This document shows, in pieces, positions 1 through 64,000 of a stretch of DNA of 64,000 nucleotides. The DNA is taken from contig JAFKAC010000051.1 in assembly GCA_025766275.1 (NCBI GenBank), positions 248,001 to 312,000 on the forward strand, read 5' to 3'. The position numbers and the translations under genes were made by a program. The DNA comes from Lactarius indigo. Lineage: Eukaryota > Basidiomycota > Agaricomycetes > Russulales > Russulaceae. The notes below the pieces were generated by a model. That model did no database searches, was not told where the DNA came from, and was given only the letters and a program-made list of their open reading frames with translations. Position 1 is the first letter of the stretch; each line of letters begins with the position of its first letter.

Positions 1-245
1 GACCACACCGCACCTAACCACGGTCGCCTTGTGTCTGAGTCCCACACGATTCCCCCACCAGGGATGTGTGTAAGCGCATTTTCCCTCACAATCCGGTTCC
101 CCCTCGGGGCCCGGCAACAAAGTGCGCTGAGTGGAGCTGATGGTAAATCTCCTCCCACTTAGCACTTTATTTACGGTATTTAGCTGTCTACGTGTAGACA
201 TTACTAGATACCCCTAAATAAAAGCGCCCTTCCAAAAAAAAAAAA
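1..245 (+). mobile_element. 3' end of a polyA retroposon (cut by window start)
   Basis: Ends in about 12 A (234-245) directly before sequence that in NLR copy 3 is the uninterrupted upstream region (gaaaggctgtgcgcg; compare near 51,605). The last ~200 bp resemble the 3' end of the complete insertion at 38,674-39,627: both carry a TTCCCTCACA block, a TGATGGTAAATCTCCT block, an AGCACTT block and an ATAAAA..GC..TCCAAAA tail. Same non-LTR-type family is inferred. No coding capacity seen. Confidence 0.7.
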
Positions 246-352
246 GAAAGGCTGTGCGCGCTACCTACACACGTTTCCCACCTGAGAAACGTGGTCCTCG
301 GCTCGCATTTTCGACCTGCGCTCTTATCGAACTCAAAGTTACCAAATTTACG

Positions 353-2938
353 ATGTCGACCAGTCTCCAGCCGTCCACCTCAACTCCAAACTTTCATCCG
401 ATCTTCGAGAAAGCCTTGAAAGAGTATAAGAAGAAGACCGGAAAAGAAATCTCTACCCACCCGCTCGCGGAGGAGATAAATGGCTGCGGTTCTATCGAAG
501 CCATCCTCACCGTACTTCAGGGGAAAGCCAACGAACTCAATCAATCCCAGACCAGCGACGAGCGACTCACGAAATGGCTTACGCCAACCGTGAATGTCCT
601 CGATGCTCTCTCTTCCACCCTCGGTGAAGGCGTTGGCACAGTGAGCCCCAGCGTGTTACCTGATTATCGCTTGTGTCCTAACATCAATTTCAGGTATTTC
701 CCCCAACCAAAATTATATTTTCTGCGATGAGTATCCTCCTCGTAGTGAGTTGACTCTCCGCGTTTGATAACCCTTGATAACCCCCCATTTTCCACAGGCG
801 GCTAAGGGTACCGCAGCGAGCCGCGATGTACTCATCGAGCTCTTCGAGAGAATTGAAAACTTCTTTGTACGCCTCCAGACCCACACCGAAGTCGCACCGG
901 CAGCACAGATGACGGATGTGATGGGGAGAGTGATGGCTGAAGTTCTTTCTATGCTTGCGGTCGGGACGAAGGTGATGTATCAAAGCCGAAAGAGTTAGTT
1001 TATCTTCACCGCCAAGCGTTCCCTCGCTGATATTCGCCCAGAAACATTTCTTAAGAGGCTTGTGGGAAGGAATGATATCGAGGACGCGTTGGTGAAGTTG
1101 GATAAATTGGAACAGGGGGAGCTCCGGATGGTGTCTGCGCAAGTGTTAAAGACCACGAGCGATCTGAAGGACACGACAAACGATATCAAGGACGTCACAA
1201 GTGATATCAAGGACGCTACCAGTGATATAAAGGAGGTTACCAGTGACATCAAGGACGGTGCGTAAATATTTCGTCTCGCGGGCCAATTCGTACCGAACCC
1301 CTTCGGATTAGATACGAAGGAAACAAGAGTGATGGTTCAGCAGATCGTCAGCGATGTCACATCCCGCGAATGTTCGTTTCATCGCTTCCTCACCACGAAT
1401 ACTCGTAAAGCTCACACATAATTGTAGGCGAACGGCTCCGAGGATGGTTGACCCCGCCTGATCCATCAACAAACCACACCAACGCGTGCGGCACTCAGCA
1501 TGAGAGAACTGCAGCCTGGGTTTTCGACGACAACATATTTAAGGACTGGGAGTCGTCCCAGTCGGGATCCTTATTGTGGATTCACGGCAAAGGTATGAAC
1601 GTTCCCACTCTGCGGGGACCACCTCACTGACGGCCTCTGGTTTCGTAGCCGGTTCGGGGAAGAGCATCCTCTGGTTCGCCATTCTTTCTCTCCGTATCCA
1701 GATGCTCATGTCCTCGATCAGCTCTGCAATCATCCAGCATGTCCTCACTCTGCGCGATGCTGGGTCAGCCGCCGTCGCCTATTTCTATTTCGATTTTAGA
1801 GACGTCGACAAGAAGAATTGGCGCAGCCTCATCTCTTCACTTCTAATACAACTCTGTTCTCGGTACAAGCCTTGTCTCGATTTACTCTCCCGCATCTATT
1901 CGATCTATAACGACGGAAAGGAACAGCCCAGTGAACGAACTTTGGTCCAGTGCCTCAAAGACATGCTGATGGCGCTATCCTCGTGTCAACTCCCCACCTA
2001 CATCATCCTCGATGCACTTGACGAATGTCCCAATACCTCCGGCATTCCAACTCCGCGAGAACGTGTCCTCGGACTCGTTGAAGATCTTGTTGATCTCCGT
2101 CTTCCGAATCTACGCATTTGCGTTATGAGTCGCCCCGAGATCGACATCCGGACCGCTCTCGAACCTTTGGCGTCAGGCCAGTTTTCCCTTCATGATCAAC
2201 CTGGACAGAAGAAAGATATCACTGAGTATGTCCGCGCTGTGGTCCAATCAGATAGCCGAATGAAAAGATGGAGGGAAGATGACAGAAAATTGGTTATCGA
2301 GAAACTGTCGGAGAAAGCCGATGGCATGTAAGGTGATGCTTCGTTCTTCCCAATACTTATCTTAACATTTCTCGCATAGGTTCCGCTGGGTCTTTTGTCA
2401 ACTGGAGATGTTGAAGCATTGTCTCGCTCCGAGTCTTCGGGATCAACTCAATGAACTACCGAAAAGCCTGGACGAGACGTACGAGCGGGTACTGAAAGAG
2501 ATCGAGTTGACGAACCAAGGCCGCTATGCGCGTCGTCTGCTGCAGTGCCTTGCCGTGGCTATGCGGCCGCTCCGTGTTGAGGAGCTCGCGGAGGTGCTTG
2601 CGTTTGACCTCGATACAACCAAGGCAGAAATTCCGGTGTTTCATGCGGAATGGCGGTGGGAAGACCAAGAGCAAGCTGTGTTGTCTGCTTGTTCGAGCCT
2701 TATTGCCATCGTCGGCATGGATGGTTCCCGGGTGGTCCAATTTTCGCATTTTTCTGTGAAAGAATACCTCACATCGGATCGTCTTTCCACCGCAAGCGGA
2801 GATGTCTCTCGATATTACATTGTCCCTGAATCTGCGCATTTGATAGTTGCTCAGGCCTGCCTTGGGGCTCTACTCAATTCGGATAATTGCGTCATTGAAG
2901 AGAGCGAAGAAGGCAGTATAGGGCACGATAGCACATAA
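353..2938 (+). pseudogene. NLR copy 1, 5' part (helical N-terminus + NACHT), cut by KDZ element
   Basis: Intracellular STAND/NLR receptor of the fungal type. Exons by homology with copies 2 and 3: 353-640, 694-744, 798-993, 1042-1257, 1312-1371, 1428-1592, 1649-1673, 1722-2327, 2380-2936; every splice phase closes. The N-terminal helical region starts MSTSLQP; Walker A reads GKAGSGKS across the 1592/1649 junction; Walker B is in ILDALDECP. The amphipathic TSDIKD repeat (1,141-1,257) has one more unit than copies 2/3. The frame departs from its homologues around LLNSDNCVIEESEE and stops at TAA 2936-2938, abutting the transposon TIR. Most ankyrin repeats are absent; the last ones lie 31 kb downstream. 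Probably non-functional, though a truncated NACHT protein could still be made. Confidence 0.9.
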
Positions 2939-3024
2939 TGACGCAAATAATTAACAATACATTCGTAAAACCCCATGTGCAAATGACCCTAATACATCGG
3001 TGAAACCCATGTGGGCCTACATAG
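2938..3024 (+). repeat. Left terminal inverted repeat (87 bp, imperfect)
   Basis: Pairs with 33910-33996 in inverse orientation. The first 11 bases are identical; further matching blocks are CCCATGTGCAA, TCGG(t/c)(g/a)AA(a/g)CCCATGTGGGCC and a terminal TAG. Equal lengths on both sides; roughly two thirds identity by eye. Confidence 0.88.
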
Positions 3025-5750
3025 TAAAGGCAGACGTAAATCACGAATGGGCCTATTAAATAGAGCTGCCGAATTGTTCGGATGGGGCCAGTGACATCAG
3101 CTGGAGATACCTTACCATGATAAAGAGATGGGCCCACTACACAGAAAACACTTCACAGGTGCTGCCAATAGTCTCAAATGGGCCCAATGTTATTCCTAAG
3201 TGATACTACCGAATTCCTTGAATAGGCCCAGTGCTGCCCCTGAGACACGCCGCCGACAGTCTCAAATGGGCCCGGTACTATTCCCCTGCAATGCTACCGA
3301 ATGCCTTGAACGGGCCCATAATGGCTCCTTGGACATGCTGCCGATAGGATCAAATGGGCCCAGAATTGATCCTTGGTGAAATTGATAATTGTATCGAATG
3401 GGCCCAGTGCCAATCATAAGATATGCTGCCGATGGTCTCAAATGGGCCTGATATTATCCTAAGTGACACTACCGATTTCCTTGAATGGGCCCAGCGTTGC
3501 TCTTAATAAATGCTGCCGATGGTCTCAAATGGGCCCGGTGTTTTCCTAAGTGATGCTACCGATTTCCTTGACTGGGCCCAGTGCCAATCATAAGATATGC
3601 TGCCGATGGTCTCAAATGGGCCCAGTGTTTTCCTGAGTGACACTACCGATTGCTTTGAATAGGCCCGGCGTTCCTCTCGATAAATGCTGCCGATGGCCTC
3701 AAATGGGCCTAGCATTGATACTTGGCGAAATTGCCGATTGCATTGAATGGGCCCAGTGTCAATCATAAGATATGGTACCGATGGTATCAAATGGGCCCAG
3801 TGTTTTCCTGAGCAACACTACCGATTGCTTTGAATAGGCCCAGCGTTGGTCTCAATAAATGCTGTCGATGGCCTCAAATGGGCCCAGAATTGATCCTTGG
3901 TGAAATTGACGATTGCATTGAATGGGCCCAGTGTCAATCATAAGATATGCTGCCGATGGTCTCAAATTGGCCCAGTGTTTTCCTGAGCGACACTACCGAT
4001 TGCTTTGAAGAGGCCCAGCGTTGGTCTCAATAAATGCTGTCGATGGCCTCAAATGGGCCCAGAATTGATCCTTGGTGATATTGACGATTGTATTGAATGG
4101 GCCCAGTGTCAATCATAAGATATGCTGCCGATGGTCTCAAATGGGCCCGGTAATTTCCTAAGTGACACTACCGATTGCTTTGAATAGGCCCAGCATTGCT
4201 CTTAATAAATGCTGCCGATGGCCTCAAATGGGCCCAGAATTGATCCTTGGTGAAATTGACGATTGCACTGAATGGGCCCAGTGTCAATCATAAGATATGC
4301 TGCCGATGGTCTCAAATGGGCCCAGTGTTTTCCTGAGCGACACTACCGATTGCTTTGAATAGGCCCAGCGTTGGTCTCAATAAATGCTGTCGATGGCCTC
4401 AAATGGGCCCAGAATTGATCCTTAGTGAAATTGGCGATCGTATTGAATGGGCCCAGTGTCAGTCATAAGATATGCTGCCGATGGTCTCAAATGGGCCCGG
4501 TAATTTCCTAAGTGACACTACCGATTGCTTTGAATAGGCCCAGCATTGCTCTTAATAAATGCTGCCGATGGCCTCAAATGGGCCCAGAATTGATCCTTGG
4601 TGAAATTGACGATTGCATTGAATGGGCCCAGTGTCAATCATAAGATATGCTGCCGATGGTCTCAAATGGGCCCAGTGTTTTCCTGAGCGACACTACCGAT
4701 TGCTTTGAAGAGGCCCAGTGTTCCTCTCAATAAATGCTGCCGATGGCCTCAAATGGGCCCAGAATTGATCCTTGGTGATATTGACGATTTTATTGAATGG
4801 GCCCAGTGTCAATCATAAGATATGCTGCTGATGGTCTCAAATGGGCCTGGTAATTTCCTAAGTGACACTACCGATTCCCTTGAATGGGCCCAGCGTTGCT
4901 CTTAATAAATGCTGCCGATGGTCTCAAATGGGCCCAGCATTGATCCTTGGTGAAATTGCTGATTGTATTGAATAGACCCGGTGTCAATCACAAGACATGC
5001 TGCCGATGGTCTCAAATGGGCCCAGTGTTGTTCGTCAGTAATACTACTGATTACCTTGAATGGCCAAGTGTTGCAAATGATTCGTGCTGCCGATGGTACC
5101 CCATCGACCCAGTGTCATTCCTGAGTGTCACTACCGATTGCCTTGAATGGGCTCAAAATTGCTAGCGAGATATACTGTCAACAGGCTTAGATGGGCCCAG
5201 CATTGCTTGTGAGACATGCTGCCGATGGGCTCAAATGGGCCCAGCATTGCCCCTTGATGACATCCCTGATCAACTCAATGTTGCTCATGACAAGTTATGA
5301 GGGAAAGCACCGATGGTCTTGAATGGACCCCATGTTGTTTACGAGGGATGCTACCGACAGGCCTAGCATCACTGACAAACCATATTAGGCCCATTTGAGA
5401 CCATCGGCAGCATTTCTTAAGAGCAACTCTGGGCCAATTCAATCTAATCGGTAGTATATCACTTCGGAACAAGACTGCTGACTATGTTGGCTGGGCCCAG
5501 GCATGTTCCTGTGATGCGCAGCCAACAACCTTCAATAGGCCCAGCCACCCATGGTCAGTCCTGAAATGTGTTGCTGATAGCTTTGAATGGGCTAAGAATC
5601 CTTTTAAGGGCCACCATAGATTGCCTTTAATGGCCTGAGCCCTTCCCTCCAGAGTGCTGCCGATGGTCCTGAATGGGCCCAGAATTCTATGGGAAGCACT
5701 GGCATATTTGCCTTGACATGTACCGCCTGAATGATCCCAGTGATACTCAT
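3025..5750 (+). repeat. Left subterminal array: 175-bp higher-order repeat of ~58-bp monomers
   Basis: Monomers follow the scheme TGCCGATGG...TCAAATGGGCCCAG. Three variants (TGCTGCCGATGGTCTC, CACTACCGATTGC, TTGACGATTG types) form a higher-order unit. The landmark ATATGCTGCC recurs at 3421, 3595, 3770, 3945, 4120, 4295, 4470, 4645, 4820 and 4995, i.e. spacing 174-175 throughout. Units before 3421 and after ~5000 are diverged. CTGCCGA is mostly on the + strand here, the reverse of the right array. No gene is visible. Inferred role: transposase binding sites, as in other DNA transposons with subterminal repeats. Confidence 0.93.
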
Positions 5751-5867
5751 TGTTGTCCATCGGCAGCCTATCATTCCCTGCGTTCTTGGCCGGCAAGCTA
5801 TTCTGAGCGCACTCATATGTTTTCCAATCAGAAGCTTTAACATTTGGACTATATAACACTCGATATA

Positions 5868-7219
5868 CTACACGAGGTTCTGCACCTCAGTATTGTCCAA
5901 CTCCTCGATTATTTCATCTATTACCTCACTCATTTCTTTCTCCTGCTGATAGATATTCCATACCTGGGCATGGATTCGACGATTCCTTGACCCTTCAGCA
6001 CGTAAGATGGCGGCCCTGGTGCTGAGATCAAACTCTTCTTGCTGTTGTAAAGCAGAATAGATGGTCAGTGTTGCAAAAATCGGTAGCGGAATATCCAGCG
6101 TACCAGTACCTGCTCGGGAGGATGCTGTACTTGCACATGAAGCACCTCCACACTTTCATCACCATGACCTACCGGCACCTGTGAGTTGGAGGGAGATAGG
6201 TCATTCCCACCGAAAGTTCTGACTGTATACGGTGAGCAAGGTATGCTTCATAATCAGTCAAACTGGTACTCACTGTGTGCTACCGAATGGATTCCAACGC
6301 GCTCTCCAGCCTCGGTAGGCAGGGCCAAGTCTGCCCTAATGTCTTCATTCGGCATCCCATCCTGTCGCAATGGTGCACGGGTTGTCCCCTGAGCACGGGC
6401 CCCAGGTGAGACTGGCGAGTCCATCCCAAAGTCGTCTTGAGCCATTGGCGAGGGTGGCCCATCCATACCAAAACTGTCCAGATCTTCGACCTCATGGTCT
6501 GTATATGCAGAGTAAGACATATTTTATAATCAGTCAAAATGGTACTCACTGTGTGCTGCCGACGAGATTCCTACACTCTCTCCAACCTCGGCAGGTAGGG
6601 CCAAGTCCATCTGGTACTCACCACACGCTGCCGAAGGGTTTCCTACACACTCTCTAACCTCGGCAGGTAGGGCCAAGTCCATCCCAAAGTCGTCTTGAGC
6701 TGTTGGTGAGGGTGGCCCATCCATACCAAAACTGCCCCCATCTCCCACCTCCTGAGGAGCCTCTGAGTTGGTGACGTCATGACCTTTTGGCATCTCAGAG
6801 GCACTGGAAGGTGGGGCATGCTTGCCCCATTCCCAAACTGTACATGCAGAGTTAGGGGTGAATGGAAATCAGTGAAAACGACACTTACCACGTGCTGCCT
6901 TGAGGCTGCCGATGGACCGAGTTGGCAGAGTAGGTGGAGGCGAATCCATCCCAAAGTCAGCTGGAACTGTAGGGGATGGAGATCCACCCATTCCAAAGTC
7001 GTCCTGAGCTACTGGGGATGGAGACCTGCCCATTCCAAAGTCATCCTGAGCTACTGGAGACGGCGATCCATCCATCCCAAAGCTGTGTTTACTTTCTGGG
7101 GATGACTCCCCACCCATGCCATAATCGTCTTGACCTTCGGCAGATAGAAGCGAATCTTCAATGATCCTGAGCTGTTGAGTGCTGACCAATATCGAAAGGG
7201 GAGAGCGAGATTGAGACAT
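5868..7219 (-). CDS. KDZ cargo protein 1 (DDFGMDGSPSP-repeat protein), unknown function
   Basis: Five exons on the minus strand: 7219-6889, 6837-6550, 6498-6274, 6222-6110, 6041-5868 (1,131 nt, 376 aa). Introns are 51, 51, 51 and 68 bp with GT-AG ends, and phases close. The N-terminus (MSQSRSPLSILVSTQQ) leads into repeats of the form AQDDFGM(D/G)GSPSP, then LALPAEVGE-type repeats. The last exon is charged and helical (EEFDLSTRAAILRAE...EVIDEIIEELD), possibly coiled coil. No domain recognised. The three 51-bp introns resemble one another (GTGAGTACC..TTGACTGATTAT), so exon-intron units were duplicated. Divergent from cargo gene 2, sharing a 241-bp promoter gap. Confidence 0.8.
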
Positions 7220-7460
7220 GAAAGTAGAATTTTCTGAGTGGAAATGGTCTGTGTGGAGTGGTCTGATGATGTAGCGATAAGTCGAATGAGTCGGCAATAT
7301 CTCGATTACTTATTATGCAAAGAAGAATCCATGTTCTGCTGAGTCAGGTTGTGAATGGATATTTCGGCAGCTCGGCAGCGGCACCACCCGTCACTAGCAC
7401 AACCTCAACCGACGTGGCAATTGACACCGCTGAACACATTCTTTTTTTTACTTCAACACC
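7220..7460. promoter_or_regulatory. Divergent intergenic promoter region, cargo genes 1 and 2
   Basis: 241 bp between two divergent start codons; contains TCGGCAG-type motifs (near 7291 and 7364-7374). No clear TATA box assigned. Confidence 0.5.
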
Positions 7461-9300
7461 ATGACATCTCTTCTTTCCGTCGCATCAGTGATCGAAGCTG
7501 CCGTTGCTGCTTATGTCTCAGTCCGAGACATAACTGACAGGGCAGAATGGAAATGCCACCTTGAGAAGGAGAAGGTAAGTCCTTGTTTAGGTTTCCATTT
7601 GATCTCATCCCCATTTGAGTTAGGCCAAGGCAACAAAAGTTTTTCGGCAGGTCAAGAAGGACAATTCGGGGGAGGCGCCAGCACTGCATCCCACACTAGC
7701 GGCGCTCTACATCGTATTAGACGCTGATGGTGATCTTTCAGAGATCACCAGGACAAACCCCAGCCTTAAGAGGCATAAGTATTACCAACCTGGGGCCAAG
7801 TTCCCCCAGGACATCTCGGACTTGTTGCCGAGCGAGGGTCGCTGGTGGGAAACCCTTGGTGAGTCATTACAAACTGTCTCATTTGTTTTCTCAATGTCTC
7901 CCCACAGTTGCCAAGTCTCGAAATGTGGGACCACCACCAAAGACGGTCCCACATCACCTGCCGAGGGTGAAGCTCATCCTGCCGGATCCACCTGCCGACT
8001 ATGCGGCAATGCAGGTGGATGGGTCGCAGAAGGTGAGTAATTATATCTCTATTCCGCTGATCATTCTGACTTCCTCCAACAGTTGCTAAGGGCCACCCGC
8101 AACCGAAGGCAGCGCGAAAAGGCTGCCAAAGCTGCTGCCGTGGCCGATTCAAGGAAGCGTAAGCGGCCTTCGCCTTCAGGCGACAAGGCCAAGAAGCGCC
8201 ATGCGGGGCCCTCGCGGCAGCAACGTATGCCCGCGCTCAATGACAAGGACGAGTTTGAGAGTGAGGAAGACGACAGCAAGAGCGACAGCTCCAGTGACAA
8301 TGGCTATGAAGAAGAGGATGAGATCGAGGAGGAAGACGAGATCGAGGAGGACGATGAGGAGGACGAGGAGGACGAGATCGACAACGACGACAACGACGAA
8401 GACGACGACGGCAAGGGTGAAGAGGGTGAGGGAGAAAACGAGGATGAGGGGTATAAGTTCGAGGTGCGTATTCGTTATCTTTTCATTATTCGCAGCTAAA
8501 GGAAATGTAAATAGTGCTCTTGATGCGCCCGTGCAGGGGTCGACTGCCAGACAAGGCCGACAGGGCCTTGCATTTGCTGCAAGGAGAAGAAGCAGCAATG
8601 CAGTCTGATGCCCATCAACGCGAAGACAGGCAAGGCAGATCGGCGGACGCTGACGGCCAAGCAGGTCTTCAAGTTCCGCCTCGAGCAGCTCAAGGGGAAG
8701 CAGCCGAGGCGCGGGGTCAGGGTGGGTTCAAACTCGGTAGCGTTGGCCTCAAGGATGGTTGGGAGGATGAAGCTGGACAGCGGGTCATCTCATGGCCATT
8801 CTCGCTCGGCAGCTTCAGTTTCACCATCTGCAGCTGAGTCGCCTGTCCCACCCTCTGCAGAGCTGTTCCCTGCTGTTGACGCAGCTGCCGAGCCCTCTGT
8901 CCCTACTCCCGCTTCCATTCCCATTATCTCTGCCACCGCCGCCCCTTCCACTGTTGCCGCCGTTCCTCCTACCACTGCCGCCGCCATTCCCCCTGCCGCC
9001 ACCACTCCCATTCCCCCTACCCCTGCCGCCGACTCTCCTGTTCCCATCGACGACCACTCCCCTTCCATAGCCCCCGCTCTCCGTCGGCACGTGTCATCGA
9101 AGAGGAAGAAACTCGTGCCATATGTCTTGGTGCCGAACCCACCACCCTCGGTCTCCTCCTCGCGAAAGCAAAGCTCTGCCGCCCAGGAGTCGCAAGCGCC
9201 ATCTCCCAGCAGCGGCAGCATGGAGGCCTTGGAAAGAAGGGTAGCTGCAATTGAAGAATGGATACGTGCGCAAGATGAGAACTGGAAGGGCGGATTGTAA
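7461..9300 (+). CDS. KDZ cargo protein 2 (acidic tract, Cys cluster, coiled-coil C-terminus)
   Basis: Exons 7461-7574, 7651-7858, 7908-8032, 8083-8463, 8551-9300 (1,578 nt, 525 aa); all phases close. Order: N-terminal region MTSLLSVASVIEAAV; basic KRKRPSP/KKRH stretch that could be a nuclear signal; ~75-residue Asp/Glu tract (8,250-8,450); Cys-rich PCICCKEKKQQC just after the last splice (about residues 282-293), possibly metal binding; Ala/Pro-rich linker; short C-terminal helix MEALERRVAAIEEWIRAQ. The last acceptor (CTGCCAG, 8544-8550) is chosen because the earlier GTGCAG gives a stop after 23 codons. Likely nuclear DNA- or chromatin-associated (inference). No named family recognised. Confidence 0.75.
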
Positions 9301-9910
9301 GGCCTTTTTCATTTTCGGCATCTTTTTTGTCCTGTTCACTATTTCTCTCTGCCTCGGTATCTCTTTACATACTTGTCTCAAATCTAGCTAGTTCACTGCC
9401 CTACTGTACCATTTCTGTATCAAATTCAATCTCCATTTGCTGTCTTGTTTCGCCCTGCGTGATTGTGAGTTGGTTGTAATGTTTCAGCAGCTGTTCAGAG
9501 CTGGTCAAATAACTCACAAGCGGTCTGATTTTATCGCTTAGAGTCGGCGGAGGATTCCTCAGCGTTTGAGAATGTCTACCTCCCCAAATATTTTCAGATC
9601 TCCGAAATCTTATTTACCAAGGCAGCAAAAATGTTGGCTTGAGCTGCCACAACACTAGATCATTGTCAAGGCATTTAATGGCGCTGAAAATTTGCACAAC
9701 ACGTGTATAGATAGATATTTACGTTACACTCTGAGAGACGCTTGGTACGAGTGAGAATTCAGAAAAGGGATGTGAGGGAGATACTAATCATCTGCAGCGG
9801 TGCATGCCCCTTGCTCCTCCTCCTTCTAGCGACCCACTCTGGTCCTGGCAGACATGCCGCTGCTCCTATTGGACACATTCACCTTCTAGAGTCAATGAGG
9901 AAGCTATCAC
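9301..9910. other. Gene-free gap between convergent cargo genes 2 and 3
   Basis: 610 bp of AT-richer sequence holding the 3' ends of both genes; no ORF, RNA or repeat array could be supported. Confidence 0.5.
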
Positions 9911-12083
9911 TTACTGAATTTGCTTAGCCCGCTCAGTAGGCCGCGTTACGCGCGCTGAGCGCCAAGTGTCATTCTGTGCATTTGTCAAACGGCGATCAAC
10001 TTTCTGGCGCTTGGAGGGGGGGGTATCGGCAGTTGCCTGAGTGAGAGGCCCTGAGTTTCAAGGCGCTAGATTGAATTTAGGTCACTTACATGGTCATCAG
10101 GGGAGCGTTCCTGGGCAGGACCCGCCCTTGAGCTGCCGATGGGAGCTGGGTGCTGCATGATGATGCGAGGGTGAGGGTGAGGGCGAGTGCAGGTGCGGGT
10201 GTGAGGAGGTGGAGGAGGTGGTGGGGGGTTGGGAGGGTGTGGGGGCAGAATTCCCCCATCTTCTTGCATCGGCAGCTCCTCATGAGGCTGCTGGCCATTG
10301 GCGCTCTGGTGGGGGTGAGGCCAGAGTTACAGAAACATAAGGGAGCTCAGCTACTTACACTGCTTGGACTCCCAGCACCATCTTCTTGGCTTTGTCCATT
10401 AGACCCACCCCCGGTTGAATGCTCACCATCATAATGCCTGTTAGCCTTATCCACTTTCTTGAAGCGGAATGGGATCTCGCCGGCAGCTCGCCTCTGTATC
10501 CAGTGCTTGAGTAGGGAGTTGGCATCATCGAGACGAATGTGATGGTATTGTGTCAGAGTGACCCCCTCCGGCAGGTACTCAGCAGCGATAAAGTCGCCTT
10601 GGGCCGCATGTATTCTGGCCCATGGGACCCTTCCCTTGCACCCACCAGCAGCAATCCCTGAAAATCAGATAACTGGCTAGGTCGGCAACAGGGAACTGTA
10701 GTTCACTCACGGTACATCTCACTCATGAACTTGCCAATGACCACCTTCTTGTACATGAGGCCCTCGCGATCAATGTCTTCCCATTTCGGCAGCACAGGGT
10801 ACCCATTTTCGTCCATCGGCAGCTTCACCTTAGGGGTTTTATCCTTCCTTTTTCTGTCCTCTTCACCGCTATCAGCGGGGTATTCCCCTACAAAGGTGTC
10901 ATGTTAGTACATTTCTCTTGAAGTGAAATAAACGCCGACCAAAAGACTCGGCAGTCCATCTTGAGAACTCCTCAACCAGTGGGTCCTTTGACCAGCCTTT
11001 GTACCGGGCTTTGAAAGAAGTTCCGCCCAGCTCGTCATTGTTGTCATAGCTATTTGATAGGTTGTTAGATTGTAAGTAGATTGTAAGTAGATAGCTTTGT
11101 ATACGCACAACATGATCGAGGGTCCGTCATCATCACAATACCCCCCCAAAATAGCAACGCGCACTCCATATTGGCGGTACATGGTCTCAGAAAAGTCCCG
11201 GATTGTATGAATACCGTGCTTCTCAAACATCCTTGGTGAGATTTAGTCAACTTCCATCTGGTAAATGATCGGCATGTACATACCGCTGCTGCTGCCGAGG
11301 AGGTACACCTTGCTCTGCCCATTTCTTCGCCTCTGCTCGGTACTTCACCCGTGTGTCTTCATCCAACCTTTCGTCAATTAACTTCACAGCCTTCCTGTAA
11401 CAGCCAAGGTAGCTTCGTGATCCTGACGTTGACCCAGACATTTCAACAGCCATCTTGTCCAGTTCCTGCCGGTGATGGTCAATCAAAATGTCGTGATATG
11501 TCCATCGTTTGCGACGAAAGCTGAATCTTTTGCGCTCCTGTCGGCACTTGTTGTAAAGGTACCGGCGGACAAGCTGCAAAATATCAGGGCTGGACAATGT
11601 AGCCAAGAGTGCACATACTGTTTCTACGACCTTTCTATCAAATTCGGCGCCTTGTCGCCAGTGTCTCTCAATGCGGTCCACCGAATCTTGGACGATTTTT
11701 AACCGACCATCTGCATCGGCAGCTCTGAACTCGGCAGTGTGCTTCTGCAACATGCTCGCTTGTTCATCTGTGATTTCAATGTCCTGCTTTGAGGGGCTGT
11801 GAAGTGACATCAACAGAGGGCATTTGCATAAATACAATGGTTATACACACCTTTCTTCACTTGTGGCACCTCCCACCTCGTCCTCAAGATCGGCAGCGAG
11901 CCAATGTAACTCGCCAGATGCGATTGACCCGAAGTCAGAAGATGGATACGAGCCCTCAGACTCTAGACCTGAGTCATAGTCTTCGTCTGAAGTTTCATCA
12001 TCTGACAGAGCCGCGTCCTTCTCCCCCTTACTGCGATCCACAGAGTTGGGCTTAGCACCTTTCTTGGTTGTTTTTCCAGGCAT
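9911..12083 (-). CDS. KDZ cargo protein 3, large unknown protein (598 aa)
   Basis: Eight exons on the minus strand: 12083-11851, 11796-11284, 11231-11109, 11049-10940, 10887-10711, 10657-10359, 10305-10090, 10036-9911 (1,797 nt). Seven introns of 52-59 bp, all phases close. N-terminus basic then acidic (LSDDETSDEDYDSGLESE); middle region helical and charged with RRYLYNKCRQERKRFSFRRK and a block MFEKHGIHTIRDFSETMYR followed by GVRVAILGGYCDDDG; then KGWSKDPLVEEFSRW, a Pro-rich stretch, and a basic C-terminus PPSKRQKVDRR. The middle block resembles a family of uncharacterised agaricomycete proteins I have seen near KDZ genes, but I cannot name it. One 5' splice site reads GTCGGC (10939). Divergent from the TET gene across 170 bp. 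Confidence 0.78.
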
Positions 12084-12253
12084 GGGGAAGATTCACGGGA
12101 GGGACAGACCGAAGGACTGAGAATCTGTGGCAGTTTAAGTGACGATATCACATGCTCGGCAGTGTGGGTTTGTTTATCAGCAGCTAAAAAAACTACGGAA
12201 TTCGGGTGGATCGGCAGCTAGTCTTCTGTGCCAAGTTCCTTAACGGTTAGAAT
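12084..12253. promoter_or_regulatory. Divergent promoter region of cargo gene 3 and TET/JBP gene
   Basis: 170 bp between divergent starts with TCGGCAG at 12156 and 12211 and a related ATCAGCAGC at ~12177. Shared regulation is an inference. Confidence 0.5.
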
Positions 12254-13558
12254 ATGCAGTCTTTCCAGCCTGTTAACTCCCGCAGACTCACTCCCCTGAG
12301 TCTCTCCCATCTCTGTGCTCAATATCTCCAAGCTCAGTTCCAATTCAAGTTAGATGAGCGCTCCTCTGAGCTGATTGACGCTGCCATGGCGCCACAAGTC
12401 CCCCTGATGCTGCCGGTGCATCTAATTTCTGAGCTGGACCGAATGGCACTCACACTGGTGGATGCCTTCATGAACCGCGGTCAGTTATGTAGACCAGTCA
12501 CTCAGGCATCAATTTCTGAGATAATCTGAGCAGTGAAGATAGAGTGGGATGCTACGCGTTATGCGGAGAAGCTCCCAAAGAAGTTCCCAAGGCCAGGAAC
12601 TGCTGCCGCAGACGCTGGCGAGGCCATTATGAGAAGGCAATATCCTCCACGGAATGATTCAGCTGCCGACATTCCCATTTCAAGACCCTGCATTATTGTT
12701 GATATGCAGGGAGTTATATTGGCATGGCACCTTCCTGGAATCTTGAATGATTCTAGGCAAGTGAGTTTATTCACCTTGTCCGATCACCGCATCAAATTGA
12801 ATATGCATTTTAGAGTGAAATGATGGCCGCGACAGCGAAGTTACATCCATTGCTGGAAAAGTGCCGAACAGGCACCTCTTGGCGCCTTGATCCAGGATAC
12901 TTTCCTTTGGGATTAGATGGCCATCAAGGGTTAATTGACCTTTCACCTGCATGGTTCCAACAAGGGCATGAGGTGAGCTGTTTAATCATGTAATATTTTC
13001 TTGTTCAGCAGCTGATTTCACATTGAGACGGTACAAAATTTCCCTCAGGTCTCCGTGTCTTTGAAAAGTCCAGCTGCCTTAGACTGGCTAGATCGCGCCA
13101 CTGAAACGAATTCAATAATGGGTGCGATACTGGCTGTCATTCATCCGGAACTTTATGATGCCGGTCGGGATACCTTCAAAGTGCTAAGAAGCTGCTCTGA
13201 GATCGAGCCCCAGGAGATCCTCCACCAATGGACATCCGTTTACAGCGGCATCTCTGTCATATGTAACCGCCTCACGCCACCACATCGGGATGTCAGTTCC
13301 AGAAAACAATGGTATGACCTACTGGCGTCTGTAGGAAGCTACCGAAATTGCAATTTGAAGCTGCCGGGCCTTGGACTTTCACTTGAGTATGGTCCTGGTT
13401 CAGTAGTTGGAGTGTTAGCAGCAATGTTGGAGCATGAAGTGGAGCACTTTGAAGGAGAAAGAGTGTGCTATGTATATTTTATGAGGGATAGAGTGCACGA
13501 GTGGGCTAAGGTGCCAGGGAAATCTTGGATGTCAGTAGACCGCTATCCGGTAGCGTAG
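12254..13558 (+). CDS. TET/JBP-family 2-oxoglutarate/Fe(II) dioxygenase (373 aa)
   Basis: Predicted nuclear dioxygenase oxidising 5-methylcytosine to 5-hydroxymethyl-, formyl- or carboxylcytosine. Exons 12254-12479, 12534-12760, 12814-12972, 13049-13558; phases close. The genomic frame has TGA at 12527-12529, but it sits in a 54-bp intron (GTCAGT...GAGCAG) whose removal keeps frame. Double-stranded beta-helix signature: TPPHRD gives iron ligands H283 and D285; WYDLL and LPGLGLSLEYGPGSVVG follow; distal ligand H333 in MLEHEV; R342 in GERVCYVYFMRD for 2-oxoglutarate. These are hallmark positions of fungal Tet_JBP proteins. Oxidation of 5mC is known for a Coprinopsis homologue; the substrate here is inferred. 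No DNA-binding domain is evident. All key residues are present, so the enzyme may be active. Confidence 0.93.
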
Positions 13559-13997
13559 AGAATTCCAATGCTTTCCCCTATATAGATTTCCTTCCCTCAG
13601 TGAGGTCAGACTTCTATGTCCCTAGCAATGAGCATAGGTGAAATGGGGCATAGCCATTGGAGCAGATCTATGGGGTCGGCAGCTCATCTGTTGGCTCGAT
13701 GTTTTGCAGATGCGAAGAAACGTTGTTTTTTTGCAGCAGCTCACCAAATGTCTCAAGCGTGTACATCTTCCCAAGAAAAGTGAAATGGTGTAGTGGCCAA
13801 GAACCTGAGTTTGCCTATTCCCCCTCTTCAGAGCTGCCGAACAATTCAATATCCTTTCCATGTTAATGGGGCGTGTTCATACTGCTTTCATAGAGACTAT
13901 ACTATCAAGCTCTATGTATTAATCTAGCTGTGCGAGACAAATCTGTTGTTTTTTGTCTACAGTGACTGAGGATCTAGATTTGTGAATGCAGAGTGCT
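13559..13997. other. TET 3' region with first copy of a ~140-bp duplication
   Basis: No gene. 13822-13962 (CCCTCTTCAGAGCTGCCGAA to TTTTTTGTCTAC) is repeated in the same orientation, diverged, at 21947-22087 beyond the nested Gypsy. Confidence 0.7.
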
Positions 13998-14575
13998 TGT
14001 TATGATCCGACGCTTCGGACCTAACCCACAGTATGTCTCCACCCTGCCTTCCCCTTCTGTACCATACCTTGTTACCAAAGGAGCTACTGTTACTAGTGGC
14101 GCTGTTTCTTTGATCCGAACTTCTGCTTACCCCGTTTAGTCTCTTTGATATTGTGTGGACTTGTGTTCATGTTGTTTGGAACCCTGTCCTATATAAACCT
14201 GTACCATAGACCGTAGGAAGCCAGACTTGGCTTCGTTTGCAATCTAGCAATCTTGCCTCCGTACTTTGGTGTGACCTTGCCTTATCCCTCTCTTCTTGTG
14301 CATCCCCTACCTCAGTCCCTAACCAGGACACTTCGAAGTCTTTGCAGTTGAACTATATCAACGCGTTACACCTGTTATACTCTGTGCACTAGCAAGACCA
14401 AGTGTAGAGAAGTGTTAGACACTTCGGATGAGGAGTCCTACATTACAGAGTAGTGCTGCACCTTGTGCCACACTTTTATCACTCGTATTTCATAGCAATA
14501 AGACAACAGAGGTCTTCGCTTGATACTTGTGTGACTCAGAACCTTTAGAACCCACGCCCCTGCTAGGGCGTAACA
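13998..14575 (+). repeat. 5' LTR of Gypsy element (578 bp)
   Basis: TGTTATGATCC...GGGCGTAACA, nearly identical to 21364-21941. TATATAA-like stretch (CCTATATAAACC near 14190) could be the promoter TATA box. Confidence 0.97.
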
Positions 14576-14783
14576 TAAGCCAAGTCTACAACTCCCAACA
14601 CACCCAAGACACTACTGCCACACAGCAGAGTGGGCGACGATCCAAGAAGACGCATCAGCCAACAACCAGACACCCCACAGAACCCAGAAACGACGGCATA
14701 GCCGGGTGACGGATCCTCCTTGACACAAGAGGCCGCTTCAGCCACCCCCTTACACAAATCAGCACCCAAGACAGACCACAATC

Positions 14784-16475
14784 GTGGCTAGCATCAGTGT
14801 CACCTTTGAATCAGACAACGATTGGACCCCAGTCACAACCAGAACACAAGACGACCTCCCACACCACGTTAAAAGCAGTCAACTAGGAAAAGGAGCTCGC
14901 TGGGCCACAACATCAGGCAGACCACCTTGTTACAAGTGCCTCATCAAAGGCGAACTCAGACCAGTAGAATTCATCAACAACAACTGGTACATCCTCCGAT
15001 ACTTTCAGAATACATACCACACCAGAGCCATAAACATCACACCGCACAGATTTGCTGAAGGACTAGGCTGGTGGAACGAAGAAGACGAACAGAACCCAGA
15101 AACGCCCACACAACAATCATCCTCAGCACCAAGAAACACTAGGGGAACATACGGACTACAACAAGACTCATCAGGAGAAGAACCCAGCTCAGACGAAGCG
15201 GAATCACACTCAGAACTATCCCACTCCCCAGAACACTGCCTAGACATCACAGTACCCACACAAGCTTCGTCACAAGCCAGCCCCACTATCCCTATCTGGA
15301 TAGAACCATCCCCAGCGGAAGAAGGATTCCCAGCCCCACTACCACCAATCAGATTGCCCTCCCCAGTCGAACCACCCCAGATCCCCATCACACCACAGCC
15401 AACACTTATCATGTCAGCCATAAACGCCACAGGTACTGGCACAGGTACCGGCTCAAGCACCGGAACAGGAGGAACACCAACAACGAGCTCAGGAGGACTC
15501 AAAGGAGCACCCCCTACTCCGTTCACCGGAGATAGAACAGAGAGTGGTCAGTTCAAAAGAGAACTACTACAATACATCAAGTTAAATAGCGAGAATGAAC
15601 TCATCAAAGAACCTTATGCACGGGTACTATTCGCCCTTACAATGTTCAAAGGACCCGGTGTACAGCTGTGGGTCAACCAAACCGAAGATGACATGGAAGC
15701 GGCACTAGCAGACCCCACCAAAGCCCTCACCAAAAATAGCAAAGATCTTTGGGACGGTTTTCTCGACACCTTCGACAGAGACTGGACCGACACCCTAAAC
15801 AAAGAAAGAGCCTATCAGAAGCTCATCAATTTGACGATGCAGGGTGGAGCGTTGGACAGTTACATCCTCGACTTCGAACACCTTGCAGGAATAGCAGGAT
15901 GGGCAAGAGATGCCCCTGGGACGGTGGAATTCTTCAAAAGAGGACTACCCACAGGACTGTATCGTGCTTGCCTCATGCGAACCACCATCCCAAACACCAT
16001 GGACGAGTGGCAAACCGCTGCCAGAGCAGAACACCAACGCTGGAAACTACTAAAAGCTAGACCAGGGAATAGAAACCCAGGGCCAACCCAGAATGTCCAC
16101 CAAGGACGACCAAAGCGAGACCCAAATGCAATGGATGTAGATGCCACCACCTCCACCCCCTTTAAGAAGCTTACTGAAGAAGAAAAGAAAGCCCTCATGA
16201 AAGAAGGACGCTGCTTCAAATGCAGACAGCAAGGACACATGGCTAGGAACTGTCAACGACAAAACACCACCAACCAAACCAAAGCCAGAGCCACAGACAC
16301 CCAAGAAGCGGACACTGCACCCCCATACACCCCAGAAGCAAGCACCTCATCAGTGGCTGCTACCACAACCGAAGATAAAGTCCGACAAGCCCATGCACTC
16401 GTCCAAGGCATGACTGAGGATGAAAAGAGACGCTACTATGCCTTAGATCAGGATTTTTGCGATGCCGACCTGTGA
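14784..16475 (+). CDS. gag: Gag polyprotein of the Gypsy element (563 aa)
   Basis: Structural protein that packages element RNA in cytoplasmic particles. The N-terminal ~200 residues are Ser/Pro/Glu-rich; a Gly-Thr run (TGTGTGTGSSTGTGG) precedes the capsid-like region (about residues 250-430, Retrotrans_gag-type with LWVNQTEDD, DTFDRDW and FFKRGLPTGLYR). A CCHC knuckle CFKCRQQGHMARNC is at residues 477-490. Stop TGA 16473-16475. The pol frame overlaps in -1 relative to gag; GATTTTTGC at 16452-16460 is a possible slip site but not a canonical heptamer. Confidence 0.95.
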   Translation: MASISVTFESDNDWTPVTTRTQDDLPHHVKSSQLGKGARWATTSGRPPCYKCLIKGELRPVEFINNNWYILRYFQNTYHTRAINITPHRFAEGLGWWNEEDEQNPETPTQQSSSAPRNTRGTYGLQQDSSGEEPSSDEAESHSELSHSPEHCLDITVPTQASSQASPTIPIWIEPSPAEEGFPAPLPPIRLPSPVEPPQIPITPQPTLIMSAINATGTGTGTGSSTGTGGTPTTSSGGLKGAPPTPFTGDRTESGQFKRELLQYIKLNSENELIKEPYARVLFALTMFKGPGVQLWVNQTEDDMEAALADPTKALTKNSKDLWDGFLDTFDRDWTDTLNKERAYQKLINLTMQGGALDSYILDFEHLAGIAGWARDAPGTVEFFKRGLPTGLYRACLMRTTIPNTMDEWQTAARAEHQRWKLLKARPGNRNPGPTQNVHQGRPKRDPNAMDVDATTSTPFKKLTEEEKKALMKEGRCFKCRQQGHMARNCQRQNTTNQTKARATDTQEADTAPPYTPEASTSSVAATTTEDKVRQAHALVQGMTEDEKRRYYALDQDFCDADL

Positions 16476-19400
16476 GAGCTGACAGGGAGGCCAATTCAAT
16501 GTATAGTGTTCGCGATAGTGCTATGACAATCAAAGTCCTCGTTCGCCTTTACTACAAAGAAGCTCGCATAAATGTACTGCTGGACAGCGGTGCCACAGAC
16601 AACCTAATCGACCGAAACCTAATCCAAAAACTTGGACTAGGAACCACTCCTCTGAAACCACCCAGATTGGTCCGGAATGTAGATGGATCGCTAAACAAAG
16701 ATAGCACCATGACTGAGACATGCCAGCTATGGATAAAAAGAGGGAAAGAAGAAACTCCTTTCCAGTTTTTCGTAACCAGCCTAGGGGAAGACAGAATGAT
16801 CTTTGGATACCCCTGGTTCGAACACGAAAACCCAGACATAGACTGGAAGAAACAAGAGCTGAAAGGAGAAGCAATCACCATCCTGACAGGAGGGTACCGC
16901 TTTCGAAGAAAGCGACACCAGGAAGCGAAAGCGGCAGCAACCAAAACAACCTTTGACCCAGTAAAAGAAACCGCAATCCCAGAAGAATACCAGCGCCACA
17001 ACAAAGTATTCTCAGACGAAGAAGCACAGCGCTTCCCCCCAGAAAGAGAAGAAGACCATCCCATCACATTGCGACCAGATGCACCCAACAAGATCAACTG
17101 TAAAATCTACCCCTTGACTCCAGAAGAAGACAAGGAGTTGAAGGCATATCTTGACGAAAACATAGCAAAAGGATACATCTATGAAGGAAGCTCCCCCTAC
17201 GCTTCCTCCTTCTTCTTCAGAAAGAAAACAGACGGAGGGTTGCGCCCTATCCTGGACTACAGACCCCTAAACACCTGGACAATAAAAGACACTTACCCAC
17301 TACCTCTCATCTCCGACATCCTGACCAACTTAAATGGGAAAACACTGTTCTCAAAGTTCGATATCAGATGGGGGTACCATAACATCCGCATAAAAGAAGA
17401 AGACCAGTGGAAGGCAGCCTTCAAGACACCAAGGGGGCTGTTCATCCCTCGAGTCATGACCTTCGGTCTCACAAATGCACCAGCCACCTTTGCAAGAACC
17501 ATGAGCAGAATACTTCGACCACTTATGGACAAATACCCAAGAGAGCTATTTGTGTACATGGACGATGTCCTGATAGCCACAGAAGAAGATACAGAACGCC
17601 ACAGACAAATTGTACACGAATTCTTGGAAATCTGTGAAAAGGAATCTTATTTCCTTAAAGCGTCAAAATGCGTGTTCGAACAAAGAAAGATCCACTACCT
17701 AGGCATTGTCATCGATGGGTCTCGAATCAAAATCGACCCAAAGAAGGTAGAAGGACTAAAAGACTGGCCAAGGGACATCAAGTCAGTCAAACAAGCAAGA
17801 AGCGTGTTGGGAACACTAAGTTATCAGCGACCCTTCATCCCCAACTTCGCTCACTTAGCAAGACCCATCACGGACACAATAAAGACGTCAGAAGGACCCT
17901 TCCGATGGACAAAGGAAGCAGCAGAAGCCCTAGAAGCTCTCATCACGCTTGTTTGCAAAGACCCCATCTTATGCCAACCAGATATGGACAAACCTTTCGA
18001 ACTAGAAGTAGATGCCTCCGCTTTCGCCACAGGGGCAATCTTAACACAAAGGGACAGCCGAAACAAACCACAAGCTGTGGGATACTTCTCCAAATCATTT
18101 TCAGAAGCGGAACACAACTATGACATCCATGACAGGGAACTCCTGGCAGTAATCAGAGGACTAGAACACTGGAGACACCTTCTTTTAGGGTCCCCCCACG
18201 AAATCACAGTGTTTACAGACCACAAAAACCTAGAATATTATCGCCACCCTCGACAAATCAATAGGAGAGTGGCGCGCTACATCCCCAGACTGGCAGACTA
18301 TCACATCAAACTTCACCACAAACCCGGACCCCAAAACCATGCTGATGCCCTGTCAAGACGCCCTGACCACGACACCGGAGCAGGGGATAACACTGACGTA
18401 GTGGTCCTGACCCCAACCATCTTCGCAAACTCCGCTCTCTCCATAAGGATAGATGACCGGGTCATGGCACACCAATTAGACCACCAAGACACTCTGGACG
18501 AGTGGGCCGCCCCCTTCCACCTAGTAAAACAAGGCAAACACTGGTGGAGAGGTGACAAACTGGTGGTTGTGGACAACACACCGCTAAAGAGGGGGGTAAT
18601 TTCCCTGTTTCACGACACAAAAACAGCTGGACACCCTGGAATAACAAAGACCTTGTGGTTAGTGTCACAAGACTTTTGGTGGCCAAACATGAAAGACGAC
18701 ATATCCGCATACGTAAAGGGCTGTGCCACATGCCAATCAAACAAGAACTTCCCTGGGAACCCGAAACCACCGATATTCCCCATCAAGACTAACCCAGAAG
18801 CACTCCCTTTTGAAACCATCGCTCTAGACTTCATCACAAAGCTACCCCAATCAGAAGACAATGACACAATTCTCACCATCACGGACCATGACTGCTCCAA
18901 AGCAGCCTTCTTTATCCCATGCAGCGAAACAATAGACGCAGAAGGAGTGGCAAAACTCTATGCCAAAACTGTCCTGCCACACTATGGACTACCGAGAAGG
19001 GTCATCTCCGACAGAGACCCCAGATTCACAGCGAAGTTCATCAAAGAACTGTGCAGAGTACTTGACATAGAACAAAACATCAGCACAGCATACCACCCAC
19101 AAACAGATGGACAATCAGAACGAACAAACCAGTGGTTAGAACAGTACCTCCGAATGTTCATAAACCATCAACAAGACAATTGGACGGAGCTACTACCACT
19201 GGCACAGTACACCCACAACTCCTGGCCAAGCGCAACCACTAAGAAGGCACCATACGAATTAATCCTTGGGTACATCCCAAGAGTACACCAACCAGAAAGA
19301 ACAACCACAGTACCAGGAACACAAGAGAGATTGGAGCGAATCCAGGAAGCCAGAAGGACTGCCCAAGCAGCAATTACCCATGCACAGTCACTCTACAAAG

Positions 19401-21337
19401 GATCCTCTCGCTTCGAACAACACACAGAAGGAGATAGTGTGTGGTTGGATGCCAGGAACTTGAAAACAACGCACCCTAGTTTCAAGTTAGCCCCAAAAAG
19501 ATATGGACCCTTCAGGGTCACAAAGAAGATCTCCGCCACCACATATGCCCTGAAACTTCCCCATCAGTGGCGGATCCACCCAGTATTCCATGCGTCACTC
19601 CTGATGCCATACAAAGAAACCTCCATACATGGAAAGAACTTTACGGAACCACCCCCAGATCTAGTAGATGGAGAACAGGAGTGGGAAGTCGAGAAAATAC
19701 TAGAAACAAGACGCCACAGGAACCAGTTACAGTTCCTAATCAAGTGGAAAGGATACTCCGATGCACACAACAGTTGGGAACCAGAAAAGAACCTCAACGC
19801 CCCAAAACTTATTCAGGAACACTTTGAAAGCAACCCCAGAAGCGAAGGAGCAAAGCAATGGTTAAAACGAAAGGAAGTAACAGTACGAACAGCAACCACC
19901 TTCCCCACTAGCTTCCTCACCATGCCCTCTCGCTCCTCCTCTGTAGAACGTCTTGTTGCTCGTGCCATGGAAAGAGGGTCCTTTGACGAAACACCCTCTG
20001 TCACACCCTCCTCTGGCTATTCTCCCTTCCCAGCACGACCCCCTTCCTTGCCTTCACTCATCCAGGAGCCACAACCCATCGATCCCACCATGCCCAGCGT
20101 CATAGAAACAGAAGGAGGAGGAATAGCCCTTTGCATTCCCCCTCCTGGACACACAGCTCCCCCTACTCCCGAGATACACCAACCTACCACCTCCCCCCCT
20201 GATCCTAGAGTGACCATGGCTCGTCTCAGCGAAATAGTCAACGACCCAATCATGGACGCACTCCCCATCAACTATGAAAGGATGCACATCACTGCTGAAG
20301 AGGATGACGACCCTGGCTACCCCTTCTTCTTGAATGACCCCTGGAGCAGCCGCTATGTCCACTTCCTCATCCCTGACGACGCTGACCCAACCTCGTACAT
20401 CCGAAAGGATGCCAAATGGATCAAGATCAGCGAAAACAAAGAAGATATCATCGGTACCATGGGCAAGAACCTCCCTCACTATGGCCTCCCCCTTTTCCTC
20501 CTTCCCAGAGACGACGACCCCCACAATCCAGCTCCCCCTATCACCCCAGCTCAAATGCAGAACTTGGACGAAGCTTCCCCCACAGCCAGACAAGTCGATG
20601 AAGTCCTAGAAGACCTGAAAGATGACCGCCTCACAGCAGAAGTCTTTAGGACTCGCCGATTCTTGCGAAACCAGAAGGCCCTCCGAAAGGAGATTGAAGG
20701 CCTGTACAAGACGATGGAGCCCCTCAAAAGGCACCTCCTCAACATGGACATGCAACTAACCAGTACCCGAAGAAGGTTGCAAGAACACAAAGCCTATGTC
20801 CGGATTGCAGACCGATGGCTCACACTACACCCCCCTCCGGAAGAAGAAATTCACCCCTTTGAAGTCCACCCCATTCCTGCCCCTGCTCCACCTCGCTACC
20901 ACTCTATGCCACGACTCCACGACGAACCAGAAGGACCTAGCCCCTCTGCAGAAAGGAAGAAGAGACGCAAGCGCAGAGCCAACAAGAAGGAGACTGGCAC
21001 CATTCGACTTTGTTACAGGTGCCAGTCTGAAGACCACCTCTCCTTCGCCTGCCCTCAAAAACAGAAGTTCTGCTGGAGGTGTTCTAGCACTGACCACTTC
21101 CCCTATCAGTGCCTCTGGCCAGCCCCAGAAGAACGTACTCAGTGGTGTGGCAAGTGCTTTACCAGCAACAACCACGAAGAAATCAAGTGCCCCAAGTATG
21201 AAAATTGTCGCAAGTGTGGGGCCTATGGTCCCTTCAACTTCCTTCGCCAACATCGCTGCCCCCTCCCTCGCGAAAGTACCCCCTCCAACGACGTAGACAA
21301 CGATGTCTACGACCTGATGGACTTCGAAGCACTCTAG
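16457..21337 (+). CDS. pol: Pol polyprotein with chromodomain and unusual C-terminal zinc-knuckle extension
   Basis: Order by position: protease (LLDSGAT near 16,580), reverse transcriptase (LRPILDYRPLN; active site YMDD near 17,555), RNase H (ELEVDASAFATGAIL, FTDHKNLEYY near 18,000-18,240), integrase with HHCC finger (18,610-18,740) and D,D,E residues (LDFITK, ISDRDPRF, GQSERTNQW), and a chromodomain (EWEVEKILETRR...WKGYSDAHNSWEP, 19,680-19,830). Then ~500 more residues: Pro-rich linker, charged helical stretch and Cys-rich knuckles (CYRCQSEDHLSFAC, CWRCSSTDHFPYQC, CGKC..., CRKCGAYG). The frame opens at a TTG; the first ATG is 16499. Expressed either by -1 frameshift with Gag or by reinitiation; undecided. 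Confidence 0.95.
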   Translation: MRCRPVRADREANSMYSVRDSAMTIKVLVRLYYKEARINVLLDSGATDNLIDRNLIQKLGLGTTPLKPPRLVRNVDGSLNKDSTMTETCQLWIKRGKEETPFQFFVTSLGEDRMIFGYPWFEHENPDIDWKKQELKGEAITILTGGYRFRRKRHQEAKAAATKTTFDPVKETAIPEEYQRHNKVFSDEEAQRFPPEREEDHPITLRPDAPNKINCKIYPLTPEEDKELKAYLDENIAKGYIYEGSSPYASSFFFRKKTDGGLRPILDYRPLNTWTIKDTYPLPLISDILTNLNGKTLFSKFDIRWGYHNIRIKEEDQWKAAFKTPRGLFIPRVMTFGLTNAPATFARTMSRILRPLMDKYPRELFVYMDDVLIATEEDTERHRQIVHEFLEICEKESYFLKASKCVFEQRKIHYLGIVIDGSRIKIDPKKVEGLKDWPRDIKSVKQARSVLGTLSYQRPFIPNFAHLARPITDTIKTSEGPFRWTKEAAEALEALITLVCKDPILCQPDMDKPFELEVDASAFATGAILTQRDSRNKPQAVGYFSKSFSEAEHNYDIHDRELLAVIRGLEHWRHLLLGSPHEITVFTDHKNLEYYRHPRQINRRVARYIPRLADYHIKLHHKPGPQNHADALSRRPDHDTGAGDNTDVVVLTPTIFANSALSIRIDDRVMAHQLDHQDTLDEWAAPFHLVKQGKHWWRGDKLVVVDNTPLKRGVISLFHDTKTAGHPGITKTLWLVSQDFWWPNMKDDISAYVKGCATCQSNKNFPGNPKPPIFPIKTNPEALPFETIALDFITKLPQSEDNDTILTITDHDCSKAAFFIPCSETIDAEGVAKLYAKTVLPHYGLPRRVISDRDPRFTAKFIKELCRVLDIEQNISTAYHPQTDGQSERTNQWLEQYLRMFINHQQDNWTELLPLAQYTHNSWPSATTKKAPYELILGYIPRVHQPERTTTVPGTQERLERIQEARRTAQAAITHAQSLYKGSSRFEQHTEGDSVWLDARNLKTTHPSFKLAPKRYGPFRVTKKISATTYALKLPHQWRIHPVFHASLLMPYKETSIHGKNFTEPPPDLVDGEQEWEVEKILETRRHRNQLQFLIKWKGYSDAHNSWEPEKNLNAPKLIQEHFESNPRSEGAKQWLKRKEVTVRTATTFPTSFLTMPSRSSSVERLVARAMERGSFDETPSVTPSSGYSPFPARPPSLPSLIQEPQPIDPTMPSVIETEGGGIALCIPPPGHTAPPTPEIHQPTTSPPDPRVTMARLSEIVNDPIMDALPINYERMHITAEEDDDPGYPFFLNDPWSSRYVHFLIPDDADPTSYIRKDAKWIKISENKEDIIGTMGKNLPHYGLPLFLLPRDDDPHNPAPPITPAQMQNLDEASPTARQVDEVLEDLKDDRLTAEVFRTRRFLRNQKALRKEIEGLYKTMEPLKRHLLNMDMQLTSTRRRLQEHKAYVRIADRWLTLHPPPEEEIHPFEVHPIPAPAPPRYHSMPRLHDEPEGPSPSAERKKRRKRRANKKETGTIRLCYRCQSEDHLSFACPQKQKFCWRCSSTDHFPYQCLWPAPEERTQWCGKCFTSNNHEEIKCPKYENCRKCGAYGPFNFLRQHRCPLPRESTPSNDVDNDVYDLMDFEAL

Positions 21338-21363
21338 GGAGAGTTGACGTAGAGAGGGGCTCA

Positions 21364-21941
21364 TGTTATGATCCGACGCTTCGGACCTAACCCACAGTAT
21401 GTCTCCACCCTGCCTTCCCCTTCTGTACCATACCTTGTTACCAAAGGAGCTACTGTTACTAGTGGCGCTGTTTCTTTGATCCGAACTTCTGCTTACCCCG
21501 TTTAGTCTCTTTGATATTGTGTGGACTTGTGTTCATGTTGTTTGGAACCCTGTCCTATATAAACCTGTACCATAGACCGTAGGAAGCCAGACTTGGCTTC
21601 GTTTGCAATCTAGCAATCTTGCCTCCGTACTTTGGTGTGACCTTGCCTTATCCCTCTCTTCTTGTGCATCCCCTACCTCAGTCCCTAACCAGGACACTTC
21701 GAAGTCTTTGCAGTTGAACTATATCAACGCGTTACACCTGTTATACTCTGTGCACTAGCAAGACCAAGTGTAGAGAAGTGTTAGACACTTCGGACGAGGA
21801 GTCCTACATTACAGAGTAGTGCTGCACCTTGTGCCACACTTTTATCACTCGTATTTCATAGCAATAAGACAACAGAGGTCTTCGCTTGATACTTGTGTGA
21901 CTCAGAACCTTTAGAACCCACGCCCCTGCTAGGGCGTAACA
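21364..21941 (+). repeat. 3' LTR of Gypsy element (578 bp)
   Basis: Same termini as the 5' LTR; followed by target duplication GTGCT. Confidence 0.97.
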
Positions 21942-22342
21942 GTGCTCCCTCCTCTGAGCTGCCGAACAATCAAAATCCTCATGATGTTAATGGGGCGTGC
22001 TCATACTGCGTCCTCAGAGTCCATACTATCGAGCTTTATTTCTCAATCTAGCTGCACAAGATAAATGCTTTGTTTTTTTGTCAAGACAGACCCATCTTAG
22101 CGGTTATCTATCTTGGCACTGTTGATATCGTAAATAGGGTCTGGTTGTAACATTGGCAAAACCAGGCCATCTAAGGACCCTAGATCGTGCTTCGGCAGCT
22201 ACCGACTGATGCGCCCAGATGACAGACTCCAAAATGATGGCTTGCTGCACTTTCAGGTGCCTTAATAACTGCCTTTTGCAGGACCCATTCGTGGATGTAT
22301 AACAGGCCGTTGTCCCGCAATCCTTTTCCCTTACAGCAAACG
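21942..22342. other. Gene-free gap with second copy of the ~140-bp duplication
   Basis: 21947-22087 is the diverged direct repeat of 13822-13962. The remaining ~255 bp upstream of cargo gene 4 contains TCGGCAG near 22193 and no supported gene. Confidence 0.6.
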
Positions 22343-23373
22343 ATGAAGAGAACAGCATACTATCAAAGGTGAGTAATATTATGGCACTGTTTCCCTGCTC
22401 TTAAATACGAGTGGCCAGATATCTTATTTGCTGAATTCCTAGGAACAAAAAACCCCTCCAGACTTACCAGCGGGAATATGCTCGGCGGAAGCGAGCACCT
22501 GGGCACCGAAAGGTCAGCAAAGCAGAGCGTGCACTATTGGAGGAAAGGTGTGCACAGAGGTGCATGCTAATGGCAGCGGAGGACCTGCCGAAGTGCTCAA
22601 AGGCTGCTCTTTCCCGGTGCGTCTGCTACCCCCTCCAGTCACTTGGTTCTCACATGGATATCAAGGGGCTACGAATGTTCTCTCATCTTACAATCCAAAT
22701 CGGCAGATTCCCGAAGAACCCCAGACATGATAGAGGAGGAAGAAAGGGCCCGCAACTGCTTCGATGAGTTGAAATTCATACTTCAAACATTCTGCCTTTT
22801 CCCGTGGATAGAGCCATTCCAGAAGCATGTTGAAGACTTTATTCAAGAGCGGCTTTCGGAAGCAGCAAGTATTATAGCGGTACCAGGAATAGAAGAAGAA
22901 GACTCAATCCGCCTTCATGGATTACGACGCTTGGTAGCTGGCGCCATTCAAGAAGTGGAGCTGGTACAGCAACCTTGGTATGCCGCTACATGTGCTAGGG
23001 AGGACGGCGCTATTATATGGGATGGTCGAGGGTACGTGATTAAAAACTTATCTGCTGTGTCCTTGCCTCACACACCTTCTCAGAGTTAATTCGAGGAAGT
23101 TTCGGCAGCGTTATGGCTGGTGATACCAATTTCCCAGCACTTGTTCAAGCTACATGTGTATTTAGCTACATATGGTCTATCGTCCCATATCCATATAAAG
23201 TAAATAAAAAATGCGTTACATTCATGAAGTGGCCATTGGCTATCGGTGAGGACATCAGGTGCATTGGAAGGAAAATGTCCAGAGAATGTCTCCAACAGAC
23301 ATTGGACTCGTTGAACATCCCAGAGTGGTTTGGGAGGCTGCCGATGCCGGTCCCTCAAATCCACCAACAGTAG
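22343..23373 (+). CDS. KDZ cargo protein 4 (262 aa), unknown function
   Basis: Model: 22343-22368, 22443-22547, 22639-23031, 23109-23373 (789 nt), phases closing. The first ~45 residues are strongly basic (TYQREYARRKRAPGHRK). A middle acidic/helical part (MIEEEERARNCFDELKF) leads to FLFPWIEP-like hydrophobic segments and WPLAIGEDIRCIGRK. The second intron (22548-22638, 91 bp) is chosen because it alone joins the basic N-terminus to the long frame; the third uses acceptor TTTCGGCAG, which contains the element's 7-mer. Same strand as, and 222 bp ahead of, the transposase. I do not recognise a family. Confidence 0.65.
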
Positions 23374-23595
23374 AGTGGGCGGCTATAGGTCCAGATCTAT
23401 CCGATCTGCAAATACAATGCCTGGCCTGCCAAAGCTGTAAATGAAATATCTAGACTGCCGAAGCTGCCGAAGCTACCGAAGCCACTGAAGCTGCCAGAAC
23501 AATACTCGGACCGCCAACGTTTCCGGTAGGCTGATAAGAGGCACTCCTCCAAGCATATACGCCACAACGCAAAACCCCACCTATCTAGGCTCCCC

Positions 23596-26500
23596 ATGGC
23601 ACCCAAAGGTATAAAGGCATCCAAAGTCTTCCAGAGAAAGTCTAAGGCCAAGATAATCGACTGGGTGACTCGGGAGGGCTCTCGAGGAACTAGAAGCGTC
23701 CCAGTTGAAGTGATCACCTCAACAGATTTGCCGGTACCGAGGAGAGGTGCTGGTGGAAGAGAGATAGACAATCATGAGGCAACTTTGCATGAAACTGATC
23801 CTCCAGCTATGGATATCGACGACACATTCTGGATAGAGGAGCCAGAACAGAAAAGAGTGAGTTCACTCACACGTCTGTCCTTGACAGTAATTGACATGTC
23901 TCAGTCCCAACGTACCTATATGGAGGAGTTTATTCCTAGGATTGGCCCTTACCTGCGCTGCCTCCTCGATTCTGAGGGCGTCCCTGCTATGACAACGTGT
24001 CAGAGCTGCATGTCTGCTCCATTTGAGTGGAGGTGCACTGAATGCTTTCCTACTCTGGTGCTCTGCAAGGAGTGTTGCCGAAAGTCCCACCAGCGGCTCC
24101 CTTTCCACAGGGTCCAGAGATGGACAGGAAAATACTTTATTTCATCTTGGATGCGGGAGGTTGGGGTAAGCTTGCGTCTTGGACACTCTGGAGATTTATG
24201 CCCCAATCAATTGAATCAAAGCGTGCGTTGCGAATCCTTTTATATTTTAAATCACATCCCAATCGATACAGTCACAGATGGACTGCGACGATGAAGACCG
24301 CCAGGTCGGCAGCCAAAATGAATATGACACAGCTGCTGACTTTGGCTTCGGCACAGCTGCCGACCTTGGTTTCAACAACTCAAAACCTGGTCGTCGTGAC
24401 AAAGACGGAAACCCAATCATTACTGTTATTGATAGGTCTGGTGTTCATGATATTGGTGTCAGCTGGTGCTGCTGCCCTGAAGCTCCCGAGCACGACATGC
24501 AGTTGATGACGGCAGGGCTCTTTCCAGCTACATTTCGCAACCCAAGGACAGCATTTACCTTCCGGGTGCTAGAAGACTTCCATTTGGATAATCTTGAATG
24601 CAAGACAACTCCGAGCCAGTTTTTCAGTCGCCTAAGGAGACTCACAAATGATGAGTTTCCGAATACAGTGCCGGTAGGAGGATTTACAAGCCTATCTGCC
24701 GACGGTAAACTAAGTGGAATACTTAGGACCGATATCGGGAGCTTCTGAGGGCCTGCCGACAGTGGAGAGTGCTCATTTCCCGAAAGCGATTTGGTTTTGG
24801 GTATGGAGGGGATGAAGAACAGAAGTCAGGATCGATGGCTATATTTTGTGCTTTGTGTGCACAACCCGGGATCAACCTCCCTGAAGATTGGAGAGAGTAT
24901 GAAAATAGGTGCGTTAATAGACATCAGTACCTGGCAGCTGCCGACATATATCACTTTAGCGACGTCCTTTTTATGTGAGGTTTCATGATGGATGGCAACT
25001 TCCAGGCAGAGCACATGAAGATGAGAAATCCAGAGAATGATATTCCACTTTCCGAAGGCACAGGGTTCATGGTCAGCCGAGAACCATATGAATCGCATCT
25101 GAAATCGGCAGTTGAGAGGCGGCAGGTCGGTACTACATCTTGTATTTCAGCAGAGGAAAGCTCACACTCAAGCAGAGGTCGACATGCCATGATCACCGTG
25201 CAGTAAATAATGTAAACAAGCATAGCTCACACCTTGAATCAACTGGAATCGGCGCCACAGCCTGTATTCATGGGGCCTTTGTCCCTGATTCTGTTGTTGA
25301 CTTTCAAAAGGGAGAAGCGTGAGTTTTCATATTTATCAATATATGCTAGGTGAAAACCAACCTCCAAAAGCCAGAAGAACATGGACTACTCCATTTTCAA
25401 GGCCCTTAACTTTAATATGGAGGGAATAGAGGCCGCCCTCATCTGCTACAATGTTATGTGTCAATGGAGTGTTCATATGGCGGAGAGGGTTGTTGGCAGC
25501 AACTATCTTGAACTTCCCGATAACCTGGAGCTTAGGTTGGGCATTGGCCTTTTTCACATACACGGACACCAAGATACCTGCTTAGCTAGGTACTCACCCA
25601 GCTTTATCAAAGGTGGACAACAAATCGATGGCGAGACCATTGAAACACTTTGGGCTCCGCTCAATGAGATCACTAGAAGCACAAGGGGGATGTCAACATC
25701 ACACCGTAGGGAGGTCATAGACGACCACATGAACGACTCCAATTGGAAAAAACTTATCGACCTAGGCAAGTTCTTTCCTATGGATGCCACACCGGTGCTC
25801 ACTCTGGTTGTGTAGTCAATGCCGTGTCTAGACGCTACCGAAAGGCACTTTCGGCAGCTATGCTGAGCACGGCAGCATTTGAGTCCATAAGTGCATCGGC
25901 AAGTCCAGAACGTATTAAGGCTTGGGGTGCCGAAGAGGAGCACGCACAAAGGGAGCGAGGTCGTGATGTAAAAGTGATGGACATCTATGACATCAAGATG
26001 AAACGATGTGGGTCTGGTTGCTCCGTGATTGTTTTTGCCTAACATGAGGATTCAGTCCCATCGCGTGCAGAAATACTTCTTGATTTGACAGAGAAGGAGA
26101 TAGAGGGCTCTGGCCATAAGGGGCATGCTACGTGGCTCAGTAGCGGGTTGAAGATTCAGGAGACGCAGTATGATTTTCGGCAGCTTTCTGAGGGAGACTT
26201 CTGATCATGGTTTCACAAAAAATGTAGGTTATCCCTTCAAGCACTGGAAAGGAAGATTGGGTCCCATCCAACACCAGATCAACAAAGGGATATTGCCTTG
26301 AAGCGTGCTCGGCTTCAAGAAAGAGTTGACACGTTCCAAAAGCAGGCGGCTAACATTCTCCGGGCTTCCCCTGACAGTGGAGGTGACTCCTGGGATAACA
26401 CCCCTTTAAGAGAAAGATATATCGGCATCGAATTTGATGGCATTGGTGAAGGAGAAGACGATGACAAGTGTGCATCATCTGCCGAAGAACATGATCAATT

Positions 26501-27365
26501 GCAAGTATCAGGAAATAACTCCACTGACGGCAGTATTGATGCAGAGTATATCCCATTGCATCTCCCCTCACATCTCGGATATGACTGGTGTGACAAAAAT
26601 GGTGCTGAAGACCTGGCGAAGGCGGAACTTCACCTAAGGGAGGGCCAACTCAATGACTCTCTGCATCATATTCGCATTGCCCTGGGACACAAATCCTATC
26701 TGTTCAGACATGACGTTCGTCCAGCACGTACACAGAGACTCAAAACGCGTGCTTGGACAGAGGTGCATGCTGCCGAGTCAACTGTTCAACATCATGCTCG
26801 GGTGTATACTTGTGCACGGCAAGCAATAGTAGACCTTGGCGCCGGCAGCTCTCTCCTTGACAGGTACAAAGTCTTGAGGCGCCAGGACTTGAGTGTCAAG
26901 ACAAGCGTAATTGCACCCCATGTACGTGGACAACGGAACAAATCATTGCCTTGGTTTTGGACAATGGATGTTCGGAGAGATGCCGACGTTGGGGAATGGA
27001 TGGAAGATTGTACGGGCTACTCTGTTCATACATGCTTAAGAAATCTAACACTCCACACAGTCTACCGGGTCCATTGGCTTCGAGCAAAAGCTCAAAAAAT
27101 GCGGTGGATTGAAGAGCTTCAGTGTCTCCAAGTCGAGATGGACTCTGCCATTAGGTTCTTCAGGCATCAAGAGAAATTTTGGCAAGCAAAGAAGGAGCTC
27201 ATTGAGCCCCAGTCACAGCCGGGGCATGCTGTGTGGGCAGCAAGACAAAGCGCTATGTGGAGTTCAATGGCTGTCCAGGCGGGGTCCAAGTTTACTGCTT
27301 TGCTTAAGAGTGACCCACCTCCTGAGTTTGCCAAGGTCCTACTACAGCCAAAAACGAGTAGATAA
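23596..27365 (+). pseudogene. KDZ transposase, nearly complete but carrying apparent inactivating lesions
   Basis: DDE/RNase H-fold transposase expected to cut and paste the whole element. Exons: 23596-23856, 23905-24222, 24272-24673, 24727-24908, ~24980-25125, 25173-25318, 25371-25765, 25816-26007, 26056-26167, 26228-27009, 27061-27365 (about 1,079 aa if repaired). Markers: CxC2-type Cys cluster (residues ~119-155: CQSC, CTEC, CKECC), DRYRELLR, MMDGNFQAEHM (first acidic residue), YNVMCQW, HIHGHQDTC, IDGETIETLW, and C-terminal VRGQRNKSLPWFW and YRVHWLRAKAQKMRW. Odd points: the 25766-25815 intron is GC-AG; exon 4 to 5 cannot be joined in frame (TGA 24976-24978 if unspliced, one extra base if spliced at GAG 24979); the motif normally YDxMCQ has Asn (AAT 25450-25452). 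Family assignment is firm; inactivity is inferred. Confidence 0.92.
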
Positions 27366-27850
27366 AATTATTCAAATACATACAGTAATCTCAACTAGTC
27401 GTCGGTAGTCATTGGGGGCTAAAATATCGGCAGCATCCAATGGCAAGTTGTGCTTGTTTCTATCTACTAAGGGAAGCCATGTGGACAGTGGAATCGCTGC
27501 CGATGACGTTGTATTGGCCAATAGCTGGCAGGGAACTGGCAAACAACATCCTCACATGGGCCCACAGAACCCATCGTGTTGACCCAAAGTTGTTGGGAGA
27601 GCTGCCGAGTGTAGGCCGATGGGTTAAGCTGCCGAGCCAACACCTCATATGGGCCTATAGTCTCTGTCTATGGCCACCCATTGGCCTATAGAACCCATTG
27701 CGCTGGTCTAAAGTTGTCGGGAGAGCTGCCGAGCATGGTCCCAGGATCACGTGTATGATTTGGTGGCGTAACCCTACCTTAGATTATTAGGACTCATAGG
27801 CAGCTTCCAAAGGCAATATCACACTCCATTCACGTCACACACTACATACT
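27366..27850. other. Gene-free stretch with dispersed element repeats
   Basis: Contains short diverged repeats (GGGAGAGCTGCCGAG twice near 27,597 and 27,720; ATGGGCC- and CCCATTG-type words) resembling the subterminal arrays. Upstream region of cargo gene 5; no ORF supported. Confidence 0.55.
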
Positions 27851-28542
27851 ATGTCAGCTGAAACAGGCACCTCTATATTAGATGCTGTGCTCACCTGCAT
27901 CGGCGAGAGAATATCCTCTATCTTGCTCAACTCTGCCGATAAAGATGAAAAGTATATCGCCAGCTTACACAATGAAGTGGCAAGCATTAATTTTCCATCC
28001 AAAACAAGTGGAACACATTCTGATTAGAATTTGGATTTAGCTTGCTGCCGTATGGGTCACTGGCCTTTTATCGTCTAGCGGCAGCCCCCCTCATGTGCCA
28101 GAGGCAGTCAGGATTGCCTTTCACCATTTTTCGGACATCAGGAACCCGGCATCCTATGCAGCACATGATGCAGACCAGAGGCTGAAATGCAAGATTGAGG
28201 CATTAGCCATTCCACGATTTAAACTTACGGAGTGGTGGAAAATTGGAGAAGGGGTGACGATGAAAGAACCATTTGATGTCCGCGATGAGTTAGTAGCAGA
28301 GTTGTTGCGTGCTCTAGAGATGGTATGCACCCTGCTTCATTTACAAGTCCTCAAAGTAACTGGAACTGCAGCAGGAAGCTGGCTCAAGTCTTCGCACTAG
28401 GGTAACAGAAAGGTTCAAACAAGCTCGGCAGCTGTCCAAGAATATCGAGAGCTGCCGCGATTCCATTTATCGCATGTTCAATGATACTTATCGCAGTTTT
28501 GAGGCAGAGGCTAACCGTTTGGAGAATGAAAACTCTGGTTGA
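27851..28542 (+). CDS. KDZ cargo protein 5 (191 aa, helical), unknown function
   Basis: Exons 27851-27976, 28041-28322, 28375-28542 (576 nt); both introns (64 and 52 bp) are phase 0. N-terminus MSAETGTSILDAVLTC; middle LAAVWVTGLLSSSGSPPHVPE and a helical block with RFKLTEWWKIGEG; C-terminus RTRVTERFKQARQLSKNIES is charged and could form a coiled coil. The first acceptor (GATTTAG, 28034-28040) was chosen because it gives an uninterrupted frame. Convergent with cargo gene 6, 34 bp apart. No family recognised. Confidence 0.68.
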
Positions 28543-28576
28543 CGATTACTGTAGTTCTACACATCACAGAATACGA

Positions 28577-29089
28577 TTACAGCTGCCGATCCTCCCCAAT
28601 GAAGGCGTCTGCCATAACCATCTCATTGTCCAAATCACGCAGAAGTTCCTCCAATAGTTCGATCTTCTCTGATTGCTTATCTTTCAGGAGGTTAGCTCGA
28701 TCTCTGGCAATTGAAAGCCATCGTGGAGAGACACCCTTTGGAGGATCCTGGATTGTTTTAGCTGATGTCAATCAGATGACACTTGAGTTACCTTGTCAAT
28801 GAGCTTTCCAATCACAGGTTGTAAGAGTGTCACACTTTTCGGGACCTCGCTGAAACCTTCGGCATCTGCTGTTGGGCCGGAGGGTCCCACCATTCCTTGC
28901 TGGTGTTGACCCACATCAGACTCCATTCCATTGAGGAGTTTGACCCCATTCCAGAATGCAGATCGCATCTATAGGCATCGGCTCAGCGTTCTAGTAAAGC
29001 ATTAGTTTTGATACACACACCGCCTCCTTGAAGCTGTTCTCCTCTGACTCATAGACACCTTGTTTTATCTCTGAGGACTTCCCCTGCAT
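28577..29089 (-). CDS. KDZ cargo protein 6 (138 aa), unknown function
   Basis: Exons 29089-29021, 28968-28792, 28747-28577 (417 nt); introns 52 and 44 bp, all phase 0. Start chosen at MQGKSSEIKQGVYES because it splices cleanly into FWNGVKLLNGMES. The C-terminal half is an amphipathic, heptad-like helix (LLKDKQSEKIELLEELLRDL), probably a coiled coil for oligomerisation. Nothing more can be said of its role. Confidence 0.68.
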
Positions 29090-29752
29090 GGTTGATAGAT
29101 TGTTGATCGGATATCAGTAGATGTCCCTCACAGTATGACATCATAAGCGCTTATGTACACATGCGGATCTATGAATCTGAAACAAGTTACATGGGGTGGC
29201 AACAATCTATATCCCCTTCTGATTAGTTGGAATGGGCCAAAAGCGAGAGAACTGCTGGGTTAGACATGAGAGCTGCCGGGTTAGACATGAGAGCTGCCGG
29301 GATAGACACATGAGCTGCCGAGCTGGATACAAGAGCTGCCGGGCTAGACACTGGCATAGGCCAGCCATATGTTTGTGTTTTGACTGCCGGCTGAACAAAT
29401 TAAGCCCACGCAAGCAGCACGCATAACACCCAATAATCTTCCCTGAAACATCTTCTGAAACGTGCCTGTGTGGGTCAATGGAATCTATGTGTGAGCTCCC
29501 AACAAACTTGCGGCAGCCCCAACAATATGCCGGCAAGTGAAGCGCTTGCCTGGCCCATATAGTACACCCACACACACTGCCGATGAAACTAGATTCCCCT
29601 AATAGGATGTTTCACAATATATCTATCTGCATAGTTGATAATTATGGATGGACATACCCAGGCCACGCTCCTACTGTTTCCTCCTATATATACTCCCGAC
29701 ACCTCTTGCCTTCGATCCATAAGACCATTGACACCACCCTTCCTCTGTGACC
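29090..29752. other. Intergenic region with a short minisatellite
   Basis: About five ~20-bp units of the type GAGCTGCCGGGTTAGACAT lie at 29,260-29,352. They embed the element motif CTGCCGG/CTGCCGA. The rest is upstream sequence of cargo gene 7 with a possible TATATATAC near 29,685. Confidence 0.7.
29260..29352 (+). repeat. Minisatellite, ~20-bp unit, about five copies
   Basis: Units alternate GAGCTGCC(G)GG with TTAGACAT / ATAGACACAT / CTAGACAC. An antisense open frame across it (RQLSCLT repeats) is a by-product. Confidence 0.8.
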
Positions 29753-31417
29753 ATGTCAACTTCCAATCTCAGTCTAACCCAGGACGAACAAACTCTTCAC
29801 CACTATGCAGCTATGCTCGAGAAGGAACTAGAAGCCTATCATGCATGCATACCTAGAGATGAAAAGGTGTGGAGGAAGAAATTCAGAACGCACTTGGTAT
29901 TCTAGTCTTCCTACAATCCACTTCTATAAGCTGAGCTGAGGTCTATACAGAAGACTTCAGTGGACTATTATTTTGGTGCCAATAGAAGAGGCTCTGTACC
30001 TCCCCGCATTCACCCACTGTTGTTAAGCCTCATGGAAGTGATCAGAGAGGGTGGAACCTCCGTGAAAATAAGTTCAGTCTCAGTGAAGGATCCAAGGATT
30101 TTGATGAGCAACTATTATACTTCACCAACGGATCTCCCACCACTGAATATACATTTACCAGGCCAAAATGGTGTGGATCCTCTCTCTGACATTCATGTCT
30201 GTCGACTGACATCGGCAGCTTCTTGTCAAGAATGCATGGACAGTTTGGCATCAGTAGGCGGCATGATGATAAATATGCCATCGGCAGCTTCCAGTCCAGC
30301 TCCTATAGCACCTGGGCATCAAGAAAATCCAGCAGGTGGAAACATAATGACTACCTCAGTGGCAGCTTCTGGTCTAGAACCTATGGCATCTGAACCTCAA
30401 GAGCCCTCGGCAGAGATAGGCAATCCAAGAGCCCCTATTCCCAGGAGGAAGAAGGATTCGTATGCGTCTGGTAGTGGTGTTCGCAGTGAGTCCTGAATTT
30501 TGTCATGCAGATGTGTTGAGGAATAAAATTGCCAAAGAAATTGTTACCAGATCGGCAGCAAAAAGGAGTGCTGCCGATGACACTGGTGAAGCAGCTATCA
30601 GCACTACATACAAGACTAGGAGGCGTGCAGGAGTTAATAATCCGAGTGCAGCTAGGCCAAATATCAAGGGTAAGGGAGAACGGGATAAGAGGACAAGCTC
30701 AAGAAAGGGCAAGCCTCTACACCCAGAAGAGGACCCTGACAACTGGGAGGATGAAGCTCAACCTCTCAATAAACCAATGGGGGGAACCAATGAGGAGGCG
30801 TCGCCAGGTGCATTAGGTCTAGCTTCCATTGGTTCTATGCTCATCACATTTACCGGCAGCTAAAGAAATTGTTACCAGATCGGCAGCAAAAAGGAGTGTT
30901 GCCGATGGTATTGGTGAAGCAGCTATCAGCACTACATACAAGACTAGGAGGCATGCAGGAAATAATAATCCAAATGCAGCTAGGCCAAATATCAAAGGTA
31001 AGGGGAAACAGGATATGAAGACAAGCTCAAGGAAGGGCAAGCCTCTACACCCAGAAGAGGACCTTGACAACAACCGGGAGGTCGAAGCTCAACCTCTCAA
31101 TAAACCAATGGAGGGAACCAATGAGGAGGCATCGCCAGGTGCATTGGGTCTAGTTTCCATTGGTTCTATGCTCACCACATCGATCGGCAGCTGAAGGCAA
31201 AGATAACAATAATATAGTTAAACAGCTCGAACGGGAGGTCCAGAGTCTAAAGGTCAGATGTGACTGGCAAGAGAAAACAATTAAGGATCTGAAATCCAGA
31301 TGCGATAGCCATGAGAAGGTCCTTGAGTCACTTCGGCAGCAAATTGTGGGTCTCCATGAGAGAGGGAAGAGCCTGAATACTACATATTTTGGGGAGAACT
31401 ATGATCTCATGCCATAG
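29753..31417 (+). CDS. KDZ cargo protein 7 (480 aa) with tandem-duplicated exon and coiled-coil C-terminus
   Basis: Exons 29753-29896, 29951-30485, 30538-30807, 30866-31138, 31197-31417 (1,443 nt); phases close. N-terminus MSTSNLSLTQDEQTLHHYA, then KTSVDYYFGANRRGSVPPRIHPLLL, then Ser/Ala/Pro-rich sequence. Exons 3 and 4 are diverged copies of one ~90-residue basic module (IVTRSAAKRS...TTYKTRR...SSRKGKPLHPEED...NEEASP), duplicated with the 58-bp intron that follows. The last exon is a heptad coiled coil (VKQLEREVQSLKVRC...KTIKDLKSRCDSHEKV). Basic modules suggest nucleic-acid contact and the coiled coil oligomerisation; both are inference. Lies next to the right array. Confidence 0.8.
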
Positions 31418-31439
31418 CTACACTCCTCATACCAATATA

Positions 31440-33909
31440 GGCTCATCAGCAGGATGAATGCATGGGTATTGCAGGTCAATACATGCTTGTCAGAAGAGTA
31501 CAGATATGAACACTGTGAGCCAACTTCATTGGAAGAAGAAACTGCAGGCCAATACAAGCACATCGGCAGGACGCACACATCGGCAGAATGGGCCAGTACA
31601 AGCTCATCGGTAGGATACATACCTTGACACCATGGGCCAATACAAGCTATTCGGCAGAATACACACGCTTCTACCATGGGTCAATACAAGCTCGTCGGCA
31701 GCATGTACACTTTGGCGCCATGGGCCAATATAAGCCATTCAGGAGAATAGACACACAAACTCCATGGGGCAATACAAGCTCATCAGCAGAATATGTATAT
31801 AAGTACAGCAGGCCAATACAAGCTCATCGACAGAATACACACATCGGTGGCATGGGCCAATACAAGCTGTTCGGCAGAATTCACCCATGGGAAGAATAGG
31901 CCAATACGAGCTTGTCAGTAGAATACATACATAGGCACCATGGGCCACTACAAACCCATCGGCAGCATGTACACATTGGCAGCATGGGCCAATACAAGCT
32001 GTTCGGCAGAATTCACCTTTGGGAAGAATGGGCCAATACAAGCACTTCGGCAGAATACATACATGAGTACAGCGGGCCAATACAAGTTCATCGACAGAAT
32101 ACACACATCAGCGCCATGGGCCAATACAAGCTATTCGGCAGAATTCACCCATGGGAAGAATGGGCCAATACAAACTCATCGGCAGCATGTACACATTGGC
32201 AGTGTGGGCCAATACAAGCTGTTCGGCAGAATTCACCTATGAGCAGAATGAGCCAATACAAGCTCTTCGGCAGAATACATACATGGGTACAGCGGGCCAA
32301 TACAAGCTCATCGACAGAATACACACATCGGCACCATGGGCTAATACAAGCTATTCGGCAGAATTCACCCATGGGAAGAATGGGCCAATACAAGTTCGTC
32401 GGCAGAATACATACATGAGCACCATGGGCTAATACAAACTCATCGGCAGCATGTACACATTGGCAGTGTGGGCCAATACAAGCTGTTCGGCAGAATTCAC
32501 CTATGGGCAGAATGGGCCAATACAAGCTCGTCGGCAGAATACATACATGAGTACAGCGGGCCAATACAAGTTCATCGACAGAATACACACATCGGCGCCA
32601 TGGGCCAATACAAGCTGTTCGGCAAAATTCACCAATGGGCAGAATGGGCCAATACGAGCTTGTCAGCAGAATACATACATGAGCACCATGGGCCACTACA
32701 AACCCATCGGCAGCATGTACGCATCGGCAGCGTGGGCCAATACAAGCTATTCGGCAGAATTCACCCATAGGAAGAATGGGCCAATACAAGCACTTCGGCA
32801 GAATACATACATGAGCACCGTGGGCCAATACAAGCCCATCGGCAGCATGTACACATTGGCAGCGTGGGCCAATACAAGCTATTCGGCAGAATTCACCCAT
32901 GGGAAGAATGGGCCAATATGAGCTTATCGGCAGAATACATACATGAGTACCGTGGGCCAATACAAACCCATCGGCAGCATGTACACATTGGCAGTGTGGG
33001 CCAATACAGGCTGTTCGGCAGAATTCACCAATGGGCAGAATGGGCCAATACGAGCTTATCAGCAGAATACATACCTGAGCACCATGGGCCACTACAAACC
33101 CATCGGCAGCATGTACGCATCGGCAGTGTGGGCCAATACAAGCACTTCGGCAGAATTCACTCATGGGAAGAATGGGCCAATACAAGCACTTCGGCAGAAT
33201 ACATACATGAGCACCGCGGGCCAATACAAGCTATTCGGCAGAATTCACTCATGGGAAGAATGGGCCAATATGAGCTTGTCGGCAGAATACATACATGAGT
33301 ACCGTGGGCCAATACAAACCCATCGGCAGCATGTACACATTGGCAGTGTGGGCCAATACAAGCTGTTCGGCAGAATTCACCAATGGGGAGAATGGGCCAA
33401 TATGAGCTTGTCAGCAAAATACATACATGAGCACCATGGGCCAATACAAACCCATCGGCAGCATGTGCACATTGGCAGCGTGGGCCAATACAAGCTGTTC
33501 GGCAGAATTCACCTATGGGCAAAATGGGCCAATACAAGCTCGTCGGCAGAATACATACATGAGCATCGTGGGCCAATACAAACTCATCGGTAGTATGTAC
33601 ACATCGGCAGTGTGGGCCAATACAAACTGTTCGGTAGAATTCACCCATGGGCAGAATGGGCCGATACAAGCTGTTCGGCAGAATTCGCTCATGCAAAGAA
33701 TGGGCCAATGCAAGCTCGTCGGCAGCATGCGCACCTTGGCAGCATGGGCCGATTACAATCTCATCGGGACAAATGTCACAGGTGCATTGTGGGCCCATGC
33801 AAGTGATTCGTTCGGCAGCTATCCTACCAGCAGTACAGATAATGTGGGCCCACACGAGACTGTTTGCAGACAAGCCTGATGGGCCCATACGAATATATGC
33901 ACATTATAT
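31440..33909 (+). repeat. Right subterminal array: strictly phased 44-bp monomers
   Basis: Monomer TGGGCCAATACAAGCT(C/G)(A/T)TCGGCAGAAT... with variants ending CACCCATGGGAAGAA, ACATACATGAGTACAGC, ACACACATCGGCGCCA or the GCATGTACACATTGGCAG type. GGCAGCATGT recurs at 31961, 32181, 32445, 32709, 32841, 32973, 33105, 33325 and 33457: all spacings (220, 264, 264, 132, 132, 132, 220, 132) are multiples of 44. About 50 monomers; the last ~130 bp are diverged. TCGGCAG on the + strand here is inverted relative to the left array. Long ORFs on both strands are artefacts of the repeat. Probable transposase binding region (inference). Confidence 0.93.
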
Positions 33910-33996
33910 CTACAATGGGCCCACATGGGCTTTGCCGACTGACACGGCACAATTGCACATGGGCTTTACCGAGTCTATCGCAAGGATTTGCGTCAT
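33910..33996 (-). repeat. Right terminal inverted repeat (87 bp, imperfect)
   Basis: Inverse of 2938-3024, ending ATTTGCGTCAT at the transposon boundary. Confidence 0.88.
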
Positions 33997-34002
33997 GGGC
34001 TC

Positions 34003-34326
34003 GTGGTACTAGGGAATAATGACTACCACAGGTTCACGGAGGCGGAGTCGTGGCCGCGAAAAATCTATCCAGACGAAGCTGCTCGTCTCGCAAGACAATT
34101 ACTGGAGCGCGGTGCGGATGTGAATGCACAAAACGAAGACCACGAAACCCCGTTACACCTTGCGTCACGCCTTCGATTGCTCGAGATGGCGCGAATACTT
34201 CTCAAGCACGGTGCCGATGTGAATGTGAAGAACTTGGAGGGAAAGTCGGCTTTGCAGGTTGCTTCCGGGAGAAAGAGGAAGGCAATGAAACGATTGCTGT
34301 CGGAATACACCGCCAACCAAGCATGA
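34003..34326 (+). pseudogene. NLR copy 1, 3' remnant (last ankyrin repeats)
   Basis: Homologous to the last ~108 codons of copies 2 and 3: starts in the VVLGNHDYH segment, then ARQLLERGADVNAQNEDHETPLHLAS, a final repeat NVKNLEGKSALQVAS and the shared C-terminus RKRKAMKRLLSEYTANQA (written here in parts). Same stop context as copies 2/3. Separated from its 5' part by the transposon and lacking the repeats between. Confidence 0.92.
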
Positions 34327-37300
34327 TATGTAGTCGTGATGGGCCTGCTTTATGATACAGTATAGAAACGTTGCATTGTTTGACAAATTCATTCGGATAC
34401 ACGGTTTGTAGGTAGTAGCCATATATGGAGCGTATTGAAGATCCCGCGCGTCACCTCTGCCCACCTGACCATTCACGAAACCGTTATCCTCGCCCCTACC
34501 CTCGCTCATGACAACCGACCAGCCCAACACGGGAAAGCATCAGTGCACCGCATGTCATACAATTTAATGAGGCCGCCGACCACACACATGTAACGTCACC
34601 ACGGGAGATGATACAAGCGCAGGTAGTAAACAGTCAGGGTGTCATCCGCCCCACGAGAATGGACGGGAAAAATAACGCCAGAAGGTAGAAAATACCGCAC
34701 TGGGGAGATCCATGGCACGCGGGATTATGCGAACACGGAATAAAGTGAAATTTGTATGCGTTGGGTTAGTCTGGGAGGGAACGAGAAGTTGTGAGTGGTG
34801 TTAGACGGAGGATGCCCATTGAGATATATTTGCCGAAACCTAGCGGGAAATTCTTGCCGGCAGATGGGAAACCCGCGTCTAGTGCTGTCTGTTGGGATAA
34901 AGGAGAGGAGGGCGAAATAGGGATTGATTGGTGAGGGAGCGTAGTCCTTGGAAAGGAAGGGAGTGATGTGAATGGTTTCAGTACAAGGAGGAGTGCGTAG
35001 CGCTGTGCTTACACTTGAAAGTTGGCGAGTACAAACATATTTCGTCACCGACGGACATGCGAACTTGACTTTTGTCAGTGAAGACCAGCAGCGGCACGAG
35101 CCTGCACTACGTCACCCAGGGCTGCCCATTCACGGAGGTGATGCATCACATACGCCATGACATCACCGGATCACCTCCAGAGCCGCCAAAGCGGAACGAA
35201 CCCTGCAGGAGGGGCAGTGATGACCTCAGGAGAAAGGCGCGCTGCGAGAATATGCGAGAGTGAAGAAGTGCGACCTAGGAAGTGCAGTGTGACTGATGCT
35301 ATCGTGGAGAGAATGCCGATATCGGTCGTTGACCGAGTCAGAGATGCGGACCAAGGTCTGTGCCCTTGAACTTCCAAGCTTCGGTGCTGATGATGGGGCG
35401 TTGAGAACCAGATGCCTTGCAGAGACGAATCCTAATACCAGGCGGGTGATAAGGACGGTAGAGGAGGTGACTGTTTGTTGCGTGAATGTGCGCAAGTAGG
35501 TGTAGGGAGGACCAAGGGGAGGACTATTTGGATGCCATTCAATTTCTGCGTGAGAGAACCGGAACGGGAAATGTAACGCACCCTTCAAGGAACCTCGAGC
35601 AAGAAAAAAAACTCGCAGTAGATCGCCCCAAGGGAGCTCTGCCTCTGACGCATCGATGCCGGATCGGAACAAGGTGAGAAGGATTCGAATCGGGAATGAC
35701 ACTTGTCGAACGAGAAGACAGTGCAGCGTTGCGTGGTCAGTTTAGCCGGCAAATACCGGTCGTTCCCATGTGAGTCTGCCATTTTACAGTACTGTATTCA
35801 CTCTAGGGCCACGTCTCACGCTCGCGAGAAGATAGGCAGATTACGCATTCGAAGGAGCCTAGCGCGACATTCTCGTTCGCATTGAGTCTTTGACCGACAT
35901 TCCACTTTGGTCCCTACATCACAACGTGCGCGCCGAGTAGCTAGTAACTACTGATGTAGAACCGCATGTATCGCAGCTAGAAGTGACCGCAATAGCACCA
36001 ATAGCACGTAAACCGCCTCAGGGACTGTCGAAGAACTCAACGGGGGTCGTATTGATCTGCGAGATAAGATAACGATAAGGGATGCACTCAACTTGGCTCC
36101 ATTCGTGCCCGCGACCCATTTCCCTCCTTCCACAAGACTGACTCGCACCAGCAAGTCAAGAGAACCCGCTCCGTACCGAAAAGCTATCATTGAAAACGGG
36201 ACCAGTCTCAAGTTTGCTATAGCCGCGGTCGCCGCGGTGGAGAGAAGTTGTGCCGTGTCAAGAGTGCCAGGTAACTTTCGAGCCCTTTTACTTTTGCGTG
36301 AACTAAACTCCTACACAAACGCAAGAGCATGGTATGAGGTATTGAACCTCGGGAGACCTGAAGACCCATAATCATGTACGGTCGATCGTACGCGCAAGGC
36401 GTGCTGTTCTACCTTGGTGGTACCCTGCGTGGTCAACGCAGCCCAGAAACCTGCCATGAGTAACGCAGATCGAGAGTGGAGAGCGGAATCGCTTGACGCG
36501 AAGGCAAAGGCGGTCCAGTGGTAGCCACTAGCGCATAAGCCAGTCCGAAGAAAAGATGTGAGGGTAGATTATCATTGTGCAGTGTTTTCGTTTATAAGTC
36601 GGTAAAAGCATAGATATTCTGGCACCGAACCTGAATGCCTGAAGCTTGAAGCTTGAAGGGCAAGTAATTGCAACTTTTCAAGGGAATGGACCCCAGGTCC
36701 ATATTACTCACACGGCGTCCTGAGTCCAACCAGTGAAGCGTCACAGACGCAGGCCCATGTAGCAACCATGCTCCAGTTATCGTTCGAGATAAACAGACGG
36801 GATTAGGGTCGACACTGGCATGTTGACACACTTTAGTAGCGTCTAAGCCTGTCGCACGAAACGGTGTTCTGCCAAGCAACCAGGGTACATCGTCGTCGTG
36901 GCTCTGCCCTACAATACATTAGAGTAGAAATGGGTTTGTCGTATTTTCTTGATAAGTGGATAGTATATACTATAATAGACATCTGTGAAGCGTAAAAGGC
37001 TATCACACGCCAGCCCTGTGATAAAACATATGCCCGGCGCCAAGATAACTCGCACGCGGACGCTCAACACTTCAACACCCTACCCCGTCAACCCACGAAT
37101 ACATTATCCCTGCCCCTACCTGCGCCCGTGACGCCTCCCGCACTCGTCAGAGCCTCGGCTTAGGCCAGCATCGAGCATGCGGCTTCTCTCGCACTGCCGC
37201 CGGCACCAGGCGGCATTACAGGAGAAGATGCAAGCCGCCAGTAAATAGTCGGGATGCCAAACGCCTCGTAGGCACAGGACAAACAATGCTAGAGGCGGAT

Positions 37301-38659
37301 GAGCACTGCAGCAGAGATGTATGCAGCGCAGAATCGTGAGCGAGAAGGGTGCTGCGATTTGAATGGAGAGGTCGTCCATGATGAGGAGGGGTAGGCGACA
37401 GGAGCACGGCACGGCGTATAGTGTGTCTGTTTGGGAAGGACAAGTGAGAGGAGTTGGCGAGGAAATATACTCCTTGGATAAAAGGTATGACATGAACGAC
37501 ACTCGTACGAGGGGCTGCTTGTGTACTTGCATTTGAAAGTTGGCAAATACGAACCCATTTCATCACGCATGTGTTATACCCAATTTTATTGGGAGAGCAA
37601 AGCGGGTTTGCAGTGAGCCTACTAGAAGGAAGTCGAGGGCAGGAGAGATGGTTGCTGCGAGAATATGCGTGAGCGATCCAGGAGTCGCTGGAAACATAGT
37701 CACGAATCACGTCGCTCATCTGTGCAGCGCTCGTAGTTCATACGTTTCCGCGTATTCGGGAGATTGGCCATCCTCTTCAACCTTGGCTCCTTTCTCGGTG
37801 CTCTCGTGGACCCGAATCGGCACGCCATAAGCAAAGTTCCCATCCAGTGATGAGGGTAACAGACATTTCGGCCCCAAAGTTTAACCCTATCCCCCGTCGC
37901 CGTTGCGCAGATGGCGTACAAAGTGTGAGACGGATTGCAGACGCACAGTGAAGGAAGTGTCAATATCAGCCATCCGAGTCTCGATAGAGTCGAGATTAGG
38001 GCCGGGATTGGTGCGGCCAAGGCATCCTTGAATTCCAGGCTACGGTGTCGATGGTGGGGTATAGGGGAAACCGGAGCCGTTTAGAGATGGAACGAACCCT
38101 ACTGGACAGGCGATAAGGACGGTTGCGGAGACAAGTGGTCGCTGTATGCATGGATGTGGGCGAATGGGGAGTAGAGATGCCATTTGGTATTCGGGCGACA
38201 TTCCGTTTGTGAGCGAGAGAACTGGAATAGGAGAGATAGCGCACATTTTAACGGACCGAGCATTTTCTGACTCCGGCGACAAAAGTTCCGCTCCATTCAC
38301 CGCCCGAGTTCTCACTTTGGAGAGGGGCAATGTAAGAGGGACAGGAGGCGGCGGCTCGGTCCTATGTGTGCGGGGTCGAGATTTCTGGATCCGAGATGGC
38401 ATGAGGAAGTGATATTCGGGGAAGTTGGACCAGATTTCTTGGGTCACGACACTTGTCGAGCGAGAAGACGATGAGAGCGAGGCGGAGATATCGGTTTGGC
38501 TGACAAACAGTACCAATCACCGGACTTCCGCGTTCCGTTCCACATGAGTTCGCTGTTTCTTGTAACTCTTCTATGATAGTTCTCGCCCTACAGTACTAGT
38601 AGTTTCGACTCCATCGCGACGGAACATAAGCAGATGCCGCTTTCGAATAATTCTCCCAT
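34327..38659. other. NLR spacer, gene-free, segmentally duplicated
   Basis: Two duplicated blocks. 34327-~36640 matches 56547-~58840 closely and 46074-~47000 partly. From ~36860 it matches ~48470 onward and ~59260 onward. No ORF looks like a gene; the longer ones shift frame between copies, as expected for non-coding sequence. Confidence 0.75.
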
Positions 38660-39641
38660 GACAATTCCTTTAGCGGGGCTCCTTGAACCGCAACCACCAC
38701 CATGGGCGGTTTTTCCCACGGTAAAAACCGGGGCAAGGATGGGTGTCTAGTACACCCTCGGTCACCGACGGCCCCCTAAAACGTCTTAATCATAATGAAC
38801 CCACCCATCATAGGGACCTTTTGACCAACACGACGCACCAATGTCGTGTAATGCCTGTCCCGTATGTCTACCAGTCACCAACCTGCGGGAGACCATAATA
38901 CCCACTGCCAAGCCCAATAAAACCCCCCTGGATGTTGAAAACGTAGTCACATACTCAGTAAGGACTTCAATACGGCATAAAGAGAACCCAACCAACAGGA
39001 TTTCTCTGAACACGACGATATACGGCTTGACCCTGTCGCCTGCCCACAACCCAGTTTTCAACTGCCACCAAATACAAGCACAACTTAGCCAAATAGTCGC
39101 CAAATAAAATCACGCATGTACAAACAAATTCGACGAAAATAAACCAAACACGCTACACACGACTCCTTGAGTCCTTGAGGAGCGCACATAGAAAGCCAAC
39201 TGCTTCACCCTGCCCATGAGATCAAAAACTGATGGCTATGAGTGATCAAGGGAACACTATTAACAAACAACAAGATAATCATAACTAAGACTAAGAGAAG
39301 TAGTGCCATGATGCAGTCAGTGGACAGCACATGGAAGGAAGCCCTCAGCCGGGAACGGGAACTACCGCCCAACTGGATGAAAGACAGTGAGGTTTTAGGG
39401 TAGGAGAGCACGTAGCGTCTGGACCTGAGATGATCACGTGCACTGAGTCCCACACTACCCCAAACACCATGGGGCGTGCGTAAAGGCATCTTCCCTCACA
39501 TCTGGGCTTCGGCCCGGCTACACGCGGGCTAGATAGGGCTGATGGTAAATCTCCTGCTATCTAGCACTTATTTTCGGTAATTAGGGACAAGGTAGTTACC
39601 GGAAATAAAACGCTCTCCAAAAAAAAAGACAATTCCTTTAG
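38660..39641 (+). mobile_element. PolyA retroposon insertion with 14-bp target duplication
   Basis: 954-bp insert (38674-39627) ending in A9, flanked by GACAATTCCTTTAG at 38660-38673 and 39628-39641. The matching spacers near 50,230 and 62,190 lack it (empty sites). It starts GGGGCTCC-like after the duplication and has no reverse transcriptase frame. It is therefore a 5'-truncated LINE, a SINE or another non-autonomous element moved by target-primed reverse transcription. Its 3' ~200 bp resemble 1-245. Confidence 0.85.
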
Positions 39642-41229
39642 CATTGAGTCGTTGATCGACACTCCACTCCTCTGCTTCCTACAGCCGTAGAACCACACGT
39701 ATCACGGCTAGATATGATTACAATGATATTTGATAGCACCCGAAGAATTTCAGCGACAGTTGAATAACTCAAGGGGGATGATGCTGATCTGCGATAAGAT
39801 AACGACGACTTGATTGGAACGTACCCGACTCGGTTTTCGTGTCCGCGACCCCTTCCGCAAGACCAACTAGAAGTGCCAAAGAGAACTCACCCCATATCGT
39901 ACAGCTATCGACGGCTCTCGAATTTGCGACAGCTGCAGTCACTGTGGCTGCCAGAGGTGGAGAGGAGACGGGTGTCAGGACTGCTGTGTAGCCTTTGAAC
40001 CATTCTACTTTTGTGCGGACGAAACTCCTACGAGTTCGAGAACTCCTGAGGTACTGTGTCACGCACGACTCGGAGCGAGCCACGGGATCTTGTACATTCG
40101 CCAATACGTGCTACGTGCGCTGTTCTACCTTGATGGTACCCTTCCTGCTTAGTACGCCCCAGAAGTCCGCCATGAGTAACGCAAATTGGGAGTGGGAGTG
40201 CGGACGCTTGATGTAGAGGCAGTGCTGGCGGCAACTACTAGCGCAAGGCCAGTCGGAAAAAAAAATGTGGGAAAGAAGGAGGCTTGATGGTCGTTGTGTG
40301 ATGGGATATTGTTTTCGTGTGTGAGTTGGTAAATATCCATAGAAATTCTGGAATGGAACTTGGAGGACAAGCAACCACAACCTGTGTCAAGGGAAACGGC
40401 CCAGGTCCATCCTCGCACGTCCAAGAATCTTACCAGTGTAATGTGTACAGACGCAGGCACGTATGACGACCACGCTCCGGTCATTGATCGAAACAAACAA
40501 ACAGAATTGACAACATTGACAGGTTGATGTCCTTGAGGAAGATAATCGTAAACAAAAATTCATAGGCGACCCCGGTACGCACCTAAAAGCGACATCCCCA
40601 CCGTTATCCTCGCTCGTGCTAGCCCTCCTGGGCTTTGCCACTGCCTTGGTGCGCGGCGCGTCATAACTCCTAGTGAGCGTATCGCCTCTAGTAGGCCACA
40701 AGACTGTTCTTAAATACCATTAATTGCTACCAATAACCATATTCTGACCGAAGTATCGGTGCCTGGCATCGGTGTGGGCAGTTGGGGATTGGGGGGCCTA
40801 GCGTCCTACGAGAGCTGGGACAAACACTTTCATGGGATTGGACAGATAGGAAGCGTACAGCGTGGATGAATCTGGTAGAAGATCGTATTTTCCAGTTGGA
40901 TGTCGTCCCCATTTGTGAGAGGGGGCGAACGGGAGCGAACAGGGGATAGAAAGAGCGCCCATTGAGGACTGAGAAGGAGTTGCGTATCGCTGGTAAGTTA
41001 CGATCCGGTCACGATTGAACCGGTCCGGATATGCCCCTATGAGCGCTTGTCTCAATCAGTCAACGCCATCAAGTCAAGTCATGTGTGCTGGGCGCCGCAG
41101 GGCTGTGCTTTGGGCTGTGCGCGCTACTTGCATACACGAGGAAGGGTAACGTTCCCACCCGAGAAACCCTGTCCTCGTCTCGCATTTTCGACCTACACTC
41201 TTATCTAGTTCAAAGTTCCAATAAAAATC
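39642..41229. other. Spacer and upstream region of NLR copy 2
   Basis: Duplicated at ~50,235-51,714 and ~62,190-63,820. The last ~150 bp (GGGCTGTGCGCGCTACTTGC..., CGAGAAAC) are conserved ahead of all copies and probably hold the promoter. No gene seen. Confidence 0.65.
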
Positions 41230-44200
41230 ATGTCAACCAGTCTTCAGCCGTCCTCCTCAACTCCAAACTTTCATCCGATCTTCGAGAAGGCCCTCAAAGA
41301 GTATAAGAAGAAGACCGGAAAAGAAATTTCGACCCACCCGCTCGCGGAAGAGATAAATGGCTGTAGTTCTATCGAAGCCATCCTCACCGTACTTCAAGGG
41401 AAAGCCAACGAACTCAATCAATCCCAGACCAGCGACGAGCGACTCACAAAGTGGCTTACGCCAACCGTGAATGTCCTCAACGCTCTCTCTTCCACCCTTG
41501 GCGGAGGCATTGGCACAGTGAGCCCCAGCGTGTTACCTGATTATCGCTTGTGTCCTAACGTCAATTCCAGGTATTTCCCCCAACCAAAATTATATTTTCG
41601 GCGATGAGTATCCTCCTCGTAGTGAGTTGACTCTCCGCGTTTGATAACCCTTGATAACCCCCCATTTCCCACAGGCGGCTAAGGGTACCGCAGCGAGCCG
41701 CGATATACTCGTCGAGCTCTTCGAGAGAATTGAAAACTTCTTTGTTCGCCTCCAGACTCACACCGAAGTCCCACCGGCCGTACAGATGACGGATGTGATG
41801 GGGAAAGTTATGGCTGAAGTTCTTTCTATACTTGCGGTCGCGACGAAGGTGATGAATCAAAGCCGAAGGAGTTAGTTGATCTTCGCCACAAAGCTTTCCC
41901 TCGCTGATATTCGCCCAGAAGCATTTCTTAAGAGGCTTGTGGGAAGGAACGATATCGAGGACGCGTTGGTGAAGTTGGATAAATTGGAACAGGGGGAGCT
42001 CCGGATGGTGTCTTCGCAAGTGTTAAAGACCACCAGCGATCTAAAGAACACGACAAACGATATCAAGGCCGTCACAAGTGATATCAAGGATGCTACCAGT
42101 GATATCAAGGACGGTGCGTAGATATTTCGTCTCGCGGAACGATTCGTACCGAACCTCTTCGGGATTAGATACGAAGGAAACGAAAGTGATGGTACAGCAG
42201 ATCGTCAGCGATGTCACATCCCGCGAATGTTCGTTTGCTCACAACCTCACCACAAATACTTGTAAAGCTCACATATAATTGTAGGGGAGCGGCTCAGAGG
42301 ATGGTTGACTCCGCCTGATCCATCAACAAACCACACCAATGCGTGCGGCACCCAGCACGAGAGAACCGCAGCCTGGGTTTTCAACGAAGATATATTTAAA
42401 GAGTGGGAGTCGTCCCAGTCTGGATCCTTATTGTGGATTCACGGCAAAGGTATGGGTGTTTTCGCACTGCTGGGTTCACATCTCACTGACTACTCCTACT
42501 TTTGTAGCGGGTTCGGGGAAGAGCATCCTCTGGTTCGCCATTCTGTTTTTCTCTCCATTTATAGATGTTTATGTCCTCGTCCGGCTCTGCGATTATCCAG
42601 CATCTCATCACTCTCCGCGATGCTGGGTTAGCCTCCATTGCCTATTTCTATTTTGATTTTAGAGACGACAATAAGAAGCATCGCCGCGGCCTCCTTTCTT
42701 CACTTCTATTACAGCTTTCTTCCCGGTCTACGGATTGTCTCAATATACTTACCCACGTCTATTCGACCCACGACGCTGGCAAGGAGCAGCCCAGTGAACG
42801 TGCTTTGGTGCAATGCCTCAAAGACATGCTCCTGGCGCCGTCACTGTCTCAACTCCCCACTTACGTCGTCTTGGACGCCCTTGATGAATGTCCCAACACC
42901 TACGGGATACCAACTCCGCGAGGACATGTCCTCGAACTTGTAAAAGATCTTGTTGACCTCCGCCTTCCGAATCTACACATGTGCATTACCAGTCGCTGGG
43001 AGAATGATATCCGGACCGTTCTCGAGCCTTTGGCATCGGGCCGCTTCTCCCTTCATGATCAACCTGGACAGAAGAACGACATCAGCGAATACGTCAGCGC
43101 TGTTGTTCAATCTGACCCCCAAATGAAAAGCTGGCGGGAAGATGACAGAAGTCTAGTCATCGAGACACTCTCGGAGAAAGCCGATGGCATGTAAGGCGAT
43201 GCTTCATTCCAGTCCATACTTCCCTGATTTTATTGTACAGGTTCCGATGGGTCTTTTGTCAGTTGGAGATGTTGAGGCATTGCCTCGCTCCCAGTCTCCG
43301 GCGTCAACTTGACGAACTACCGAAAAGCCTGGACGAGACGTATGAGCGGGTCTTGAAGGAGATCGAGTCCACCAACCAAGGCCAATACGCGCGTCGTCTG
43401 TTGCAGTGCCTTGCCGTGGCTTGTCGTCCGCTTCGTGTCGAGGAGTTCGCAGAGGTACTTGCGTTTGACCTTGACACGACCGATGGAGAGATCCCGAGGC
43501 TTCATGCGGAATGGCGCTGGGAAGATCAAGAGCGAGCAGTTTTGTCTGCTTGTTCGAGCTTGGTTTCCATTGTCGACGGCAAAAATCCCAACGGCGAATA
43601 TTGCCGGGTTGTCCAATTTTCACATTTTTCGGTGAAAGAATACCTCACATCAAATCGTCTTGTCGCCGCGAGCGGAGATATATCACGGTACCACATCCTT
43701 CCCGAACCTGCACACTTGATACTTGCGCGTGCCTGCCTTGGGGTTCTACTCAACTTGGATAATCGCGTTGACAAAGAGAGCGGCGGCAAGCACAACGACG
43801 ACATCCCTTTACTTACGTATGCTGCCGTACACTGGGCATCCCACGCTCAAGTCGGTAGCGTGTCATCACGTCTGAAGGATGCGATGGAGACTCTCTTTGA
43901 CTTGGACAAGCCATACTTCTTGGAGTGGGTACGAATACACGACATAGACCCTGATATATCTGATATACCTGAGTTCTGGAAAAGACACTATCCCCAACCC
44001 CTGTACTATGCCGCTCTTTGCGGATTCTATGACCTCGTTCGGCTCCTCATCCTTAAACACCCGGAGCAAGTAAATGACCGTGATGGAAACCTCGAGTTTC
44101 CTCTAGTCGCGGCCCTATCCAGAAAACACTTTCAGGTTGCCGAGCTTCTTGTTGAGCACGGCGCACGTATCAATGTTCGCGGACACCCTCCACTTTTCCA

Positions 44201-46073
44201 CACCATCCGAGTATTAGGAGATGCTCGTGTCGACTCCGTGCAGTTCCTGCTTAGATGTGGCGCAGATGTGAACGCCACGGAGGAGAATTTTTGGACCCCA
44301 CTGCATATAGCAGCAGAAATGGGAAATCTCAAGGTAGCTCAGATGTTACTCGAACACGGAGCAGAAGTCGATTGTCGGAACGACAAGGGGCAAACTCCAT
44401 TACACTTAGTGTCGAACAGGAAGTCCGGCGAATATGAAGGCGAACGTGAACGTGAACGTGCTATTCTTGCGCGAATATTGGTGGAGCGTGGTGCGGACGT
44501 GATGGCACAAGATGAGGACAAGGCAACCCCGTTACATTTCGCATCAGGTTTCGCGCGGGCCGAGATTACCCAGCTGCTGCTCTACCACGACGCAAACCCC
44601 CGGGCAGAGAATATCCAAGGCCGGAGCCCACTGCACGAGGTGTCACGAGGCATCCACCGATATAAAACCTATCCTTACCTCGGACTTGGTTCTGGGGACC
44701 CTGCGTATCACCGCAAAATAGCTCCCGATGTTGCACTGCTTCTACTAGAACGCGGCATAGACATGAATGCACTAGATAAGGACCACGCAACCCCGTTACA
44801 TTTTGCATCCTCCCATGGGATGCTCGAGGTCACACGACTACTGCTCGATCATGGTGCGAAGGCCGATGCGGAGAATGTTTGGGGCCAGACCCCTCTTCAC
44901 CTAGTATCGCTGCACGAAGAGTTCACTAACGAAAACCCCGATGTCGCACGGCTATTACTGAAGCTCGGAATGGATGTTAACGCGCGAGATAAGGACCAGG
45001 CAACCCCTTTACATTTCGCGTGTTCCCGTGGGCACTTTGAGACGGCACTGATGTTGCTTGACCACGGAGCCGAAGTCAACGCACAGAACGCTGATGGCCA
45101 GACCCCATTACACCATGCTATAAATGATCGCATATACAATAATGCCCGTGTTGCACCGCTACTGTTGGAGAGGGGCGCGGATGTGAATGCACGAGACAAG
45201 GATCAAGAAACCCCGTTACATTTGGCGTCTTATCACTACTCGACGGAGACCATGCTGGTACTGCTCGATCATGGTGCAGAAACTGACGTACAGAATGCAG
45301 ACGGCCAGACCCTATTACACCGAGTAACACAAAGTACATTGTATAACACATCCCGTCATACGCTTGCGCGGCTATTGTTAGAGCGCAGCATGGACGTAAA
45401 TGCACGAGACAAGACCCAGGCAACCCCATTACATTTTGCATCCTACCATGGGCTTGTCGATGTCGCAAAGGTGCTGCTCGACCATGGGGCAAGTGCTAAT
45501 GCGGAGGACATCCAGGGCCAGATTCCATTACACCAAGTATCACAAAGCTTACGCCATTTGGGATTTGGTCCCCATGTTGTGCGGCTATTGTTGGAGCACG
45601 GTGTGGACGTAAATGCACAAGACAAAGAACAGGCAACCCCGTTACATTTAGCATCCTACTATGGGAATACCGGCGTCGCAAAGGAGTTACTTGACCATGG
45701 GGCACGGGTTAACGCGGAAGACATCCGAGGCCAGACGCCACTACACCGAGTGGTACTAGGCAATCACGACTACCACAGTTTCACGATGGCGAAGCCGTGG
45801 GATCGAAAAAGCCATCCTGACGAAGCTGCTCGTGTCGCACGACAATTACTGGAGCGCGGTGCGGATGCGAATGCACAAAACGAAGACCACGAAACCCCGT
45901 TACACCTGGCGTCACGCCTTCGATTGCTTGAGATGGCGCGAATACTTCTCAAGCACGGAGCTAACGTCAACGTGAAGAACTTGGAGGGAAAGTCACCTTT
46001 GCAGGTTGCTTCCGGGAGAAAGAGGAAGGCAATGAAACGATTGTTGTCGGGATACTCTGCCAACCAAGCATGA
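41230..46073 (+). CDS. NLR copy 2: helical N-terminus, NACHT, ankyrin repeats (1,472 aa if spliced like copy 3)
   Basis: Cytosolic STAND receptor. Exons by homology: 41230-41517, 41571-41621, 41675-41870, 41919-42113, 42169-42228, 42285-42449, 42508-42532, 42585-43190, 43241-46073. Walker A GKAGSGKS spans exons 6-7; Walker B is LDALDE. About 19 ankyrin units fill the last exon, alternating a canonical 33-residue unit with a longer one (GQTPLH..V type). The acceptor before 42585 reads TCCG/GCTCT, whereas copies 1 and 3 have TCAG/CTCT, so the intron after the P-loop lacks its AG; without splicing the frame stops soon after. The gene may be a recent pseudogene or use an alternative site. Confidence 0.9.
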
Positions 46074-49000
46074 TACGTAGTCGTGATGGGCCTGCTTTCT
46101 GATACAGTGTAGAAACGTTGCTTTGTTTGGCAAATTCATTCGGATACACAGTTTGTATGTAGTAGCCATATATGGAGTGTATTGAAGATCCCGCGCGTCA
46201 CCTCTGCAGGCCTGACCATTCACGAAACCGTTATCCCCGCCCCTACCTTCGCTCATGACAACCGCCCAGCCCAACGCGGGTAAGCATTAGCACACCGCAT
46301 TGTCACGCAACTTTATGGGGCCGTTGAGTACACCGCACACAACATCACCACTGGCGCCAGGTGGACGGGAGAAGACGCCAGCGCATGTGGTAAATGGTCA
46401 GGGAGTCAAACGCCCCACGAGAACAGATGAGGGGAATAGCACCGCAAGGCAGAAAACACCGCGCTAGAGAGATGCGCGACACGCGGAATCATGCGAGCGA
46501 GAAGCGAAGTGCCATTTGTATGCGTTGGCTTTGTCCAGAAGGTAAAGAGAACTAGTGAACGACGGTAGACAGAGGACGCACATCGAGTGATTCGTGATAT
46601 ATGCTGAATCCTGGCAAGGAATTGCTCGCTGGACGTCGGGGGATCTGCGTCTGGCGCTGTGTGGGGAGAAACGAGAGGAGGGTAAAAGAGGGCTTGGTGA
46701 GGAAGTGTAGTCCTTGAAAAGGAAAGGTATGAGGTGGATGGTTTTAGTACAAGGGGGCTACGTTGCGCAGTGCTTACAATTGAAAGTTGACGAATGCAAT
46801 CGGTTTTCGTCACAAGAGGACCTGCGAACTTGACTTTTGTCGGTGGCGACCCGGAGTGGCACGGGCCTACCCTTTTACGAAGGTGATGTATCACATGTGT
46901 CGTGTTGTCACCACAGGAAGTGACGACGGGGAACAAACGGAGGGGTGGTGAGGACCCCCGGAGAAAAGTGTGCTGTGAGGATGTGCGTGAGTGAAGAAGT
47001 GCGACCTAGCAAGTGCAGGAAACACGTCCACGCTGCCCATCTGATCACCACTCACTACATGGGACATTGTAAACCTCTCCACTGGAACCGCAGGCTGCAC
47101 TCTTGCCGCCCTCTCCCTCGCCCAAACGAGCACATCAGGCGGAAATTTCACATCCGGCGACGATGCCGAGCAGAACAGACAATTCGTTGCCAAAGTTAGC
47201 ATATACTTCAAAATATACTCACCTGTTCCGATTCCCTCCCTCACACAGATGACTAGGAGGTCGCGAGACTGCTCTTACATGCTTCCGATGGCCTCCGGTG
47301 GCTATATTCCGATGAGGTATTGGTGCTTGGTATTGGTATCGGCAGTTGGAGGTTGGAGGGCCTGAAATCCTACGAGAACTGGACGAACCGTTTCACTGGG
47401 CCAGGGAGGGGGGATGTGCACAAGATTCACGCTAGAGAGGATCGTGGTCGAAGGCCGTTCCGATTTGGGAAGAAGGGGAACCTCAGCCGGGAACCTCGGC
47501 CCGAGGTCGTCTTCACTTCGGTCAATCTTCGGCCACCACGGTCCACACAGTAGGGTATTCCATGAGTTCCGAATCGCCACTCACATGAGCACTTTCAGAT
47601 CTTGCCCCACTTTCCCCACACCTTCGTTGAACATACTCGTGACTGATTCAAAATAGGATGTGGCCTCAAATTACCCAGCCTTCACCATTTCTATCCTCCC
47701 CGTTATCATCAACCGGCATCCTACTAAAGGTCTGTTTGCATTACAGTGACGACTACATGTATCCGCATAGATCGTGGCTATACGTGACTTAAACCACACT
47801 GGCACTGCACAAGATGTATCGAAGAGACTTTACCTTGATTTTGGATGGTGCGTGGGTCGTGCTGATCCACGATGAGATAACGATGAATTCCACTTCACTC
47901 TAGGTCGTGGCCAGTAACCCTAAAGTAACAGGCGAGCCACTCAAAAGCAAGACTGGTGTCGTGAAGCGGTTCGGATGTGACCACATCGTCTCTTCTGCCA
48001 CGTGATTCCTCCCTTGGCCTTGACCACGACCCCCATTCCCGTCCTTTCTCAAAGGCGACCTGAACCGGCTAGTACCAAATGGAAGTAGCGCCGGACCACT
48101 GACAGAGGTTCCATAAATTGCGCGATCTTCGAGTCTGCTACAGCTGTGATCTTCGGGGCTACCACTGGCAGAGGCGGAGATACTATATATGTTACTAACA
48201 CCCCGTGGAGACCCCGGGATTCATCCTAACTTTTGGGCGCACGAGACTCCTATGTGAGGGCACGAACATGGTCTGGGACCTTGAGACAGCACAAGCGAGC
48301 TAAGGAAGCTCAAGGATCGCCTGATACGTTCATTGATACCTGCCTGCTACGTGCACTTTCTACCTTGTCTGGCTTGGTATACCATAGAAACCTGCCAGGA
48401 GAAGTGAAGAGATAGAGCGAGACACTGGGTTACTCGGTACTGGTGGCAGCTAGTTGCGCCTAAGCTGGTCGAAGGAAAAGGTGTTCTGCCAAGCAATCAG
48501 GGTACGTCGTCATTGTGGCTCTGTACTACGATACATTAGGGTAGAAATGGGTTGTTTGATACGTGGATAGTATATCCCATGGTAGTCGTCTGTGAAGCGT
48601 AAAGGCCATCACATACCATCCATGTCTGGCCTGTCCACCCACAAATACGTTATCCCCGTCCCTACCTGCGCGCGTGACGCCTCCCGTGCTCGTCGGGGTG
48701 TCCTCGGTCAGTATCGGGCACACCATATGCGGCTTCTTTCGAACTGCCACCGGCCCCAGGCGGCCTTACAGAGAAGACGCAAGTGGCCGGTAAATAGTTG
48801 GGAGGCCGAACGCCTCGCAGGCACGGGAAAAACAACGCCAGAGGCAGATCAGTACCGCAGCAGAGATATATGCAGTGCAGAATTTGTAAGTGAGAAGAGA
48901 ACCGTGATTTGTATCCAGAGGCCGTCCATAATGAGGAGTGGTAGGCGACAGGAGCACGGTGCGGCGTATGGTGTATCTATTTGGGAAGGACGAGAGGAGT

Positions 49001-51714
49001 CGGTGAGGAAGTATAGCCCTTGGCAAAACGTATGACATGAACGACCGTTGTACGAGGAAACTGCTTGTGCACTTACATTTAAATTTTAAAAGTTGGCAAA
49101 TACGAACGTATTTCATCACGGATGGATGTGTTACACCAAATTTTATCGGTAGAGCGAAGCGGGTCTGCAGTGAGCCTACTAGAAGGAAGTTGAGGATATG
49201 AGGAGAAATGCGTGCTGCGAGAATATGCGTGAGCGGTCGAGGAGTTGCTGGAAACATACTCACAAGTCACACCGCTCGTCTGTTCAGCGCTCAGCGCTCG
49301 CTGCTCATACGTTTCCGCGCATTCGGGAGATTGACCATCCTCTCTAACTTTCGCTCCCCTCTCGGTGCCCTCGTGAACCCGAATCGACGCGCCATAAGCA
49401 AAGTTCCCATCCAGTAATGAGGGCAGATATTTCGATCCCAAAGTTAGAAAATACGTCGAAACGTTTGACTCTGCCCGTAGTTGCCATCACGCAGATGGCG
49501 TGCAAATTTTGGGATGTATTGCCGACGCGCAGTGGAGGAAACATCGATATCAGCCATCCAACGGGGTCGAGATTGGGGCCGAGATTGGTGCGGCCAAGGC
49601 ATCCTCGAATTCCGGGCTACGGTGTCGATGGTGGGGTGTAGGGGAAACCGGAACCGTGTAGAGGTGGGACGAACTCTACTGGATAGGCGATAAGGACGGT
49701 GTTGGAGACAAGCGCTCGCTGTATGCGTGAATGTGGGCGAGGGGAGTAGAGATGCCATTTGGCATTTGGGCGACATTCCTTTTTGTGAGCGAGAGAACTG
49801 GAATAGGAGAGATAGCGCACATTTTAGCGGACCGAGCATTTTCTGACACCCGCGACAAAAGTTTCGCTCCATTCACCGCCCGAGTTATCACTTTGGAGAG
49901 GGCGATGTAGGAGGGACACGGGAGCGACGACGATCTAGTCCTACAGTATGTGTGCGGAGTCTAGATGGCATAATGGGGTGATAGTCAGGGGAGTTGGACC
50001 AGATTTGTTGGGTCGACATGGCATGACACTTGTCGAGCGAGAAGACGATGAGAGTGGGTCGGAGATGTCGGTTTGGCTGACAAACAGTACCAATCACCGG
50101 ACTTCCGCGTTCCGTTCAATATGAACTCGCCATTTCTTGTAAACTCTTCTATGATAGTTCTCGCCCTACAGTACTAGTAATTTCGACTCCATCGCGATGG
50201 AACATAAGCAGATGCCGCTTTCGAACAATCCTCCCACCTCAATTCCTTTAGCATTGAGTCGTTGATCGACACTCCGCTCCTCTGCTTCCTACAGCCAGAG
50301 AACCACACGTATCACGGCTAGATCTGATTGCAATGATATTTGATAGCACCCGAAGCGTTTCAGCGACAGTTGAATAACTCAAGGGGGGTCATGCTGATCT
50401 GCGATAAGATAACGACAACTTGATGATAACTCATCCCATACCGTACAGCTATCGACGGTTCTCGAGTTTGCGACAGCTGCAGTCACCGTGGCTGCCAGAG
50501 GTGGAGAGGAGAGGGGTGTCAGGACTGCTGTGTAGCATTTGGGCCATTCTACTTTTGCGCGGACGAAACTCCTACGAGTGCGAGAACTCCTGAGGTACTG
50601 CGTCATGCACGACTCGGAGCGAGCCACGGGATCTTGTACATTCATCAAGACGTGCTACGTACGCTGTTCTACCTTGATAGTACCCTGCCTGGTTAGTGCG
50701 CCCCAGAAACCCGCCATGAGTAACGCAGATTGGGAGTGACGTATGCGGAATTGCTTGACGTGGAGGCAGTGCTGACGGTAGCTACTGGCCCAAAGGCCAG
50801 TCGGAAGACAAGGTATGGGAAAGAAGGAGGATAGATGATCGTCGTGTGATGAGATATCGTTTTCGTCTATAAGTCGGTAAATGTGCATAGGGGCTCTGGA
50901 ACGGAACTTGAAGGACAAGCGAGTGCAACTTGTGCAAAAGGAAAGGACCGAGGCCTACACTCGTTCCCTAATCCTATCAGTGTAACGTCTACAGACGCAG
51001 GCAAATGCAGCGACCACACTCTGGTCATCGATCGAAACAAACGAACCGAACGAGGGTTGATGACGATGACAGGTCGATGCCCTTGAGGAAGATAATCGTG
51101 AACTAAAGTTGACATGCCACCCTGGTACGCACCTAAAAGTGACATCCCTGCCGTCATCCTCACTCCTAGTAGCCCTCCCAAGATCAGCCACCGCCTCGGT
51201 GTGCGACACGTCATAACTCCTAGGGAGCGTATCGCCAGAAGCACTTGTCCAGTAGGCTGCGAGACTGTTCTTCCATGCTAACAATGACCTCCAATGACCA
51301 TATTTTTACTAACGTATCGGTGCCTGGCGTCGGTGTCGGCGGCTGAGGTTGGTTTTTGGGGCGTAACGTCATACGAGGGCTGGACGAACCCGTTCACGGG
51401 GCCGGACAGAGGAAATGCGCACAGCATAGACGCACAAGAGAGGATCGTGGTTGGATGTCGTTCGCATTCATGAAGGGGGGCGAACGGGAACGAGAGAAAG
51501 AGCACATACCGAGGACTGAGAAGGAGCTGCGTGTCGTGTTTGAACCGGTCCGGATATGTCCCCCGATGAGCGCCTGTACCAACGTTATCCAATCATATAT
51601 GCTGTGCGAAAGGCTGTGCGCGCTACTTGCACACGTTTCCCACCTGAGGAACGTGTTCCTCGGCTCGCATTTTCGACCTGCGCTCTTATCGAACTCAAAG
51701 TTACCAAATTTACG
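46074..51714. other. NLR spacer, gene-free, with a relic upstream region
   Basis: 46074-~47000 is a duplicated downstream block. 47230-47560 resembles the ~500-bp upstream region of NLR genes (compare 51,240-51,590) but no NLR follows. ~47750-48470 is a more diverged relic of the spacers. From ~48470 it matches 36,860 and 59,260 onward. No gene supported. Confidence 0.65.
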
Positions 51715-54700
51715 ATGTCGACCAGTCTCCAACCGTCCTCCTCAACTCCAAACATTCATCCGATCTTCGAGAAAGCCTTGAAAGAGTATAAGAAGAAGAC
51801 CGGAAAAGAAATCTCTACCCACCCGCTCGCAGAGGAGATAAATGGCTGCGGTTCTATCGAAGCCATCCTCACCGTACTTCAAGGGAAAGCCAACGAACTC
51901 AATCAATCCCAGAGCAGCGACGAGCGACTCACGAAATGGCTTACGCCTACCGTGAATGTCCTCGATGCTCTCTCTTCCACCCTCGGTGAAGGCGTTGGCA
52001 CAGTGAGTCCCAGCGTGTTACCTGATTATCGCTTGTGTCCTAACGTCAATTTCAGGTATTTCCTCCAACCAAAATTATATTTTCCGCGATGAGTATCCTC
52101 CTCGTAGTGAGTTGACTCTCCGCGTTTGATAACCCTTGATAACCCCCCATTTCCCACAGGCGGCTAAAGGTACCGCAGCGAGCCGCGATGTACTCGTCGA
52201 GCTCTTCGAGAGAATTGAAAACTTCTTTGTACGCCTCCAGACCCACACCGAAGTCCCACCGGCCGTACAGATGACGAACGTGATGGGGAAAGTTATGGCT
52301 GAAGTTCTTTCTATGCTTGCGGTCGCGACGAAGGTGATGTATCAAAGCCGAAGGAGTTAGTTGATCTTCGCCGCCAAGCTTTCCCTCGCTGATATTCGCC
52401 CAGAAACATTTCTTAAGAGGCTTGTGGGAAGGAACGATATCGAGGACGCGTTGGTGAAGTTGGATAAATTGGAACAGGGGGAGCTCCGGATGGTGTCTGC
52501 GCAAGTGTTAAAGACCACCAGCGATCTGAAGGACACGACAAACGATATCAAGGCCGTCACAAGTGATATCAAGGATGCTACCAGTGATATCAAGGACGGT
52601 GCGTAGATCTTTCGTCTCGCGGAACGATTCGTACCGAACCTCTTCGGATTAGATACGAAGGAAACGAAAGTGATGGTACAGCAGATCCTCAGCGATGTCA
52701 CATCCCGCGAATGTTCGTTTGCTCACGACCTCACCACAAATACTTGTAAAGCTCACATATAATTGTAGGGGACCGGCTCAGAGGATGGTTGACTCCGCCT
52801 GATCCATCAACAAACCACACCAATGCGTGCGGCACCCAGCACGAGAGAACCGCAGCCTGGGTTTTCAACGAAGATATATTTAAAGAGTGGGAGTCGTCCC
52901 AGTCAGGATCCTTATTGTGGATTCACGGCAAAGGTATGGGTGTTTTCGCACTGCTGGGTTCACATCTCACTGGCTACTCCTACTTTTGTAGCGGGTTCGG
53001 GGAAGAGCATCCTCTGGTTTGCCATTCTGTTTTCTCTCCGTTTACAGGTGTTTATGTCCTTGGTCAGCTCTGCGATTATCCAGCATCTCGTCACTCTCCG
53101 CGATGCTGGGTTAGCCTCCATTGCCTATTTCTATTTCGATTTTAGAGATGAAAATAAGAAGCATCGCCGCGGGCTCCTTTCTTCACTTCTAATACAGCTT
53201 TCTTCCCGGTTCACGGACTGTCTCAATATACTCTCCCACGTCTATTCGACCTATGACGCTGGCAAGGAACAGCCCAGTGAACGTGCGTTGGTGCAATGCC
53301 TCAAAGACATGCTCATGGCGCCATCACTGTCTCAACTCCCCACTTACATCGTCGTGGACGCCCTCGATGAATGTCCCAACACATATGGGATACCAACTCC
53401 GCGAGGACATGTCCTCAAACTTGTAAAAGATCTTGTTGACCTCCGCCTTCCGAATCTACATATGTGCATTACCAGTCGCTGGGAGAATGATATCCGGACC
53501 GCTCTCGAGCCTTTAGCATCGGGCCACTGCTCCCTTCATGATCAACCTGGACAGAAGAACGATATCAGCAAATATATAAGCGCTGTAGTTCAATCCGACC
53601 CCCAAATGAAGAGTTGGCGGGAAGACGATAGAAGTCTAGTTATCGAGACACTCTCGGAGAAAGCCGATGGCATGTAAGGCGATAGTTTATTTCAACCTAT
53701 ACTTCCCTGACTCATCATACAGGTTCCGATGGGTCTTTTGTCAGCTGGAGATGTTGAGGCATTGTCTAGCTCCCAGTCTCCGGCGTCAACTTGACGAACT
53801 ACCGAAAAGCCTTGACGAGACGTATGAGCGGGTCTTGAAGGAGATCGAGTCCACCAACCAAGGCCGATACGCGCGCCGTCTGTTGCAGTGCCTTTCCGTG
53901 GCTTGTCGGCCGCTTCGTGTCGAGGAGTTCGCAGAAGTACTTGCGTTTGACCTTGACACGACCGAGGGAGAGATCCCTACGCTTCATGCGGAATGGCGCT
54001 GGGAAGATCAAGAGCGAGCAGTGTTATCTGCTTGTTCGAGCTTGGTTTCCATTGTTAATAGCAATCTCTACTACAAAGATTGCCGGGTTGTCCAATTTTC
54101 ACATTTTTCGGTGAAAGAATACCTCACGTCAAATCGTCTTTTCGCCGCGAGCGGAGATATATCACAGTACCACATTCTTCCCGAACCTGCACACTTGATA
54201 CTTGCGCGTGCCTGCCTTGGGGTTCTACTCAACTTGGATAATCGCATTGACAAAGAGGGCGGTGGCAAGCACAACTACAAGGACATCCCTCTTCTCAAGT
54301 ATGCTGCTGAACATTGGGCTTCTCACACTCAAGTCGGTAGCGTATCGTCACGCCTGGAGGATGCGATGGAGACTCTCTTTGACTTGGACAAGCCATACTT
54401 TTTGGAGTGGATATGGATACATGACATCGACCCTTATATATATGGGTTTTCGAAAGAAGTCAATCATCAACCCCTGTACTACGCAGCTCTTTGCGGATTC
54501 TATGACCTTGTTCGGCGCCTCATCCTTAAATACCCGGAGCAAATAAATTACCGTTATGGAAACCTCGAGAGTCCCCTGGTCGCGGCCCTATCCAGGAATC
54601 ACTTTCAGGTTGCCGAGCTTCTAGCTGAGCACGGTGCACGTATTAATGTTCGCGGACACCCCCCACTTTTCCACACAATCCGCTTTTTAGGGGATGCTCG

Positions 54701-56546
54701 TGTCGACGCCATACATTTTCTGCTCAGACGTGGCGCAGATGTTAACGCCACGGAGGAGCATTTCTGGACTCCGCTGCACATAGCAGCAGAAATGGGAAAT
54801 CTCAAGGTAGCTCAGATGTTACTCGAACACGGGGCAGAGGTCGATTGTCGGAACGACAAGGGGCAAACTCCATTACACTTAGTATTGAACAGGAAGTCCG
54901 GCGAATATGAAGGCGAACGTGAACGTGAACGTGCTATTCTTGCTCGAATATTGGTGGACCGCGGTGCGGATGTGATGGCACAAGATGAGGACAAGGCAAC
55001 CCCATTACATTTCGCATCATGTTACGCGCGGGCCGAGATTACCCTGCTACTGTTAGACCATGGCGCAAATGCCCAGGCAGAGAACATCCAAGGCCGGAAC
55101 CTACTGCACGAGGTGTCACGAGGCATCCACCAATATAAAACCTATCCTTACCTCGAACTTCGTTTCAGAGACCCAGCATATCACCGCAAAATAGCTCCCG
55201 ATGTCGCAATGCTTCTACTAGAGCGTGGCATAGACGTTAATGCACTAGATGAGGACCACGCAACCCCGTTACATTTTGCATCCTCCCATGGGATGCTCGA
55301 GGTCACACGACTACTGCTCGATCATGGCGCGAAGGCCAGCGTGGAGAATGTACGGGGCCAGACCCCTCTTCACCTTGTATCGTGGCACGAAGAGTACCCT
55401 AACGAAAATCCCGATATCGCACGGCTATTACTGAAGGTCGGAATGGATGTTAACGCGCGAGATAAGGAGCAGGCAACCCCTTTACATTTTGCGTGTTCCC
55501 GTGGGCACTTTGAGACTGCACTTGTGTTGCTTGACCATGGAGCTGAAGTCAACGCACAGAACGCCGATGGCCAGACCCCATTACACCGTGCCATAAATGG
55601 TCATATATCCGATAATTCCCGTGTTGCACGACTAATGTTGGAGAGCGGCGCGGATGTGAATGCACGAGACAAGGACCGAGAAACCCCGTTACAGTTGGCG
55701 TCTTGCCACTACTCGACGGAGACCATGCTGATTCTTCTTGACCATGGCGCAGAAACTGATGTACAGGATGCAAATGGCCAGACCCCATTACATCGAGTAT
55801 CACAGAGTCCACAATATAATGCACCCATTCATGAGCTTGCGCAGCTATTGTTAGAGCATGGCATGGACGTGAATGCACGAGACAAGACCCAGGCAACCCC
55901 GTTACATTTTGCATCCCTCCATGGGCTGGTCCATGTCGCAAAGGTGCTGCTCGACCATGGGGCAAGTGCCAATGCGGAGGACATCCAGGGTCGGATTCCA
56001 TTACACCGAGTATCACAGAGCTCACTCCATTTGCGATATGGTCCCGATGTTGTGCGGCTATTGTTGGAGCGCGGTGTGGACATAAATGCACAAGACAAAG
56101 AACAGGCAACCCCGTTACATTTAGCATCCTACTATGGGAATACCAGAGTCGCAGAGGAGTTGCTTGATCATGGGGCACAGGTTAACGCGGAAGACATCCG
56201 AGGCCAGACCCCACTACACCGGGTGGTACTAGGCAATCATGAGTACCACAGTTTCACGGAGGCAGAGTTGTGGGATCGAAAAATCTATCCACGCACAGCT
56301 GCTCGTCTCGCACAACAATTACTGGAGCGCGGTGCGAATGTGAATGCACAGAACGAAGACCACGAAACCCCGTTGCATCTGGCGTCACGCCTTCGATCGC
56401 TCGAGATGGCGCGAATACTTCTCATGCACGGAGCTAACGTCAACGTGAAGAACTTGGAGGGAAAGTCACCTTTGCAGCTCGCTTCTGGGAGAAAGAGGAA
56501 GGCAATGAAACGATTGTTGTCGGAATACTCTGCCAACCAAGCATGA
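51715..56546 (+). CDS. NLR copy 3: helical N-terminus, NACHT, ankyrin repeats (1,469 aa), apparently intact
   Basis: Exons 51715-52002, 52056-52106, 52160-52355, 52404-52598, 52653-52712, 52769-52933, 52992-53016, 53068-53673, 53723-56546 (4,410 nt), all phases closing. The N-terminal ~110 residues plus KTFLKRLVGRNDIEDAL and TSDIKD repeats resemble the fungal STAND N-terminal 'Goodbye' region. P-loop GKAGSGKS at ~317-324; Walker B VVDALDE at ~422-428; NACHT tail with VEEFAEVLAFDLD and FSHFSVKEYLTS; ~19 ankyrin units from about residue 790. Start chosen at MSTSLQP, conserved in all four copies, although the frame is open further upstream. Such proteins sense ligands through C-terminal repeats and oligomerise through NACHT; the ligand is unknown. 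Confidence 0.93.
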
Positions 56547-59500
56547 TATGTAGTCGTGATGAGCCTGCTCTATGATACAGTGTAGAAACGTTGCTTTGTT
56601 TGACAAATTCATTCGGATACACAGATTGTACGTAGTAGCCATATATGGAACGTATTAAAGATGCCGCGCGTCACCTCTGCCCAACCTGACCATTCACGAA
56701 ACCGTTATCCCTACCCTCGCTCATAACAACCGCCCAGCCCAACACGGGCAAGCATGAGCACATCGCATGTCACACAATTTGATGAGGCCGCCGACCGCAC
56801 CGCATGTAACATCACCACTGGTGCCCGGTGGCACCACGGGAGATGATACAAGCGCAGGTCATAAATGGTCGGGGTGTCAACCGCCCGGCGACGAGAATGA
56901 ACAGGAAAAATAACGCCGGAAGGCAGAAAACACCGCACTAGGGAGATGCGCGGCACGGGGGATTATGCGAACGCGAAATAAAGTGACATTTGTATGCATT
57001 GGGCTAGTCTGGAAGGGAACGAGAAGTTGTGAGTAATGTTGAAGAGTTAAAGAGAGGATGCACGTCGAGTATTTCGATATAATTACCGAACCCTAGCGGG
57101 GAATTCTTGCCAGCAGACGGGAGACCCGCGTCTGGCGCTGTCTGTTGGGAGAAACGAGAGGAGGGCGAAAGAGGGATTTATGGGTGAGGGAGCGTAGTCC
57201 TTGGAAAGGAAAGGAAAGATGTGAATGGTTTCAGTACAAGGGGAAGGGCGTAGCGCTGTGCTTACACTTGAAAGTTGGCGAGTACAAACATATTTCGTCA
57301 CCGACGGACATGCGAACTTAACTTTTGTCAGTGACGACCCGGAGTGGAACGAGCCCACACTGTGTCATCCGGGGCTGCCCATTCACGGAGGCGACGCATC
57401 ACATGCGCCATGACATCACCGGATCACCACCGGAGCCGACAAAGCGGAACAAACCCTGCAGGAGGGGCAGTGATGACCTCAGGAGAAACGTGCGCTGCGA
57501 GAATATGCGAGAGCGAAGAAGTGCGACCTAGGAAGTGCAGTGTAACTGATGTGTCGTGGAGGCAATGCCGATATCGGTCGTTGACCGAGTCAGAGATGCG
57601 GACCAATATCTGTGCCCTTGAACTTCCAAGCTTCGGTGCTGATGATGGGGCGTTGAGAACCAGATGCCCTGCAGAGACGAACCCTAATACCAGGCGGGTG
57701 ATAAGGACGGTAGAGGAGGTGACTGTTTGTTGCGTGAATGTGCGCGAGTAGGTGTAGGGAGGACTATTTGGATGCCATTCAATTTCTGTGTGAGAGAACC
57801 GGAACGAGAAATGTAACGCACCCTTCAAGGGTCCCCGAGCAAGAAAAAAAACTAGCAGTCGATCGCTCAAAGGGAGTTCTGCCTCTGACGCGTCGATGCC
57901 GGATCGGAAAAAGGTGAGAAGGATTCGAATCGGGAATGACACCTGTCGAGCGAGAAGACCAAGGAGAAGACAGCACGCATTGCGTGATCAGTTTAGCCGG
58001 CAAGTACCGGTCGTTCCCATGTGAGTTCGCCATTTTACAGTACTGTTTTCACTCTGGCGCCACGTCTCACGCTCGCGAGAGGACAGGCAGATTCCGCATT
58101 CGAAAAAAAAAGATTCCTCGCACGACATTCCCGTTCGCATTGAGTCTTTGGCCGACGTTCCACTCTGCTCCCTGCATCGCAACGTGCGCGCCGAGTAACT
58201 AATAACTACTGACGTAGAACCACATGTATCGCAGCTAGACGTAACCGTATTAGCACCGATAGCACGTAAAACGCCTCGGGGACTGTTGAAGAACTCAACA
58301 GGGGTCGTACTGATCTGCGATAAGATAACGAAGGAATGCACCCAACTTGGCTCCTTTCGTGTCCGCGACCCCCATTTCCCTCCTTCAACAAGACTGACTC
58401 GCACCAGCAAGTCAAGAGAACTCGCTCCGTACCGTATAGCTATAATTGAAAACGGGACGAGTCTCAAATTTGCTACAGCCGCGGTTGCCGGCGCGGTGGA
58501 GAGAAGTCGTGCCATGTCAAGAGTGCTGTGTGACAACGCGAGCCGCGGGAAACCTGAAGATCCATAATCATGTATGGTCATCCATATGTGCAAGACGCGC
58601 TGTTCTACCTTGGTGGTACCCTGCGTGGTCAACCCAGCCCAGAAACCTGCCATGAGTAACGCAGATCTGGAGTGGAGTGGAGAATCGCTTGACGCCAAGG
58701 CGTTGGCAGTGGTAGCTACTAGCGCATTAGGCCAGTTGAAAGAAAAGATGTGAGGAGGGTAGATTATCAATGTGTAATATTTTCGTTTATAAGTCGGTAA
58801 AAGCATAGATATTCTGGCACCGAACCTGAATGCCTGAAGCACCTCCACGAATGGGACGAATGGCCCCGGAGGGGTGGTGAACAATGGGCGCTGCGTGAGA
58901 TGCGAAGTGGAACTTGTATGCATTATCCATGAAAGGAAGAACGAGAAGTGGCGAGTGAGAGTACGCGTTGATCGTTTTAATATATCTTGCAACGAATTGT
59001 TCGCCGTGCCGATAGGATCGCTGCGTTTTGCGCATGCCTTTATGTTCTTGCGCAGTTTGAGAATTGGCGAGTGCGAACTTATTTCGTCGCGGAAGTGGTA
59101 CCCGAAAAGATCTTGCCACCATTGACGCAATCATCCTCTGGAGGTGCTCCAGACGCAGACGTAGCTTCCGGGAACGGGACGCAGGAGACGTCCGTGCCGG
59201 GACGCAGGGTTACTCAGCACTGGTGGCAGCTATTTGCGCCTAAGCCGGTCGTACGAAAAGGTGGCCTGCCAAGTAACCATGGTACGTCGTCGTCGTGGCT
59301 ATGCACCACGATACATTAGCGTACAAGTGGATTCGTCGTATTGTTTTATGCGTGGATATCATATGCTATAGCAGTTATCTATGAAGCATAAAACGTCACC
59401 ACGCGCCATCCCTGCCCAGCCAGTCCACCCACGAACACGTTATCCCTGTATCTACCTGCGCCCGTGACGCCTCCCATGCTCGTCAGGGCCTCGGCCACGA

Positions 59501-60408
59501 CCATTATCGAGCATACCACATGCGGTTTCTTTCGCACTGCCGCCGGCACCAGGCGGCCTGGGAAGATGCGAGCCGCCAGTAAATAGTCAGGATGTCAAGC
59601 GTCTCGCAGGCACAGGACAAACAACGCCAGAGGCGGATGAGAACTCCAGCAGGGATGTACGCAGCGCAGAATTGTGAATGAGAAGAGAACCGTGATTTGT
59701 GTGCAGAGAGCGTCCATAATGAGGTGTGGTAGACGACAGGAGCGCGGCGCGGCGTATAGTGTGTCTGTTTGAGAAGGACGAGTAAGAGGAATTGGCGAAG
59801 AAATATAGTCCTTGGAAAAAAGGTATGACATGAACGACCCTCGTACAAGGGAACTACTTGTGCACTTACATTTAAAAGTTGGCAAATACGAACATATTTC
59901 ATCACGCGTGTCACACCAAATTTTATCGGGAGAGCGAAGCGGGTTCGTAGTGAGCCTACTAGAAGGAATTTGGGGACGGGAGGAGAGATGGGCGCTGAGA
60001 GAATATACGTGAGCGATCCAGGAGTCGCTGGAAACATACTCACGAGTCACGTCGCTCATCTGTGCAGCGCTCGTAGTTCATACGCTTCCGCGTATTCGGG
60101 AGATTGGCCATCCTCTTCAACCTTGGCTCCTTTCTCGGTGCCCTCGTGAACCTGAATCGGCGCGCCATAAGCAAAGTTCCCATCCAGGTGAGGGTAACCG
60201 ACATTTCGGCCTCAAAACTTGACCCTGCCCACCGTCGCCATTGCGCAGATGGCGTGCAAATTGTGAGATGGATTGCCGACGCACAGTGAAGGAAGTGTCA
60301 ATATCAGCCATCCGAGTCTCGATAGAGTCGAGATTGGGGCCAGAATTGGTGCGGCTAAGGCATCCTTGAATTCCAGGCTACGGTGTCGATGGTGGGGTAT
60401 AGGGGAAA
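56547..60408. other. NLR spacer, gene-free, segmentally duplicated
   Basis: 56547-~58840 pairs with 34327-~36640; from ~59260 it pairs with ~36860 and ~48470 onward. A long antisense frame at 57988-59130 has no recognisable protein features and is not kept in the sister spacers. Confidence 0.7.
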
Positions 60409-60412
60409 CCGG

Positions 60413-61595
60413 TGAACGTGCTCGAAAGCGCGTGCGTGAGTAAACGTGGGCAGAGGGTGGAGAAGAGGGGAGTTAAAGTGAAAGCAGCCCGGGATGACGA
60501 TAGGATAGGGGAATAATATGAGAAGAATGACCCGAAATGTTGACGAAAGAGACGATAAGCAGAGTCGAGCAAAAGAACTCTTCGCGAAGATCGTTAGATC
60601 AATCGCGAAGGGAATTTACCTAGAGAAGTACAAAGGGTTAGCGGCGCAGGGTCGAAAAAGACAAGAGGAGAGTCGATCTTGAAGTAGATGAGGGGTACGA
60701 GTCGAGCGATTGAGGGAAAGCAATTCGAGTGCCTTCGACTTTAAGGCCTGACCCGAAAGCTAGCTGAATCACACGAAATGCGAAGGAGAAAGGATGAGGG
60801 AGATCAACTGCTACATTCCGAACGCGAACCCGAGGCTTTTATACATGCGGTCAGTACCTAAAGCCAAACGAAGTAAAATCACGACTAAGTCGAAAGGTGT
60901 GAGGAAGGAAGTGTAAAAGTGGGAAAAGGTAAACTAAAAGTCGTAAGTGGAGAGGGAATCAACAGGTGGAAACACGAGGCGAGCGCGGGGAAAAGGGTAC
61001 GAGTCATCGGAAAGTAGGAGAGTCGGAGAACAAGGGAGCGTGGCCGAACGACAGCGCCGGAGGTATCAACGACGCGCACTATGAGTACAAAGAAAAATGT
61101 CAGAAAAAGAAGGGTAAAATTAAACGATATTGGGCGCGCCTGTGCCCGAGACAGAGAGCGCGAACTAGAACAGTTCGACGAAGAGTCGTGGCTTGAGAGG
61201 CGATGACGCGAAGTCGATCGGCCGAGGGTGAAGACATGAAGGAGGCGATGAAGACGTCGGGGAAAGCAAAGGAATGGTGAGTGGTGGAAGCATGGTAGAC
61301 TTGAGGCCGTTGGCGTCGCAGTTGGGAGGCTTGAAGGCGACGTTAGCCCAGTACGGGCAATCGGGTGGCGTCTGACGATGACAGAAGAGACGGGGAAGAT
61401 GGCGAGGCAAGGAACGACAGATTTGATGACGAGATGAAGGAGGAAGGGTGAAAGACAAGGCGAGGCGAAGTGAGCGAGGACAGGTTGATGAGTTGGTGGT
61501 GATGGACGAGATAAGCGTGACGGGTGACAATTGCGGAGTGGCTGAGATACTCGGAAGCAGCCAGTTTCGGGCCCAAGGGCCGTGCTGCCGTGACA
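60413..61595 (-). mobile_element. Probable solo LTR (1,183 bp)
   Basis: Extra segment relative to the sister spacer near 38,075. It begins TGAACG and ends GTGACA, flanked by CCGG on both sides (60409-60412, 61596-61599; ACCGG if one more base is counted). A TATAAAAG motif on the minus strand (60836-60843) suggests LTR transcription leftwards. No internal LTR-element genes. The antisense frames in it are not supported as genes. Different from the Gypsy LTR above. Confidence 0.62.
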
Positions 61596-61599
61596 CCGG

Positions 61600-63820
61600 A
61601 GCCATGTAGAAGTGGAACGAACCGTACTGGACAGGCGATAAGGACGGTTGCGGAGACAAGTGGTCGCTGTATGCATGGATGTGGGCGAATGGGGAGTAGA
61701 GATGCCATTTGGCATTTGGGAGCCATTGCGTCCGTGAGTGAGAGAAGTAGAATTGGAGAGATAACGCACACTTCAACGTACCGAGCACTTTATGACTCCA
61801 GCGACAAACGTTTCGCTCTATTCACCGCCCGAGTTCTCACTTTGGAGAAGGGTCGTGTAAGAGGGACAGGAGGCGACGGCTTGGTCCTATGTGTGCGGGG
61901 TCGAGATTTCTGTATTCAAGATAGCATGAGGAAGTGATATTCGGAGAAGTTAGACCAGATTTCTTGGGTCAACTTGGTATGACACTTGTTGAGCGAGAAG
62001 ACGATGAGAGTGAGTCGGAGATGTCGGATTGGCTGACAAACAGTACCAATCACCGGACTTCCGCGTTCCGTTCCACATTAATTCGCCATTTCATATAAAT
62101 TCTTCTTGTTCTCCCCACGCAGTACTTTCAACTTCATCGCGACGGAATATAAGTAGATGCCGATTTTGAACAACTCCCCCACGACAATTCCATTGAGTCA
62201 TTGATCGACATTCCGCTCTTCTGCTTCCTGCGTTACAGTACAACGTGCGTGCCGAGTAACTACAGCCGTAGAACCACACGTATCACGGCTAGATGTGGCT
62301 GCAATGGCATTTGATAGCACCCGAAACGTCTTGGGGATAGTTGAATAACTCAACGGGGGTCATGCTGATCTGCGATAAGATAACGATAACTTGATTGGAA
62401 CGCACCAAACTCGACTCCGTTCGTGTCCGCGACCCCTTCTGCAAGACAAACTAAAAGTGCCAAAGAGAACTCGCTCCATACCGTACAGCTATCGACGGCT
62501 CTCGAGTTTGCTACAGCTGCAGTCAGTCACCGTGGTTTTCAGAGGTGGAGTGGAGGGGGGTGTCAAAACAGTCGTGTAACCCTCGGGGCATTCTACTTTT
62601 ACACAAACGAAACTCCTACGAGTATGAGGTACCGCGTCACGCACGACTCAGAGAGAGCCACGGGAAACCTGAAGCACCATGATCTTGTACGTTCGCCAAT
62701 ACGTGCTACGTGCGCTGTTCTACCTTGATGGTAACCTGTCTGGTTAGTGCGCCCCAGAAAACCGCTGAGTAGCGCAGATTGGGAGTGAAGTGCAGAATTA
62801 CTTGACGTGGATGCAGCGCTGGCGGTAGCTACTAGCGCAAAAGCCAGTCGGGAGACAAGGTGTGGGAAAGAAGGAGGGTAGATGGTCGTCGTGTGATAGG
62901 ATGTCTATAAGTTGGTGAGTGTGCATAGGGACTCGGGAACGGAACTTGAAGGACAAGCGAGCGCAGCTTGTGCCAAGGGAAAGGGCCAAGGTCGACACTT
63001 GTCTGCTAATCCTATCAGTCATGTCTACAGACGCAGGCAAACGCAGCGGCCACGCTCTGGTCATTGATCGAAACAAACGAACAGAACGAGGGTTGACGAT
63101 GTTGACAGGTGGAAGCCCTTGAGGAAGATACTCGTGAACAAACGTTGAAGGCCACCCTGGTACGCACGTAAAAGCGACATCCCCGCCGTCATCCTCGCTC
63201 ATGCTAGCCCTCCTGCGCTTTGCCACTGCCTTGGTGCGCGGTGCGTCATAACTCCTAGTGAGCGTATCGCCTCTAGTAGGCCGCAAGACTCTTCTTACAT
63301 ACCATTAATTGCCACCAATAACCATATTCTGACCGAAGTATCGGTGCCTGGCATCGGTGAGGGCGGTTGGAGAATGGGGGGCCTAGCGTCCTACAAGGGC
63401 TGGACGAACACTTTCACGGGATTGGATAGATGGTAGGCGTACAGCGTAGATGCATGTGGGAGAAGATCGTATTTTCCAGTTGGATGTCGTCTCCATTTGT
63501 GAGAGGGGGCGAACGGGAGCGAAGGGGGGATAGAAAGAGCGCACATTGAGGACTGAGAAGGAGTTGCGTATCGCTTGTAAGTTACGATCCGGTCACGTTT
63601 GAACCGGTCCGGATATGCTCCTATGAGCGCTTGTCTCAATCACTGGCAGTCAACGCTATCAAATCAGTCATGTGTGTTGGGCGCCGCAGGGCTGTGCTTT
63701 GGGCTGTGCGCGCTACTTGCATACACGAGACAGGGTAAACGTTCCCACCTTGAGAAACCCGGTCCTCGTCTCTCATTTTCGACATACACTCTTATCTAGC
63801 TCAAAGTCTCAATAAACACC
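61600..63820. other. Spacer and upstream region of NLR copy 4
   Basis: Collinear with 38,080-41,229 and 49,650-51,714; carries the empty target site of the polyA insertion near 62,190. No gene seen. Confidence 0.65.
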
Positions 63821-64000
63821 ATGTCAACCAGTCTTCAGCCGTCCTCCTCAACTCCAAACTTTCATCCGATCTTTGAGAAGGCCCTCAAAGAGTATAAGAA
63901 GAAGACTGGAAAAGAAATTTCGACCCACCCGCTCGCGGAGGAGATAAATGGTTGTAGTTCTATCGAAGCTATCCTCACCGTACTTCAAGGGAAAGCCAAC
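63821..64000 (+). CDS. NLR copy 4, N-terminal fragment (runs off window)
   Basis: First 60 codons of the same family (MSTSLQPSSSTPNFHPIFEK...), almost identical to copy 2, including NGCSSIEA where copies 1 and 3 have NGCGSIEA. Nothing can be said about its integrity. Confidence 0.9.
   Translation, partial: MSTSLQPSSSTPNFHPIFEKALKEYKKKTGKEISTHPLAEEINGCSSIEAILTVLQGKAN

What the first reader, a model, noticed from the sequence alone, without database searches (positions are those of the whole stretch)
2938..33996. A 31-kb KDZ 'cargo' transposon carrying a TET/JBP DNA oxidase and seven unknown genes, bounded to the base
Inverted termini ATGACGCAAAT, 87-bp TIRs, paired subterminal arrays and a KDZ transposase define one element enclosing nine gene models. 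The general KDZ-TET/JBP link in mushrooms is published (established knowledge). The defined ends, two-arm array design and full cargo set are read here. The seven unknown genes have mostly intact splice phases although the transposase is broken, which suggests recent mobility or use of the cargo.
Basis: partly seen in the sequence, partly recalled or inferred. Interest (0 to 1): 0.95.

Follow-up and report, generated by a model that had tools for sequence, protein, structure and literature searches.

The report
Milk-cap mushroom transposon carrying TET enzyme
A 23-kb mobile DNA element of the mushroom Lactarius indigo, swollen here to 31 kb by a second transposon that landed inside it, carries a DNA-demethylating type of enzyme next to its transposase together with a fixed set of unknown genes that look like its own parts and not borrowed cargo.

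Summary
The element is real, but its true ends lie 6 bp further out on each side (window 2932-34002): 7 of 7 other two-ended copies read carry a perfect 7-bp target duplication there. The genome (Lactarius indigo, inferred) holds 18 distinct left/right end pairs. The 31 kb includes a recent 7.9-kb Ty3/Gypsy insertion; the element proper is about 23.1 kb. The window copy is odd: no target duplication, about 1.9 kb of its NACHT-like/ankyrin target gene missing, stops in the transposase and g2. 'Cargo' is the wrong word: g2-g3-TET-KDZ-gR keep order and strand at 17 of 17 family-1 TET loci and at 18 of 22 diverged ones; the inserts in five copies are LTR retrotransposons. Each end carries about 50 inverted copies of a 44-bp-spaced motif. 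116 of 134 private substitutions are CpG transitions, so copies are probably methylated. Best reading: an autonomous multi-gene Kyakuja-like KDZ transposon whose TET counters host methylation. TET-bearing Kyakuja is published; the gene kit and two-arm arrays were not found in the papers searched.

The parts
2932..34002 (+). whole element, window copy, with nested retrotransposon; no target duplication (ACGATAG / GTGGTAC)
2932..2948 (+). left terminus CACATA + ATGACGCAAAT
   Evidence: shared by the left ends of all copies read; two copies have ATGACACAAAT
33986..34002 (-). right terminus ATTTGCGTCAT + GGGCTC
   Evidence: shared by the right ends of the copies read; one single end (L042) has TTGTGTCAT
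3160..5152 (+). left subterminal array, motif CTGCCGA-N10-TKGGCCCA on the + strand, 43-44 bp spacing
31547..33767 (-). right subterminal array, same motif on the - strand, 44 bp spacing
5871..6949 (-). g1, unknown, repetitive protein; extent approximate
   Evidence: gene model on copy C112 mapped to the window; weak relatives in L043
7461..9303 (+). g2, unknown, Zn2Cys6-like cysteine pattern; premature TGA at 8521 in this copy
   Evidence: Zn_clus only below cut-off in relative P0049
9911..12083 (-). g3, unknown, 583 aa in the public model of this copy (P0003); extent approximate
12269..13558 (+). TET/JBP dioxygenase (AG-type residues); 5' end uncertain
   Evidence: PF12851; CcTet match 8.5e-31; exons
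13998..21941 (+). nested Ty3/Gypsy retrotransposon, not part of the element; duplication GTGCT at 13993-13997 and 21942-21946
22295..23200 (+). g5, weak gene model, matches only in family-1 copies; extent approximate
23896..27362 (+). KDZ transposase with CxC2; premature TGA at 24976 in this copy
28113..28322 (+). g6, weak gene model (part)
   Evidence: not tested in family 2
28580..29068 (-). g8, small unknown gene
29930..31196 (+). gR, unknown, coiled-coil-like; extent approximate

Best explanation
This is one copy of a multi-copy, recently active DNA transposon of the KDZ group (Kyakuja-like) in Lactarius indigo. Shown: common ends, 7-bp target duplications, and a gene set (g2, g3, TET, KDZ transposase, g8, gR) that stays co-linear across two diverged families. 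Inferred: these genes are the transposon's own working parts, not captured host cargo. The transposase cuts at CACATA/GGGCTC and inserts with 7-bp duplications; an element-encoded DNA-binding protein (the transposase's CxC2 region or the zinc-cluster-like g2) docks on the about 50 inverted motif sites at each end; TET oxidises methylated CpG on the element and so delays the CpG methylation whose mutational footprint the copies show. The window copy is a decayed, rearranged member: stops in transposase and g2, a retrotransposon inside, no target duplication and about 1.9 kb of the target gene missing, most simply by recombination between two insertions or by a later deletion.
For: 7-bp duplications in 7 of 7 other two-ended copies read. 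18 distinct end pairs. Order and strand of g2, g3, TET, KDZ, gR kept at 17 of 17 family-1 loci and 18 of 22 others, nearest match within 45 kb; g8 at 17 of 17 and 20 of 22. Family-2 left terminus upstream of 18 of 22 loci, control pattern 0 matches. Interior of family-1 copies differs by few bases apart from inserts. All five inserts examined are LTR retrotransposons. Motif arrays in opposite orientation at the two ends, recurring in two diverged left ends. CpG footprint: 116 of 134 private substitutions; CpG observed/expected 0.54-0.61 in element and retrotransposon against 0.96-1.08 in four host stretches. TET matches CcTet with HRD, Ser at the Gly331 place and Asp at the Asp337 place.
Against: No function was tested. 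The CpG footprint shows that TET does not fully protect the copies, and the arrays are not visibly spared. The nested retrotransposon, which has no TET, has a similar CpG deficit. g2 is only zinc-cluster-like (Zn_clus E 0.37, below cut-off, in P0049; none in P0039). Four of 22 non-family-1 loci lack part of the set. g5 was not found outside family 1. The 3' end is TC and not the TG given for Kyakuja.
Confidence: 0.7

Rival explanations
1. A cargo transposon in the Starship sense: the unknown genes are host genes picked up and carried along.
For: The element is large and most of its genes have no known family.
Against: Same order and strand in two diverged families; g2 and g3 relatives listed lie in Lactarius only, several on contigs that also hold KDZ; the variable DNA is retrotransposons.
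Confidence: 0.1
2. The arrays serve transposition alone (transposase docking and end pairing, as subterminal repeats do in CACTA elements), and TET acts without any sequence targeting.
For: Arrays sit at both ends in inverted orientation; subterminal repeats of CACTA elements are established (recalled; listing); arrays not spared from CpG change.
Against: About 50 sites per end over 2 kb is more than end recognition seems to need; inference only.
Confidence: 0.5
3. The co-linearity reflects recent shared ancestry only, and several of the unknown genes no longer function.
For: Stops occur in g3 of C68 and in g2 and KDZ of the window copy; g5 not found in family 2.
Against: Proteins of the two families differ by roughly 20-60% while little non-array noncoding DNA of left end L043 aligns; in g2's last exon 25 of 42 differences between subfamilies are at third codon positions.
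Confidence: 0.1

Closest known systems
TET-bearing Kyakuja transposons of Agaricomycetes (Kojima 2025, PMC12730594; parts 1-4 of 7 read, and passages)
   Same: KDZ transposase with TET/JBP gene, 7-bp target duplications, AG-type TET residues; Russulales are listed as having TET-bearing Kyakuja only
   Different: Published ends are CA..TG without TIRs, here CACATA..GGGCTC with an 11-bp inverted motif set in by 6 bp; no gene kit or subterminal arrays in the parts read (terms 'accessory' and 'subterminal' 0 occurrences, Lactarius 0; supplement not seen)
VANDAL/VANC anti-silencing system of Arabidopsis (PMC5735166, PMC10398659; abstracts and outlines)
   Same: Transposon with an anti-silencing gene and tandem-repeat target arrays in noncoding DNA
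   Different: VANC is no TET; KDZ against MuDR-type (the latter recalled); no binding shown here
CACTA/En-Spm elements with subterminal repeats and TnpA (recalled; listing with abstract starts)
   Same: Large element, repeats inside both ends
   Different: Other transposase class; 7-bp and not 3-bp duplications (3 bp for EnSpm)
Starships of Pezizomycotina (search listing with abstract starts)
   Same: Large fungal mobile elements with many genes
   Different: Tyrosine recombinase and cargo; here a KDZ transposase and a fixed gene set

Membership tests
KDZ transposons | KDZ transposase domain with CxC cysteine cluster | tested here: met
   PF18758 and PF18803 above cut-off
Kyakuja | 7-bp target duplication | tested here: met
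   7 of 7 other two-ended copies read; the window copy has none
Kyakuja | 5'-CA..TG-3' termini, no TIRs (as given for the Laccaria families) | tested here: not met
   CA at the left but TC at the right, and an 11-bp inverted motif
Kyakuja | transposase placed in the Kyakuja branch of a tree | not tested
   no published sequences at hand; I therefore say Kyakuja-like
AG-type TET/JBP | HxD, Gly or Ser at position 331, Asp at 337 of CcTet | tested here: met
   alignment to CcTet, criteria
AG-type TET/JBP | oxidation of 5mC | not testable with these tools
   needs the enzyme
Starships | cargo that varies between copies | tested here: not met
   gene set fixed, inserts are retrotransposons
Starships | tyrosine recombinase captain | not tested
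   not searched for by itself; Pfam on the ORFs given showed none
VANC-like targeted anti-silencing | element protein that binds the arrays and lowers methylation | not testable with these tools
   only the arrays are shown

The most novel reading that the evidence does not exclude
A sequence-addressed DNA demethylation system: an element-encoded DNA-binding protein (g2 or the CxC2 region) reads the about 100 motif sites at the two ends and brings the element's own TET there, a fungal, enzyme-based counterpart of plant VANC anti-silencing.
Probability: 0.2. Interest if true: 0.85.

Novelty: new variant of a known kind. Interest (0 to 1): 0.58.

Why it matters
Published work places TET genes in KDZ transposons but calls their function unvalidated. 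Here one genome has 39 TET matches, 38 with a transposase beside them, near-identical copies, defined ends, a TET-less copy (C11) and a strong CpG footprint. That makes testable whether such a TET keeps its own element unmethylated and whether the end arrays direct it. A fixed kit of six genes turns 'cargo' into parts of one machine.

Tried and rejected
Rejected: host-gene cargo. Rejected: arrays spared from CpG change (right array 22 of 638 CpG-type sites changed, interior 95 of 3849; left arrays misalign and are uninformative; the window copy gave no alignment over the 98.5% limit and dropped out). No duplication for the window copy; its two flanks match no other end read. Pfam gave nothing over cut-off for g1, g2, g3 and gR frames or for P0001, P0012, P0021, P0039, P0044, P0049. 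A Kyakuja tree was not attempted. Gene models come from a small gene finder of mine trained on 15 ORFs; g5 and g6 are weak. I do not call family-2 copies broken where stops fall inside six-frame matches, since introns are read through. Rows dropped: three fragments at the edge of contig C251, and the two pieces each of C73 and C113 counted as one locus; one of two left ends that share a right end on C1.
Full report
Host. The window is contig C239 of a 90.3-Mb assembly. A g3 relative named Lactarius indigo (P0003) lies on a contig of 430,182 bases, the length of C239. I take the host to be Lactarius indigo; no call states it outright.

Ends. The 87-bp left end has 32 matches in the genome, 28 of them full length at 94-100%; the right end has 31 matches at 94-100%. 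They form 19 left/right pairs; two share one right end on C1, so 18 are distinct, 18-42 kb long. I read six whole copies besides the window (C201a, C201b, C112, C90, C68, C11) and both ends of C50. Single ends on different contigs share 7-bp flanks (C236 left with C251 right, C228 left with C241 right), probably one copy each split by assembly gaps.

The window copy. It has no duplication. Its flanks match two tandem paralogs in the window; between the matching points the paralogs hold 1,981 and 1,965 bp, against 39 and 27 bp left over in the window, so about 1.94 kb is missing. The left flank reads as NPHP3_N (with NACHT below cut-off) and a winged helix, the right flank as ankyrin repeats. 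Recombination between two insertions or a later deletion would explain both facts; I cannot tell which. The Ty3/Gypsy element 13998-21941 is absent from C112, C201a, C201b, C90 and C68. C201b, C90 and C11 hold other Gypsy-type inserts and C68 a Copia-type one; in C11 the stretch from g3 to the start of the right array is gone. C112 and C201a have no insert.

Genes. Open frames, differences between subfamilies and a simple gene finder give g1(-), g2(+), g3(-), TET(+), g5(+, weak), KDZ(+), g6(+, weak), g8(-), gR(+). Public proteins support g3 and KDZ. In this copy KDZ and g2 each have a CGA to TGA change against C112; C68 has one in g3. The public model of this copy's transposase matches KDZ best at positions 140-217 (two stretches, E 1.7e-31), that of another copy at 5-217 (1.9e-50). 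Intact copies exist.

Not cargo. A family search finds 39 TET matches: 17 family-1, 21 family-2 (71-80% identical to the window's) and one at 59%. At the 17 family-1 loci g2, g3, KDZ and gR are present in the expected order and strand, 17 of 17; at the other 22, 18 have all four, KDZ 21, gR 20, g2 and g3 19 each (nearest match within 45 kb, a generous limit). g8: 17 of 17 and 20 of 22. The terminus pattern read from L043 and L044 has 25 matches against 0 for the reversed control; 18 of 22 non-family-1 loci have one upstream, and 7 of the 25 have no TET. g5 matches only family-1 copies. In other species g3 and KDZ proteins share a contig in L. hengduanensis, L. sanguifluus, L. deliciosus and L. 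pseudohatsudake, g2 and g3 in L. psammicola and L. pseudohatsudake, judged by species and contig length, with 11 KDZ rows picked by hand from 120 listed. All 38 g3 and 18 g2 relatives listed are Lactarius; about 8000 candidates were scored in each. KDZ relatives are wider: 178, of which 120 listed. The genome also has at least 175 KDZ matches, many far from any TET.

Arrays. CTGCCGA-N10-TKGGCCCA was read from the family-1 arrays. With up to 3 mismatches it occurs 48 times on + and 3 on - in the left arm, 52 on - and 1 on + in the right arm, and 12 times elsewhere in the window, partly inside the element; base-shuffled element DNA gives 0.6 per 17.3 kb (20 shuffles). Spacing is mostly 43-44 bp on the left, 44 bp on the right. 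It recurs in diverged left ends L043 (12) and L044 (7); L044 shows no match to the g2 and g3 proteins tried.

Methylation footprint. Among six family-1 copies (C11 only partly covered) over 18.1 kb between the arrays, 134 private substitutions: 125 are C to T or G to A, 116 of these at CpG; per-site rate 0.084 against 0.0007-0.0018 at other C. Rates per 1.5-kb bin run 0.009-0.023 without clear trend. CpG observed/expected is 0.61 in the core, 0.54 and 0.58 in the arrays, 0.54 in the retrotransposon and 0.96-1.08 in four host stretches. This fits methylated copies losing CpG by deamination; it does not show methylation directly.

Mechanism. Shown: mobility of the family, gene order, arrays, footprint, TET residues. 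Inferred: TET acts on the element; an element protein binds the arrays. That TET counters silencing of its own transposon is Kojima's proposal. The VANC parallel is an analogy.

Novelty. Searches for Kyakuja (12 papers), Kyakuja/Dileera/Zisupton (11), Lactarius with transposable and KDZ (0) and TET with Coprinopsis (102, 10 listed) showed, in titles and abstract starts, no account of this kit or of the arrays. Subscription papers, including the 2014 KDZ paper (recalled), and Kojima's supplement were not seen.

Noticed in passing
window 13998-21941: Recent Ty3/Gypsy retrotransposon with chromodomain, LTRs 577/578 identical, long open frames; C68 holds LTR-length matches to it (about 580 bp) at another place.
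   Followed up: partly
window 1-2931, 34003-34326, 41149-46247, 51608-56710, 63739-64000: Tandem family of NACHT-like/ankyrin genes; the element sits in one of them.
   Followed up: partly
window 30531-31196: About 335-bp direct duplication (90%) inside gR.
   Followed up: no
G000 contigs C236/C251 and C228/C241: Ends with equal 7-bp flanks suggest that these contigs join through one element copy each.
   Followed up: no
C11 copy, L035-L036: Copy with both ends and a target duplication but without g3 to gR, Gypsy insert in their place.
   Followed up: partly
L044 (G000:C17): Same kind of left terminus and 44-bp array, but no match to g2 and g3: a related element with other content.
   Followed up: partly
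P0083, Sparassis crispa: Single 1479-aa protein with CxC2, KDZ and Tet_JBP domains.
   Followed up: no
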